From Terebella lapidaria (taxonomy: Eukaryota; Annelida; Polychaeta; Terebellida; Terebellidae), in the NCBI GenBank assembly GCA_949152475.1, contig OX424555.1, forward strand, positions 97,373,515-97,437,514: a stretch of 64,000 bases of DNA, in the 5' to 3' direction. Below the pieces are notes generated by a model that saw nothing but the letters and a program-made list of their open reading frames with translations, was not told the DNA's origin and did no database searches. Positions within the stretch are counted from its first letter, which is position 1. Each line of letters begins with the position of its first letter. Shown piece after piece: positions 1 through 64,000 of the stretch. The position numbers were made by a program, and so were the translations under genes.

Positions 1-596
1 GCCAATTCCCAATCGTATGATGTACAACCGATGGTCTTAAGACCAAAACTCTCAATTATCGCCTAATTTTAGTGACTAAATATGAAGGGCGAGGGTCTGC
101 AATCTCTGATTGTCTCGTTAATTTCTCTGACATTGTCTGGCAACTTTACTCAATTAGACAACATGCCTGGAATACCATACGAAACACACGTGGTCCTCCG
201 TTATGGAAGGATACGTACGCGATCATGATCAATTAACGCGAGTGACTTCATAAATATATACAGTGTGGTTATCCCTTAACTAGTAAGAAAAAATGGGACA
301 TGATTGTTCATTTTTGTGGAAATCTCTTTTTGATGACAACAATGAAATTGGAATATGCATACATGTATGATGCTTTGAATATGGACTCCAGAAACTAGGA
401 ACTGCAGAAAGTCAGTATATTGCCTGATCGGAAAATATTAGGAAAAGTACAACAGGACTACACGAGTTTGTATATATCTGAATAAAGGCAATACAGCGGC
501 TTACTTTGCAATTTGACCGTCTAGAATGAATATTAAACCTATATAAATGCAGTTTACATTTCTAGGTAGTTTTGCTCCTATGTGTTGAAGAGTAAA

Positions 597-640
597 ATGC
601 ACTGGCGGATCCAGGCGGGAGTGCCCCTGGTGTGTAACAA
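597..640 (+). repeat. Transposon-end-like motif
   Basis: The stretch ACTGGCGGATCCAGG followed by a run of G and C resembles the termini of a widespread class of DNA transposons and MITEs in invertebrates. Related strings (GGGGCGGATTTAGAGG, GGGGCGGACCTAGG) occur near 25,683 and 26,777, and a similar one ends the repeats at 55,060-55,580. No second end was located, so this is probably a remnant. Confidence 0.3.
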
Positions 641-1849
641 CACCCACCCCCTCGCTATAACAGAAGTGGCAATTGCGTGTGGAAGGCTTTGGGTTGAAGA
701 GTTGCTACATAACATGTTTCATTTGAAAGAATTGTACGAATCCTCTGACATACTACAAATTCCAAAAAATTCTCAAGGGCTTTTCAGCCCTTAAACCCCA
801 GAGCGGAATATCTATAGATTTCAGAATATCCACACTGCACAAAAATTATTTTTGTAAACTATATCTTGTATATATCACCTAAAATTCTACAAACCCCCGA
901 AATTTCAATTCACCAGCCGGTTGGAATGTGCCATCGTCTGAGAGCGGCAGGCAAGAATTGTACTCCCACTGCCCTGTGGCATAGGCCCTACATGTTACAT
1001 GTTTTAGATATATATTGTACATGCCACATTCCATCGATGTGATGTCAGCCATATAACAGTAAAGCGTTGAGGGTGTGACTTGTTTTCATGTTTCGTCAGC
1101 CATAATCTTTATGAATAGTGTTCACGGACGGTGAACAAACTCAAACGAGCATATTCTCAATATATTTTGTGTAGAAATGGGGAAAAAACATGATCTGTAT
1201 TCGGCCTGTGTGGCGATTTTGCCCTAAGCACGCGGCAGGTGATTGTAAACATAAATGCCATTTATGTGGCCTTTTCGTACTTGGCCTTGTTTTGACATGC
1301 TCCGTTCGAGCGTGCGTTGCCACGGCGACGTATTGTAATTTACGCTCCAGTAAACTATAACAATGGATCGATTAAACCTCGCGTGCGTCCTACAGCTTGT
1401 GGTGTATTATATATACACTGGAAGCGACTCGATCGAGGAGATTGTCCGAGAGAGAGTGAACAGGACGCACGCAAGGCTCGCCATGAGCTTTGCGTTCCCT
1501 GGTCAGGAGTAGTGGGCTCTTAGAGCCCTGGGGACGATTTCCATGGGGAGGCCCGGGCTGGGAGAGACAAGTTGCTGACTCAGGGGCGTAAGCCCTGTGG
1601 ATCGCCAGTTCTCTCCCTTCCCGGGACGTGTGACACAGGCTCTGACAGACCGTCGGGCTGGCTCAGAGTTCTATCTCTGTGACAGTGCCTTCGGCGAGAC
1701 CGGCCAGCAACATGCCCACGTGTACGTGCTCCGTGGAGCCGCTCCATGACTCCTCGGACTCTACACACGGCTACATTACCATAACGAATGTATAATGTGC
1801 ATGTTGTAGATAAGGTGATGATGATGATATGTGTTATGTTGTGATGTAT

Positions 1850-2010
1850 GACGGCCGGACCCGTTCCGGATATGCGGAGCCCGTTCCGGATGTGCGGAGT
1901 CCCGTTCCGGATGTGCGGGACTCGTTCCGGAGACCGTTCCGGATGTGCGGGACCCGTTCCGGATGTGCGGAACCCGCTCCGCATGTTCTGGATCCGATCC
2001 GGAGGTGCTG
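1850..2010. repeat. GC-rich minisatellite, ~18-bp unit
   Basis: About eight imperfect head-to-tail copies of a unit like CCCGTTCCGGATGTGCGGA. The unit contains TTCCGGA-type palindromes. Because the unit has no stop in several frames, long open frames run through it on both strands. I treat those frames as artefacts of the repeat. Confidence 0.8.
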
Positions 2011-2896
2011 TTACCTGGTTGTAGTTGTTACCGTAGAGAGCGGCGCCCTGTAGCGGGCACCGAACTTTACACCTGTAACACATGTATCACGCAACCAACC
2101 AAAAGGATTTTTATTTCAAAATTCGCCCTTTATTCGAGAGAAAATTCGCTTGAAGTACCATTGGCATATATTGCGTTACAACATCAAGGTAGGGTACATT
2201 CACATGTACCCGGCGGCTGTCTTCTTGAGGAGCGCAGTGAATGAATAGAAAATAAAACTCTCAGTGGCTTGGCTGCTGGGAATTCTGTTATAGAAAAAAG
2301 GTAAACTATCACAATGCATACGAAATCGTGTCGCTCAGTGATGCACTTTTGCAGTTTTGTTATATATGTTCATCCCGTTGCCATGTCAATGGTTTGTTTT
2401 GTGTATCTCCGTTGCTATGGATACCCATGAATTGGTTAAGTTATTTTAAGCTAATGAGTAAATTAATTGTGTATATATTTACATTTTAAGATGATCTAAA
2501 CCCGATAATAAACTGTGCTGGGATTTATTTGTGATTTATATGTAAAGGACTCGCCATACAAGTTTATACAGTCATGTCATTACAACATTCCCTGTGATAC
2601 TTGGGGCTTAGCGATAAAATCCCACAAATGCCCCACCAAGGTGCCTAACAAAAAATGTACATTTCATTATGGATCGACAGATTCAGTTTTTGGCTACAGT
2701 TTGTTGGAAATTACCTAATATATTGGTCAACCACTACCTCGTGTGCCAGTTCTCACAGGACATTATTCCAAGTGCAGTACGAATATATCGCTTACATTTC
2801 ACTTTCACATCGTCCATTCACACATATACTATACATTACTCACTGATATTGGCGAAGCGTATCCTCACCGTGACCATGCGGAAGCCACGTGTTTTT

Positions 2897-4405
2897 AGGT
2901 TACCGTACCTTTGGTCCGATAACCTATTGGCATGGCGTTGCGTCCGTCCGTCCGTCCGTCCGTCCGTCCGGCGTTAACATTTTTATCTTTAAAGTTAACG
3001 ATCGAATCTTTCTGAAATTTTGCACAAAAATGCCTAAAAATATTTTGAGAAGGAGGTATTTTTTAGTTTTTTGATTTTCGCGGCCGTTTTTGTCGAAATA
3101 CGCTCAATTTTGGACTTTGACGGCCATTTTCTCAAAAACTGTCTGATCAGTTTTGAGTTTTTGGTTTCAAAAGATTCCCCTCATATACCTCTGTGATATG
3201 TATAAGTTTGGTTGCCCTAAATCTGCCGGTTTCCGTGTGGCGGCCATTTTGAATTTTTGGCGGGTCGGCGAAAAAAAATTTTTTCGCCCCAGATCGCATT
3301 ACTATCCATTTTGGGCCATTTCTAGAGCAAAAAAATTTTTTCACCCTTTGAAAAAAATTTTGGACTTAGAAAATTTTCGGCACTTTTTCCCTTCATAATG
3401 GGAGCTGTCCGGACTGTACTCATAGAACGCTTGAAGATAGAGCTTAGAAATTGGCACTTTCAAATGGGAAGTCATATATGGCGACTTGTGTGGTGACCTT
3501 GAATTTGACCTTGGATGACCTTGAAAGGTCAAAACAGCCATTTTTGGGTCGAAAAACGCTCAAATTTGCACCTGGTCTGTATTTTCTCAAAAACTCTCTG
3601 ATCAGTTTTGAGATTTTTGCTTAAAAAGATTCCTCTTATATACCTCTGTGACGTGTATAAGTTTTGTTGCCCTTGAATCGCCGATCTCAGTGTGGCGGCC
3701 ATTTTGAATTTTTGACGAGTCGGCGAAAAAAAATTTTTTCGACCCAAATAACATTACTATCCATTTTGGGCCATTTCTAGGCAAAAAAAAATTTTCACCC
3801 TTTGAAAAAAATTTTGGACTTGGAAAATGTTCGGCACTTTTTTCCTTCATAATGGGAGCTGTCCGGACTGTACTCATAGAACGCTTGAAGATAGAGCTTA
3901 GAAATTGGCACTTTCAAATGGGAAGTCATATATGGCGACTTGTGTGGTGACCTTGAATTTGACCTTGGATGACCTTGAAAGGTCAAAACAGCCATTTTGG
4001 GGTCAAAAAATGCCCAGATTTGCCTTTGTAGATGAAATGCTTGCAGATAGAGCTCATGTTTGCATTATGAACATATAGGAAGACATATATGGCACAACTA
4101 ATGATGACCTTGAACTTGACGTCAGATGACCTTGAGTGCCAAATGTCTGACTTGGAATGTGTAAATTGACCTGAGCGGCCTAAACGATTCCACCCAACAT
4201 ATAGAATATCAAATGCCGCACACATACATGTAATGGTTACATCGAAGTCCATACGGATGACCTTGATTGGTAAATCCCAAGGTCATATGTTTACACTGCG
4301 AACCTTGATTGGTAAATCTCAAGGTCTGTTACCTGCCAATGCTGCCATGGCCAAACCAAAATTGTCCGGTAACCTATCATAGCCTTTGGGCTAATTTTTT
4401 GTTTA
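2897..4405 (+). repeat. GGTTACC-family interspersed repeat, copy 1
   Basis: The copy starts with AGGTTACCGTACC, continues through the family-typical TATTGGCATGGCGTTGCG and a (TCCG)n tract, and ends with GTCCGGTAACCT at 4,364-4,375 plus a hairpin tail (TAGCCTTTGGGCTAA). Start and end form terminal inverted repeats of about 12 bp. A block of about 230 bp at 3,315 recurs at 3,771, an internal tandem duplication with a 454-bp period. There is no coding capacity. Short frames around 3,150-4,250 are repeat noise. Confidence 0.75.
2940..2970. repeat. (CGTC)n microsatellite
   Basis: About seven uninterrupted CGTC/TCCG tetramers directly after the conserved GGCATGGCGTTGCG block. Other copies of the family carry CGTCGTC runs at the same place, so the microsatellite is an intrinsic, length-variable part of the element. 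Confidence 0.85.
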
Positions 4406-4407
4406 TT

Positions 4408-5835
4408 AGGTTACCGGACCTATGGTCCGATAACCTATTGGCATGGCGTTGCGTCCGTCGTCCGTCGTCGTCCGTCGTCGTCGTCCACATTTTTATCTTT
4501 TTTGTTTATGGGCGAATTTTTCTGAAATTTTGCACAAAAATACTTTAAAATAATTCAAGAAGGACGTATTTTTTAGTTTTTTGATTTTCGCATTTTTTTC
4601 AAAATGGCGGCCGTTTTAGACGAAAAATGCCTGATTTTGGACTTTGGCGGCCATTTTCTCAAAATCTGTTCAGTAACTTTTTTTCTTTTTGATACATAAC
4701 ACTCCTCATATGTACTTCTATGATGTCTATAAATTTCGTTGTGCTTGAATCGCTCGAAAGGGGCCATTTTGGCCCAAACTCGGCCCAAATGGGACTTTCC
4801 CATGTTAAATTTTCCTATGCCTCATAATGGGACACATTATGCCTAATATCTCACTTAATATTGAGATTAGAGACTAGGAATCAATTGTGGACATATAGGA
4901 AATGATATATCCTGAATATCCTCGTGACCTTAAATTTGACCTCTGACCTCAGTTTCAAGGTCAGAGCACAAGATGGCTTATATCTTGCTTATTATTGACT
5001 CTACAGCTTAGGAATCAATTGTGGACATATAGGAAATGATATATGCTGAATATTCTGATGACCATGAATTTGACCTTTGACCCCATTTTCAAGGTCATAG
5101 GACAAAATGGCTTATATCTCGCTTATTATTGACTCTACATCTTGGGAATCAATTGTGGACATATAGGAAATGATATATGCTGATTATTCTGATGACCTTA
5201 AATTTGACCTTTGACCCCATTTTCAAGGTCATAGGACAAAATAGCTAATATCTCGCTTGTCATCGACTTTACGGCTTACGAATCAGTTCTGAACATATAG
5301 GAAATGATATATGCAAATTATTGTCGTGACCTTGAATTTGACCTTTGACCTCATTTTCGAGGTCACAGGACAAAGTGGCTAATATCTCACTTATTATCGA
5401 TTTTACAGCTTAGGAATCAATTGTGGACATATAGGAAATGATATATGCTGAATATTCTCGAGACCTTGAATTTGACCTCTAACCTCATTTTTGACCTCAG
5501 GTCCAAGTACAAACTGGCTCATATCTTGCTCCTCTGTTGACTGTATGGCTTGGGAATCAATTGTGGACATATAGAAAATGATATACACTGAATATTTTGA
5601 TGACCTTGAATTTGACCTTTTGCCTTCATTTTCAAGGCCACAGCACAAAATTGCCAATATCTCTCTGTTTTGAATTTACAGCTTAGCAATCAACTGTGGA
5701 CATGATATATGCTTAATATTATATATGCTGAATATTCTTTTGACCTTAACTTTAACCAGTGACCTGGCTAACATCCAAAATATTAAACATTGTGTGGTAA
5801 CCTATCTTTGGCCCTTGGCCTATTTTTTTTTTTAC
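4408..5835 (+). repeat. GGTTACC-family repeat, copy 2, with 140-bp unit array
   Basis: Begins AGGTTACCGGACC, about 30 bp after copy 1, in the same orientation. After a 5' module of about 400 bp it carries roughly seven diverged units of about 130-145 bp from about 4,810 to 5,750. Each unit contains TTGACCT/TTTGACC motifs, a GGCTAATATCTCGCTTATTA-like stretch, GGAATCAATTGTGGACATA and GAAATGATATATGC. It ends with GTGTGGTAACCT (5,792-5,803) and a TTGGCCCTTGGCC hairpin. Confidence 0.75.
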
Positions 5836-6000
5836 AAAATCGTGATGTGACCCATTTGCGCATGTGTGGTCTTCACCGCGTGACCAACCGACGTTGCGAT
5901 ATTGGAACATTGGCGAGATCAGGAACTCCTGGGATAGCGAGGATGCCGGAGTTGCTGTTTTGCACTAACAACACGCGATGGATCCGCCCCAGAACCAATG

Positions 6001-6210
6001 CTACGTACGTACGAGTTAATAAGTCGTACGTACGAGTTAGTAAGTCGTACGTACGAGTTAGTAAGTCGTACGTATGACTTAATAAGTCATACGTATGACT
6101 TAATAAGTCGTACATACGACTTAATAAGTCGTACATACGACTTAATAAGTCGTACGTATGACTTAATAAGTCGTACATACGAGTTAGTAAGTCGTACGTA
6201 CGAGATACAA
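6001..6210. repeat. 21-bp palindromic satellite array
   Basis: About ten copies of a 21-bp unit built from GTACGTACGAGTTAATAAGTC and the variant GTACGTATGACTTAATAAGTC. The unit is close to self-complementary (GTACGTAC, GACTTAATAAGTC). The period of seven codons gives heptapeptide-repeat open frames on both strands, which are not credible genes. The array could extrude as a cruciform. Confidence 0.9.
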
Positions 6211-8170
6211 ATTTTTACACACTTGATAGCAATACGCTTCCGTAGACTGTTGGCAGTAAGAACCCTCAATGTTATGTAATCAGACCTGACAGCTGTGCTG
6301 TTATTTGAACTTCAAGGGGATTGCGTAACTGGCAGGAAACCCCCTGTTTAGACAATAGCTTCGACTTGTAATTAGGACACGATAGTGGTCATCACAGGTA
6401 TCAACATCAATAGCTTTACAATAACAATGGGGTTCACGCGTGATTTCATGGTATTGTCAGTGATATAATGCTGGCTGGCTATATAAGCCAGCCAGTCCGT
6501 TCAATAAAATAGTTTCGATTTTGCCTTCAACCAGTACACATCGTGTTTGTTGTTGATCACAAGGAACGGAATCCAGGCCGGCTGGCCTTGGCCAGCCCGG
6601 CCTGGCAATACGGACAGACTGTGAAGTAGGGTGAAAACATTTAACTTTACACATGTACGTGAACTGGTGAACATGCATGGTGCCATCCTAAACACATGGC
6701 CTGTGGCGCCTTGCAGATTTTCACAATTCCAGTTTTTGCATTTCGCTGTACTTTGCGCTGTGATAACTTGGTGATTGCAACACAAGTAGGTCGAGAATGA
6801 GTTTTTTTCCGTTCAGTAAGTGATTGTCAGACAAATATGTGGCTAAATGTCACTAAATTTACAAATTTTTGCTCACTTTTTTTTGCAAAATAATCAGCAC
6901 GTGATATGCTTGTCGATGTTTTGTGGAAGTGTCACACAGTGCAGTCTGAAAGCTGGTGTTAATTGATAGAATAACATGTCTAGACTTCTAGGTTAATAGC
7001 TATAAAATAGCACGCGACAGTGCACTTATTTGGTTAAAAATGTTTGTTTTGATCTGACCTCTCCTGCCAATGCGTGCATGGGAGGCACGACGCATGTTTT
7101 TGACGAACATAGCCGTAGACGTATAGGAGGACCGTGAACCACCTGATTCTAATCTTCCTTATCTACATGAATCCGTGATTTACCCAGACTGTCTCCATGG
7201 ACACTGAGCACTAATTGGCCCTTGAAATAGCGTGACAAACTTAAGTTCGGCGGCAGTGATCCATAAAAAAGTCATAAGGAGACAAATTCCAATTCCTGTA
7301 CTTCTTTGTATACCTGTAGGTTAGACTACAATAATATTTTACCATACTCGAATTACACCTTGTAGAAATCCCAAATTAACAAATTCCACAGAAAATCAGG
7401 AATAACTCCTGTGTGATTGTTATTTCTGCGATTAATACTGATTTAATGTGAATATGCCGTAGCCGCCGGTCACCTGTTGAGAGTATATTTGGACACCTCT
7501 ATTTACAAGGAAGTATGAAATCAGATAGCCCATAATATAGCAATCAGAATACCGGGCATTCTCCATGTCAGGACAACATGTTCAACAATTGGGACGAGAA
7601 GCATTACTCAAATACAACGAAGAATGACCTTGTAATTGGGAACATGTTTGTTGCAGAAACGATGGACATTTGTAATATTACAAGTGTACCAGCCACAATT
7701 ATAGTTATCTCATTTATTGAATAATTGTGTAAATGTAATGACGTCAGTCCCACATTGGCTATGACTCTGATATTGCTGTTTTTATCCCGATTGTAGTAGC
7801 AGTAAAATTACGATTTTGATATCATCTTTTCACAATGAACAACGAATGATTGGAGTTGGGGTCTATCAGCAAAATAACATTGTTTTGTTTTGTCGATTGG
7901 TTCTAAGCTTTTACATCAACAGATTGGTCAGATCTGGAAATATATACAACGAGACAAACAGAGATTGCAGACCCTCGCCCCTTCAGATTTAGTTACTAAA
8001 ATCAAAGCTGATGACCCTTATTTGTCGACGTTGGCCGATAAAAAGGGAATTTGGATAGTACGACCATCGATGATATAGAAAATGATGTGGAATTGACTAT
8101 AGAAAAATAAAAATTAATGAAGGAAATTAATAATGAGTATAAGCAGATCTATTACGACTTTTTGACAAAT
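6211..8170. other. Intergenic, no gene recognised
   Basis: No convincing exon. At 6,474-6,545 a self-complementary stretch around TATATAAG (GGCTGGCTATATAAGCCAGC) is followed about 30 bases later by AATAAA. A promoter followed by a polyadenylation signal is how a solo LTR would look, but its borders cannot be set. A second GC-rich palindrome (GGCCGGCTGGCC...GGCC) lies near 6,577-6,603. From 6,800 to 8,170 I see nothing that I can name. Confidence 0.35.
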
Positions 8171-8179
8171 CGAAGCTAC

Positions 8180-8740
8180 ACGAATCGTAACGGGTGCAAG
8201 GGCGCGCTGCAGTACCGTGGTAGTGATGGGCGAAGTTAACTGGAACTCGCTCTCCGAACGTCGGAGACGGCACAAACTAACACTGTTCTATAAAATTGTG
8301 AACGGGCTTAGCCTGCCCTATTTGACAGATAGATTGCCAGGTTTGGTAGGTGATCGGATGTCGTATTCATTGAGGTCGTCTCACAATTTCAGTAGTAGTC
8401 TATCACGAATAAATTGTTTACAATCAAGGAATGGAATTTACTTCAATTGTGGATAGAAACACAACCAGCGTCTTATCATTCAAACGAGCACTTTCTCGTA
8501 ATGATACTCCGCGCATTATTTTTTTTATATCGGGGTGAACGCAGATTGAACGTTATTTTGACTCGACTCAGACTGGGCTGTAGTGCATTGAATCACCATC
8601 TCCATCATAATCTACATGTCATTGATAGCTCGAGATGTCGTTGTGGTCATTATCAGGAAGATCCTGAGCATTTCTTCTTGCATTGCCCTTTATACAATGC
8701 TCCCAAGATATCTTTGTTTGAAACACTTAAAGGCTTATGA
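8180..8740 (+). mobile_element. LINE 3' fragment (C-terminal ORF2 remnant)
   Basis: Two overlapping frames carry pieces of the region after the reverse transcriptase in non-LTR elements. The first reads ERRRRHKLTLFYKIVNGL, typical of the segment that contains the YKIV.GL motif. The second reads CRCGHYQEDPEHFFLHCPLY, a CxC...H...C zinc-binding-like C-terminus. They are in different frames, so the fragment is broken. The upstream RT domain is absent, consistent with 5' truncation. Confidence 0.6.
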
Positions 8741-9344
8741 GTTGATTCGAATATATTGATGAGCGGGGATGTACGGATTTCCCTAGATACAAATTTATTT
8801 ATAATAGACTCAGCTCTCAAGTTTATTGAAAGGTCCGGTCGTTTTTAGTTATCGTGTGGATCGTAGCTCTTTCCACTGACTAATCTTTGAAGGGATCTGC
8901 CCTAAAATCGATATATTTAAAATCCCAATGATCTAGTGATGATTGATCACGGTATGTGTCAAGACATTTGTACTGTACTGACTAGAAAATGTGTTTCATT
9001 AATACGTCACGTTTACGGAAACTGCCGAAGCTAGTTTCTTAATGGGCATGATTTAATGGGCGATTGTAATACTGGCTCAATATACTCGATTACATGTCGC
9101 AGTTATTAGTTACCAATTAACGCGAACATCTTTTTTTATCATCAAATGTCCACAATAGTTTTTCCTGAACAAGAATAAAAACATATAATGGTACCTTGCT
9201 ACTCTGACTTTAAGCTGAACTGAGATAAGAACTGATGAACTGATTTTGTTTGCTTCATGACTCCCCATCAAAGGCGCAAATTTGATGTACCACAGTTGTC
9301 GTTCGATGGTAACTTATCTGGATACGCACCTGAGCATGGAGTAG

Positions 9345-10085
9345 CCTGATCTCAAGTGTTGTTGAAGCATGCCACTTTCACATTCGCAACATCGGCCGTA
9401 TCCGGAAGTACATATCAACTGATGCATGTCGTACAGCCGTACAGAGTCTTGTAGTGTCCATGTTGGATTACTGTTCTTCATTGTATAGGGGCTTGTCAAA
9501 ACAACAACTTGGTCAACTACAAAAGATCCAGAACAAGGCCGCACGACTTGTGACGCGAACACGTCTTCGCAACCACATAACTCCGGTCCTTAAACAGCTC
9601 CACTGGCTCCTCTGTGAACTTCGCATACAATTTCGGATACTGGTTCACATCTTCAAGTCTCTACATGGCTTATCCCCTGGATATCTCACCGGCCTGCTCC
9701 AAAGATACAGGCCATGCTCAGACACCCATCGACTAGTTGTTCCAGCGTATCAACGTACAGTGGGTCGATATGCCTTCCGCATCAGTGGCCTCACCTTGTG
9801 GAACAGTCTACCGGACCGTGCAAAAGAACATGACTCCCTACCAGTCTTATTCAGTCTTACCAGTCTTATTCCCTCGCTACCAGTCTTCATCACCAGTTGT
9901 TACTTCTGACATTTTAAATGGCTTCTTCTTTTATCGGTTTGTCTATTGTTAGTCATTTTTTATCCATGTCCATCGTTAATGCTATTTCTAGTCGTTGCTC
10001 CATTATATTGTTTTCCCAGTATTATGTTCTGTATACAGCGCATTGGGCAATTTCATGTTGGTTTCTGCGCTTTAAAAGCTCTGGT

Positions 10086-10124
<39 letters not shown>

Positions 10125-10135
10125 GTAATGATACA
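9345..10135 (+). mobile_element. L2/CR1-like LINE 3' fragment
   Basis: An open frame from about 9,350 to 9,909 contains SMLDYCSSLYRGL, IQNKAARLV, LHWLL and LWNSLPD, the standard C-terminal landmarks of CR1/L2-group LINE ORF2. The RT core is missing, so the insertion is 5'-truncated. The non-coding 3' end (CGCTTTAAAAGCTC near 10,068) leads directly into an AAT microsatellite, the usual 3' tail of this group. It lies immediately downstream of gene A on the opposite strand. Confidence 0.8.
10088..10126. repeat. (AAT)n microsatellite
   Basis: An uninterrupted run of about twelve AAT trimers, forming the 3' tail of the LINE fragment just upstream. Confidence 0.9.
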
Positions 10136-10140
10136 TGTAT

Positions 10141-10660
10141 ACTGATTATCATAGTTGAAATTGGCTAGAATAATTTCGATGATATAGCACCAATAGAGAT
10201 CTCCCTGATTATCATAGTTGAAATTGGCTAGAATTATTTCGATGATATAGCACCAATAGAGATCTCCCGAGAAACAGTCTGATGACCCTACATTCAAGTC
10301 CAAACATACCTAAATTGTTTACATTTGTGCTAGCAAAACAAAGTCATGTATTGACATTTATTGTCGCTATCGATAACACAAAGGATTAAACTTTTAAATT
10401 TTTGCTTCCATCACCTATACCAGCAAAATATATATAACCCATATATACCAGCATCATACCGAAATTGTTTACAGCAACATACCGAAATTGTTTACATTTG
10501 TGCTAGCAAAACAAAGTCATGTATTGACATTTATTGTCGCTATCGATAACACAAAGGATTAAACTTTTAAATTTTTGCTTCCATCACCAATACCAGCAAA
10601 ATATATATAACCCATATATACCAGCATCAAGCAAATTGGTTAAATATTTCCTATATTTCC
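10141..10660. repeat. 3' flank of gene A with two local duplications
   Basis: A block of about 65 bp beginning TGATTATCATAGTTGAAATT occurs twice in tandem (10,143 and 10,207). A block of about 140 bp beginning TTTACATTTGTGCTAGC occurs twice (about 10,318 and 10,492). The same sequence is present once in the 3' flank of gene B (42,380-42,660), so the flank was part of the gene duplication and was later reduplicated here. Confidence 0.75.
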
Positions 10661-10831
10661 GTTGATTGGCTATCATTGCACTGGATATCTCTGTCTTAGA
10701 AAACCAAATCTTAGATTATGATAGGATTATTTGTCACTGATATCGCAATGTAATCACATGTATAACTATACTGACATACTGTCAGGAATATATCAATCCT
10801 CTTTCGTCAAAATGAGTACTTAATGTACACT

Positions 10832-11055
10832 TCAGGCCTTTTCAATGACCAGATAGGATTCGAAGAAGAAAACCGCATGCTTCTCTGGTGCGGCCGTGAT
10901 CTTGTCCTCGATCTTCTTCCACACTTGCTCCGAGAGTCGTGACTTCTCCTCCTCAGAACGCGCCTTGTTCATGGCTTGCAGATACTCCGAGTTCCCCCAG
11001 CGACGACAGTCAAGGACGAATCTCTGTGCGTGCGCCCTAGCGGCTGGTGATCCGG
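10832..11055 (-). CDS. Gene A exon 9 (terminal)
   Basis: 224 bases, from acceptor TTACAG to stop TGA. It encodes RRWGNSEYLQ, EEEKSRLSEQVWKKI and the final ESYLVIEK-A, which correspond to the RxWSN, SxEER and VIEK landmarks at the C-terminus of the SABATH family. It starts in phase 1. The matching exon of gene B is identical in length. Confidence 0.88.
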
Positions 11056-14000
11056 CTGTAATGGGCAACATATACTAAACATGCTAAATGTAACTCAATA
11101 TCAAATGGTCACACTTCGGTGAGCATAACATACTTTTGAAGGAAACAAATTTCCATTAGGCATCACGTGGTGAGTATGAACATGCGGCATTTTGTGCTAT
11201 TTTGACCACTGAAACGATTCCCGGTTGCTGGCTTTCTTCAACACATTTGTTTTTTCACATCAGAGCATTCAAGATATTTCCTCAAAAACCTGGCCATGGT
11301 CTCTCAAAATTGCATACTGCGGGGGGCTTCACTCACACAAAAATATGATGCGATTTCCATATTGCATTTTTTAGATATTGCTCACGAAATGGCTCAATAT
11401 CATCCTTAATGGAATAAAAATACATTCCATGCATATACAGCCTACTTGATAATCGTTTTTGACAGTTATTCCCTATTCACTTCAGGCACATAGTGGAAAC
11501 AACTACGTTTCACACACTGATGAAGTCTGTTTGCTCTAAATATGAGTGGTTTGTCGGGCTCCCAAGGATTCTTTTTAGGAATTCTATTGTCAGCAACAAA
11601 ATCTTGTCTATCGAGGGCTAGAGGATATAGCACTGAATATATATCAGGGGCATTATTATTTATATATATATCTATATACACTCATACGTAGATACAATGA
11701 CTATAGAAGATATCACGTGATGATGATATCGCCTTTGTATTCGTTTGCCAATCAGAATTTCCACAAACCTTTATCGCTGCCGGAAGTCCACGCAGTCCAG
11801 TGACGACATGGGTTGTCCACCTCCCTACACAAATGTCAACAATGGTAATTCATTCCTAAGGAGAACGTGGCCATTCCAATATTTTGTCATACAAAAATAC
11901 GAAATAATAAAACAAATATGGATGAAATGGAGAAAAATGTTAGGCTACAGAAAGCATGTTGTTCATGAGACCATACATTTAAACGCAGAAGTCTAAACTT
12001 ATCAAGAGAAAAGTAGTATAAATAAATGCAGAAAGGGATATTTTAAACATAACACTGATTAACATTTTCTTAGGAAGAGTTCTCATAGTAATAAATTCCT
12101 AAAATATATCCATTTCTCGATGGTATTTTATTCACAAAACAGTACACTACAGTACATCAAATAAAACATCAGCATCATTAAATCATTATATTCATAAACA
12201 TCTAGCATTGATAAACATCTAGCATCATTAAATCAGATGGGCCCTACATTAGGGTGGTCCTTTTTTCAACTTTTTATTTTCAACACTCTCACCCTACCAA
12301 TGTGTTGGAATGGTCAAGATAACATTTTAAGCAGACTTACAGGAAATACATGGTTATTTAGAGGTAGCTCAAGGGCTTTCAAAATTGGTCTGTGTAACTA
12401 TATTTCGCATATTTTTAGGGCATTATGAGACCACAATATTTTTGGTGTGATTGTCACTCATGACTCACTTCCATGGAACCATTCATTGCTCATTGAGCTG
12501 TAATAGCCAAAAATATGGATATATTACTGCAGTGTTGTGGATGTTGTTATCAGTAATCGAGCTACATAATGTATCTGAATCAATTCCTACAGCGCTGACC
12601 ATGTTATGGAAAAGTCAATGGAGGAGACTACCCAAGATGGGGGCCTACAAAATATGACTATGAGCTAATGTGAATAAAAAAATAGATATTGAATTTGCTT
12701 TTTATGGAGGTTTTTGTATTTTTGCTGTGGCCATGATCTAAATTTGATTGTTTATCTGTTACATGTAGTTCATACCAATACTCTGACCAGTGGCACATCT
12801 GAATTATTATACATTTATCTACATTCATTTTTGTTCATGATATGATATTGTAACGGATTTGAGGGTGTTCCCAAATTTCCCCCAAGGTATTTCGTACAGA
12901 ATTCACACGGTATACAGTTAAAGAGAGTATTCATTAAATATACAGGTGTTGTTTCGTTAATGACAATTGATTACGGTTACATATTTGAGGCATCAGAGAG
13001 GCGGTCCGGCTTAAAACTTAGTATGTTTTCACACGGTTGAGAAGGATCCAACCGTGGAAAGTTGGATAATGGACCCTGTTTTGTTTGCTCGGAATACTTA
13101 ATACTGGGTATTGATTCCACGTCTATCCACCGGAGTACAAAAACGTCAAACTGCATAAATTTCTAAAGGTCATGTGATCGGTCTCTGTTTCGGTTTAAAA
13201 GGTGACGTGGCAGCCACTGATTTTTCTAGCATATTTTCTAAAAAGCCGGAAAAATCAGTGTTGTCCTAGGTGCCCGACTCACAATGAGTCGGGCACGTGA
13301 CACTCGGTTCCTTGTGTATTTAAGCCCTCGATTTCGGTGGTTCAGTGAAGTTGGTGTTGTGACGTCGATCAGTGCAGACCCATCTTTCAGAGCTGAGTAC
13401 TCCGTATTACGGCTAGGTCATGCAGATTATTTGAAATTACATCTTTCGGCTGTATCCGGCTGTAAATATAAAGCTGAAAACATTATCCGAGTTATTTTTT
13501 AAGAATGATAAAGTATCGGTAATGCAGAGTAAAGAGAAACAAAGGAAAAGATATACAAAGTTAGCAGTTGGTTAAGATAAAGCTGATAACGTCTGACGGT
13601 GGTCCAGAAACCAGATCATCAAAGAAGAAGGCGGAGACGTCCAGAGACGGGAGCGACGGAGACGGTTGCAGAGACGGAAGCGACGGAGCGATTGTAGAGA
13701 CGGAAGCAGAAACGAGGCCGGATTCTATATTTCAGGTGCAGTTGCAGAGTGCAGTCGGTGACGATTGGAGGTCCGATCCAGACCACGTTACCAACCCTCA
13801 GAGACCTCTGACTGAGAATCAGAGTAGCAGCAGCAGCTGAGAATCTTCCGCCAGCTCCGGCTGACCCCCAGATCCATGACAATATTTTTCTCCATTTTGC
13901 CTCGGTGATTTACTTGGTGAAAAATTTGGTATTTCCTTTGCCAGTAATTGTTTCAAGAGTGGACATCGAAACATTTTGTTTGAGGGAAAGTTCAGTCGCA

Positions 14001-17000
14001 ATTAGCTGTACTTGGCACACCATCATCATATGGTGAAGCTGTTTCTAGCAAATGTATTCAACACTTACATGGACCCAACTTCTGGACATTCAAAAAATTC
14101 CAGTGGCACTGGGAATTCATCGATCCTTTAAATTAAAAAACTGCTGCTGTTGGCGACAGAAATGAAAAGGTCCCTAGCTGATGTCGAACATCCAGTGCTC
14201 TGGTTCGCCCTGACCCAGCTCCGAGATTCTCATTCCAGAGATGACTATAAGGAGATGCTGGAGCTCATAATGAAACTTCTTGATGAAACTCCTGCTCGTA
14301 GTGTGCAATTATTGGAACCAGGTGTCATGCACCATAACCGATGGACGGCAAAGGCTATCTATGCACTCCAGAATACATGTTTAGAGACCAGTTCAAGCTC
14401 ACATGAGGCAGAAGGCTATCTCTATGTATCTGTGTTCATCATAAAAATCTACGTTCAGGCATGGTTTTCTGCTTTTGATGCCATTTCCGCATCTCAAAGT
14501 AACCTCAGTCTTCTCCAATTAAGCTCCAACAATCCATATCCAAGACAGCTTCGAGCAAGTTCGCTGGACACTTGGTATGTCCGTGAATGGTTGGTTGGTT
14601 GGTTTGGCTTTTTTCAACCGTGTTGGTCCAGTTGCTATAACTTGTGATATGGGGAAATCAATGGCAGACACGGACAGCCTAGAGCCAATACCAGAGATCC
14701 GGAGACTTTGTCTACCCAATCTCAAGAAATCTGTTCAAGTGCTTGATATCCCAGTGGTTTTCTCAGTGATTACTGAAATCATAGCACAACAGAGGATTTC
14801 AAGACACACTCAATGTGTTGACAGAACGTCAATAACGACACAGCATAACCAGTTGTCGCTCTCAGTGAAGAACAATACTTTGATCACCGAAAAGTACGAG
14901 TAAGCACAATTCCTGCTTCAAGTTGTTCAGGATTGCAGTAAGCGCAATTCCTGCTTCAGTACGAGTAAGTGCAATTCCTGTTTCAAGTTGTTCCTTCGAG
15001 TTGTTCAGGAGTTGTTCCCAAACAACAACAAGAAGTCCAACTTTGAGGGGTGAGAGCTTTGAAAATCACACTTCGAAAAAATACCCTATTCTAAGGACCA
15101 CCCTACGGCATGCATATGAAGATTAGAAAACAAATGATTATGTGAAATGTGGATCAGTGTAGTAATATATTACTGTCTTCCCACTGGAACCATATGACTA
15201 CATACAAGTCTACAACAATAACTACATAAGAGTACAGCTTTGTTGATACTCGCCTGTACGAGATAAGGCGTACACCAGCCTTGTACCCAGCACCGCCTGG
15301 TTTCATGGGAGCACATGACTCCTCTTCAGTTCGGAAGTAGCCCTTGAGATAGAGCCCCTCATACTCGTCCTATTGGAGGAACTATAAATGTACACATCAA
15401 CCTACTACCAAGTCCAACACTGCCATGCGCCTTTGATGATGACAAACATTCTTTGGAATAGAAAGAGTTCGACCAAATATGTATATCTAAACAGACACTG
15501 CCGTCATCAGGACACAAACTAAGTTGTTTCTAATATAGAATCATTAATCGTATTTTTAAAAAAAATAACAATATCAATATTATTCCCATCGGAATCGTTC
15601 TCGTGCTGATGAATTGCACTTTAAGTTTATAAACAATAAGAACCAACATTTCGCATCTCAATCCTTCTAAAACCAGTAGCTCGCATTCCTCGTGAATAAC
15701 GATACCTTTGTAATTTTGTCTTCTTGCAGCATTTCTCGCCAACAGTCGATCATTACGACATGAAATCCTTTCTCTTCGCGCGGTGATCTCCCACAAAAGT
15801 AGCCGTCTTTAGTAACGCACAGGTTGACTAAACACATCCGGCCACCTTGAGGAAAGAGTCATGTTCAGTGTAAGATTTCATGACTCCCCCCTCTCTATCT
15901 GAATACAGGCCTCTAGAATCTGTACAATCACTGAACGAAGTACACCGGTAACTAGTCATAATACAAGCCGGAATTCATGGCTCATGAGAAAACAATGGAA
16001 GCGGCGATACTGCACATTGAAATTCATGACTTGTCCATTCACCTGGTGCCAGCTCAGCGGCTCGCCTCACTAGGAAGAGGTCCCAGTCCTTCCGGGCCTG
16101 TTCTTTATACCTGGCCGTTTGTTCAGTATTCGTACAGTTCGGGTGAGTCAGTGCATCGTCTAGTGGCCCTGGACTACAACACATCAAGTAGAATTGAAAC
16201 ACGTTTTGTACAGTACAAGACAGGATATTAGAAGGTACTATTTCGAATACGTATAGCTCGGCAAGACATGTCTGCATGTTATTTTGTGTTGGACGAGTGC
16301 CACATGATGGGCAGGAACTTTTCACTCTTCCCGGAGCACCTGACCCTACCTCCATGTGGCCGTGTATATGGATTCGTGAATTCCCTGGATTTGAAACTGG
16401 ATGGCGGAAACTGGATCGTTTCTGAGGACTGGGAATAATTTGGTATTGGTTCCACACGCGAATGTATATTACCAAGGATATCTAACTGCGAAGGTGTCAA
16501 TGGAGAAAACATATATCATATCAGGGCCAAGCTGTGTGTAGCATACGCTAGTGCACCATTTGTGAGAGCAAGTAGCGCAGTGGTTAACAGGTTAAGACAC
16601 TCTCATCGTAACCAGCAGGTTGCTGGGTAAGCCGCAGTGCTGGCATTCTGGTGTTGAATGTCCAGCACCCTTGTGCAAGGTGTTAAAATTTGTCTTGGTG
16701 AACTCAGTCGTATAAACGAGTACCCAATTGGCAGTATTGGTAATTTTACGCACGTCCTGGTCACCTTGCGACGAATGGCAGCCTTATGAAGTCGTCTGTA
16801 TACAGACACCCAATGAGTCAGAATGTGGAAAATTGGTCACATGATTATGACGGGCTTTGAGCATGTCATGCAAGGATAGATGCTGTTATAAAAACTACAA
16901 TTCTTATTAATATGGAATAATATAGATTATTATAATTATTGTACAAATACACCTCACTGAATTAGTGTATGACATTTAATGTTTTGAGTAACACAACTAT

Positions 17001-19952
17001 TCAGGCATACCTCTGGCTGAGCCAGTGTGCGGCCGTGGCTGTGAAGCCCAGGTGAATGGTCCCACTCGGTACTATCTGATTGTAGAAGCTGGTGCCTGAA
17101 GCCGTCACAAAGACGTTGTTGAACTCTGACTTGAACGTTGGTGCATCCAAGAGGCCTAGGTGTTCCAAATAGTGTCGGTTAGTACTTGTGTATCGTGTAT
17201 GTCATTGTTTCGAATATATTCGGTGAGCAAATATGGCAGGATCCATTTTAAGTGGTATTTTGCGAACGTTAATTTTCAACGAATGATATTTCATTGTAAA
17301 TAAATCTGGCGAGTTATGTTTCTGTATTTGTGGGACCGTAAGTGGTGTACAATACCCCCTATATCGCCAAAGTTCCTCGTGTTGAATAATATTATCGTTT
17401 TAATTGACAAACATATCCAGTTTTGACGGAAATTTGACGGAAACAACTCCCGATTTAGAGGGTACACTACTTTGGAGCCTTGTGTCAAGAAATTTGGCAA
17501 TCCTGAAGGTAACAGGCTTGTATAATCGTGACCAGCGACCCTCTGAATAAAATATACGCTGTTTTATAAAGACGAATATGGACAACTTTCAGGCGGGTAA
17601 GGATGGGAAAATGCTGTTGCTAACGTTAAAATTTCCGTCAAATATTTCTCCAATGATAATTGCTATAAGAATTTGCTGGTAATACATATTACATGTACTT
17701 AGATCAACATTGCAAGGGCAATAAAGGTACATTAATTGAACAAATCATTCAAATCAGATTCAAGATCGGGATTCTATGAAAATTTTGTGGCTAAATTTTG
17801 CGAACTCAGATCTGTCATATATCGTCTCACTTTCGCAAACTTTGAAATCAGTCCATGTTTTATTTGCATAACATGTCACGTGACCAACAATGGGCGGGAA
17901 TTTCAGGAAACATGTGGCTATAATATAATTCTCTGTGTAAATCTGTGGAAAGGTGTGTGTTTATTGGTTTAAATGACAACGAACATTTTCCGTCCACGTT
18001 TCTGACGTTCAACACAACATCAAATATCTCCTTGCAGTGAGTTCTGTAAGCTGAATCACCAGTAATAACCTCCGTTTGGTGGGCGATACTATGATATTCT
18101 TCGTAAACGCACATGCTTTGGGCACGTTTGTGAAAGCCAATCACAATTTAGACGTGTCCAATGGTAATTTCTCAGTCCTCCGTGAGAACGTGCGAATAGT
18201 TGACGGAAAGTTGCGAAATGAATCAGTATTTGACAGATTGTAGCTAACGAGTTTGGATATTTGAAGGGAGATTGTGTCACATTACTTTGATATAGAGTAG
18301 AGATAACCAATATGTTTGAAAAATGTATGATTATGTAGTTTTGCACTTTGAAAAACTCAAAAAGATTTAAAAAGCTGCAACTGTATTGATACTCAGTATG
18401 ACACACGCATCTCACGTGAGAATATTTATGACGGAAATGTTGCTAATGTGAAAGTAAAATTTGACAGACACTCGCAATCTCTGATAGATTCAGTAAATAA
18501 CATCATACAATCCTCTATTTTGTTTTTAAAAAAACAATATGTTTGACCTTTGCCTGTTTCTATAAATTTCCCTTATCAAAACTGATAAAATGACCATATA
18601 TTGAAGCACTATGTTGTTGTGAACGAATAATATTATTTGATGGATGTGTTGTGAATGATGTTTTTTTTGACAGATACGTTGTGAATGCTCATTCCATATG
18701 ACATATGCATCTCACGTGAGAATATTTATGACGGAAATGTTGCGAACGTGATATTGTGAACGTGATAATGAATTTCCGTCAAATTTCCACCGTTCGCAAC
18801 GTGATTTGCATCAATTGTTTTTCTGCAAGTGCAATTTGTGTACAATATTATGTGTTGAGATAATATCTGAGATACACTCACGGATACTTGATACTTGGTT
18901 GGCAAGAAAAATACATTATGGTGATGTTTATACAACATTATTAAAATATGGGATTTGACAAAAGAAACAGGTTTCCGTCAACGTTTTAAGGCATCTCCTT
19001 TTTCGGAGATTTTCACACATAATATTAATGCACGATTTTTCCCCTACATGGTATCTTGGAAAGGACAACTCATGTTTGTTTTTTCTAACATTCATTTCCA
19101 GTGAAACTGCAGATAAAAACTAGTTCCGTCAAATAATTTGTCAAAGTTTGCACTAGAAATATCTTTCAAAAACAAGCGTATATCCGAAAATAGATGTGTA
19201 ATTCAGCTCAGATTTTTGTGCGTGTGGTATTCCTGGGTCATACACTTATCGAAAACAGGTTCATTCTTCACATATCACGAGATTTAATTTTTGAGGAAGA
19301 CGGGAGTGAAATGTTGTGCTTAACGTGGATTCTGCCATATGGTTTTATTTCTGTTTTTTCTATTTTAATTTATTTGAGAATTAGGAAATGTCATTGAATT
19401 ATTCATTAGTAGTTGAGTTGTTCGAATGCCGCAGTCCAAAGATGTACCTAAATGTACTTTGGAGTAAAGTACATTCAAAACATGTCATAGAAATAAGCAA
19501 CACATGAAAATATTGAAGACGCCATTATTGCCTTTCCATGTTTTTCGTTAGTCAGACGGTTTCTATCATAGACACTATAAAATTATGTTTACATTGACGA
19601 TATATATATACAAATATTCACCAACCATGAACACGGAGAAACAAGGACTTGAAGTCGTTGATTGGTTGATCATTGTAGATGACGTGCACCTCTTGCTCTT
19701 CACCATAGAGCTGCTTCACTTTCTCTGGACGATTATGTGCAATATTAATGTTATAATTTTTTGATAATTGTTCGCCGTTTGCTGTGTATTATTCAATACG
19801 ACATGAACATTTCCACCACAAGAACATCGATGACATGTGACCATTTTACGTACGTATGCATTGCGTGATGAGCTGCATTGAAGTCCCTCCATCCGCCGTT
19901 CCATAGTCGCAAATGGTGAACGCTCCTTCGACCCTTCTGAATGGTATGGACT
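10832..19952 (-). CDS. Gene A: SABATH-type SAM-dependent carboxyl methyltransferase
   Basis: Eight exons on the minus strand (19,952-19,854; 19,724-19,626; 17,155-17,011; 16,173-16,043; 15,845-15,706; 15,369-15,254; 11,824-11,769; 11,055-10,832) join in phase to about 336 codons ending in TGA. What is seen: motif I DYGTADGGTS (SAM binding), YNDQPINDFKSLF, SGTSFY, AHWLS, DWDLFL, GGRM and a RRWGNS...YLVIEK C-terminus, in the order of Methyltransf_7 proteins. The known family reaction is transfer of a methyl group from SAM to the carboxylate of a small molecule, in the cytosol. The conserved Trp of HWLS contacts the substrate carboxylate in plant members. The substrate here is unknown. Family length is usually 350-390 residues, so an N-terminal exon of about 30-50 residues is missing. 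It was not found between 19,953 and 32,000. Introns are GT-AG except the GC-AG intron 7. The reading frame is unbroken, and gene B is a close paralogue. Confidence 0.87.
11769..11824 (-). CDS. Gene A exon 8
   Basis: 56-base exon between TGTGTAG and GTTTGT. It encodes EVDNPCRHWTAWTSGSDK, matching the VxxPCxxxW segment of the family. This short exon is only in frame if intron 7 uses the GC donor at 15,253. The alternative GT donor would bring a stop codon. Confidence 0.85.
11825..12249. other. Gene A intron 7, part 3' of the transposon insertion
   Basis: Non-coding. It shows patches of similarity to gene B intron 7 (51,427-52,010), for example the CATAGTAATAAATT stretch. A small internal repeat of ATAAACATCTAGCAT lies at about 12,195-12,230. 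No other feature. Confidence 0.6.
12250..15105 (+). mobile_element. Unclassified TIR DNA transposon in gene A intron 7
   Basis: The element is bounded by 13-bp inverted repeats, TAGGGTGGTCCTT at 12,250-12,262 and AAGGACCACCCTA at 15,093-15,105. Removing the 2,856 bp leaves an intron of about 570 bp, close to the 584 bp of gene B intron 7. Plus-strand frames carry RDDYKEMLELIMKLL and HHNRWTAKAIYALQ (14,150-14,400). I believe these belong to an uncharacterised protein family seen repeatedly in cnidarian and other invertebrate genomes, apparently element-borne. The frame is broken at several places, including shifts near 14,110, 14,430 and 14,640. No target-site duplication was clear. The element is nested with an LTR-like segment (see next entry). 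Confidence 0.6.
12849..13880 (+). mobile_element. LTR-retroelement-like segment nested in the TIR transposon
   Basis: The segment begins about TGTAACGG at 12,849. About 60 bp at 13,065-13,126 (containing GGAATACTTAATACTGGGT) recur in inverted orientation at 42,157-42,215 and in part at 50,308-50,337. A TATTTAAG box follows at about 13,315, then a charged, repetitive frame (13,568-13,840). This looks like an LTR plus leader of a fossil LTR element that landed in the transposon. It is broken, its family is undetermined and its right border is uncertain. Confidence 0.4.
15254..15369 (-). CDS. Gene A exon 7
   Basis: 116 bases, phase 0 start after CCAATAG. It encodes GYFRTEEESCAPM and AGVRLISY, equivalent to the YxRTxEE...GLRLVSY part of SABATH enzymes that lines the substrate pocket entrance. 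The donor is CAG|GCGAGT, a GC-type 5' splice site with otherwise ideal consensus. Confidence 0.87.
15706..15845 (-). CDS. Gene A exon 6
   Basis: 140 bases between CCTCAAG and GTATCG. It encodes GGRMCLVNLCVTKDGYF and DCWREMLQEDKITK, matching the PGGxMVLV strand and the following helix of the methyltransferase fold. Confidence 0.87.
16043..16173 (-). CDS. Gene A exon 5
   Basis: 131 bases between GTTGTAG and GTGAAT. It encodes SPGPLDDALTHP and QARKDWDLFLVRRAAEL, matching the conserved QAxxDWxxFLxxRAxEL helix of SABATH proteins. Confidence 0.88.
16562..16915 (+). repeat. tRNA-derived SINE in gene A intron 4
   Basis: The head has A-box-like AGTAGCGCAGTGGTTAA, and a B-box-like region should follow about 40-50 bases later but is diverged. 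The body contains ACCCAATTGGCAGTATTGG and CAGACACCCAATGAGTCA. The 3' part (GGGCTTTGAGCATGTCATGC, TTATAAAAACTACAA) resembles L2-type tails. A second, better-preserved copy lies on the minus strand at 55,662-55,992. The last third aligns with a fragment at 56,075-56,255 in the equivalent intron of gene B. Confidence 0.7.
17011..17155 (-). CDS. Gene A exon 4
   Basis: 145 bases between ACACCTAG and GTATGC. It encodes LLDAPTFKSEFNNVFVTAS, SGTSFYNQIVPSGTIHLGF and AHWLSQ. These match the VFVTGxPGSFY and SSxSLHWLS signatures; the Trp is the residue that contacts the carboxylate in characterised members. Confidence 0.9.
17156..19625 (-). other. Gene A intron 3, rich in TGACGGAAA motifs
   Basis: 2,470-bp intron with no exon, transposon or array that I can name. 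The motif TGACGGAAA, or its complement TTTCCGTCA, occurs at least seven times between 17,423 and 18,980, with near matches at 17,985 and 19,122. A block CATCTCACGTGAGAATATTTATGACGGAAA occurs twice (18,406 and 18,706). The right part (19,380-19,620) is similar to gene B intron 3 at 57,620-57,870. Confidence 0.55.
19626..19724 (-). CDS. Gene A exon 3
   Basis: 99 bases. It encodes KVKQLYGEEQEVHVIYND and QPINDFKSLFLRVH, matching the EVFLNDLPGNDFNxLF signature. The Asp and Asn positions that contact the SAM ribose region in the family are present. Intron 2 before it is only 129 bp. Confidence 0.88.
19854..19952 (-). CDS. Gene A exon 2 (SAM-binding motif I)
   Basis: 99 bases from acceptor TTATTCAG to a phase-1 donor C|GTACGT. 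It encodes SIPFRRVEG and AFTICDYGTADGGTSMQLI, the glycine-rich motif I of class I methyltransferases in its SABATH form. The start in phase 1 means that at least one coding exon lies upstream. Confidence 0.9.
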
Positions 19953-20294
19953 CTGAATAACATGAACATGATTTGGACGGATTCGAATGATTTCAATTTC
20001 TATCATTTCATAGCTCTGTTTCTCTCATCAACTATATCCACAATCACTGTTCTATATTGCAGACACGTCCCAAATGGATATCATTAATGTTGGCGGTGCA
20101 ACGATCGCAAATCCATAGTATCTGCCGACCTTCGTTAGGGGGATACAATAACTCAATTTGCATATAATATTTGTCATTGCCTACTGCTAGCCACAGCCAC
20201 AGCATCAAACAGCAATTCGTGGCATGGGGCTGATGAATACTAAGGCTGGATCTTGCAAAACAAATAGCTCGTAAGCGTTTCACATGAAGATGTT

Positions 20295-21425
20295 AGGTTA
20301 CCAACCTATGGTCCCATAACCTATTGCATGGCGTTGCATCCGTCACCCACAGTTTTATCTTCAAAGTTTACGGCCATGTTTTCCTAAAATTCATTCTTTT
20401 TTTTTTAGATTTTTCATTTTCCCGTTTTTTCGAAAATGGCAGTCAGACAGCTTTGAACTATGAAGGTTGTTAACTCAAAATCTGTCACATGACTTTTTGT
20501 CCAATTTCGCGCAAGCATGACTCTTCACCAGGCATTTGTGAGATATGAAGGTGGAATGCCTGGAATCACTCAAAAGGCCAAAAATGTATGCCCATAAGCC
20601 CCAAAAGGATCAAAATTCCACTTTTTGGCACTTCAATTGCTGTCTCTCTTATTCCTCGTATTTATGACATTTTATAATGTCTATCTTATGTATGAAGCTG
20701 GAATGCCTTGAATTGTTAGAAAGGCCCAGAACATATGCCCAAATGGCCCAAAAACGCTTGGAAAGCACAAATTGGTTCTTGAGACAAGAACTTGTAGATA
20801 AGCTTGGATGTGTATTATGGACATAAAGAAAATCCTAGGCATTTAAATGATGAATCTCTTTGTTTTACCTCGAATTTGACCTCACCTGTCCTCAAAATAA
20901 CTGATGTATAAATAGAACTGAGTTTAAACTGTAACCTGTAACTAAACAGAAATGTGTGAATTGACCCCTACATACCAAACGGCTGCAGATGTAGCTGACT
21001 TTTGTACTATGAACGTATCTAAAAGTTAAATATTGTGGATATATTAGCAGTTCCCGACATTGACCTCAGATGACATTTAATTGTAAATCCAAACATCACA
21101 TCTGACCTGGAATATGTAAATTGACCTCAACATACAATAGGCTATAGCTATGGTTTAAATTTGAATCATGAACACTTCGGAAGTCATATATTGTGAAACT
21201 TTGGTAGTTTTGAACTAGATCTCAGACGACCTGGAGTGGTGAATCCGATGTTTTGGTGACCTTGAGCTTGCTCTACGATGTAGATTGGCTGATGCAGGCA
21301 AAATGCTTGTTGATAGAGATTAGGTGTGTATTATTATGATTATATGTCACGCAGCAAATTTACTGATAAAAAAAATTTCTAACACTGTACATTTTCCCGG
21401 TAACCTTTCTTAGCATTTAGACTAA
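20295..21425 (+). repeat. GGTTACC-family repeat, copy 3
   Basis: Starts AGGTTACCAACC with the GGCATGG-type follow-on (CATGGCGTTGCATCCGTC) and ends CCCGGTAACCT at about 21,396-21,406 with the degenerate tail TAGCATTTAGACTAA. The interior is a divergent subfamily lacking the clear 140-bp units. Confidence 0.65.
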
Positions 21426-21439
21426 TTTCTTCTTTGAAG

Positions 21440-22720
21440 TTTCCGGTTCAATCTTTGTGAAATTTTACACAAAAACGCACAAAAATATTTAAAGAGGGAT
21501 GTATTTTTTGTTTGTATTTTTTTGTTTTGTTTTGATTTGTTTTTTTATTCTACGGGTTTTGTTCCCAAAAAAAAATGTCAATATTTATGCTCTATCTTTC
21601 TTTAAGTGTTCTAGAAGTTTACTCCATACTGCTCCCATAATAAAAGAAGAATTGGGTTAAATTCCAAAGTCCAAACGAATTTCAATGGTGAAAAAGTTAC
21701 GACGAAAAATTCTAGAAATCATCGCCCTTCCACAAAAAAAGCTGTTTTGACATTTCATGATAATTGAAGGTCGAATTCAAGGTCACCATTAAAACCGCAA
21801 TATATGATTTTTCATTTGAATGTGCAAATATTTAAAATCTATCTTGAAGTGTTCTAGGAGGTCACTCCATACAGCTACCATTATAAAGCAAATTATCAGG
21901 AAGGCTAAGAAAGTTTATGGAGAATATATATTTTAGATATTAGCCATATTATTACGTGACCTTGAAAATAAGGTCCAAGATCAAATTCAAGATGACAAGA
22001 ATATTCAACATATCTTATTTCCTATATGTCCACAATTGATTATTAAGCTGTAAATTCAATAATAACAGAGAATATCAATTCTGTCGTATGACCTTGAAAG
22101 TGAATCAAAGGTCAAATTATTAAAGGTCATCAGAATATTCGGCATAAATCATTTCCTGTATGTCCACGATTGACTTTCAAATTGTATTGTTGAAAATTAG
22201 TGAGATATTAGCCATTTTGTCATGTGACCTTGAAAAATGAGATCAAAGATGGAATTCGAGGTCATGAGAATATTCAGAATATATCATTTCCTTTATGTAC
22301 ACAATGTATTCCCAATCTGGAAAGTCAACAATAAGCGAGATATTAGCCATTTTGTGCTCTGACTTTGAAAATGAGGTCAAAGGTCAAATGCAAAAATCAA
22401 TCAAGTAAAACATAACTCTTTTCTAAAATATTCTTAGGCCTTTTTGTGCAGAATTTCTGAAAGAATCTAGCATAAACAATAAAGACAAAAATGTGGACGG
22501 ATGACAAACAATGACTACAGACGCAACGCTAGGCCAATAGGTTACCGGACCTAATACATCCTCCTGAAATATTTTTAAGTATTTTTGCTCAAAATTTCAG
22601 AAAACTTTAACTGTATTAATATGCAGATAAATATGTTGACGGACGACAACGGACGATACACGCAACGCCATGCCAATAGGTTATTGGACCAAAGGTCCGG
22701 TGACTTAAACATTCGCTTTA
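21440..22720 (-). repeat. Compound GGTTACC-family repeats, mostly inverted
   Basis: After a short plus-oriented 5' module (21,430-21,560) the sequence reads in minus orientation. A GGTGACC-rich module (21,600-21,900) is followed by about four 140-bp units (21,940-22,410), then the 5' end AGGTTACCGGAC on plus at 22,539. A second inverted 5' end follows at about 22,600-22,706 (AATAGGTTATTGGACC). At least two insertions are joined. Confidence 0.65.
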
Positions 22721-22804
22721 TATGCTTGTAGGACCACCAGGTTTCCAGGTATAAGTCACGTGTTCATAGTGACCGATCTGTTCCTACATCATGTTGTTTT
22801 TTTA

Positions 22805-23410
22805 AATATTTTAGAAGATTTTTCCAACCTCCTATACTCTGATTTTTCTAACTTGTTTACACCGGTTTTTAACGATATCTTTGCGATGCTAAATGGTATC
22901 GTTCTATAACTTGGCATACTTCACCTCGGAGACAAACGGCAATTTTCTGCCAAATTTCAGACTTCTATCGCAATAATTGAAGAAGTTGGCAATCTACCCC
23001 AATGTTAAATTTCAGCCAAAAACCGGATCTCGAGAATCTGAGCTTATTCGAGGATTTGATCCTGTTTACATCCACCAGGATTCGAAGTATTGTTGTAATT
23101 TTAGACCCGATGACACATTGGGGTGTATTCTACACAAACATGTTGATTTTGAAAGATTGCATTACTACAAAACCGAGCAAATGCACGAAATTATGTGCGG
23201 ACCCAGAAATTAAATGACAGGGCTAAATTTAACATAGGGGTAGATTGCCAACTTCTTCAATTTTCGTGATAAAAGTCTGATATTCGGTAAATAATTGCCG
23301 TTTGACTCCCAGGTGAAGTGTGCCAATTTATAGAACGATAGCATTTAGCATCGCAAACATATCAGCGAAAAACTGTGTAAACCAGTTAGAAAAATCCGAG
23401 TATACATGAT
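22805..23410. repeat. Foldback element with ~190-bp arms
   Basis: The arm at about 22,825-23,015 and the arm at about 23,222-23,405 are inverted copies. Both hold TTTGCGATGCTAAATG, ATCGTTCTATAA, AACGGCAATT and AATTGAAGAAGTTGGCAAT. They flank a spacer of about 210 bp. This is typical of a non-autonomous foldback or MITE insertion. The open frames at 22,977-23,217 lie in its spacer and arm. Confidence 0.8.
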
Positions 23411-23779
23411 AAATATATTTGGAGATTGGAACACCTCAACGAGTATTTCCCAACAAAACCTTATAAATTGTTTTACTCTAACTAAGCGTCTGGCAGTGTG
23501 CCAATTCCCATGGGCGGTACAAACAAACCAGCGCATGGCCTGTGGCTGTGTACATCTTTAACTACATGCATCGGTATCTGGATAAATGTCTTCTATAATG
23601 TAGAGCATGGACGTAGGTCATGTACACACATTATACAATATACCCTCTAGATATATAAGTATATATGTGTGTGCAATGTTGAGAAGGCTACAGGCCAATA
23701 CAGTAAAAGTTTATTCGCATTACACATTACTGATATATTGCACAGTTAGACAGTACACAATCATTGTGATATATAGCGT

Positions 23780-25130
23780 GATCAAAAGCTGTTCCTGGGG
23801 AGGGTGTAACTCGAACAGCAGAATGGAGCATAAAGTGCACATGCAGGAGGTATACCCTCTAGATATTTCCACACCAAAAACTCAGCCAGAAAAAAATGTG
23901 ATATAGTTTGGATTAAGATGTGTGGAAGGCCACATTCAGAACTAAATATTGGAACGATCAGAAAACACCACTCCATCTTTTCCAAGGTATATGAACATTT
24001 TCTGGTAAAACAATTTTATACATCAGCTTCTGTGTCACATGACATCATAATAATAAATATGGTTAATAATGTTGTTTTGTGGTGTGGAAAAATATTTGAA
24101 TTGAAAAATCAATGAAGCATTGCCTTCCATCAAACAGCACTTTAGAGGTGGGTCTGTTCCAACTCCCAATCACCCACATCCTGAGCCCACTACATCGCAC
24201 ACAAGAGGTAACAACAAGGAAAAGTCCTAAAAACGCAAACAAACTCTGAAACCCGCGATATCAAGACCAATAGACACACCCCTGATTCATCTACTGATGT
24301 CAAGTATTTTGAATTGCTGCAAGAGGGTACGGATTCGAGAAAACGGGACAAGTCCTTCTCCTGGGTTATCTACGTCGAGCAAGCCAAGCATTACATGTGA
24401 AAAGTGTGTTGCAGTGTTGCTGCCGTGGGGTTGGACAAAGAGAAGAGAATCAAACTAGTGCGACCTCTCATTTATGACATTTTAGATCAGGATATCATCT
24501 GCTTCAGAGGTGTCCCAACTGTCAATCGCTGACATTTCTATTTTTCTGGGTTGAAGAGACATCGAATGGAGCGAAGCTTTGGGATGAGAGACGGGAATTT
24601 TATTCCAGGTAAGATCAGGGGACGAAAGCGTTGTGCTCTCTCATTATTTGATGAATCAATATTATCTCTTACCTAGATATGAAGAGGCTATGACACCCAC
24701 CACATGGCATGTCAGCAGTGTTTTCATCACATGGGTCAACCTACTCCACGAATGCTTCAAGCCACTACTAATATGACCTAATCGTGACACTCTTAAAGCA
24801 AATTTACACAAATCATTTAGTCGTACAACCAAACCGGAGTATTTATTGACTGTACTGAATTTTTTTGTGTGGAGCCATTCAGACCAAAAGCTCAACGAGT
24901 CACCCGAAGCAACTACAAGTACAAAGACACCGTCAAGATGCTGGTGGGGATTCAGCCAAGTGGAGCAATAACCTTTTTATCAAAGCTCTACAGTGGATCG
25001 ATTTCTGATGTTGCTATCGTCAAACTCAATGGGATTTTGGATTGAGCCAGGGGATGATGTCATGGCTGGTTTGGGTCTTGCTGGAAATTGACTAAAAGTC
25101 TTCTTAAGTGGTCCAAATAACACGTCTCTC
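23780..25130 (+). mobile_element. Decayed THAP + DDE transposon (ISL2EU/Harbinger-like)
   Basis: The left part encodes THAP-domain pieces: CSWGGCNSNSR, then in another frame WIKMCGRPHSELNIGTIRKH (23,903-23,962). The right part encodes a DDE_Tnp_4-type transposase: VFITWVNLLHECFKPLL (24,720-24,770), IDCTEFF with the first catalytic Asp, then TRSNYKYKDTVKMLVGIQPS, LSKLYSGSISD and GDDVMAGLGL (24,840-25,075). This THAP-plus-DDE_Tnp_4 layout is that of ISL2EU elements. There are at least four frame changes or stops, and the last Cys of the THAP zinc site is not preserved, so it is inactive. Terminal repeats were not identified. Confidence 0.7.
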
Positions 25131-25139
25131 CCCTACGCA

Positions 25140-27215
25140 CATAGAAATGTGTGAAAATAAAACACAAATTGGAATACATGTAGCCTACACATTAAATATA
25201 CACCCCGAGTATGATCACTGGACGGGCGACCTAAATTTTTCTTTACACACCCATGGGTCCAAAACTTAATATACAGGACATACTGCGGCTTGCCATTCAT
25301 GCTGACATCGGAACATATGTGGCTTGTTTGTGCCGCCCTGAGAAACTTGGCAATGTGCCAGACGCTAACCGGGTTTCCACTACAGTCATCAATAACCGTT
25401 ATGGCTGGACCATTGGGTGTCTGATGTTGCCTCGTTCACTTACCTATCGCCTCGAGCATATCTGATGTGGCATGGTGTATGGCGTCGAAGCACGTCGTGG
25501 CATTTTTGCTGTATGTCCCGGCACCAGGTTCACCGAACGGAATGTGACTGTGGGGCTCAGACATAGTGAAGTCTGCAGACTAATCTCGTCAAGTGAACCC
25601 TGTATGTAGCTGGCCTGAGCACATGAGCGGAGTACCTTCGTTATGTGGGTTCGAAGTCATTTTTGTTGTCCAGAACGAGGACAGGGGCGGATTTAGAGGG
25701 GGAGCGCACCCGGCGCCTGATTGGCGCCCGATTTGGAAAACAATAACATAATTATGTGAAAAGTAGTCCCGAAGACCTTTCAAACCAGCTACTACTACTC
25801 GATATGTTCGAAAAAAGTTGGAGGTCAAGGTCATTTTTCAGGTCAACTTCGACCTTTGGCGCTTGTAAAGGCTATAGGTCATAGGTCTTAGGTTCGATAC
25901 AAAAGTTGTTAGGCTATGTGAGTACAACCATCTGAGTTTACTTTATGTTTCTATCTCTATTAGTTCCTCTGATGCAGCCACCTACTTGATTTTCACTTGA
26001 AGGTCAATATTGACATTGACATTTAACTATAGACCTTGAATTTTTGTGAACCGGAAGAACTTGACCTTGCTTATGATACGGTTTACTGACATAGTTTTTC
26101 ACTTATTATTCACGCTGATATTAACATGGACATCTTGAATATATGCGATCTCGCTTATAATGGGACCGATTTTGCTGCCATAGAAACGTGAATAACGTCA
26201 TGATGATTAGTCCGATCGTGCTAAAAATTGACATGGAGCATAAGGGACATCGTTTCCAATCATCAGATCGAAAATCGGAGGAGGCGAAATCCAATTTTAA
26301 ATATTCGACCTTAGGAGAACTTCTCAAGGACAAGGTCACATAGAACTCGAGCTTATCTACAATATGAACTTAGTTTGAAGTCTCTAGGACGATTAGAACC
26401 GGAGTTATGGTCACTTATGCATTTTTGACATTTGCGTGACCTTGACCTACATTTACCACACTGTCTGCCCCTGATGGCGCCAGTGTGTCTTTGGATAAAC
26501 TATTTGGTCAGGCTTTGTTTTTATTGCAAAATGTTGTATTTTACGTTTATTATTGTCATCATCAAAATCTGACTGTATTGGTGGTAATAAATTGATACTT
26601 ACATTAGCCAATAAGTGGAATAAACTAAACTACATTCTGACGACATGTGTGTACGATATCACTCGGATGTTTGGGAAGGTTTTTCTGTGATATTCCCTTC
26701 GATAACCCATTAGCTTTGGTGATATCTCGCCTAGTAGCGGGGTGGCTTATCCACCGCACACAGAAGAGTTTTATGCAGGGGCGGACCTAGGAATTTTAGA
26801 AGGGGGTCCAAGAGGTAAATGTGATTTATACCTTGCATTTCAGGCGTATTCAGATACTCAACAGCGCAATATCCCACCGAATATATTATGAGCTTTACCA
26901 ATGCTGGCATTAATCTTTGGACGGATTGCCGTTCTCTGCCCCCCCCCCCCCCCCATATATCCGCCACCATTGTCAGTGTCTGACCTGGCAAGATGCCAAA
27001 TCATAACGCACGGTCTAAGTCGTTGAGCCGCTGCTGAGGGAAATCGTGGTGTGCTAGTGTGAGTTCGTCTTGATCCAAATTTTCTTAGAGGATCAAGGTT
27101 ATGACTAACTTCTCGGGAGCGCACATATGATGACGAGTCGATACGTTGTTGACTGTTACACTGTATCAGCGTTGACGATGGGACAGGAACGTAGTTGATT
27201 ATGTGCCATAAACCA
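25140..27215. other. Intergenic, degenerate repeats, no gene recognised
   Basis: The part from 25,640 to 26,450 is rich in AAGGTCA/TGACCTT words and is probably an old, highly diverged relative of the GGTTACC-family arrays. An open frame of 70 codons at 25,253-25,465 has no feature that I recognise. A 17-base C tract lies at 26,939-26,955. Confidence 0.4.
26455..26600 (+). repeat. Fragment of the 364-bp repeat family
   Basis: Matches the end of the unit repeated at 40,411-41,138: CTGTCTGCCCCTGATGGCGC, TTTGGATAAACTATTTGG, GTTGTATTTTACG and ACTGTATTGGTGGTAA are shared. Confidence 0.8.
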
Positions 27216-27225
27216 TTACAAAATT

Positions 27226-29130
27226 AACCCAAAGGCTAAGAATGGTTACCAGACAATATATATTTTAAGATATTAGTCTTTTGTCCCATGACCTTGAAAA
27301 TAAAGTCATTGGTCAATTCAAGGACACGAAAATGTTCAGCATATATCATTTCTAGTTTGTCCACAATTGATTTCTAAGCTGGTAAGTCGATAATAAGTGA
27401 AATATTAGCCATTTTGCGATCTGACCATTTTGCGATGAGGTCAAAGGTCAGGTTCAAAATCATGAGAATATTCAGCTTATATAATTTCCTCAATGTTCAC
27501 AATTAATTCCTAGGCTGTAAAGTCGAGAACAAACGAGATATTTTGTTCTCTGACCTGGAAAATGAGGCCAAAGGTCAAATTCAAGGTCACCATAATATTC
27601 AGCATATATCATTTCCTATATGTTCACTATGGATTCCTAAGCTGTAAAGTCGATAATCAGCAAGATATTATCCATTTTGTGCTCTGACCTTGAAAATATG
27701 TTCAAACTCAAATTCAAGGCCATCAAAATATTAAAGTCATGAAAATATTCAGCATATGTAATTTCCTCTGTGTTCGCAATTAATTCCTAAGCTGTAACAA
27801 GTCCATAACAAGCGAGATATTTTGTTCTCTGACCTGGAAAATGAGGTCAAAGGTCAAATTCAAGGTCACCATAATATTCAGCATATATCATTTCCTATAT
27901 GTTCAGTATGGATTCCTAAGCTCTAAAGTCGATAATAAGCGAGATATTAGCCATTTTGTGCTCTGACTTTGAAAATATGTTCAAGGTCAAATTCAAGGTC
28001 ATCAAAATATTCAGTGTACATTTTTTTTATATGTCCACAATTGGTTCCCAACTCTAAAGTCAATAGAGGAGCAAGATATTGGCCATTTTGCCCTTTGACC
28101 TTGAAAATGAGGTCAAAGGTCGAATCAAGATCATGGCAATATTCAGCATATATCATTTTCTACATGTTCACAATTGATTCCAAAGCTGTAAAGTCGATGA
28201 TAATTGAGCTATTAGTCCTTTTGTGCTCTGACCTTGAAAATTAGGTCAAAGGTCAGGTTCAAGGTCACGAGAATATTCAGCATATATCACTTACCATATG
28301 TCCACAATTGATTCCTAAGCTGTAAAGTCGATATTAAGTGAGATATTAGCCATTTTTGTGCTTCGACCTTGAAAATGAGGTCAAAGGTAGAATTCAAGGT
28401 CATCAAAATATTCGTACTGTATCATTCCCTCTATGTGCACAATTGATTCCTAAGCTGTAAAGTCGATAAAAAGCGAGATATCGGCCATTTTGACCTGTGA
28501 CCTTGAAAATTAGGTCAAAGGTCAAATTCAAGGTCATAAGAATATTCAGAATATATCATTTCCTATATGTTCATAATTGAATCCTAAGCTGTAAAGTCGA
28601 TAATAAGCGAGATATTAGCCATTTTGTCCTGTGACCTTGAAAATGAGGTCAAAGGTCAAATTCAAGGTCACAAGAATATTCAGCATACATCATTTCCTAT
28701 ATGTTCATAATTGATTCCTAATCTCTAATCTCAATATTAAGTGAGATATCAGCAATAATGTGTCCCATTATAAAGCATAGGAGAAATTAACATGGGAAAG
28801 TGCCATTTGGGACCCGTCGAAAAAATCGAAATGGCCGCCACACGCAGACCGGCAATGCAAGGGCAACGAAACTTATACACGTCATAAAGGTATATTAGAG
28901 GAATCTTTTAAAACAAAAATCTCAAATCTGATTAGACAGTTTTTGAGAAAACGACTGTCAAAGTCCAAAATTAGCCGTTTTTCGTCGAAATTTGCCGCCA
29001 TTTTGAAAATAATACGTAAATCAAAGAACTAAAAAAAACCTCCTACTCGAAATATTTTTAGGCATTTTTGTGCAAAATTTCAGAAAGATTCGTCTGCAAA
29101 CTTTAAAGATAAAAATATCTTCCGGACATA
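27226..29130 (-). repeat. GGTTACC-family repeat, inverted, with long 140-bp unit array
   Basis: The 3' end module (plus-strand TTAACCCAAAGGCTAAGAAT, GGTTACCAGAC at 27,244) is followed by about eleven units of 130-145 bp to about 28,750, then the 5' module to about 29,130, where the canonical start is missing. Most units contain GAGGTCAAAGGTCA, a perfect direct repeat of AGGTCA with one spacer base, and a third AAGGTCA 6-7 bases on. Gene free. Confidence 0.8.
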
Positions 29131-29381
29131 GTCTCACGGTTTCCATTCCTACTATGCTGTAACATGTTTATTTAAATTATGAAGACCATCACAAGGAGGG
29201 TCAGTCCGATTTCTAAACCTACAATCCGACTTTTATAATCTGGGATCTGTAGGAAGTAAATGATTTGGTGGAACCTGATTAGTCAAAGGGCCATTCCTGG
29301 TGACGTGTCATTCAGTACGGTAGTGAAGGAAGCCGTGTGAGCTATGTTGACCATCATAACAGTGAGAATATCACAGTGATC

Positions 29382-29600
29382 ATGTCGCAACGTACTGCCG
29401 TACCGGACCCTGTCAAGGCGGGCCACAGTGTTTTAGTCATGGGAGATGCACGAACAGGAAAAACATAATGACAGAGAGAAGTGACACAGATGATGGGCCA
29501 AAATAGAATGATAGCTGTGACAGGTACAACCGTAATAGAAGCAACCCATCTTCCAGGGGGCATGGAAATTCACAGGTTGGCTGTTCCTCTATTAATATGA
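29382..29600 (+). pseudogene. PIF1-like helicase fragment
   Basis: One frame reads VKAGHSVLVMGDARTGKT, a Walker A motif of the GxxxxGKT type. It then has two consecutive stops (TAA TGA) and continues in the same frame with RMIAVTGTTVIEATHLPGG and EIHRLAVP, which matches the VAVTATTGIAxxxLPGGxTIHxxAG stretch of PIF1-family DNA helicases. Helicase motifs II-VI are not seen downstream. It could be a scrap of a Helitron or of a host PIF1 homologue. The in-frame stops argue that it is dead. Confidence 0.5.
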
Positions 29601-29744
29601 GTAAGTTAAATGAACATCATACACGATTATTATTTTTCGTAACGTCCCAACATTTGGGCACTACACAGCATTATACATGATATATTAATGTGAATCAGTT
29701 ATAGTAATTAATCATTTAATACTTTGATATTTTTCTCACAGTAG

Positions 29745-32210
29745 TGTTTTGGACCAACTGCAGCTCGCGAATCGACTGATCCGAAATGCCTGACAACAGA
29801 TCCAGTTGCAATTGTCCAGACGCGATGTAACAAACGCGTGTATCAAAGTCTCAGCTGCCTGCTGTGTTAGCGACTGTCGAATACTGTGGATGTTCCGCAA
29901 GTGGAAGTACGCAGACCTACAGATGGACGTGACCTGCTAGTCCATGGATAGTGTCCTGTCGAACATAGCTCCTAGGTTTCTGGCAGATGAGACAGTTTCA
30001 ACTACAGTTCCGCCAATATGGATGGCAGAGATTTTTATGTTCTTCAGTTGTTGCTTGGAAAAAAACCACCAGAAAATTTGATATTCCCTCATTCAACTGC
30101 AGTTTTTTGCGAGTCATCCATGCCTTGATGTCAACAACACACTGTTCAACAGAGTGGCAAGCAGCCTCTTCATCTCCAGGTGCAGATATATCAAATGACA
30201 TGTATACCTGGGTGTGATCCGCATAGAGATGTACGTTTACACCATGCCTACGATGCACATTCGGGGCAGAGTGAATAATGAAGAGCAGCGGGCCTGGTAC
30301 CGATCCTTGGGGAACACCAAACGGCACAGGGGAGGATAACGTGCCCTAATGCGGACCCTCTGGGAACGATTCGTCAGGTATGATTTGACCCATTTTAGCA
30401 CGCTGCCATTGAATCCGATGGTGTTGAGCCTCCGCAATAGTATCTCGTGGTCCACCGTATCGATGGCTGCTGACAGATCCAGGAGAACCAGTTGCACTGC
30501 ATGACACAAGATGCCATTTTGTACTCTAAGAAGAACCGTCTCCGTTCCATGTCCCACCCGGTAGGCCGACTGCATGGGCTCATACAACTGAAGGTCAGAC
30601 ATATGGATAGCAATGCGAGATGCCACCAGCATCCCTATCACCTCTGAGACAAATGATAAATTGTTGATGGCGCGGTAGTTCTTATATTGGTCAGGATCAA
30701 GAGACGACTTCTTCAACAAATGCGTGACGAGTGCACGTTTCATCGCTGAAGGAAATTCCCCACTCTCCAATGACTTATTTTCGATGTTGGTGATGATCGG
30801 CGCCAAGGATACAAGATGTTATTACAGGAGCCAGACAGGTGTGGGATCCAGAGGACAGCTCTTGGTGGGGAAGGCACAGATGGTTTTGATAACCTCATAC
30901 ACTGTGGCCTGATGGAATACATCCAGATTGGGGAAAATTTGATTTAATTGGCTCTGAGGATAACTCTTTACCATCCTTGCTGTTATCAAGACGAGATCGG
31001 ATAGCCTTAGTCTTATCAGAGAAATAGTTGTTGAATTTCTCAGACAGATCGGAAGCAGGGCCGTTGGATGGTAGTTTGGTGACTGTTTGCGGTGAAGAAG
31101 TTTATCGATGACATCATGAAGGCACTTCTGGTCATTGTACTCAGCAATCAACTGTGAGTCTTGCCCATCTTGAGTTGGTTATAAAGGTTTTTTACGATAC
31201 TCTTTATGAACCAGCCTGTCATCTTGCAGACCCGATCTTCTCCAACGCCCCTCCCTCTGTCAACAGCGCTTTTGGCTTCGGTGATTTCTTGACCATACCA
31301 AGGTAGATTTGGTCGCAGAGTAACAACACGGGTTTTAAGGGGTGCATGCCTATCTATCAGTCCTTGAAAGGAATCCTCATACATCCGGATCATGTCATCG
31401 AGTTCCATCTCCTGGGTGATGGATCATGAGGCAGTTTTATCCAGATCCTCCGCAAACTACTCAGCATTGATGGCCTTCAGCTTCCTGTACACCCTAGTCT
31501 CCCTCGTGAAGGCCGGTCTAGTCAGTGTAAAGACACAGTGAACTACATCATGATCAGTCGTGAGGTGAAGGACCCTCAGGGTGTTATTGGTATCATCCGA
31601 GAATCTCGTTAGACCAAAATATAACAGATGACCACTGGTGTGTGTAAAGTCGACGACATGTTGCTTCAAGCTGAACATGTCCAGTATTTCCTTCATCCAC
31701 TGTGTGTTTTTGTCTGCAGATATCTCATAGTGAAAATTGAAGTCACCAACGATCAGAAGATTTAGACCAATCATGGTTATGTCTCCAAGTAAGTCTTCAA
31801 ATTCTCTAGAAAAAAAAAACTCGACAGTGAAGTTGTTTGTGGATGATGGTGGAGGTCGGTACACAACTGCCATTCTGATGGAGGATGACCCATGCTGCAG
31901 CTCACATGAAATAGCTGGGCCGTGTAGTATCGTATCCTTGTGAATGATCACAACACCACTACCCAGGGATGGTCTTGGGATATGTGCTGTACCATACCCA
32001 GATGGAACGAGGTCAGCAACAGTCATTTTGTGTTTATCAGTGTCAGACAGCCATGTTTCAGTCAGTGCAATTACATCCAAGTCATGTTCCACAATGTTAT
32101 CAACGAATGTTGTATCGACGATGATCACTCTCATGTGGCACAATGCATCAGAACAACCGAAATCCTGATAATCGATAAAGTGTCAATGCTTTCAGTGCAT
32201 AATTTTATTT
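29745..32210 (-). mobile_element. Broken CR1/L2-like LINE
   Basis: From right to left: endonuclease (32,143-31,457) with TETWLSD, IVGDFNFHYE and DHDVVHCVF; linker (31,408-30,822); reverse transcriptase (30,806-29,998) with YKNYRAINNLS, LLDLSAAIDTVDHEILL, GVPQGSVPGPLLF and LYADHTQVY; then the C-terminal LDNCNW region near 29,800. Protein order and motifs are those of CR1/L2 ORF2. At least four frame disruptions separate the segments, and the RT active site reads YADH where YADD is expected, so it is inactive. Confidence 0.85.
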
Positions 32211-32466
32211 GTTAGAGAAGGTCAGTTCGTAATATTTAATGTTGTCATTTGAAGTTGGATGTTTCTGGCAATATTCCTCATATTGACAAGTGAGACACAA
32301 AACATGATATTGACGACGGATATGTTGCATAATACATTTATGCCTGTGGTCTCAGAAAAATAGGTTACAGAACAAACTTTGCTTGATCAGATGGATAAAT
32401 CAAGCATATGACAGTACTAGCAGCCGCTTTTCTTTTGTTTTGTGCGCCACTCAGAGTTACATCTGA
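32211..32466. other. Gap between head-to-head LINEs
   Basis: About 250 bp between the 5' ends of two LINEs of opposite orientation. No ORF1-like frame and no recognisable promoter. Confidence 0.5.
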
Positions 32467-35397
32467 AGAAAATATTCCAGATGTCTCAAAGTGTCACATA
32501 TTAATATAAATAGTGTCAGACACAAATTTGATCCTCTGAAAGAGGCTCTTGTCAAAGGATATGTTGATTTGATGTTTGTTCAAGAAACAAAATTAGACGA
32601 TTCATTTCCAGTAAATCAATTTCATGTTCCAGGATTCAAACATTATAGATGTGATTATAAGCATAATATGGGTGGAATCATGGTGCATGTCCGCAACGAT
32701 ATTGTCCACAAAAGACGTGATGATCTCGAAATCAACACAAATGAAAATGGCAGAGTTGAAAGTATTGCCATACAAATAGTTATCAATAATGAAAAATGGC
32801 TCTTTGTAAGCCTGTACAAGCAGCCTAAAGTTCCAGATAATTATTTTAGCAATATTGTGGAATCTATGTATCTGAGCTGCAACAAAGAATTCACCAATAT
32901 AGTGTTCACTGGTGATTTCAATGTTGATTTCTCTAAATCAGGCCATTGTCTCATTGATTTTTTAGATATCTATGGTATAAAAAATATTGTGAAAACACCT
33001 ACATGTTTCAAAAGTTCTAAGCCCACATGTATTGATGTTGTGATGAGCAATGCATATAAGCGCTTGCAGGGTGTAATAGTATTTGATACTGGTCTCAGTG
33101 ATTTTCATCATATGGTTTCATTTGCCACCAAAATTCATATTCCATCCAGTAAACCGAAGAAAATTGTTTACAGAAGTTTCAAACATTTTGATGAAACTGA
33201 ATATATTGATGATTTATTTAAGGCACCTTTTCAGGTTGCTGAAATTTTTGATGATGTTGATGATGCATATTGGTTTTGCGAATCTTTATTGAGTGAAGTT
33301 ATTGAGAAACATGCCCCTTGTAAAAGCAAAACCATAAAGCATTCACAAGTGCCGTACATGAATAGCCAATTACGGCGAGCAATTAACTTCAAAAATATGT
33401 TGAGACGAAAATATGAAAAGCACAGGACAAATCAAATCTGGGAGAAATATAGGAAGCAGAGGAATCTAGTTGTAAAAATGAGAAAGCAAAGCCTTGCAGT
33501 ATATATGAAAACCAAATGCAAGGTAGAGAAAGATTCCAAAACATTCTGGAAAACAATTAAGCCCCTTATATCTGATAGATCCGGTGTTGGGAATGACCGA
33601 ATTATGCTGTCTGAAGAAGAAAATCTCATAACTAATCCTGTGGCTGTTTGCACAACACTTAATGAATTTTACAATACTATTGCAAATACTGATAACTCTG
33701 TTGCAATTGTCAGAGATGATCTGAATGATGGATGCCAACACGGGGAACATAGTATTTATAATATTTTGCGACATTTTGATGATCATCCCAGTATTTTAAA
33801 AATACTTGCTTCACGGGATGTCAATAACATATTTGAATTCAAAAAAGTTTCTATTGATGATATTCATAAACAGTTATGCAAGCCTAATCCTTCCAAATCT
33901 ACCGGATATGACATGATTCCACCCAAATTATTGAAGTTGGGAGCTGAGGCTCTCTGTATACCTTTTATGTTCCTAGTCAATGAAAGTATTACATCCGCTA
34001 CTTTCCCAGCTGCATTGAAATATGCTGATATAATTCCTTTGTTCAAGAAAGGTGATATTCTCTCGAAAGAAAATTATAGACCAGTCAGCATTTTGTCAAG
34101 TATATCTAAACTGTTTGAAAGAATCCTGTTTGAACAGATCTCTAATTATTTTGAGGGTGAATTTAGTATTTATGTATCTGGATTCAGAAAAAGTCATTGT
34201 TGTCAAAATGTTCTGACTCGATTTGTTGAAACAGTCAAATGTAAGCTTGATAATAAGGAAGTTGTTGGAACCGTTATGACAGATTTATCCAAAGCTTTTG
34301 ATCATTTGCCTCATGATTTGTTGATAGCTGAAATGAATGCTTACGGAGTGAATATTCATTCATGTAAATTACTTCTGAGCTATTTTCAGGATAGATTCCA
34401 CAGAGTAAAAATGATGTCTAATGTTAGCGGGTGGCTACCACTTAATGTTGGAGCACCCCAAGGATCAATATTGGGGCCTTTCTGTTATAATGTCCATTGT
34501 AATGATTTGATGTTTGATATTGAGAATGAATGTGATGTTTTTAATTATGCTGATGATAATACAATATGCTGTTATGGCAAAAATAATGATGAGGTGAAGA
34601 CAAAACTACATCATATAATATCTAAATTATTAAGTTGGTTTGATGATAATAACATGAAAGTTAATTGCAACAAGTTTCAATATATGTTATTTGGAAATGG
34701 TTATAACCAAGATGACTCCATTGTAATTGATGGCAACACTATTCATGCACAAAAAACTGTTAAGCTATTGGGTGTATATTTTGATGTAAATTTGAATTTT
34801 GACTACCATGTGCAAGAAATATGTAAGAAAGCAGGAAGGAAATTGAATGTTTTACGTAGGCTGTCAAGAAATCTAAATGAACAAAATAAGATGCTTCTAT
34901 TTCACTCATTCATATTATCAAACTTTGAATATTGTTCTATTGTGTGGCATTTCTGTAGTAGGGGTAACATGGCAAAAATTGAAAAACTGCAAAAGCAGGC
35001 TTTAATATATGTGTACAATGATCATGATTCTAACTATAGTTCCCTAAGACGTAAAGCAGCTATCCCACTCATGTATGTAAGGAGATTGAGGTGTATTTTA
35101 TTAGAAGTATACAAATGTGTCAATAAGTTAGGACCCAGCTATTTACATGATATGTTCGTATTAAAAAATGTACCATACAATAGGCGTAATATATTACAGG
35201 TGCAACAACATAAATATAGAACAGTCAAAAATGGATTAAATACGATTATGTATCAGGGCAGTAAACTTTGGAATTCGCTTGAAAATGATATCAAAGATGT
35301 GGGATCTCTCACGGCCTTTAAAAGGAGAATTAATATGTGGCAGCCACCAGAATGTAATTGTTCATGTTGTGTTCTATGTCATCTAAAGCAACTGTAA
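32467..35397 (+). CDS. LINE ORF2 (endonuclease-reverse transcriptase), uninterrupted
   Basis: One frame of about 976 codons. The apurinic-like endonuclease covers roughly residues 1-230 (KVSHININSV, QETKLDD, FTGDFNVDF, SDFHHMV). The reverse transcriptase covers roughly 460-780 (NYRPVSILSSISKLFERI, MTDLSKAFDHLPHDLL, GAPQGSILGPF, NYADDN). A C-terminal region follows with CSIVWHF and LWNSL. The catalytic RT aspartates are present. The frame is open from 32,467, but the first ATG in frame is well inside the endonuclease, so either translation begins upstream or at a non-ATG codon (GTG at 32,491), or the copy is 5'-truncated. It resembles Jockey-superclade (Daphne/Crack-like) elements. Its AT-rich codon use differs from the flanks. 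The intact frame suggests a young insertion. Confidence 0.88.
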   Translation, partial: RKYSRCLKVSHININSVRHKFDPLKEALVKGYVDLMFVQETKLDDSFPVNQFHVPGFKHYRCDYKHNMGGIMVHVRNDIVHKRRDDLEINTNENGRVESIAIQIVINNEKWLFVSLYKQPKVPDNYFSNIVESMYLSCNKEFTNIVFTGDFNVDFSKSGHCLIDFLDIYGIKNIVKTPTCFKSSKPTCIDVVMSNAYKRLQGVIVFDTGLSDFHHMVSFATKIHIPSSKPKKIVYRSFKHFDETEYIDDLFKAPFQVAEIFDDVDDAYWFCESLLSEVIEKHAPCKSKTIKHSQVPYMNSQLRRAINFKNMLRRKYEKHRTNQIWEKYRKQRNLVVKMRKQSLAVYMKTKCKVEKDSKTFWKTIKPLISDRSGVGNDRIMLSEEENLITNPVAVCTTLNEFYNTIANTDNSVAIVRDDLNDGCQHGEHSIYNILRHFDDHPSILKILASRDVNNIFEFKKVSIDDIHKQLCKPNPSKSTGYDMIPPKLLKLGAEALCIPFMFLVNESITSATFPAALKYADIIPLFKKGDILSKENYRPVSILSSISKLFERILFEQISNYFEGEFSIYVSGFRKSHCCQNVLTRFVETVKCKLDNKEVVGTVMTDLSKAFDHLPHDLLIAEMNAYGVNIHSCKLLLSYFQDRFHRVKMMSNVSGWLPLNVGAPQGSILGPFCYNVHCNDLMFDIENECDVFNYADDNTICCYGKNNDEVKTKLHHIISKLLSWFDDNNMKVNCNKFQYMLFGNGYNQDDSIVIDGNTIHAQKTVKLLGVYFDVNLNFDYHVQEICKKAGRKLNVLRRLSRNLNEQNKMLLFHSFILSNFEYCSIVWHFCSRGNMAKIEKLQKQALIYVYNDHDSNYSSLRRKAAIPLMYVRRLRCILLEVYKCVNKLGPSYLHDMFVLKNVPYNRRNILQVQQHKYRTVKNGLNTIMYQGSKLWNSLENDIKDVGSLTAFKRRINMWQPPECNCSCCVLCHLKQL

Positions 35398-35545
35398 ATG
35401 TATCATCTTCACTGTATATATCTCATTCCTCATTGTAAATATCTTGTCATGTCGGTTAATAGCTGAATTCAGCTAATGTTCATGTTATGTGTCTTATCCG
35501 ACGTTAAATAAAGTTTTATCTTATCTTATCTTATCTTATCTTAAC
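32467..35545 (+). mobile_element. Jockey-superclade LINE, probably 5'-truncated, young
   Basis: Comprises the long ORF2, a 3' UTR of about 110 bp, AATAAA at 35,507-35,512 and a terminal (TTATC)5 microsatellite at 35,516-35,543, a usual LINE 3' tail. No ORF1 frame is seen upstream. The left border is set only by the start of the endonuclease frame, and a target-site duplication was not found. Confidence 0.8.
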
Positions 35546-36117
35546 CTACTAGTAGTTCACGCTCCATTGGCTCGAACATACACGAGTAAGCTGGAATCGC
35601 ATTGCATCGAGGGATACAAAGCACCGAGAATGGCGGTAATGTAAACAAACTAAAAATATCTCCACCAGAAACTCGCAACGAAATCTATTAGGAAGGGGCG
35701 TCTGTTTGGGCATACAAGTGCAGATATATAACTGTTATGTTTTCTTCGTTCGATCAGAAAGATATGGAAAAATCCATAACTTACTGCCAACATCACTTTG
35801 AAGGCCTTTGCTGCTGGGATACCGTTATTTGATTTGACTTCAATGACTGCCCCCAGTATGATGGAGTTCACAGTACTACGTAGCTGCATGCACCCATTGC
35901 ACTATAGGAAATTCGGTATTATCACCCTATTGTGTTTCCCCTATGGTCTTGACATTGCTCAAATTGATGATTTTCCAGAACACTCAAATAGGGTCTGGCT
36001 TTTTAATACTACTCATCTGACAAGACTCTTTATTGAGCTTGTGTTCTCGCATTTTAAGCCTTATTGGGTATAGAGAAGACTGAGTCACATTAGGAACGTG
36101 TTCCCGAAGTGAGATAA
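35546..36117. other. Unassigned, possible exon-like stretch
   Basis: On the minus strand 35,870-35,783 reads NSIILGAVIEVKSNN and IPAAKAFKVMLA followed by GTAAGT. This looks like an exon end, but the phase does not fit gene A exon 2 and I cannot assign a family. On the plus strand the same bases encode IPLFDLTSMTAPSMMEF in a 91-codon frame. No decision is possible. Confidence 0.25.
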
Positions 36118-36518
36118 TGTAAGTACCAATCTTTTACCACTAATTCAGTCAGATTTTGATGATGCCAATACCAAACGTAAAATACAACATTTTGCAATAG
36201 ACACAAAGCCCGACCAAATAGTTTATCCAAAGACACACTGGCGTCATCAGGGGCAGAGAGTGTGTTCAATGAAGTCAAATAAAGTTTGTAGTTGTTTTTG
36301 TAGTTGTTTGTACAAATGTAGTTGTTTGTAGTGTACACCTAATGGAATTTGTATACCACTGCCCAACAACCTATGAAAATAATTTAGAAATCCGAAACCT
36401 ACCCCATAGAACGGAAATATGACAATTACATTAGTACCTAATCACAAGCAAGAAGGCTATTGAGTTTATGGTATCCTCGGGCAAATTTAACGTCCGCCAG
36501 CAGTGACACCGACTCAAT
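36118..36518 (-). repeat. 364-bp repeat family, left part of an interrupted copy
   Basis: Inverted copy of the unit at 40,411-40,774, including AGACACACTGGCGTCATCAG (plus strand) and the ACCTAATCACAAGC block. It is interrupted at 36,514-36,518 (TCAAT) by the MITE and resumes at 37,247. Confidence 0.8.
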
Positions 36519-37246
36519 CGCTGTGGCGATACTGGATGCACTAACGATCGTTAGTGCATCCCGCAATGGCGAACACCACTCGCGGTTCGTTTGAATTTTC
36601 TTCATTTTCCGGATAATTACGATTGCGATCGATACACACGTACATCTGTTCGTTGCAAATACATGGCGATTTATGTTGGTTTGAGCATGAAAAACTCGTC
36701 TGAAAAAAGCCGAAAGATTCCTTAACGATTGTTTTTGTAAAATCGAAGATTCCCTAACGAACATGGGAAGATTCCCTAACGATCTTTTCTTTATTAATTC
36801 AAATCTACGTTATTTAAATGTTAAACGTCAAATAAAGTACCAATTGACATGTATTGATGTGTACACTTCTATTACAGATTTCCTATTTTTAATGTGACAT
36901 TCGCTAATTTATGTGGCATAATTCAACGAATTCACAATGGTGTATGATATGGACCTATTACAATATACACGCATTAGGCCTATATCGTTAGTGAATCTCA
37001 CTTTTGTCGTTGGTGAAGCTTATCGATAATTCTTTTCCTCAACTTATCTCAACAAAAAAGCGTGATCTGCTTGAAATAACTACGCATGTCTTTGACTAAA
37101 ACTCTAAGCTACCTTCGATGTATCCATTTATCACAAATTGACCTGTCATTTGATAAAATACGGTTAAAAACCAAACTGACCGTGTTTACTGTCCGCCATT
37201 GCGGGATACATTTACGATCGTTAGTGCACCCAGTATCGCCACAGTG
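36519..37246. mobile_element. 728-bp MITE with CACTGTG end and 5-bp target duplication
   Basis: Flanked by TCAAT on both sides (36,514-36,518 and 37,247-37,251). Excision in silico restores the uninterrupted 364-bp repeat exactly in length. The ends are inverted repeats of about 52 bp: CGCTGTGGCGATACTGG on the left and, on the complement, CACTGTGGCGATACTGG on the right. A 28-bp perfect palindrome lies inside the left arm at 36,534-36,561. There is no coding capacity apart from an unrecognised 108-codon minus frame. A 5-bp duplication with CAC-type termini fits the Transib/RAG-like superfamily, a tentative assignment. Confidence 0.75.
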
Positions 37247-37385
37247 TCAATGGTATGAATGTAAGTATCAATCTATTACCACTACTACAGTCAGATTTTG
37301 ATCATCCCAATAACAAACGTAAAATACAACATTTTGCAATAGAAACAAAGCCCGACCAAATAGTTGATCCAGACACACTGGCGTG
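37247..37385 (-). repeat. 364-bp repeat family, right part of the interrupted copy
   Basis: Continues the inverted copy after the MITE, then stops near AGACACACTGGCGT at 37,372-37,385, where it is truncated. Confidence 0.75.
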
Positions 37386-37739
37386 TTTGGTAAGTCAATT
37401 TCGCTGAGTTGCGAAGATGAGTAGAAAGTGATCTCGATGGCACTTTGAGCAATGTCAAGGTCATAGGTGCAATGTGCAATGGGTGTATAGGTTGGATTGG
37501 TGGTAAAAGTGATTTTCCATCAAATCTGTATTGAAGCGTGATGGTGTGACTGAGTTTCTGGAAACTTGCTCAAGTGAGATCTGCAGATTTCGGGAATGCA
37601 GCGAGAAGATATGCTCGTCACCTCATCCAGGCCTCGCCCAAAGGCCCAGTCTGGACGAGGTGCCCATACCGCAGCAAAACAATTTCATATGCATTTTCTC
37701 GCACGCTGATACAGAGTGGAAGGCTTTTAAATAATATTC

Positions 37740-39345
37740 TACAACATATGAATTTTCGTCAACAATAAAGCGTGCGGTATGCTTTTTTCCCGGACTTGGT
37801 TTCTCAATGTTGACAACAAATCAGCTTGCGGGAAGACATTTGACGTCTTCCATACATTCCCAAGTTGGAAGCATTGATGACTTGAGACTTGATGACATTC
37901 CAGACTGTGTTTTGACAGATTTCTCCCAGTTGTCAAAAAAAATACCATCACTTGATCACTGCTGTATTCGTGCCAGTCGGTCATTTTGCATATTGCATAT
38001 GGGTCGTGGATCACGAAATACATCAACCATGATGCTGGTGTGTTGCAGCAGCACTATTGTCCTCTTCATGGAGCAACCATTATCATGTTTGAGGCTTTGT
38101 TGCTGGCACGTCATAAGGTTTAGCATGTCCTCATCCAGCATGTCTTCTGCTAATGCATTGCACATCTTCTGAGCTCCATCCGGTTCCAGGTGCTCATCTA
38201 TTTTTCGATGGATTGGTCTGCTGTTGGTGTCACGATCCAAAGCCACTGCTTGCATGGAATGCTGCCATCCGATGAAATGTCCATCCTTTTTAAGCCTTCT
38301 GATGTCCAGTCCTTTTGTTGTTCCACTGTGCAGTACACTGTTGCGTACCTTCTTTATACAGTGCAAATGATCTTGGCAGTGTATACTGCTTTCTTCTGGA
38401 AACACGCAGTTGACTGCCACATACTTCTTTGCGATAGGGTCACCATAGAATTGGGATTTTATGAATCTCATGTTCTCTTCCCCGCCATCTTGGAGTGTGT
38501 AGTCAACTGAGAACCCAAAGTCATGTAACTGACTGATAGCATCCCATATGATAATGTTGACTTCTGATGTTTTTATGGAGGAGCATGAGACGTGACATAT
38601 GGGAAACCGGAATTCCATTTTTGTTTACCAGTACCAAACCCTGTTGAATCCTTCCTTGGCGTGGAGCTCCAACCATGCCACATTTAGGCACATTGGCATC
38701 CGTTGCTGCTGCGTGCATCCATTAAAGTACTTGGCGATTGATCCCAGCTTCCTGAATTACGAAGTTCGCGTAGCGGCGCAACTGACGTTCAGATGGAAGG
38801 ATGAGACAGTGACTGTCTTGTATCGCTCTGTAGTTTGATGGGCTATGTACCCAAAGGCTAATGCAGAACATCTGGATCTCAACTCTGACTGTTAACAGTA
38901 TTGGACTATTGGCCATCAGTGCATCATGTTGAGATTTTAGAAGTGTGTTTTCATTTTTTTTTTCTCTGGCTACCGGAAATACCTTCCTCATGATCTCCTC
39001 CAAGTCTGAATGGTCAGTGTCACAGAGTTCGACCATTGAACTTTCCACGTTCTCATCCTGGCGTATCGGTGTCTCATTCACGGCGGGTGATGACCATGAT
39101 GACGTCTTTGCATCTATGTATTGGATGTCACATGTAGTTGACAGTAAATAGTCGAAGGATATGCCGTTCATTAGCGCTTTCAAAATTGAATAAATTGTGG
39201 AGGATGGGTTTATCCTGATGTCGTTTTATCCAGCCCATTCTCAATCGTTGATGTAAGGGTGGACTGAATTCCTGCCATCCAACACCTGGCTGCCATAGCC
39301 TGTATGATCTGTGTGAATACGTACAGGGCTGCGGCAACCCTGAAA
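37740..39345 (-). mobile_element. P-element-like transposase gene remnant
   Basis: Minus-strand segments in P-transposase order. 39,183-38,722: FCISLWVHSPSNYRAIQ and LILPSERQLRRYANF, equivalent to the LxLPSxRTLRxY region. 38,718-38,600: GLVLVNKNG, equivalent to the GLVxxxxxGxxxGF strand. 38,618-37,956 (220 codons): EVNIIIWDAISQLHDFGF, DGGEENMRFI and DHLHCIKKVRNSVLHSG, matching the GTP-binding and catalytic-core part of P and THAP9-type transposases. One frame change separates the two large segments near 38,610. No N-terminal THAP domain and no terminal repeats were recognised. It is probably inactive. Confidence 0.7.
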
Positions 39346-39349
39346 GGAC

Positions 39350-40410
39350 ATACCCTGAATTTGTACACTACATCACTGAGCGCAAATCTCAGGTAATCTT
39401 GATAAGCGTGATGGAGTGAAACATGAAATTAGGCGTCCCTGACATCTATACTCACTGCCCACTTTCCCTTCTGAACGGGCCTTCTGAACGGAAAGCGTCT
39501 ACTCCATATGAAACCTGGGTATGATCAGGAACTCGTTGAGGTTCGACAGATCGAATAGGGGACATGGCCTGCTTCAAGAGAGATTACTTTTCCTGACTGC
39601 TGGGCACAGGGTCCACAGGATCCACGCGTTTGGTCTTAGTGGCGGTTTTAGAGTCTCCCATCGAAAGGTGAGCCCTCTGTCACCCATGCCACCACACTGG
39701 TGTCGGAAGCCGCGACGTCGCGCCAGTTCCCAGAGAACTGCACCAGCCGACCCCCTACTGGACCAGGTGCACACTATCTCACTCACCAGCATGGAGCAAT
39801 CCGGACGGAAGTCCGAGTGCTGGCAAGTTGTTGGCACGATCCCCGTCCTCCATGTCTGCCTTATCCGCAAACTCCTTCACCAAAGCTGTGAGGTGGTCTG
39901 CCAATAAAATTTACCCCATCACCTGATGGCACAACATTTGCCACTGAGCCAGACGAGCCATTCTCACATATGCAGTCCAGACAACACCCTGCTCCAGGGG
40001 AAAGTAAATGGAGTTTCTGGTTGTCAACCGGGACGGACGTCTGACTGGTACCAGGTGCCTGTAACGCTCTGTATTTGTCGATAGACTGACCGTTTGACCC
40101 CCGATCATATACATTCGACAGTACAATTGCTGAGCTGCGACTCACGATTGTATGAACATTCGTGAGCCTACTCCGGAAACCTGGGAATCCCTGCCTCCTC
40201 AAGCTTCGAAGCCGAGGACGCGAACGACGCATTGAGCAAAGGCTCTGTTGTCTATACCCGAAGCATAGCCATGGGTCGACGAGGGTCCAACAGATTGACT
40301 TCCAAAGCCTTCGAGGAGGCACACTTCCTCTCACCCGACTTGCCAAAGGCAGAGAGAGCCAGGAAGATCGACTCTACCTGACCCAACAAGGGTGGGGGAA
40401 GGCGACCTGT
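39350..40410. other. Unclassified mobile-element-like region
   Basis: Overlapping medium frames occur on both strands (for example 128 codons at 39,521-39,907 plus and 161 codons at 39,861-40,346 minus). The base composition is more GC-rich than the flanks, as in a decayed retroelement. No reverse transcriptase, integrase or recombinase motif is legible. The region adjoins the 364-bp tandem copies, which also flank related sequence at 41,168-41,600. Confidence 0.35.
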
Positions 40411-41167
40411 ATTGGTGGTAACAGATTGATACTTACATTCATACCACTGAGTCGGTGTCACTGCTGGCAGACGTTAAATCTGTCCCTGAGGATACCATCA
40501 ACTCAGTAGCCTTCGGGCTTGTGATTAGGTATTTATGTACTTGTCATATATCTGTTTCATGGGGTTTGTTTCGGATTTCTAAATTATTTTCATAGGTTGT
40601 TGGGCAGTTGTATACTAATTCTATCAGGTGTACAGTAGAAACAACTACATTTAACACACTGTCTGCCCCTGATGACGCCAGTGTGTCTTTGGATAAACTA
40701 TTTGGTCGGGCTTTGGTTCTATTGCAAAATGTTGTATTTTACGTTTGTTATTGGCATCATCAAAATCTGACTGTATTGGTGGTAACAGATTGATACTTAC
40801 ATTCATGCCACTGAGTCGGTGTCACTGCTGGCGGACGTTAAATCTGTCCCCGAGGATACCATCAACTCAGTAGCCTTCGGGCTTGTGATTAGGTACTTAT
40901 GTACTTGTCATATATCTGTTTCATGGGGTTTGTTTCGGATTTCTAAATTATTTTCATAGGTTGTTGGGCAGATGTATACTAATTCCATCAGGTTTAGAGT
41001 AGAAACAACTACATTTAACACATTGTCTGCCCCTGATGACGCCAGTGTGTTTTTGGATATATTATTTGGTCGGGCTTTGTTTCTATTGCAAAATAATGTA
41101 TTTTCCGTTTGTTATTGGCACCATCAAAATCTGACTGTATTGGTGGTAACAGATTGATACTTACATT
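40411..41167 (+). repeat. Tandem 364-bp repeat, two full units
   Basis: ATTGGTGGTAACAGATTGAT starts at 40,411, 40,775 and 41,139, giving a strict 364-bp period. The units are about 95 percent alike by eye. Family fragments also occur at 26,455 (plus), 36,118 (minus) and 37,247 (minus). The identity of the parent element is unknown. Confidence 0.9.
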
Positions 41168-42370
41168 AGGTTCCTCGACTGCCTTTGCCTTAACAAGATG
41201 AGAAGACTTCTTCTTGGAAGAAGTCTTCAGTTCTTTCCGACAGGTCGAGCAAGCTCCCCTGGGGAAGCAGCGGTCGAAGAAGAGCAGAGAGTCCCGGCAA
41301 CATGAGTCCCTGAAGGGAACCTAATGACTGTGTAAAGAAGCTTTGCACATTTGCACAGCCAAATTAACCATATCCTGAGTCAACCTAAGCGGCGGGTTGA
41401 CACAGGATGCAGCCTGTGTGGTTGGGGCAGAGTCAGTTTCCATGGAGGATGGACGGTCTGGCACCGCTCCCGGAGAGCCCTTTGTTGCCCGCACATAGTC
41501 ACACGGGAGCTACGAACGACACAGGTCGCGCCTCATACCATGATCCAAGCAGCCTAAAGGGTGATAATCCCGCACTTGGATCACACTCTTGAATCTTGTG
41601 CGGTATTCAAGGTAAACTGAGACGACATAGTTGAAAACAATCACAAAGGGAAACAACAACTAACAGTAACAGAGAAACAAGTGGCGGACACTGACAAATC
41701 TGTACTGCGCTGAAAGAATACCATAACAAGGCTACGGATATAGTTTAATAAACAAGTAGACCAAGCTATTAACTATAAATATATCCAGGTAATAGACGAC
41801 AGATAAATGTAAACACAACAGGTACACAATCTGACGATCGGTGGACGATAACAGGTGAAATGGATATACCGACATTGATGTATCTAGCAGTATCTAAATA
41901 TCGTCACGATACTTAACCACAATGGTCACAAATCGATGCCTATTGAAATCCTGATGGAATTCCGTCAGAATATATTGCAAAACACTAGTTTGCACACTGA
42001 ATTCCACGAATACACTGGGAGAACAAATCCAAAGCTGCCAAGCAAAAATGGCGGTGGACAGAAAAATGGACTTGCTGAGCATGAGTGTGTGCAAATGCGT
42101 GTCGTTTTGCCATGCAAATTTTCTATCCAGAACCACCCACAGGATCGTAAAGGACGTGGAATCAATACCCAGTATTAAGTATTCCGAGCAAACAAAACAG
42201 GGTCCGTTATCCAATCTGGGGATGTATAGAATGAACCGATATTCATGTCATGATGCCATGTATATCAGTAAAGATTGATCGTCAAATGAGCAAAAAGGAG
42301 CGTCATGAACATGATTTTGATGGGAACTGTTTTATTTGATTAGTCAACTACTTATACATTCCTGAGGTTA
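41168..42370. other. Retroelement-like remnants and LTR-like segment
   Basis: 41,170-41,600 reads, on the minus strand, a Cys- and Lys-rich stretch (RGACSTCRKELKTSSKKK) that I cannot place. At 42,157-42,215 about 60 bp (GGAATCAATACCCAGTATTA and flanks) are shared with 13,065-13,126 (inverted) and 50,308-50,337. This suggests a fossil LTR. Its borders are not resolved and nothing here is intact. Confidence 0.35.
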
Positions 42371-42896
42371 CATGCATGTATACTGATTATCATAACTGAT
42401 GTAGCATAATCCGTTTTTGTTAACTTGCTATAGATCAATTGGCTAGAACATTTCGATGAAATAGCACCAATAGATCTTCCGAGATACCGTCTGATGACCC
42501 TATATTGAAGTATACCGAAATTGTTTACATTTGTGCTAACATAACAAAGTCATGTATTAGCATTTATTGTCGTCATCAACAACACAAAATATTCAACTTG
42601 AATATTTTTGCTTCCATCACCTATACCAGCAAAATATATATCTATTATATACCAGCAACATGCAAAGTAGCTAGATATTTCCCATATTTCTGTTGTTTGG
42701 TTAGTACTGCACCGGAACAGTTTTGCATGAAAGGATTCAGGAACGATGTCTTTCAATATTTTGCAGTGATCATATGTCTTGTATGTTGCTATTGATAACT
42801 TTATGTTAGAAAACCAAAAGATATTATACCACTTTAATTAGGTAGAATAGGGATAATTGTCACTAGTATCGCAATATAACATGTATAACTATAAGT
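42371..42896. other. 3' flank of gene B, duplicated with gene A
   Basis: Single-copy counterpart of 10,140-10,830. It shares ACTGATTATCATAA, GCTAGAACATTTCGATGAAA, ATAGCACCAATAGA, GTTTACATTTGTGCTA and ATACCAGCAAAATATATAT. A consensus polyadenylation signal just after the stop codon could not be picked with certainty. Confidence 0.7.
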
Positions 42897-43120
42897 TTAG
42901 ACCTTTTCAATGACCAGATAAGATTCGAAGTAGCAGATAGCATGCTTCTCTGGTGCGGCCGTGACCTTGTCTTCGATCTTCTTCCACACTTGCTCCGAGA
43001 GTCGTGACTTCTCCTCCTCAGAACGCGCCTTGCTCATGGCTTGCAGATACTCCGAGTTCCCCCAGCGACGATTGTCCAGGACAAGTTTCTGTGCGTGTGC
43101 CCTAGCGGCTGGTGATCCCG
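42897..43120 (-). CDS. Gene B exon 9 (terminal)
   Basis: 224 bases from acceptor TTACAG to the stop codon. It encodes RRWGNSEYLQ, EEEKSRLSEQVWKKIEDKV and ESYLVIEK-V. About nine of 73 residues differ from gene A. Confidence 0.88.
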
Positions 43121-46100
43121 CTGTAATGGGCAAAATATACTAAATTTAACTCAATGTTAAATAGCCACACTTGGGTGACCCATAGCATACTTTTGAGAAG
43201 AAGACAAAAACACCCAACCACCGTGGTAGTTTCAGAACGTGGTAAATATGATAATGTGGCATTCGTAGAGTTTTGTGCTACTTCGACTTCATTGAAAGGT
43301 CTAAAAAATTAATATTCTGTTCTCGTCCTCCTATTCTTTCAAAACTGGGTAGGGATAGACTTTTTATTTTTCATTTTTTATTTTGCAAAAAATTACCCTC
43401 CTCAGCTCAAGAGAAAATTGGGTAGGGAGGCACTTTTTATTTTTTATTTTTGGTGGGACGACATTTCACACGTATGAAATGAAAATAAATTTGATTTATC
43501 GATTGATTGACAAAAAAACACTTGCACACAGACGCATTCAAGCCCAAATAAATCAAGCCTTTAAAATGGAAATCATGTGTAACACATGACTTCAATGATT
43601 TCATTTCTGAAGGCTTGATTTATTTGGGCTTGAAACCTCTTGGCCGGGCACCTTGGCACTACTGGTGGGCCATATTTGACCGGATCAGTCATCGGCCGCC
43701 AATTTTAGCAAGAAAAAAAAAGAAAAAAAAAAGAAAAATTGCGTCGTCACATCACTTTTTCGGGGACCCCAATAACCAGAACCATAACATTTTTTTATTT
43801 GGCCTAATGTTGAAAAATATACTTCCTTACACCCCTTCGTCAAACTACGTCTCGAATTTTACCCTCCCCAGAACCTACCAGTCCCAAAATCTAAACATGA
43901 CAAAGCTACAGGGCAACCCACACACACACCGCGTGAAACAATGTGAAATTAAAATGAAAATAAAAATACCTAGCAGTCAAAGCAAACGTCAGCAGTCGGT
44001 CCCTTAGATGTCAACTACAATGAAACATGGCATATCACAGGACACATAAGGCATAATATAGCATATTATCACATATATATGGAATGAAATGGTAACTGTT
44101 TCTCGACGTGCTTGATGAACAGAAATTTTCACTTCACGAACTCTGGCCTATGGCCAGGGTCTCAGTCTATAGCACACAATGTTCTAGGCACGAATACTGG
44201 CCTGCAACCAGGAATAATTGTTCATTGCATAAATGTTCAGCTACCCTGAAAATGAGTTAGCTAGCACGACATTTATCAATTATGCACAATAATTTACTGG
44301 CCCAGGGATGAAAACTCCCGGCCTACAAGCTCGTATTCTCGCTTGGGCTGATCCCATTGGCTGGTTGGTGGACGACAGGGTGCTGGTGACACCTGCCCAT
44401 CAACCTGATATGATCCTCCATCGAGACGATCGTTGAGATGAGCTTGCTCAGCAGCTCGGGCTCGGCGTGTGGTGGAGTCGCAGCGGAGGAGGCGTCAGTG
44501 CGGGAATGTTCCTGTTCCAAGACCCTTTGCAGGTCTTCGATGATAGCGTCAGCATGACTGAGTCTGGTGCGAAGATGTTCACACTCCTCCAGGAGCGGTT
44601 GCTGGAACATAAGGTCATATCGCTTGTGCTCGCTATTGTATTTCACCTGGCACATGTGAGCGTCCATATCACGCAGGCAATGTCAACGCATGGCTCAAAA
44701 GTGTTGTATACACATATCATCAGCATGCGCGATCATGAGGTTTGGCACGTGATGTTCCTACTCTGCTGCGATGAGCAGCGGATCTGCTTCATGTGAGGCA
44801 TAGGCCAGGCATTCTATCCAGTAAACTTTGTATGCTCTGTTGTGCAGCAACCGGCAGGTAACCTGGGTACCACTGGACCCGCCGGTCCGGATTCTCTCCT
44901 GGTGCTTGAAGGCCAGGCAAGGATTGCTCGATGATCCAGTCTCCGTGATGTCAGAATAGACCCCAAACTCTCCGGACCCATGGAGTGGTAGGCCCTCGTC
45001 CAGAGCTCAGGACAGCATGTCCTGGTTGTCGAGCACAGAGAGATTAAGCCAAGATCGTTAGCTGGTGGATCCCTGGATCGGGACGGTACAGGGGAGAGGT
45101 TCTACATCCTTCCTCAAAGTAGTCGGGTAGAGAGGCCATGTGCGTCATTTCCTGAGAGGGTGGAGGTAGTTGTTGAGTGGGCTCGACATTAGCGGTCTCC
45201 AACAGCGCATCCTCGCCTTCCCGTATGGTGGCGGGAGATCTTCATTCGCCATCTCGGCAGGTCATGGGAGTCATGGGGGTTACCGCCTCGGATGATGTAG
45301 CATTGCAGGAGAATGGCGGGAACTCCTCAGGTGGTGACACGAGTCCTGCCCAGAACCTATAGTCCATGACATTAGGTGTTGTGGGTCTCTCCACAACCGG
45401 GCACTTCAAAATCACATCCACAAGTCGTTCCTTGGGAGCAGTCGCTCCTGTCGATGTCGTGTGGGTGGCGTGACTGTAGGAGCTCACATGGCTGTGGTCT
45501 TGTATACCATCGGTTGCTCAAAATACTGTGTGCACGGCCGCAAATTGTGTGCACGGCCGCACATGTCTGTTGAGGAGTTCAATCTCGCGGGCTATTCATG
45601 AAGATCATTCCTCGTCGTTGCGCCCTTGATGTACTCAACCCGACGCAATATGAGTTGCATGTTGGGGTCGTTATCGGGCAGATACTGCATGAACAGTTCC
45701 GGCGCCATCGGCCATATGCCAAAGGTAAGCACGGCAACATCTTCTTTACTGCAGATGGCGATGTGAGCAGGCACACGAGGTGGTTGATAGTGCGCATTTG
45801 ACTGCATATTGACTCGCAGCAAGTGGCGATTGGGCACAAAATCAGTGGACTCGTTGTGGCATGTCCCTGTTCGAGGATGGGGAAGTTTACCAAGTGCATG
45901 TACGAGGTCTCGCCATCTCGGCAGGTCATGGGAGTCATGGGGGTTACCGCCTCGGATGATGTAGCATTGCAGGAGAATGGCGGGAACTCCTCAGGTGGTG
46001 ACACGAGTCCTGCCCAGAACCTATAGTCCATGACATTAGGTGTTGTGGGTCTCTCCACAACCGGGCACTTCAAAATCACATCCACAAGTCGTTCCTTGGG

Positions 46101-49100
46101 AGCAGTCGCTCCTGTCGATGTCGTGTGGGTGGCGTGACTGTAGGAGCTCACATGGCTGTGGTCTTGTATACCATCGGTTGCTCAAAATACTGTGTGCACG
46201 GCCGCAAATTGTGTGCACGGCCGCACATGTCTGTTGAGGAGTTCAATCTCGCGGGCTATTCATGAAGATCATTCCTCGTCGTTGCGCCCTTGATGTACTC
46301 AACCCGACGCAATATGAGTTGCATGTTGGGGTCGTTATCGGGCAGATACTGCATGAACAGTTCCGGCGCCATCGGCCATATGCCAAAGGTAAGCACGGCA
46401 ACATCTTCTTTACTGCAGATGGCGATGTGAGCAGGCACACGAGGTGGTTGATAGTGCGCATTTGACTGCATATTGACTCGCAGCAAGTGGCGAATGGGCA
46501 CAAAATCAGTGGGCTCGTTGTGGCATGTCCCTGTTCGAGGATGGGGAAGTTTACCAAGTGCATGTACGAGGTCTCGGTGATGTGCACCATCATTCCCAAC
46601 TGTGTTAGAGTGACGAATTCGTTGCGTGCTGGGCAGATAAAACAATCGCATGAAGGGAAAGTGGTAGCCAAACACATGGGTGTCTAGCCTTTCCGTGGTC
46701 TTGAATGGCCCGATTCAGTCGACGGATGGCCAAAGGCGCCATCCGACCTCCTCCTCATCCCCAGTGCAGAAGGTCCCAAGGCGACATACTATTAATTGAA
46801 ATGGCCATTCAACTCAATGTTATATGTTCTTACTTTGACGGTCCATAGCACCTTCCCGAAAAAATCCCACCCTACGTGTAACCTATGCTAGTTTTACCAT
46901 TTGAAGTATCGGACATTGAGCAGTTGCCTGATGAACATGAACGTATTTGACAGCACATGGGATTTTTTGTTTTTCTGCCTAGAATGGACCTGTGGTGAAC
47001 ATACATGAAATTTTGGGTGCTGATGACCATGCAAAACCCTCTTGCCCCCAGCTATGTACTGTGATATCTGCATTGATTTGGAAACAGAGATAATGTGAGA
47101 AGTCTTGATTTGAGTACCTGGATTTATTGTGCACTCTGCACAAGTCTAAGGTGTTTATTCATGACTGTTGTCACAAGCTGGTGTAATATTTTTTCAGTCA
47201 GCGACTGACAAAATTTGATAAACACCAACATGTAATGACATGGTGTTTGTTTCTTGTTTATTCCAAAGCCTTTCGAAACAATAAAACTCCAGCTGGAATA
47301 TGTCAGACAATCGGTAAAAATGTCAGACATAAATTCCAAACAAAGGTTAATAGTTTCTAGAGGACACTGGCGGGATATCATCTCTGTTTGATTGATGGGG
47401 TCCTGACTGGTGTTATCGGCGGCAATACCATCGCCATGAGCTTGGTGACTTGTCGTCGAAAAGGAACATTCGTACTGCAGGAACTGTGTCAGAACGCGAT
47501 GATTCTGATGACGCTTGTGGAGAAGTCCGGGATGACCCTGTAGGCGCAGGTGATGCTGCTGGTCACAGTGGCGATCAGGCAGGAAGTGGGAAGAGCATGA
47601 CGGGTCCCTGTTCTGGTTCGGCTTGTCGGGGTGATGGCGCGGCGGCAGGTTGAGGCACAGCAACTGGTGGAGGCCCAGCTGCAGGCTGGGGCACGGCAAC
47701 TGGTTGAGGGACACCGGCTCTGACCAGCGCAGAAGTGGAGGCAATGACTTCTTGTTGGGTCACGATGGCACGTTTCACAATCTCTGCGCCATCTGTAAGG
47801 CGATCAAACTTTGGCACGCTAAAGTCCATCTCTTCATCACTCAGGAGACCACGATGTGTGGCGCTCCCTTCGTCTGGCGAGTTTGGCTGTTGCAAGCGTG
47901 TGGCAAACCGGTGGCGGACTCCATTTCCATGGGAGTTCTGTACAGACGGCTCATCTAGAACATCTTAGTCGTCGGTTACGACCATGGGATACTACTGGCA
48001 CGATTTTTCTTGCTCCGGAGGCTGGTCCTTACCGATTCTGGCAGAATCACATACCTGTTCATAGCACGAGTTATTTAGTTACAAATGTCTCTTGGGAATG
48101 AGCGGCTTCTATAACATGACACATGAGTGGTTTTTTTCTTCACGACAAACGCACTAATCCGACAATTGTTTAGTCCGGATTTGTATTTCAAAACACACAA
48201 TTTTTTCACAATAGTTCTGGATTTATTCACAATATAAAGACAGTAGGCACTTCTAGTATTCCAACAAGCACAAGTGTTGACTCTTCAAACTCCTGCAGGC
48301 CGAATGACCCACTTACAAAACTTCATGGCTGCTGATCTCATCCCCTTTCCCTGTATGACAAGTTTAAGGGGGCACGCTCTATTGTTATATAACACCTTTT
48401 CGTTTTCTTGCATTGTCCGCTCTGCTGTACACTGTAGGTGGGCCGTCACCTTGGAAACGTGTGTATGTCCAGTCTCTCGATTATCAAGCCAGTAAGTCTC
48501 AAAGAGGATAAATGCACGTACCGTCCATTTTTTCTGTATGCTCGCTGTCAATTTGGAACACACTGTATTATCATATCCTGTCTGGTTACTAGCTGCTATT
48601 CTGTTTACAGTGCTTCTCTGCACTTCCAATCACTATTATCTTTAGCTGGGGAAAGTTATGGGAATTGGCTTGCTTTCAGATTTCTCACTACTTGATGACC
48701 GAGTAGGAGGAGCAGCATCAGTGTAGAAGGGCGTCAGATGTGCGTAGCCTTCGTATGGCTTCAGCATATCAAGGTAAACAACACAAGTGTTTTGACGGTT
48801 TCCAACAAAGAAATACAAGATCGACTGGCAGATTGCATCACGTCCGTAGACCATCAAGTGAGGTGTACACCCGGTTGACGAGTGACTGATGTCTGATACG
48901 CCATTGGCATGTATGGTAGATGCAAGTCTCAGTCATTAGTACGAACACTAACAAATGCACTCAACATATTCAGCAGAGTTCGATTGAACCTTCGACCTAG
49001 CCATCACTTTGTGGTCAGTAGGGCGTTGTATGAATTTTCTTGGCGCCCAGGAGGCATACGATATGGGAAAACGGCGATATCTCGAATTCTATCCTTTGGT

Positions 49101-52100
49101 CACTGTGGATAGCTTTCGGCCCACCGTGATATACTGTCCATCTGTTTTCAAAAACATCTGCAACGTTCTTGGCTTTATAGCGACGAAGCTCAAATGCATC
49201 AGTGTAGTTGGGAAGTAGTCCGCTATCACGAAGACGTAGCGATGACCTCTTCTGGTGACCTTGTGGGTATCCAAGATGTCAATCGCTATCTAATCAAAAG
49301 GTGCTCCCGTTCGGAGTTGTGTCAGCGGCAATCTTTCCGGTGGAGGTTTGCCTTTGCGTGACATGCATTGCAGGCAGTGGGCACACCAGCAGGCGACATC
49401 CAGTGCGAGGCTCACCTATAGAAGCAGCGTCTGACTTTTTCAATCATTCTTTGCATTCCGAGGTGTCTTTGAGATCGGCAGTTGGTGCAGAACCAAGGCT
49501 CGAGGAGCGGCGAGCAGGACAGTTCGTACGATGATGTGTCGTGTCGGGTCCAGCTTCCAGATGAGGATTCCATCTTGCAGCGCTAGGAGGTTCCACCTGC
49601 AGACGAGAGTTTTCACCTCCTCACCTTGGCGCACGACTTCTTAGGAAGTAGATTTAGTCTTGTTGGTTACCCATTGGCGTACTTTACCGGCGCTTGGATT
49701 AGCTTGTTGAGCGGGGACGAACTGGAGCAGCCTGCCGAGATCAGTTTGGGCATGACCAGAGGTATCGGATTGTCCATATCCAACTGGGCTAACTCGGCGG
49801 CGGCAAGACCACTGTGATCCCCTGACTGCTTATATACTTCCTTGAAGGTCACATGCCAGAGTCTCGGTTACTTGTGCGGCAGAGCTTGCCGACAGAGCTG
49901 TAACAGTAGCAGGAGCAGCAGGGGTAGTGGCGACAGGTGCTGGAGGGTTCCCTGTAGTGACAGGGGTCGGCGCGCCAACTGGCACTTGTTGGAGCTGTAT
50001 ACCACTCTTCAGAGTGTCGTGTTTGTCAGGGTTGCGGGAGCAGCTGGCGCTGGTGGCTGACTCAACACAGGGGTTGTCAGGTATGTCATCACTTATGGCA
50101 TGGGTCCGCGAGGTCTCGCCAAAGTGTTATCATGCGAAGAGCAGAATAACGTAGCCATTATGCTGATGGTCGTTTGCGCGGTGGGGATGCTGGCGGTCAT
50201 CGCTGACTCGGTCTCCAGGGTCAATCTGCCTCAGCTGGAAAGGAGGTCCTTCAGTAGGCTTTCCGTCACGGTCAACTCGGCAGGCACAATCATGTCGTGT
50301 CAGTAATAGACGTGGAATCAATACCCAGTATTAAGTATTATTAATAACCCAGTCAGTGTTATTGGCGTAACTGACGGTCGAGTTCATCTAGAGATGACTT
50401 TTCGGCTGCTTCTTCCGTTCTTCGGCCAATTGACAAGTTCGGCTGAACCGTGATGTGTACTGGTGGGTGTCCCGTGAGTCAGCAGTCAGCAGCGGGGTAG
50501 TTGTCACGTGACCTACCCCAACCAATCAAAACTGACTATTTCACTGAACATTTTTATGATTGATAACCAATCAGGAACCACCACGTGACAGTATGCATTG
50601 TTCCAAATCCGCCTCGGATTACTTTTACGTAATCACGTATTTTGACCACCAAGGTCTGAATTCAGCTGAAAAGCAACCGGCCCCACCAAAAAATACCCTA
50701 ACTTAAATAAACGTATATACACCTATATGACTTAAATTGATCATATAAGACCTGATGACCGAACAACATCAGGTAACCACGTATATCATTCAACAAACAA
50801 GCATTAAAACTGGCCGAACACTTTTTTCGGTTTAAAATCGCTACAATATGTTTATGTTACATGTTAGTGAATCGTAACATGTAACATCGAACGAGTATAG
50901 TATTGGAGCCTAATCCAATCGTCTTGAAATTTGAGCATGGGAGGAATGACCTCTCGGCTTAAAATGGCATTTTACTACGACCGAAACGAACGTAATACCT
51001 CCCCACTCATGGTGGTAATGAAATTCACACATCATTGAACAAAATCACACAAGGTAGAGCAATTTCTGGTGTAACTCTGGCGAAAAACTTCAGGTTTTAC
51101 AGTATATGAAATTGTCATCTAGTTATGAGATAAAGCATTTTTATCAAGTTTTACTGAAAATTAAGTATCGATCTCAGATTTGAACGGGCAGTTTCTATCG
51201 GATTTCGATGGAAACGAGATATTCCCGAGGCAATGAATTATTCTTTCCGACCCTAATTTTTTTAGAAGATTGAATTGAACCGTTGATATGTATATACACT
51301 ACGACTAAAGAAAGATCTTGTGAACATTGTATTACCTTTAGTTTGATTTCCAATCAGAATTTCCACAAACCTTTCTCACTGCCGGAAGTCCACGCTGTCC
51401 AGTGCCGACATGGGTTGTCCATCTCCCTACACAAATGTCAACATTGAGATTTCATTTTGACGCAGAACGTGGCGATTCCAGTACGAAAATACGCAATAGT
51501 ACAACAAAATATAGGTAAAATGTATATGAGTTAGGGCACATAAAGCGTGTTGTCCGTGAGACCATACATTTGGACGCACATGTCTAAAATTATCAAGAGA
51601 AAATATAAATAAAAGCAGAACGTGTATAATTGTAATGTTGATATTTTATACAAAATACTGAGGACATGGAAGAGTTTTCATAATAATAAATTAAATTAAA
51701 TATCCGAACTTTTCAATGATATTAACTCATTTTGATATGCAAGATATGCGCGCGCAGATGGAGGTCCTATACATCTACTGCGATTTTCATTTACTTCAAT
51801 GAAGACAATGACACTGTGGTGCAATGGATTCGGCAACAGCAAGCTCTATCATGTTACGGACCAAATGGAACGACCCATGAACATGCATTGTTTATGTTTT
51901 CAACTCTTAAACTAGTGTTCTATGCTAGTGGTAATTATTTTAGCTCATGTTGATTCAACAATATAAAGACAACGTTGACTACATACAAGTACAAATCTAC
52001 TGATACTCGCCTGTACGAGAGAAGGCGGACACCGGCCTTGTACCCAGCACCGCCTGGTTTCAAGGGAGCACATGACTCCTCCTCGGTTCGGAAATAGCCC

Positions 52101-55100
52101 TTGAAATAAAGCCCCTCATACTCGTCCTATTGCAGGAAGTATAAATGTACACATCAACCTACTACCAACACTGCCATGCGCTTTTCATGATGACAAACAG
52201 TCTTCGGAATAGAACGAGAAGCCGGACCAGATATTTTTATCTGAAGAGACACACACTGCCGTTGTAAACGGAATGGTAGTCCCAGTAATACAAGTTCGCA
52301 GGACTACCATTCCTAGAAATGGTAATTCAGTGGACTTCCTATCCTAGGAACAGTGATCCGCTGGGAATGTAGGTCCTAGGTTAGGAGTAGTCATCCGGGT
52401 CGGACTTCTGTTCCTAGGTACCGACGTCCTTGGACTCCCATTCCTGGGGTATGGGGTACCATCTTGTTAAATGCAATATCAATGCATCACCATTGACAAA
52501 AGTTTCATTGAACATGACGTGAGCGCTGCTTTGACATTAATTAGTCAGCAATATTTATACATGTCTTCACCTTATGCTGCCGTACTGATGATTACGTGGT
52601 GTAACCACAACCTTAACAACCAATGAACGTACAGGTAACTGAGCATTGGTTATACTTTGTATATATGCCCGGCTAAAACATATGCTATAGATAATAGGAC
52701 CTGCATGCCTAGGACCTGGGTCCTAGGACTGTAGGTCCCTGGACTACTATTCCTGCGGATTACCCTTCCTTTTACACCGTCATCAGGGCACAAAGCGTGT
52801 ACATAAAGTTGTTTCTAATACAGAATCGTGTTTGGAAAAAATACCACCAATAATATTCCCGTCCGAATGGTTCTCGTGTTGATGAATTGCACTTTGATGT
52901 TTATAAACAATAAGAGCCAACATCTCACATCTGAATCGTTCTAGAACCATGAAGATACCTTTGTAATTTTCTCTTCTTGCAGCATTTCTCGCCAACAGTC
53001 GTTCATTATGGCAACAAATCCTCTCTCTGCGCGCGGCGATCTTCCCCAATAGTAACCTTCTTTAGTGACGCACAGGTTCACTAAACACATTCGGCCACCT
53101 GGATGGAAGAGTCGTGTAGTGGTTCACGCTGTCTGTTACAGATCACGCATCAAATACACATATTAAGACTTTTTACAATAACTGTAGAGAGAACACCGGT
53201 AACTTGTCACACTAGCGATCTTACGTTAATACGGTTACGGATCCGTGAGTTCACAACTGAATATATAATCCACCAATGGGCTAGCGAGAAGAGGACGGTC
53301 ACGGTCTGATGGCGTTCGTCGTAACCGTCATGTCTCTATTTTCAATGACTGCTGAGGACTGAATATGTAAATGCCGCAAGACTTTGCTATCACGCGTGGC
53401 AAACTGTTTAATTTCTGACTGAACTTACATCTTTATGAAAACAACGCAAGAGTAGTGAGTAGACGGATACGGACACGCTTATAGGATATATTTCCCACAC
53501 ATCATACAAAAGTTGAACTAAAGTTGAATGTTTGTGAAGGAAAACATGCTTTTCTGTCAAATAACTGAAACATATATTTTTTCTAAAATTATAAACAAAA
53601 TGTTATACGAAGCATTGCTGATTTATTGTGATTTATTGTGATAACAGACTCAAGTCAGAGGTGAGGGATGTTGGCACGTTGTTACAGTACTAACTAATTA
53701 TGGCCACGTGGGTTCCCTCAAACTTTGAATGTGTGTGTCAATGACGAAAACATATTCGTAATTTTACTCGTGGAAACGGACGCATGTAAAGTATAACATT
53801 TCTGAGGGTGATTTTGGAGTGGCGCAAATTTTGGACTTGCAGAAGTACCACTTTTTCTATGATCATGGTCGAAAATGACATGTTTTTATCAATATACAAA
53901 TATGCGGTTTATAAATGTAGCATAATTTCCGTTAGGAACCAGCCCCAAAACGTATCCCCAGTGCATACACTCATCACGCGTCCCCTTCCATGCTTTAGAT
54001 TGCCAACATTTTCAATGGATGTTTCAAAATTTATAGAAAACTGCCATTTGACTTTATGGTGTAGTATGCCAATGTGCACGATGATATTTTTACCCATTAC
54101 TAAATCGCGGTCAAAAAGGAGTTTATTCAGGGGATTTTGCTCTTTGTTTTAGCGTTCTTCAATAGTGCAGTTGTTTGTATCGGGTGATCATTCCCGGGCT
54201 ATGCACGAGTTGTGCTCAGGTGAAATTGCCTCATGCATATATTCGTCACATTAGTAAAGTCTCCTCATTGAAAATAGAGACACGACGGTCACGACGAACG
54301 CCATTAGACCGTGACCGTCATTTTCTCGCTGCCCGATTGGTTGATTATATATTCAGTCGTGAATCCACGCATCCGTAACCGTATTAACGTAAGATCGCTA
54401 TTCCAACTGGAAGTCACGCCTATGGAAGCGGCGATCACTGATTTTCAAAGTCACAAGTTTGTCCATTCACCTGGCGCCAGCTCAGCGGCTCGCCTCACCA
54501 AGAAGAGGTCCCAGTCCTTCCGGGCTTGTTCTTTATACATGGCCGTCTGTTCAGTATTCGTACAGTCTGAGTGAGTCATTGCATCGTCTAGTGGCCCTGG
54601 ACTACAACACAATAAGTAGAATTGAAACACGTTTTGTACAGTACAAGACAGCATGTTGGAAGATACTATTTCAGATATAGCTCGGCAAGACATGTCTGCG
54701 TGTTTCTTTGTGTTGAACGGGTGCCACAAGATGGGCAGGAAATGTTCACTCTTCCCAGAGCTCCATGTTGCCTTGTATAAGGATTCAAGATAGAATCACC
54801 GGGAAGTACCTTCGGTTTCTGGGGCCCCATGTCGCGAGCAGTGTATTCGTTCTACAGCCACCCTACTTGTTCTCAGTGAAAGCACTTTATGGCCTTCACA
54901 TGCTATAGATTAGTTTAGAGCACATAATCCTTCGATGGGGTCCAAAACCAAGTAATATTTATGCCATATTCAACTAAAGTGATCATGCATTTATGGGTGT
55001 AAAGTAATGCTTGATGATCAGACCCAGGAGAGCTCTGGAATGCTTATTAGGAACGCGAATATCTCCAGCTTCTGGGGCCATTCAGCTGAATGGCCCCAAA

Positions 55101-58100
55101 CCCCCGGCCGACAGGGGCTTGCTTCAGCTCGCTTTGCAACATTTCACAACTGGGCCTCCCCTCAAAATCCTGGATCTGCCCCGAATCAGCCATGCAAAAC
55201 TCTTTAGGGGGATCGAAAATGGACCAAAGGAAACCTCTAGAACACACCACTCGGCATACATATCCCTTCAGCTCCTTGGGCCCTCAAGTAGTTCCCAGGC
55301 CCTCCGCCTTCACTACCTCGCTTCGCGACATTTCACATCTTGCCCCTCCTTCAGAACTCTGGATCCGCCTCAGAACATGCATTCATAAACTCTCCAAAGC
55401 CATGGAAATTGGACCAAGGTGAACCCTAGAGCACGCCAGTGGGGATGCATAATCCTTCAGCATATGGGGCCCTTGAGCGGGCCCCAGACCCCCGGCGGAC
55501 AGGGGCTCGCTTCGCTCGCCGCTCTATCGATCAAGGGTTCCCCCCCCCCTCCCCAAAATCCTCTACCCGCCACTGATGGCGGACTCGTTTCTGAGAGCTG
55601 GGAATAATTTGGTATTGGTTTCACATGTGCGTGTACGATATCCAATTGCGATGGTATTAATAATCATCTTTGTAGTTTTTATATAGCACTTTTCCATGCA
55701 TGGCATGCTCAAAGCGCTTTACAATTATTACCCCGATATTCTGGCCTGAAACCACTTTCCAACTCACAGACAGTTACCTCATATGGCTGCCATTTCGGTT
55801 CAAGGTAACTAGGCATATGTACAATTACCAACACTGCCAATCGGGTACTCACTTAGCGGCCGAGTGAACCGAGACACATTGTGATACACACGGTGTTAGA
55901 CAGATTGCACAACAGCGCCAGCATTGCGGCTCGAACCACCAACCTGTTGGTCACGAGTCGAGTGCTTTAACCACTGCACTACCTGCCCTCACACCCACCC
56001 CGGAAGATGCATTCATAACTCAATGGATAATACAATTATCAGCAGTTCTGTATCAGGGACAGGCCGTGTATAAAATATCATACTCAGTCGTATGAACGAA
56101 TACACAATTGGCAGTTTTGGTAATTGTACGCAATACCTTTGTGCCGTTGTCACCTTCGGCGAATGTCAGCCTTATGTAGTCGACTGTCTACAGACACCCA
56201 ATGAGTCAAAGTGTGGTTTCAGGAGAATTGGTCACATGATTGTGACGCGCTTATATTTTTTTTACAAACACCTCATTGAATCAGTGTATGACATTTAATG
56301 TTATCACTAACACAACTATTCAGGCATACCTCTGGCTGAGCCAGTGTACGGCCGTGGCTGTGAAGCCCAGGTGAATGGTTCCACTCGGTACTATCTGAGC
56401 GAAGAAGCTGGTGCCTGAGGCCGTCACAAAGACGTTGTTGAACTCGGAGTTGAAAGTTGGTGCATCCAAGAGGCCTAGGTGTTCCAAATCATATGGGTAA
56501 TAGTTGTGTATCATATCATTGGTTCGAATATATTTAACCTATTGGCATGGCGTTGCGTCCGTCGTCGTCTGTCGTCGTTGTCCGTCTACATTTTTATTTT
56601 TATCTTTTATCTTACATCTTTTATCTTCAAGTTTACGATGGAATCTTTCTGGAATTTTGCACGATAATTCCTAAAAATAGTTCAAGGGGAAGTATTTTTT
56701 AGTTTTCTCAATTTTTCGTTGACTTTTGACGGAAAAAAACAATTCTTTGAAGGTCGTTTCCTCAAAATCTGTCAGATAACTTTTTTTACTAATTCCTGCA
56801 TAAGAATCCTAATATGTACCTTTGTGATGTGTATAAGCTTGAATTGCTCGAAGTATGCCATTTTGGCCTAAATGGGACTTTCCCATGTTAAATTATCCTA
56901 TGTTTCATAATGGGACACATTATAACTAATATCTCACTTAATATTGAGATTAGAGATTAGGAATCAATTGGGAATATATAGGAAATGATATATGCTGAAT
57001 ATTCTAGTGACCTTGAATATGACCTTTGATCTCATTTTCAAGAACAATATGGCTGATATCTTGCTTATTATCAACTTTACAGCTTAGGAATAAATTGTGG
57101 ACATATAACAATTGATATATGCTGAATATTCACATGACCTTAAACTTGACCTTTGACCTTGTTTTCAAAGTCAAAGCACAAAATGGCTTATATCTTGCTT
57201 ATTATCGATTTTACAGCTTAGGAATCCATAGTGAACATGTAGGAAATGATATATGCTGATTATTGTCATGACCCTGAGTTTGACCTTTGGCCTTTTTTCA
57301 AGGTCAAAGCACAAAATGGCTAATATATCGCTTTTTATGAATTTGACTTTGACCTTTGACCTCATTTTCAAGGTCACAAGACAAAATTGTTAATATCTCT
57401 ATTATTATTGAATTTACAGCTTAGCAATCCATTGTGGACATATGGGAAATGACATGTTGAATATTCTCGTGACCTTGAATTTGACCAGTGACCTTATTTT
57501 CAAGGTAGAGCACTAAATGGCAACCGGGACGAAATGATTAATACATAAAATATGAAACAAATAATGTCCGGTAACCTTTCTTAGCCTTTGGGCTAAATTT
57601 TTGTTCCTACGCTTTTGTACTATAATTGAAAATTAGGGAATTTCAGTGAATTGTTTGTTAATAATTGAGTTGTTCGAATTCCATTGTCCAGACATGTGCC
57701 TGACTGTACCTTGAAATAACTCTCAAAACATGTCACAGAAACATGCGACACGTGATCTCTATAGTTATTGATTCTCCATCATTGCCTTCCCATACATATG
57801 TTTTGTCAAGCTGTGTTTCTATCATAGAAGCTAGTCAATTATGTTCGATATATAGATACAAATATTCACCGACCATGAACACGGAGGAACAAGGATTTGA
57901 AGTCGTTGATTGGTTGATCATTATAGATGACGTGCACCTCTTGCTCTTCACCATACATCTGCTTCACTTTCCCTGGACGATAATGTACGATATTTATAAT
58001 ATAATTTGTTGATAATTGTTCGCTGTTTGCTGTGTATTATTCAATACGACATGAACATTTCCACCACAAGAACACCGATGACCATTTTACGTACGGATGC

Positions 58101-58193
58101 ATTGCGTGATAAGATGCATTGAAGTCCCTCCATCCGCTGTTCCATAGTCGCAAATGGTGAACGCTCCTTCGCCCCTTCTGAATGGTATGGATT
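42897..58193 (-). CDS. Gene B: SABATH-type carboxyl methyltransferase, paralogue of gene A
   Basis: Exons on the minus strand: 58,193-58,095; 57,972-57,874; 56,474-56,330; 54,601-54,471; 53,098-52,959; 52,126-52,011; 51,426-51,371; 43,120-42,897. All eight have the same length and phase as in gene A, with no stop or shift. The motifs are the same: DYGTADGGTS, YNDQPINDFKSLF, SGTSFF (Phe where gene A has Tyr), VHWLS, GGRMCLVNL, DNPCRHW, YLVIEK. Differences from gene A are mostly conservative and cluster in exon 6 (about 10 of 46 residues). The gene is longer because intron 8 is 8,250 bp (713 in gene A) and carries a fossil LTR element, and introns 5 and 6 carry MITEs. The first coding exon is not in the window to the right of 58,193, or lies beyond 64,000. 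SAM-dependent methylation of a small carboxylic acid is inferred. The substrate is unknown. Confidence 0.87.
43539..43632. repeat. Long hairpin with perfect 23-bp arms
   Basis: Arms at 43,539-43,561 and 43,610-43,632 are exact inverted copies (CAAGCCCAAATAAATC...). The loop holds a second palindrome, TCATGTGTAACACATGA. It may be the centre of a small foldback element. The function is unknown. Confidence 0.85.
44290..50345 (-). mobile_element. Fossil Ty3/Gypsy-like LTR retroelement region, broken
   Basis: Integrase-type segments are legible on the minus strand at about 49,640-49,090 (zinc-binding-like HLQCMSRKGK area and the THKVTRRGHRYVFVIADYF core strand). A VYLDMLKPYEG end of pol lies near 48,780. 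An LTR-like match is at 50,308-50,337. Regions at 47,575-47,895 (Pro/Ala-rich) and 44,323-44,667 (coiled-coil-like) may be other parts. It is an old copy with many breaks and no intact gene. The left border and whether 44,290-47,100 belongs to it are uncertain. Confidence 0.6.
45248..46575. repeat. 664-bp tandem duplication
   Basis: 45,248-45,911 and 45,912-46,575 are almost identical copies (for example a GATTGGGCACA versus GAATGGGCACA change, and GTGGACTC versus GTGGGCTC). The near identity shows that the duplication is recent relative to the decayed surroundings. The frames inside are simply repeated and are not recognised as genes. Confidence 0.93.
51371..51426 (-). CDS. Gene B exon 8
   Basis: 56 bases between TGTGTAG and GTTTGT. 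It encodes EMDNPCRHWTAWTSGSEK. The frame requires the GC donor of intron 7, as in gene A. Confidence 0.85.
52011..52126 (-). CDS. Gene B exon 7
   Basis: 116 bases after GCAATAG. It encodes GYFRTEEESCAPL and AGVRLLSY, followed by CAG|GCGAGT, the same non-canonical GC donor as gene A. Confidence 0.87.
52263..52777. mobile_element. 515-bp MITE in gene B intron 6, CCTAGG-rich
   Basis: The ends are TGTAAACGGAATGG and, on the complement, GTGTAAAAGGAAGGG, with CGT on both sides (52,260-52,262 and 52,778-52,780). The orthologous site in gene A (ACTGCCGTCATCAGG near 15,500) is empty, which proves an insertion. The sequence carries five CCTAGG palindromes (52,343; 52,375; 52,413; 52,708; 52,722) and many GGTAGTCC/TGGACTACC variants. 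It has no ORF. A 3-bp duplication is compatible with CACTA- or Harbinger-like elements. Confidence 0.8.
52959..53098 (-). CDS. Gene B exon 6
   Basis: 140 bases between CATCCAG and GTATCT. It encodes GGRMCLVNLCVTKEGYY, RGFVAIMNDCWREML and QEEKITK. It is the most diverged exon between the paralogues. Confidence 0.87.
53215..54398. mobile_element. 1.2-kb MITE with ~145-bp terminal inverted repeats in gene B intron 5
   Basis: Arms 53,215-53,360 and 54,255-54,398 are inverted copies starting GCGATCTTACGTTAATACGG, each flanked by TA. They contain GACGGTCACGGTCT and ATGGCGTTCGTCGT. Intron 5 of gene A is only 197 bp and lacks it, so the insertion followed the gene duplication. There is no transposase frame inside. 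TA flanks suggest a Tc1/mariner-type target, unproven. Confidence 0.82.
54471..54601 (-). CDS. Gene B exon 5
   Basis: 131 bases between TTGTAG and GTGAAT. It encodes SPGPLDDAMTHS and QARKDWDLFLVRRAAEL, as in gene A. Confidence 0.88.
55060..55580 (+). repeat. Three diverged ~195-bp tandem copies of a MITE-like unit
   Basis: Copies near 55,070, 55,270 and 55,465 share TTCAGCT(C/T)(C/A)TGGGGCC, CCCAGACCCCCGGC, GACAGGGGCTCGCTTCGCTC and AAATCCTGGATC(T/C)GCC. They end in the GGATCCGCC-type motif seen elsewhere in the window. They are absent from the matching intron of gene A. Confidence 0.7.
55662..55992 (-). repeat. tRNA-derived SINE, inverted
   Basis: Read on the minus strand the head is GGTAGTGCAGTGGTTAAAGC (A-box-like), then GGTTCGAGCC (B-box), a body with ACCCGATTGGCAGTGTTGG, and the tail ATTGTAAAGCGCTTTGAGCA to GCTATATAAAAACTAC, an L2-type 3' end. 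It has a clear pol III promoter layout but cannot fold as a functional tRNA along its full length. Confidence 0.82.
56075..56255 (+). repeat. SINE fragment shared with gene A intron 4
   Basis: Contains ACACAATTGGCAGTTTTGG, CAGACACCCAATGAGTCA and AATTGGTCACATGATTGTGA, matching 16,720-16,850 at the same distance from exon 4. The insertion therefore predates the duplication. The tRNA-like head has been lost. Confidence 0.75.
56330..56474 (-). CDS. Gene B exon 4
   Basis: 145 bases between ACACCTAG and GTATGC. It encodes LLDAPTFNSEFNNVFVTAS, SGTSFFAQIVPSGTIHLGF and VHWLSQ. Confidence 0.9.
56540..57600 (+). repeat. GGTTACC-family repeat in gene B intron 3
   Basis: Starts inside the 5' module (AACCTATTGGCATGGCGTTG) without the first ~25 bp, has about four 140-bp units (56,930-57,530) and ends GTCCGGTAACCT at 57,566-57,577 with the TTAGCCTTTGGGCTAA tail. 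It is missing from gene A intron 3, so it inserted after the duplication. Confidence 0.8.
57874..57972 (-). CDS. Gene B exon 3
   Basis: 99 bases. It encodes KVKQMYGEEQEVHVIYND and QPINDFKSLFLRVH. The donor is CATG|GTCGGTG. Confidence 0.88.
58095..58193 (-). CDS. Gene B exon 2 (SAM-binding motif I)
   Basis: 99 bases after TTATTCAG. It encodes SIPFRRGEG and AFTICDYGTADGGTSMHLI. The phase-1 start requires an upstream coding exon, which is not visible in the repeats to the right. Confidence 0.9.
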
Positions 58194-58329
58194 CTGAATA
58201 ACATGAACATGAGTTATGTCATTTGAATCTCTCCCTGAACAGATTCGAATGATCATTTCTTAGTTGTGTTTCTCTCATCCACTGTATCTACAAGCTGTTC
58301 TATATATCAGACACGTCCCAAATGGAAAT

Positions 58330-59344
58330 CCCAAATGGGAACCTTTGGTTCGATAACCTATAGGCATGGCGTTGCGTCCGTCGTTCGTCCGTCTAGACGT
58401 CCGTCCGTTCGTTAACATTTTTATGTTTAAATAAGAATCTTTAAAAATCGGGCGAATCTTTCTGAAATTTCTCAAAAAAATCCCAAAAAAATATTTCATG
58501 GAAAGCATTTTTTACTTTTTGATTTTCGCTTTTTTCAAAATGGCGGCCATTTTCCACGAAAAAATGACTGGTTTTGGACTTTGGCGGCCATTTTCTCAAA
58601 ATCTATTCAGTAACTTTTCTTCTTATTGATGCATAAAACTCCTCGTATGGACCCCTATGATGTGTATAAGTTTCGTTGCCCTTGAATCGATCGAGGTGGG
58701 CCATTTTTGCCCAAACTTGTTCCAATGGGTCTTTCTCATGTTAAATTCTCCTATGCTTCATAAAAGGGCACATTATGCCTAATCTTACTTAACATTGAGA
58801 TTATATAGGAATCAGTTGTGGACATATAGAAAATGATATATGCTGAATATTCTCGTGACCTTGAATTGGACCTTTGACCTGATTTTCAGAAATGGCGTAT
58901 TTTTTGACGAAAAATGCCTGATTTTGGCCTTTGGCGGCCATTTTCTCAAAGCTGTTCAGTAACTTCTTTTCTTATTGATGCATAACGCTCCTCATATGTA
59001 TCCATGTGATGTGTATAATTTTCGTTGCCCTTGAAGTGCTGGAAGTGGGCTAAACTTGGCCCAAATGTGAGTATCCCATGTTAAATTCTCCTATCCTTTT
59101 AATGGGACATATTATGCGTACTATCTCACTCAATATTGAGATTGAAGATCAGGAATCAATTGTGGACATATAGGCAATGATATATACTCAATATTCTCGT
59201 GACCTTGAGTTTGATCCTTGGCCTTATTTTCAAGGTCAGAGCACAAAATGCAAATTTCTCGCTTATTCTCGATTTTACAGCTTGGGAATCAATTGTTCAC
59301 ATATTGAAAATAATCAAGGTAATGACAATATTCAGTTACCGTTA
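58330..59344 (+). repeat. GGTTACC-family repeat next to gene B exon 2
   Basis: Begins GGAACCTTTGGTTCGATAACC with TATAGGCATGGCGTTGCG and a GTCCGTC tract at 58,378-58,410. The 5' module (AAAATGCCTGATTTTGG, CTCATATGTA) is duplicated at about 58,550 and 58,900. It is cut off near 59,340 by another insertion. Confidence 0.7.
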
Positions 59345-59574
59345 ATACCGTTAAAATGTATGTTTTGTTATTTATTTTGCGTGTACACCTCTGTATGCAA
59401 TGTATTTTTCACTTTTTGTTTTTATTGCTTTATTGCATTTTTTCCATGGTACTTCTTCCTAAGGTCACCAGCCCGATGAACTGAAAGTTCTTCTGGTGTC
59501 CTGCACTTTGTGATATACAGTTATTTCGGTGTTGTAAGAAAATTGTTGTGCGAAATAAATTACTTACTTACTTA
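59345..59574 (+). mobile_element. Short LINE-like 3' tail
   Basis: A non-repeat-family insertion ending CGAAATAAATTACTTACTTACTTACT. An AATAAA signal followed by a tetranucleotide (TTAC)n tail is typical of a 5'-truncated non-LTR retrotransposon. No coding region remains. Confidence 0.5.
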
Positions 59575-59766
59575 CTAAATAATATATGCCGAATGTTGGC
59601 ATGACCTTGAATTTGACTTTTGACCTCATTTTCAAGGTCAAAGCACAAGATGGCTAATATCTCGTTCATTATCGATCTTACAGCTTTGCAATCAATTATG
59701 CACATATAGGAAATGATATGTGCTGAATATTGTCATGACCTTGAATTTGATCTTTTTACTCATTTT

Positions 59767-61170
59767 AGGTTACCGGACCTATGGTCCGATAACCTATTGG
59801 CATGACGTTGCGTCCGTCGTCGTCCGTCGTCGTCGTCGTCCACATTTTTATCTTTTTTGTTTACAGGCGAATTTTTCTGAAATTTTGCAGAAAAATACTT
59901 AAAAATAATTCAACAAGGAGGTATTTTTTAGTTTTTTTATTTTCGCTTTTTCTTCAAAATGGCGGCCGTTTTCGACGAAAAATGCCTGATTTTGGACTTT
60001 GGCGGCCATTTTCTCAAAATCTGTTCAGTAACTTTTTTTCTTTATGATACATAAGACTCCTCATATGTATTTCTATGATGTCTATAAATTTCGTTGCGCT
60101 TGAATCGCTCGAAGTGGGCCATTTTGGCCCAAACTCGGCCCAAATGGGACTTTCCCATGGTAAATTCTCCTATGCTTTATAATGGGACACATTATGCCTA
60201 ATATCTCACTTGATATTGAGATTAGAGACTAGGAATCAATTGTGGACATATAGGAAATGATATATGCTGAATATTCTCGTGACCTTGAATTTGACCTCTG
60301 ACCTCAGTTTCAAGGTCAGAGCACAAAATGGCTTATATCTCGCTTATTATCGACTCTACAGCTTAGGAATCAATTGTGGACATATAGGAAATAATATATG
60401 CTGAATATTCTCGTGACCTTGAATTTGACCTCTGACCTCAGTTTCAAGATCAGAGCACAAAATGGCTTATATCTCGCTTATTATCGACTCTACAGCTTAG
60501 GAATCAATTGTGGACATATAGGAAATGATATATGCTGAATATTCTGATGACCTTGAATTTGACCTTCGAACTCATTTTCAAGGTCACAGGACAAAATGGC
60601 TAATATCTCGCTTGTTATCGACTTTACAGCTTAGCAATCAATTATGAACATATAGGAAATGATATGCATATTATTGTCATGACCTTGAATTTGACCTTTG
60701 ACCTCATTTTCAAGGTCACAGGACAAAATGGCTAATATCTCACATATTATCGATTTTACAGCTTAGGAATCAATTGTGAACATATATGAAATGATATATG
60801 CTGATTATTCTCGTGACCTTGAATTTGACCTCTGACCTCATTTTCAAGGTCCAAGGACAAACTGGCTCATATCTAGCTCCTCTATTGACTGTATGGCTTG
60901 GGAATCAATTGTGGACATGATATAGAAAATGATATACATTGAATATTTTGATGATCTTGAATTTGACCTTTGCCCCTTCATTTTCAAGGCCACAGCTCAA
61001 AATTGCTAATATCTCTCTGATTATTGAATTTACAGCTTAGCAATCAACTGTGGACATGATATATGCTTAATGTTATATATGCTGAATATTCTCTTGACCT
61101 TGAACTCAACCAGTGACCTGGCTAACATCTAAAATATTAAACATTGTCCGGTAACCTATCTTCGGCCCTT
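59767..61170 (+). repeat. Full-length GGTTACC-family repeat (best copy)
   Basis: A perfect pair of 12-bp terminal inverted repeats: AGGTTACCGGAC at 59,767-59,778 and GTCCGGTAACCT at 61,146-61,157 (1,391 bp). In order it carries a quasi-palindromic start, a CGTCGTC microsatellite, a 5' module of about 400 bp with GGCGGCCATTTT, seven or so 130-145-bp units (60,185-61,100), and a hairpin tail TTCGGCCCTTGGCC. No ORF is longer than 80 codons. This is the best reference copy in the window. Confidence 0.85.
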
Positions 61171-62640
61171 GGCCTAATTTTTGATGTCGGAGCACAAAAT
61201 GGCTAATATCTCGCTAATTATCGACTTTGCAGCTTAGGAATCAATTGTAAACATATAGGAAACGGTATATACTGAATATTGTCATGACCTTTAATTTCAC
61301 CTTTGGCCTTATTTTCAAGGTCAAAGCACAAAATGGCTAATATCTCATTCATTATCGACTTTACGGCTTAAGAATCAATCGTGCACATATCAGAAATGAT
61401 ATATGCTGAATATTGCCATGACCTTGAACTAGACCTGTGACCTCGTTTCCAAGGTCAGAGCACACAATAGCTGAAATCTCATTCATTATCGACTTTACGG
61501 CTTAGGAATCAATTGTGCACATATCGGAAATGATATATGCTTAATTCTGTCATGACTTGAACTGGACCTGTGACCTCATTTTCAAGTTCAGAGCACAAAA
61601 TAGCTAACATCTCGCTTGTTACAGTTTAGAAATCAATTATGCACATGTAGGAAATGATATGTACTGAATATTCTCATGACCTTGAGTTTGACATTTACCT
61701 TATTGTCAAGGTCGTAGCTCAGAATAGCTAATATCTCGCTAATATCTGTCGACTTTACAGCTCAGGAATCAACTGTGAACATATAAGAAATGATATATAC
61801 CAAGTATTCTGATGACCTTGAATTTACGTGACTTCATTCTCAAGTCACAGAACAAAATGGTTAATATCTCATTCATATCGAACTTTACAGCCTGGGAATC
61901 AATTGGGACATATAGGAAATGATATACACCTGATATTCTGATGACCTTGAATTTGACATTTGACTTCGTTTTCAAGGTCAAAGCACAAAATCACTCATAT
62001 CTCGCTTATCATCGACTATACAAATTAGGAATCAATTGTGCGTATATATAGGAAGTGATATATGCTGAATATTCTTTTGACCTTGAATTTGACCTCATTT
62101 TATCTAGCTTATTATCGATTTTACAGCTTAGGAATCAATTGTGAACATATAGGAAATGATATGTGCTGAATATTCTCATGGCTTTGAACTTGACCTCATT
62201 TGTTATGGTCGGAGTATAAAATGGCTAATATCTCGGTTATTATCGACTTTACAGCTTAGGAATCAATTGTAGCTTATAGGAAATGATACATGCTGCATAT
62301 TTTCATGACCTTGAACTTGACCTTCGACCTTATTTTCAAGGTCGGAGCACAAAATGACTATGTTAAAATGACTTGTAACATATGAAATGATATATAATGA
62401 ATATTGTTATGACTTTGAATTTGAACTAATTTTTACTTCATAATGGGAGCTGTATGGAGTAAACTCCTAGAACACTTCAAGATAGAGCTTAAATATTGGC
62501 AGTATCAAATGAGAAATCATATACTGCAGTTTCAATGGTGACCTTAAATTTGTCCTTCAGTGACCTTGAAAGGTGAATGCGGCAATTTTGATGAACATTT
62601 TCCGGTAACCTTTCTTAGCCCTTGGGCTAAATTCTTTATG
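61171..62640 (+). repeat. 140-bp unit array ending in a GGTTACC-family 3' end
   Basis: About nine further units without a 5' module, so this is a truncated copy or an array expansion. It ends TTTTCCGGTAACCT at about 62,598-62,611 and TTAGCCCTTGGGCTAA. Confidence 0.8.
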
Positions 62641-64000
62641 TATATTTGTTTTCGTTATCATCGGATACCTAATAAAAAGCCATATCTCATATGAACTTCG
62701 AGTCACCTGTGAAGTGTATAAAGTTACTGACTCACTTGAAAGGCCCAAAATGTATGCCCAAAATTCCACTTTTTGGCACTCCACTAGTTTTCTCTTTTTC
62801 TTATATTGATGAAATCTTATACTGTTTATCTCGAGTTTAAAGCTGGGACGCCTTGAATTGTTTGAAAGCCCCGAAATGTATGCCAAAATGGCCCAAAACG
62901 GTTTGAAATGTACAGATTGGTCCCTGAGACAAACAGAATGTGTATTATGGGCATGTGGGAAATCATAGGTCCCTATATGGTGGATCTTTTTTTCACCTTG
63001 AATTTGTCCTCACATGACCTTGCAATAACTACTAAATGTGTAAATTAAACTGCATATAAAGTCAAAACTGTAACTAAACTGAAATGTGTAAATTGACATC
63101 TTCATATCAGACGGCTGTAATATATAGCTGGGGTTTGTACTCTGAATGTATGTGAAAATGGATCTTTTAGCAGTCTTGAAATTGACCTTAAATGACAATG
63201 AAAATCCGATAAATCCGGTAAATAATAGGTGGCATCTGATCTTAACTGTGTCAATTGGCCTCTACATACAATACGACTGTAGATATGGCTTCCATTTGCA
63301 TCATGAAGATTTCTGAAATTATATGTTGTGAATCATAAACACCTCAAATGACCTTCGATGTTTTGGCGACCTTGAGCCTCACTCCCATTAAAACTCCCAT
63401 TATGAAGAAAAAAGTAGTTGAAATTCCAAAAGCCTTTTCAATGGCGAACACAAATATATATTTTTTTTGCCTGGAGATGGCTCGAAACAGATAGGGACTT
63501 GATTTTGGACCAAAACTCTTTTTGCCGACTCATCAAAAACATACAATGGCCGTCATTCGCAGATCGGCAATACAAGGGCGATAAATTTTATACATGCATT
63601 GTCACAAAGGTACATACGGGAAATCTTATGATTGCTTCTGGAAAATATTGTCTAAAAAGATTTTGAGAAAATGGCTGCCAAATTTTAAAAAGTGGGTGTT
63701 TTTCAACAAGAAAAAAAATTTGACCTGTCAGTTCAAATTCCAGGTCACCATCGAAACTAAAAAAATATGATTTTCCATTTGAATGCCCCGATAATTAGGC
63801 CCTACCTTGTAATTATGAAGAAAAAAAGTGATGAAAAATCTCCATCCCAAAAATTTTTCAATATTTAGCTGGAAATGGCTCAAAACGAATAGTGTCCAGA
63901 TTTGGGACAAAAACGAGAATTGCCGACCCGTCAAAAAATCGAAATGGCCGCCACACACAGACCAGTTATAAGTGGGCAACGAAACTTATACACACCATAT
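62641..64000. repeat. Degenerate GGTTACC-family sequence to the window edge
   Basis: Similar to the copy 3 subfamily at 20,500-21,400 (AAGGCCCAAAATGTATGCCC, CTTTTTGGCACT, ACGGTTTGAAATG) followed by 3' module pieces and GGCCGCCACACACAGACC-type 5' module in minus orientation at 63,930-64,000. No gene seen. Confidence 0.6.

Follow-up and report, generated by a model that had tools for sequence, protein, structure and literature searches.

The minus strand of the window (the whole 64-kb stretch of DNA that was analyzed) carries two genes, here called A and B, that have the same architecture, with all nine exons equal in size between them and a product of 376 residues in each case. Gene A runs from 25564 to 10832, the last base of its stop codon, whereas gene B has exons 2-9 inside the window, from 58193 (the first base of exon 2) to 42897, its first exon being located farther along the contig, 17 kb outside the window (C1:97454614-97454494, equivalent to window positions ~81100-80980). 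An earlier note on this DNA described a tandem pair of complete-looking paralogs, with eight identically sized exons between positions 10832 and 58193 and products of ~336 residues. Both outer coordinates agree to the base with our gene models, and the eight exons correspond to exons 2-9 of nine, with the same sizes in A and B (99, 99, 145, 131, 140, 116, 56, and 224 bases). Both genes are also intact, but the first exon had been missed in each of them, that of B lying outside the window, and the products reach 376 residues once it is added. Exon 1 (MSEPHSHIPFGEPGAGTYSKNATT...) is separated from exon 2 by 5.5 kb in A and by ~23 kb in B.

In gene A, exon 1 (25444-25564) provides the start codon, exon 2 (19854-19952) the SAM-binding motif I (DYGTADGGTS), exon 3 (19626-19724) the acidic post-I loop (YNDQPINDF), and exon 4 (17011-17155) the SGTSFY and HWLSQ segments with the Trp151 equivalent. 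These are followed by exon 5 (16043-16173), exon 6 (15706-15845), exon 7 (15254-15369), after which comes a GC donor, exon 8 (11769-11824), which at 56 bases is a separate exon here and is fused with exon 7 in the genes of contig C14, and exon 9 (10832-11055), which ends in the stop codon. The corresponding exons of gene B, likewise on the minus strand, are exon 2 (58095-58193), exon 3 (57874-57972), exon 4 (56330-56474, with SGTSFF and HWLSQ), exon 5 (54471-54601), exon 6 (52959-53098), exon 7 (52011-52126, again with a GC donor), exon 8 (51371-51426), and exon 9 with the stop codon (42897-43120). The motifs of exons 2 and 4 were located directly in the sequence, and comparison of the A region with the B region gave matching conserved blocks. 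Exons 1 and 3 were recovered through paralogs from the same genome, the gene pair alone having left them out, and the last exon of gene B was recovered by searching with the last exon of gene A.

Splice sites fall at homologous positions across the eight full-length models built from this genome (A, B, C5b, g1, g2, g5, g6, and g8). Acceptors are AG in 58 of 59 cases, the sole exception being the last exon of g2, which has an in-frame AG three bases downstream, and donors are GT in 57 of 59 and GC in two, both of the latter belonging to intron 7 of A and of B. The same donor is also GC in two further copies (D and C5c) and reads GTGAGA in C5b, supporting a real GC-AG intron in A and B. A GT donor four bases downstream in intron 7, which an AG four bases on would keep in frame, was rejected because C5b has its GT exactly at the GC position. 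Repeats and transposons lie around, inside, and between the two genes, in agreement with the heavy transposon load described in the earlier note, and a search of the whole window against Rfam at the gathering threshold returned no match. Contamination was rejected given nine exons with introns on a contig of 100.8 Mb. Two kinds of evidence mark the host as an annelid. One contig is mitochondrial and carries cox1 (Pfam), which reads sensibly with the invertebrate code; nad3, nad2, cox2, atp8, and cox3, identified by eye in the sequence flanking it, are all on the cox1 strand, in an order that corresponds to the annelid ground pattern. In addition, the linker domain of annelid erythrocruorin (PF16915) gave seven listed matches, all seven exceeding its cut-off.

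The Pfam family Methyltransf_7 matches A with 117.1 bits (E 1.2e-33) and B without exon 1 with 119.9 bits (E 1.7e-34), so far over the cut-off of 29.8 that chance is excluded. It is the only Pfam family over its cut-off for either gene, and other methyltransferase families were rejected on this basis; the other Pfam match, to YolD in gene B, lies under the YolD cut-off. The solved structures matching at E up to 0.01 represent 11 distinct sequences, all named as enzymes of the SABATH superfamily, and an NCBIfam scan of A, the annelid paralog g8, and the bacterial relative L085 (identical to L096) gave no match. The profile and structure matches thus place A and B firmly in the SABATH (Methyltransf_7) family, bearing out both the assignment made in the earlier note of an animal genome, in this case annelid, to this family and the profile search that it named as a check. 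We predict that A and B are SAM-dependent small-molecule methyltransferases, a prediction that is well supported; that they perform carboxyl methylation, specifically, is not a firm prediction.

Paralogs and selection

The genome assembly (761.6 Mb in 438 contigs) contains the catalytic exon at no fewer than 17 loci on three contigs (four on C1, five on C5, and eight on C14), a lower bound obtained by searching the genome with its own sequences, and a search of the same kind with exon 1 of gene A gave 17 matches, itself included. The four loci on C1 are A, B, D, and one at 31.05 Mb; beyond A, B, and D there are 14 more of these at least 17 loci, and the mere tandem pair originally described is therefore a small part of a large family. 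Two subfamilies that are 43-48% identical can be distinguished, the window type on C1 and C5, which has an extra intron, and the C14 type.

Twelve copies were modeled, comprising the eight full-length models listed above and four others (C5c, D, g3, and g7) that were excluded from dN/dS and the trees. D is a degenerate copy on the opposite strand, to the left of the window and ~62 kb away from where gene A ends, which lacks the beginning of exon 4 and the final part of the last exon. A stop interrupts g3, a frameshift interrupts g7, and C5c has a split exon 1. Eight of the 12 modeled copies, drawn from at least 17 loci, are intact by these tests, with the frames of g2 and g5 extending 3 and 2 codons, respectively, beyond the modeled end to a stop. 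Five loci lie outside the models (g4, C5a, C5d, C5e, and the 31.05-Mb locus on C1), of which g4 was found without exons 1-3.

The proteins encoded by A and B are 89% identical, with 11% of residues differing, and their dN/dS is 0.256 by NG86 (bootstrap 0.152-0.409) and 0.286 by YN00. Ratios range from 0.086 to 0.256 (NG86) and from 0.121 to 0.313 (YN00) in 13 of the 28 pairs of full-length models; the remaining 15 pairs, which are between subfamilies, have no dS and so no ratio. With a dN/dS of 0.26, both genes look constrained by purifying selection. This agrees with the proposal in the earlier note that selection had kept both frames open, the Ka/Ks of 0.26 (bootstrap 0.15-0.41) not being near 1. 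The number of genes and their turnover fit a role in specialized metabolism.

Active-site residues

Positions are given in SAMT numbering, and the annelid set comprises the eight full-length proteins. In plant SAMT, two residues, Gln25 and Trp151, contact the carboxylate. Equivalents of Asp57, Asp98, Phe130, and His150 are found in all eight annelid proteins, as are the Asp-x-Gly of SAM-binding motif I and the Asp98 loop. Ser129 and Trp151 are each found in seven of the eight, replaced by Thr in g8 and by Tyr in g6, respectively, and A and B both carry Ser129, Phe130, and Trp151. The motifs previously reported as preserved are indeed present, including the SAM-binding DYGTADGGTS together with SGTSFY/F and HWLS, but the carboxylate contacts are preserved only in part, with Trp151 kept in A and B and Gln25 lost in 8/8 annelid proteins.

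Position 25 is occupied by Cys in six of the annelid proteins and by Ser and Tyr in one each. It is Ala in 12/12 rows of a bacterial subfamily from Pseudomonadota, Gln in the three plant carboxyl methyltransferases examined, and Thr, Ser, or Asn in the four plant purine N-methyltransferases examined, two more plant structures (2EG5 and 3B5I) being left out of the comparison at this position. Among rows of the type of the mycobacterial fatty acid O-methyltransferase (FAMT), Gln is found at this position in 31 of 37, the other six having His or Arg in N-termini that are perhaps misaligned. Position 147 is Thr in seven of eight annelid proteins (Ser in g5) and in all 12 bacterial rows, compared with Tyr147 in plants. 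His150 is present in all 20 annelid and bacterial-subfamily rows, and Trp151 is replaced by Tyr in nine of the 12 bacterial ones. The branch formed by the annelid and Pseudomonadota proteins therefore shares Thr147, His150, and the lack of Gln25.

The loss of Gln25 throughout the branch, together with the loss of Trp151 in g6 and in 9/12 bacterial rows, speaks against standard carboxylate binding. The presence of His rather than Met at position 150 counts weakly against salicylate as the substrate. SAMT has a Met150-Met308 clamp, but the change from His to Met is described, in passages of a study of the family, as not likely to have been part of the historical shift to salicylate (PMC10853004), which is why His150 is only weak evidence.

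Bacterial relatives and phylogeny

When an alignment of annelid and FAMT sequences was used to scan bacterial and archaeal genomes, 38 loci were obtained, nearly all actinobacterial and most of them mycobacterial. Within Pseudomonadota, a family search found Methyltransf_7 in 4 of 398 genomes, one of which was the search center, and the proteins of the other three (L083, L085, and L084) align end to end with the annelid ones. A C14-type protein used to search one class matched 13 of 385 genomes (best E 1.5e-75), 11 of them at 36-40% identity over nearly the full length, one partially, and one distantly at 28%. Protein A is 18-29% identical to six plant rows and 28-33% identical to 12 Pseudomonadota rows, the corresponding values for g8 being 19-26% and 35-38%.

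In a tree of 40 rows, including 8 annelid, 12 Pseudomonadota, 11 FAMT-type, and 6 plant sequences, a single clade unites the annelid rows with the 12 from Pseudomonadota (100/99), and another comprises the plant rows (100/99). The FAMT-type rows are a separate clade with support of 99/99, or 100/99 when joined by one Acetobacteraceae and one Acidobacteriaceae row. All 38 scan loci entered the residue table and 12 of them the trees, from which the partial sequence L097 was left out. Two other Pseudomonadota sequences fall elsewhere in the 40-row tree, L057 grouping with the FAMT side and L098 with neither the FAMT side nor the annelid-bacterial subfamily, which means that there are several Methyltransf_7 lineages within Pseudomonadota. 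The clade of annelid and Pseudomonadota rows was recovered again (100/98) in a 38-row tree rebuilt without two long rows, L098 and plant 2EG5. Constraining the annelids to group with plants costs 25.6 log units in the 40-row set (p-AU 0.003; 0.010 in the 38-row set) and constraining them to group with actinobacteria costs 117 log units (p-AU 4e-35), p-values that are softer than they look given that the groups were chosen after the tree was seen and that several annelid rows have a deviant letter composition.

The closest relatives found are thus, on phylogenetic grounds, firmly the Pseudomonadota subfamily and not the plant enzymes, and pointing to the methylation of salicylate, jasmonate, and benzoate in plants, as the earlier note did, is misleading. 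Set against the annelids, the 12 bacterial rows group among themselves with modest support (77/75, or 85/84 without the two long rows). The annelid genes thus do not fall within the bacterial group, and the tree does not fix which way a transfer went. We infer a transfer that would have run from bacteria to the annelid lineage. A TRAP transporter lies beside the gene in two of the four bacterial loci inspected, with the DctP solute-binding protein matched at E 1.4e-49 and 2.8e-27 and the TRAP membrane parts identified by eye. The other neighbors include a malate/lactate-type dehydrogenase (Ldh_2) at one of the four loci and a fatty-acid-hydroxylase family protein at one. These gene neighbors are a weak hint of organic acids.

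Function, origin, and comparison with known systems

In plants, SABATH methyltransferases produce hormones and scents. A large family in animals, on a separate, bacterial-type branch and with an altered active site, would mean that such chemistry arose independently there. Among the listed matches from open-licence literature, none describes a SABATH gene from an annelid or any other animal, and a report may exist elsewhere; in PMC12608789, Sabath is the name of a cited author, and in the main text of a compendium of metazoan transfers (PMC13342648), the word methyltransferase occurs 0 times.

We consider it likely that A and B both work as members of a large annelid SABATH methyltransferase family, on a branch that is shared with some Pseudomonadota and is neither that of plants nor that of mycobacterial FAMT. 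We predict that SAM is bound through DYGTADGG and the DQP/NDF loop, and that a small substrate is set against it in a pocket, the lining of which is formed by the SGTSF and HWLS segments. Methyl transfer would then occur by proximity and desolvation, the mechanism described for SABATH enzymes in passages of a review (PMC9822479) and, in passages of a second paper, for mycobacterial FAMT and SAMT alike (PMC13223930). The annelid lineage would have obtained the gene from bacteria, after which the gene may have gained introns and been amplified by duplication for a specialized metabolism serving signals, defense, or detoxification. As the substrate, a small organic acid or a related heterocycle is probable, and with Gln25 missing we make no commitment to a methyl ester as the product.

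It is possible, though on balance unlikely, that the branch instead methylates nitrogen or another noncarboxylate atom of a small heterocycle, like the plant caffeine and theobromine synthases. The absence of Gln25 from all four plant purine N-methyltransferases examined, as from the eight annelid and 12 bacterial proteins, and its presence in all three plant carboxyl enzymes are what this reading predicts, but the N-methyltransferases of plants group with the other plant enzymes in the tree, making the shared loss convergent and weak as evidence, and the TRAP transporters at two of four bacterial loci and the Ldh_2 dehydrogenase at a third hint at organic acids. Vertical descent from a SABATH gene common to plants and annelids we regard as very unlikely: both lineages hold the same Pfam family, of which plants are the best-known holders, and annelids and the six plant rows are the eukaryotes of the tree, yet a clade of annelids plus plants is disfavored in both row sets and A and g8 show lower ranges of identity to plants than to Pseudomonadota. 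Even less probable, in our view, is that A and B are silenced, nonfunctional duplicates. Other copies are broken (D, g3, and g7), and both the genes themselves and the DNA separating them contain repeats and transposons, but both 376-codon frames are open, the splice sites are intact, and dN/dS is 0.26.

The family also supplies candidates for a gap in annelid endocrinology, the enzyme making methyl farnesoate not being identified in the available parts of two annelid papers. That at least one of these genes is a farnesoic-acid methyltransferase producing this hormone is an attractive idea, given that annelids make it, as reported for the Platynereis brain in parts of one paper (PMC5127642) and restated in another (PMC9181382), and that the syllid candidate methyltransferases include none described as clearly homologous to arthropod FAMeT or JHAMT in the available text (PMC6350857). 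A farnesoic-acid methyltransferase clade is moreover reported among plant SABATH enzymes in passages of PMC10853004. We nevertheless find the idea doubtful: no result of this analysis connects the genes with the hormone, a family of 17 or more loci, degenerate copies among them, does not resemble a single hormone enzyme, and Gln25 is lost. Passages of PMC9181382 also report JHAMT from amphioxus and from echinoderms, and genes of the sesquiterpenoid pathway from molluscs; an ordinary enzyme may do the methyl-farnesoate job. A bolder version, to which we give very little credence, is that an ancestral annelid acquired its SABATH gene from bacteria, independently of plants, amplified it to at least 17 loci, and re-tooled its pocket, which would have ceased to bind carboxylates in the customary manner, with some member supplying the methyl transfer for annelid sesquiterpenoid hormones or pheromones.

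Among known systems, the Pseudomonadota subfamily (L084 and L086-L096) most resembles the annelid proteins, 11 of its 12 members having matched the C14-type protein with 36-40% identity along almost the full length, and it has Thr147, His150, and the loss of Gln25 in common with them as well as the joint clade (100/99). It differs in being bacterial and intronless, in having Ala at position 25, and in having Tyr at position 151 in nine of 12 members. The best solved relative by sequence is mycobacterial FAMT (PDB 5F2K, E 1.6e-28), which belongs to the same superfamily but is only 28-29% identical, falls in another clade, keeps Gln25, and has Gln at position 150. The plant carboxyl methyltransferases SAMT (1M6E), LAMT (6C8R), and GAMT (8WWQ) are alike in the motif I Asp, Asp98, Ser129/Phe130, and Trp151; they differ in belonging to a separate clade and in having Gln25 and Tyr147, which are not found in the annelids, with a best E of 4.7e-17. 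The plant caffeine-type N-methyltransferases (6LYH, 6LYI, 8UZD, and 2EFJ) belong to the same superfamily and have also lost Gln25. The two of them in the tree, 6LYH and 8UZD, sit inside the plant clade, so that the loss of Gln25 in plants looks independent of that in annelids.

Repeats and mobile elements around the paired genes

The intergenic region between genes A and B, the two SABATH (Methyltransf_7) paralogues, contains a non-LTR-type retrotransposon with an intact open frame of 968 residues (32491-35397, plus strand), which matches Exo_endo_phos (9.3e-7) and RVT_1 (3.5e-30). A second retrotransposon of this type is present only as fragments (30240-32143, minus strand). TNP-like and Plavaka transposases are matched weakly, below cut-off, at 37959-38618 and 47127-47744, both on the minus strand. 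Multiple arrays of a 134-base tandem repeat (4839-5703, 21935-22393, 27267-28753, 56926-57338, and 60194-62201) lie inside introns of both genes and around them.

Other loci in the assembly

In C5c, a damaged paralogue on contig C5, exon 1 consists of two pieces approximately 100 bases apart (8332646-8332898). The assembly also includes a second cox1 (contig C417, 44633-46450), an open frame of ∼700 residues with a long insertion. This gene resembles that of a ciliate mitochondrion, so symbiont or contaminant DNA may be present in the assembly.

Bacterial relatives

No characterized member was found for the Pseudomonadota Methyltransf_7 subfamily, comprising the bacterial proteins found to be nearest to those of this annelid, and an NCBIfam scan of one member (L085, identical to L096) returned no match. 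Two of the four bacterial subfamily loci inspected for neighbors (L099-L102) are adjoined by a TRAP transporter.
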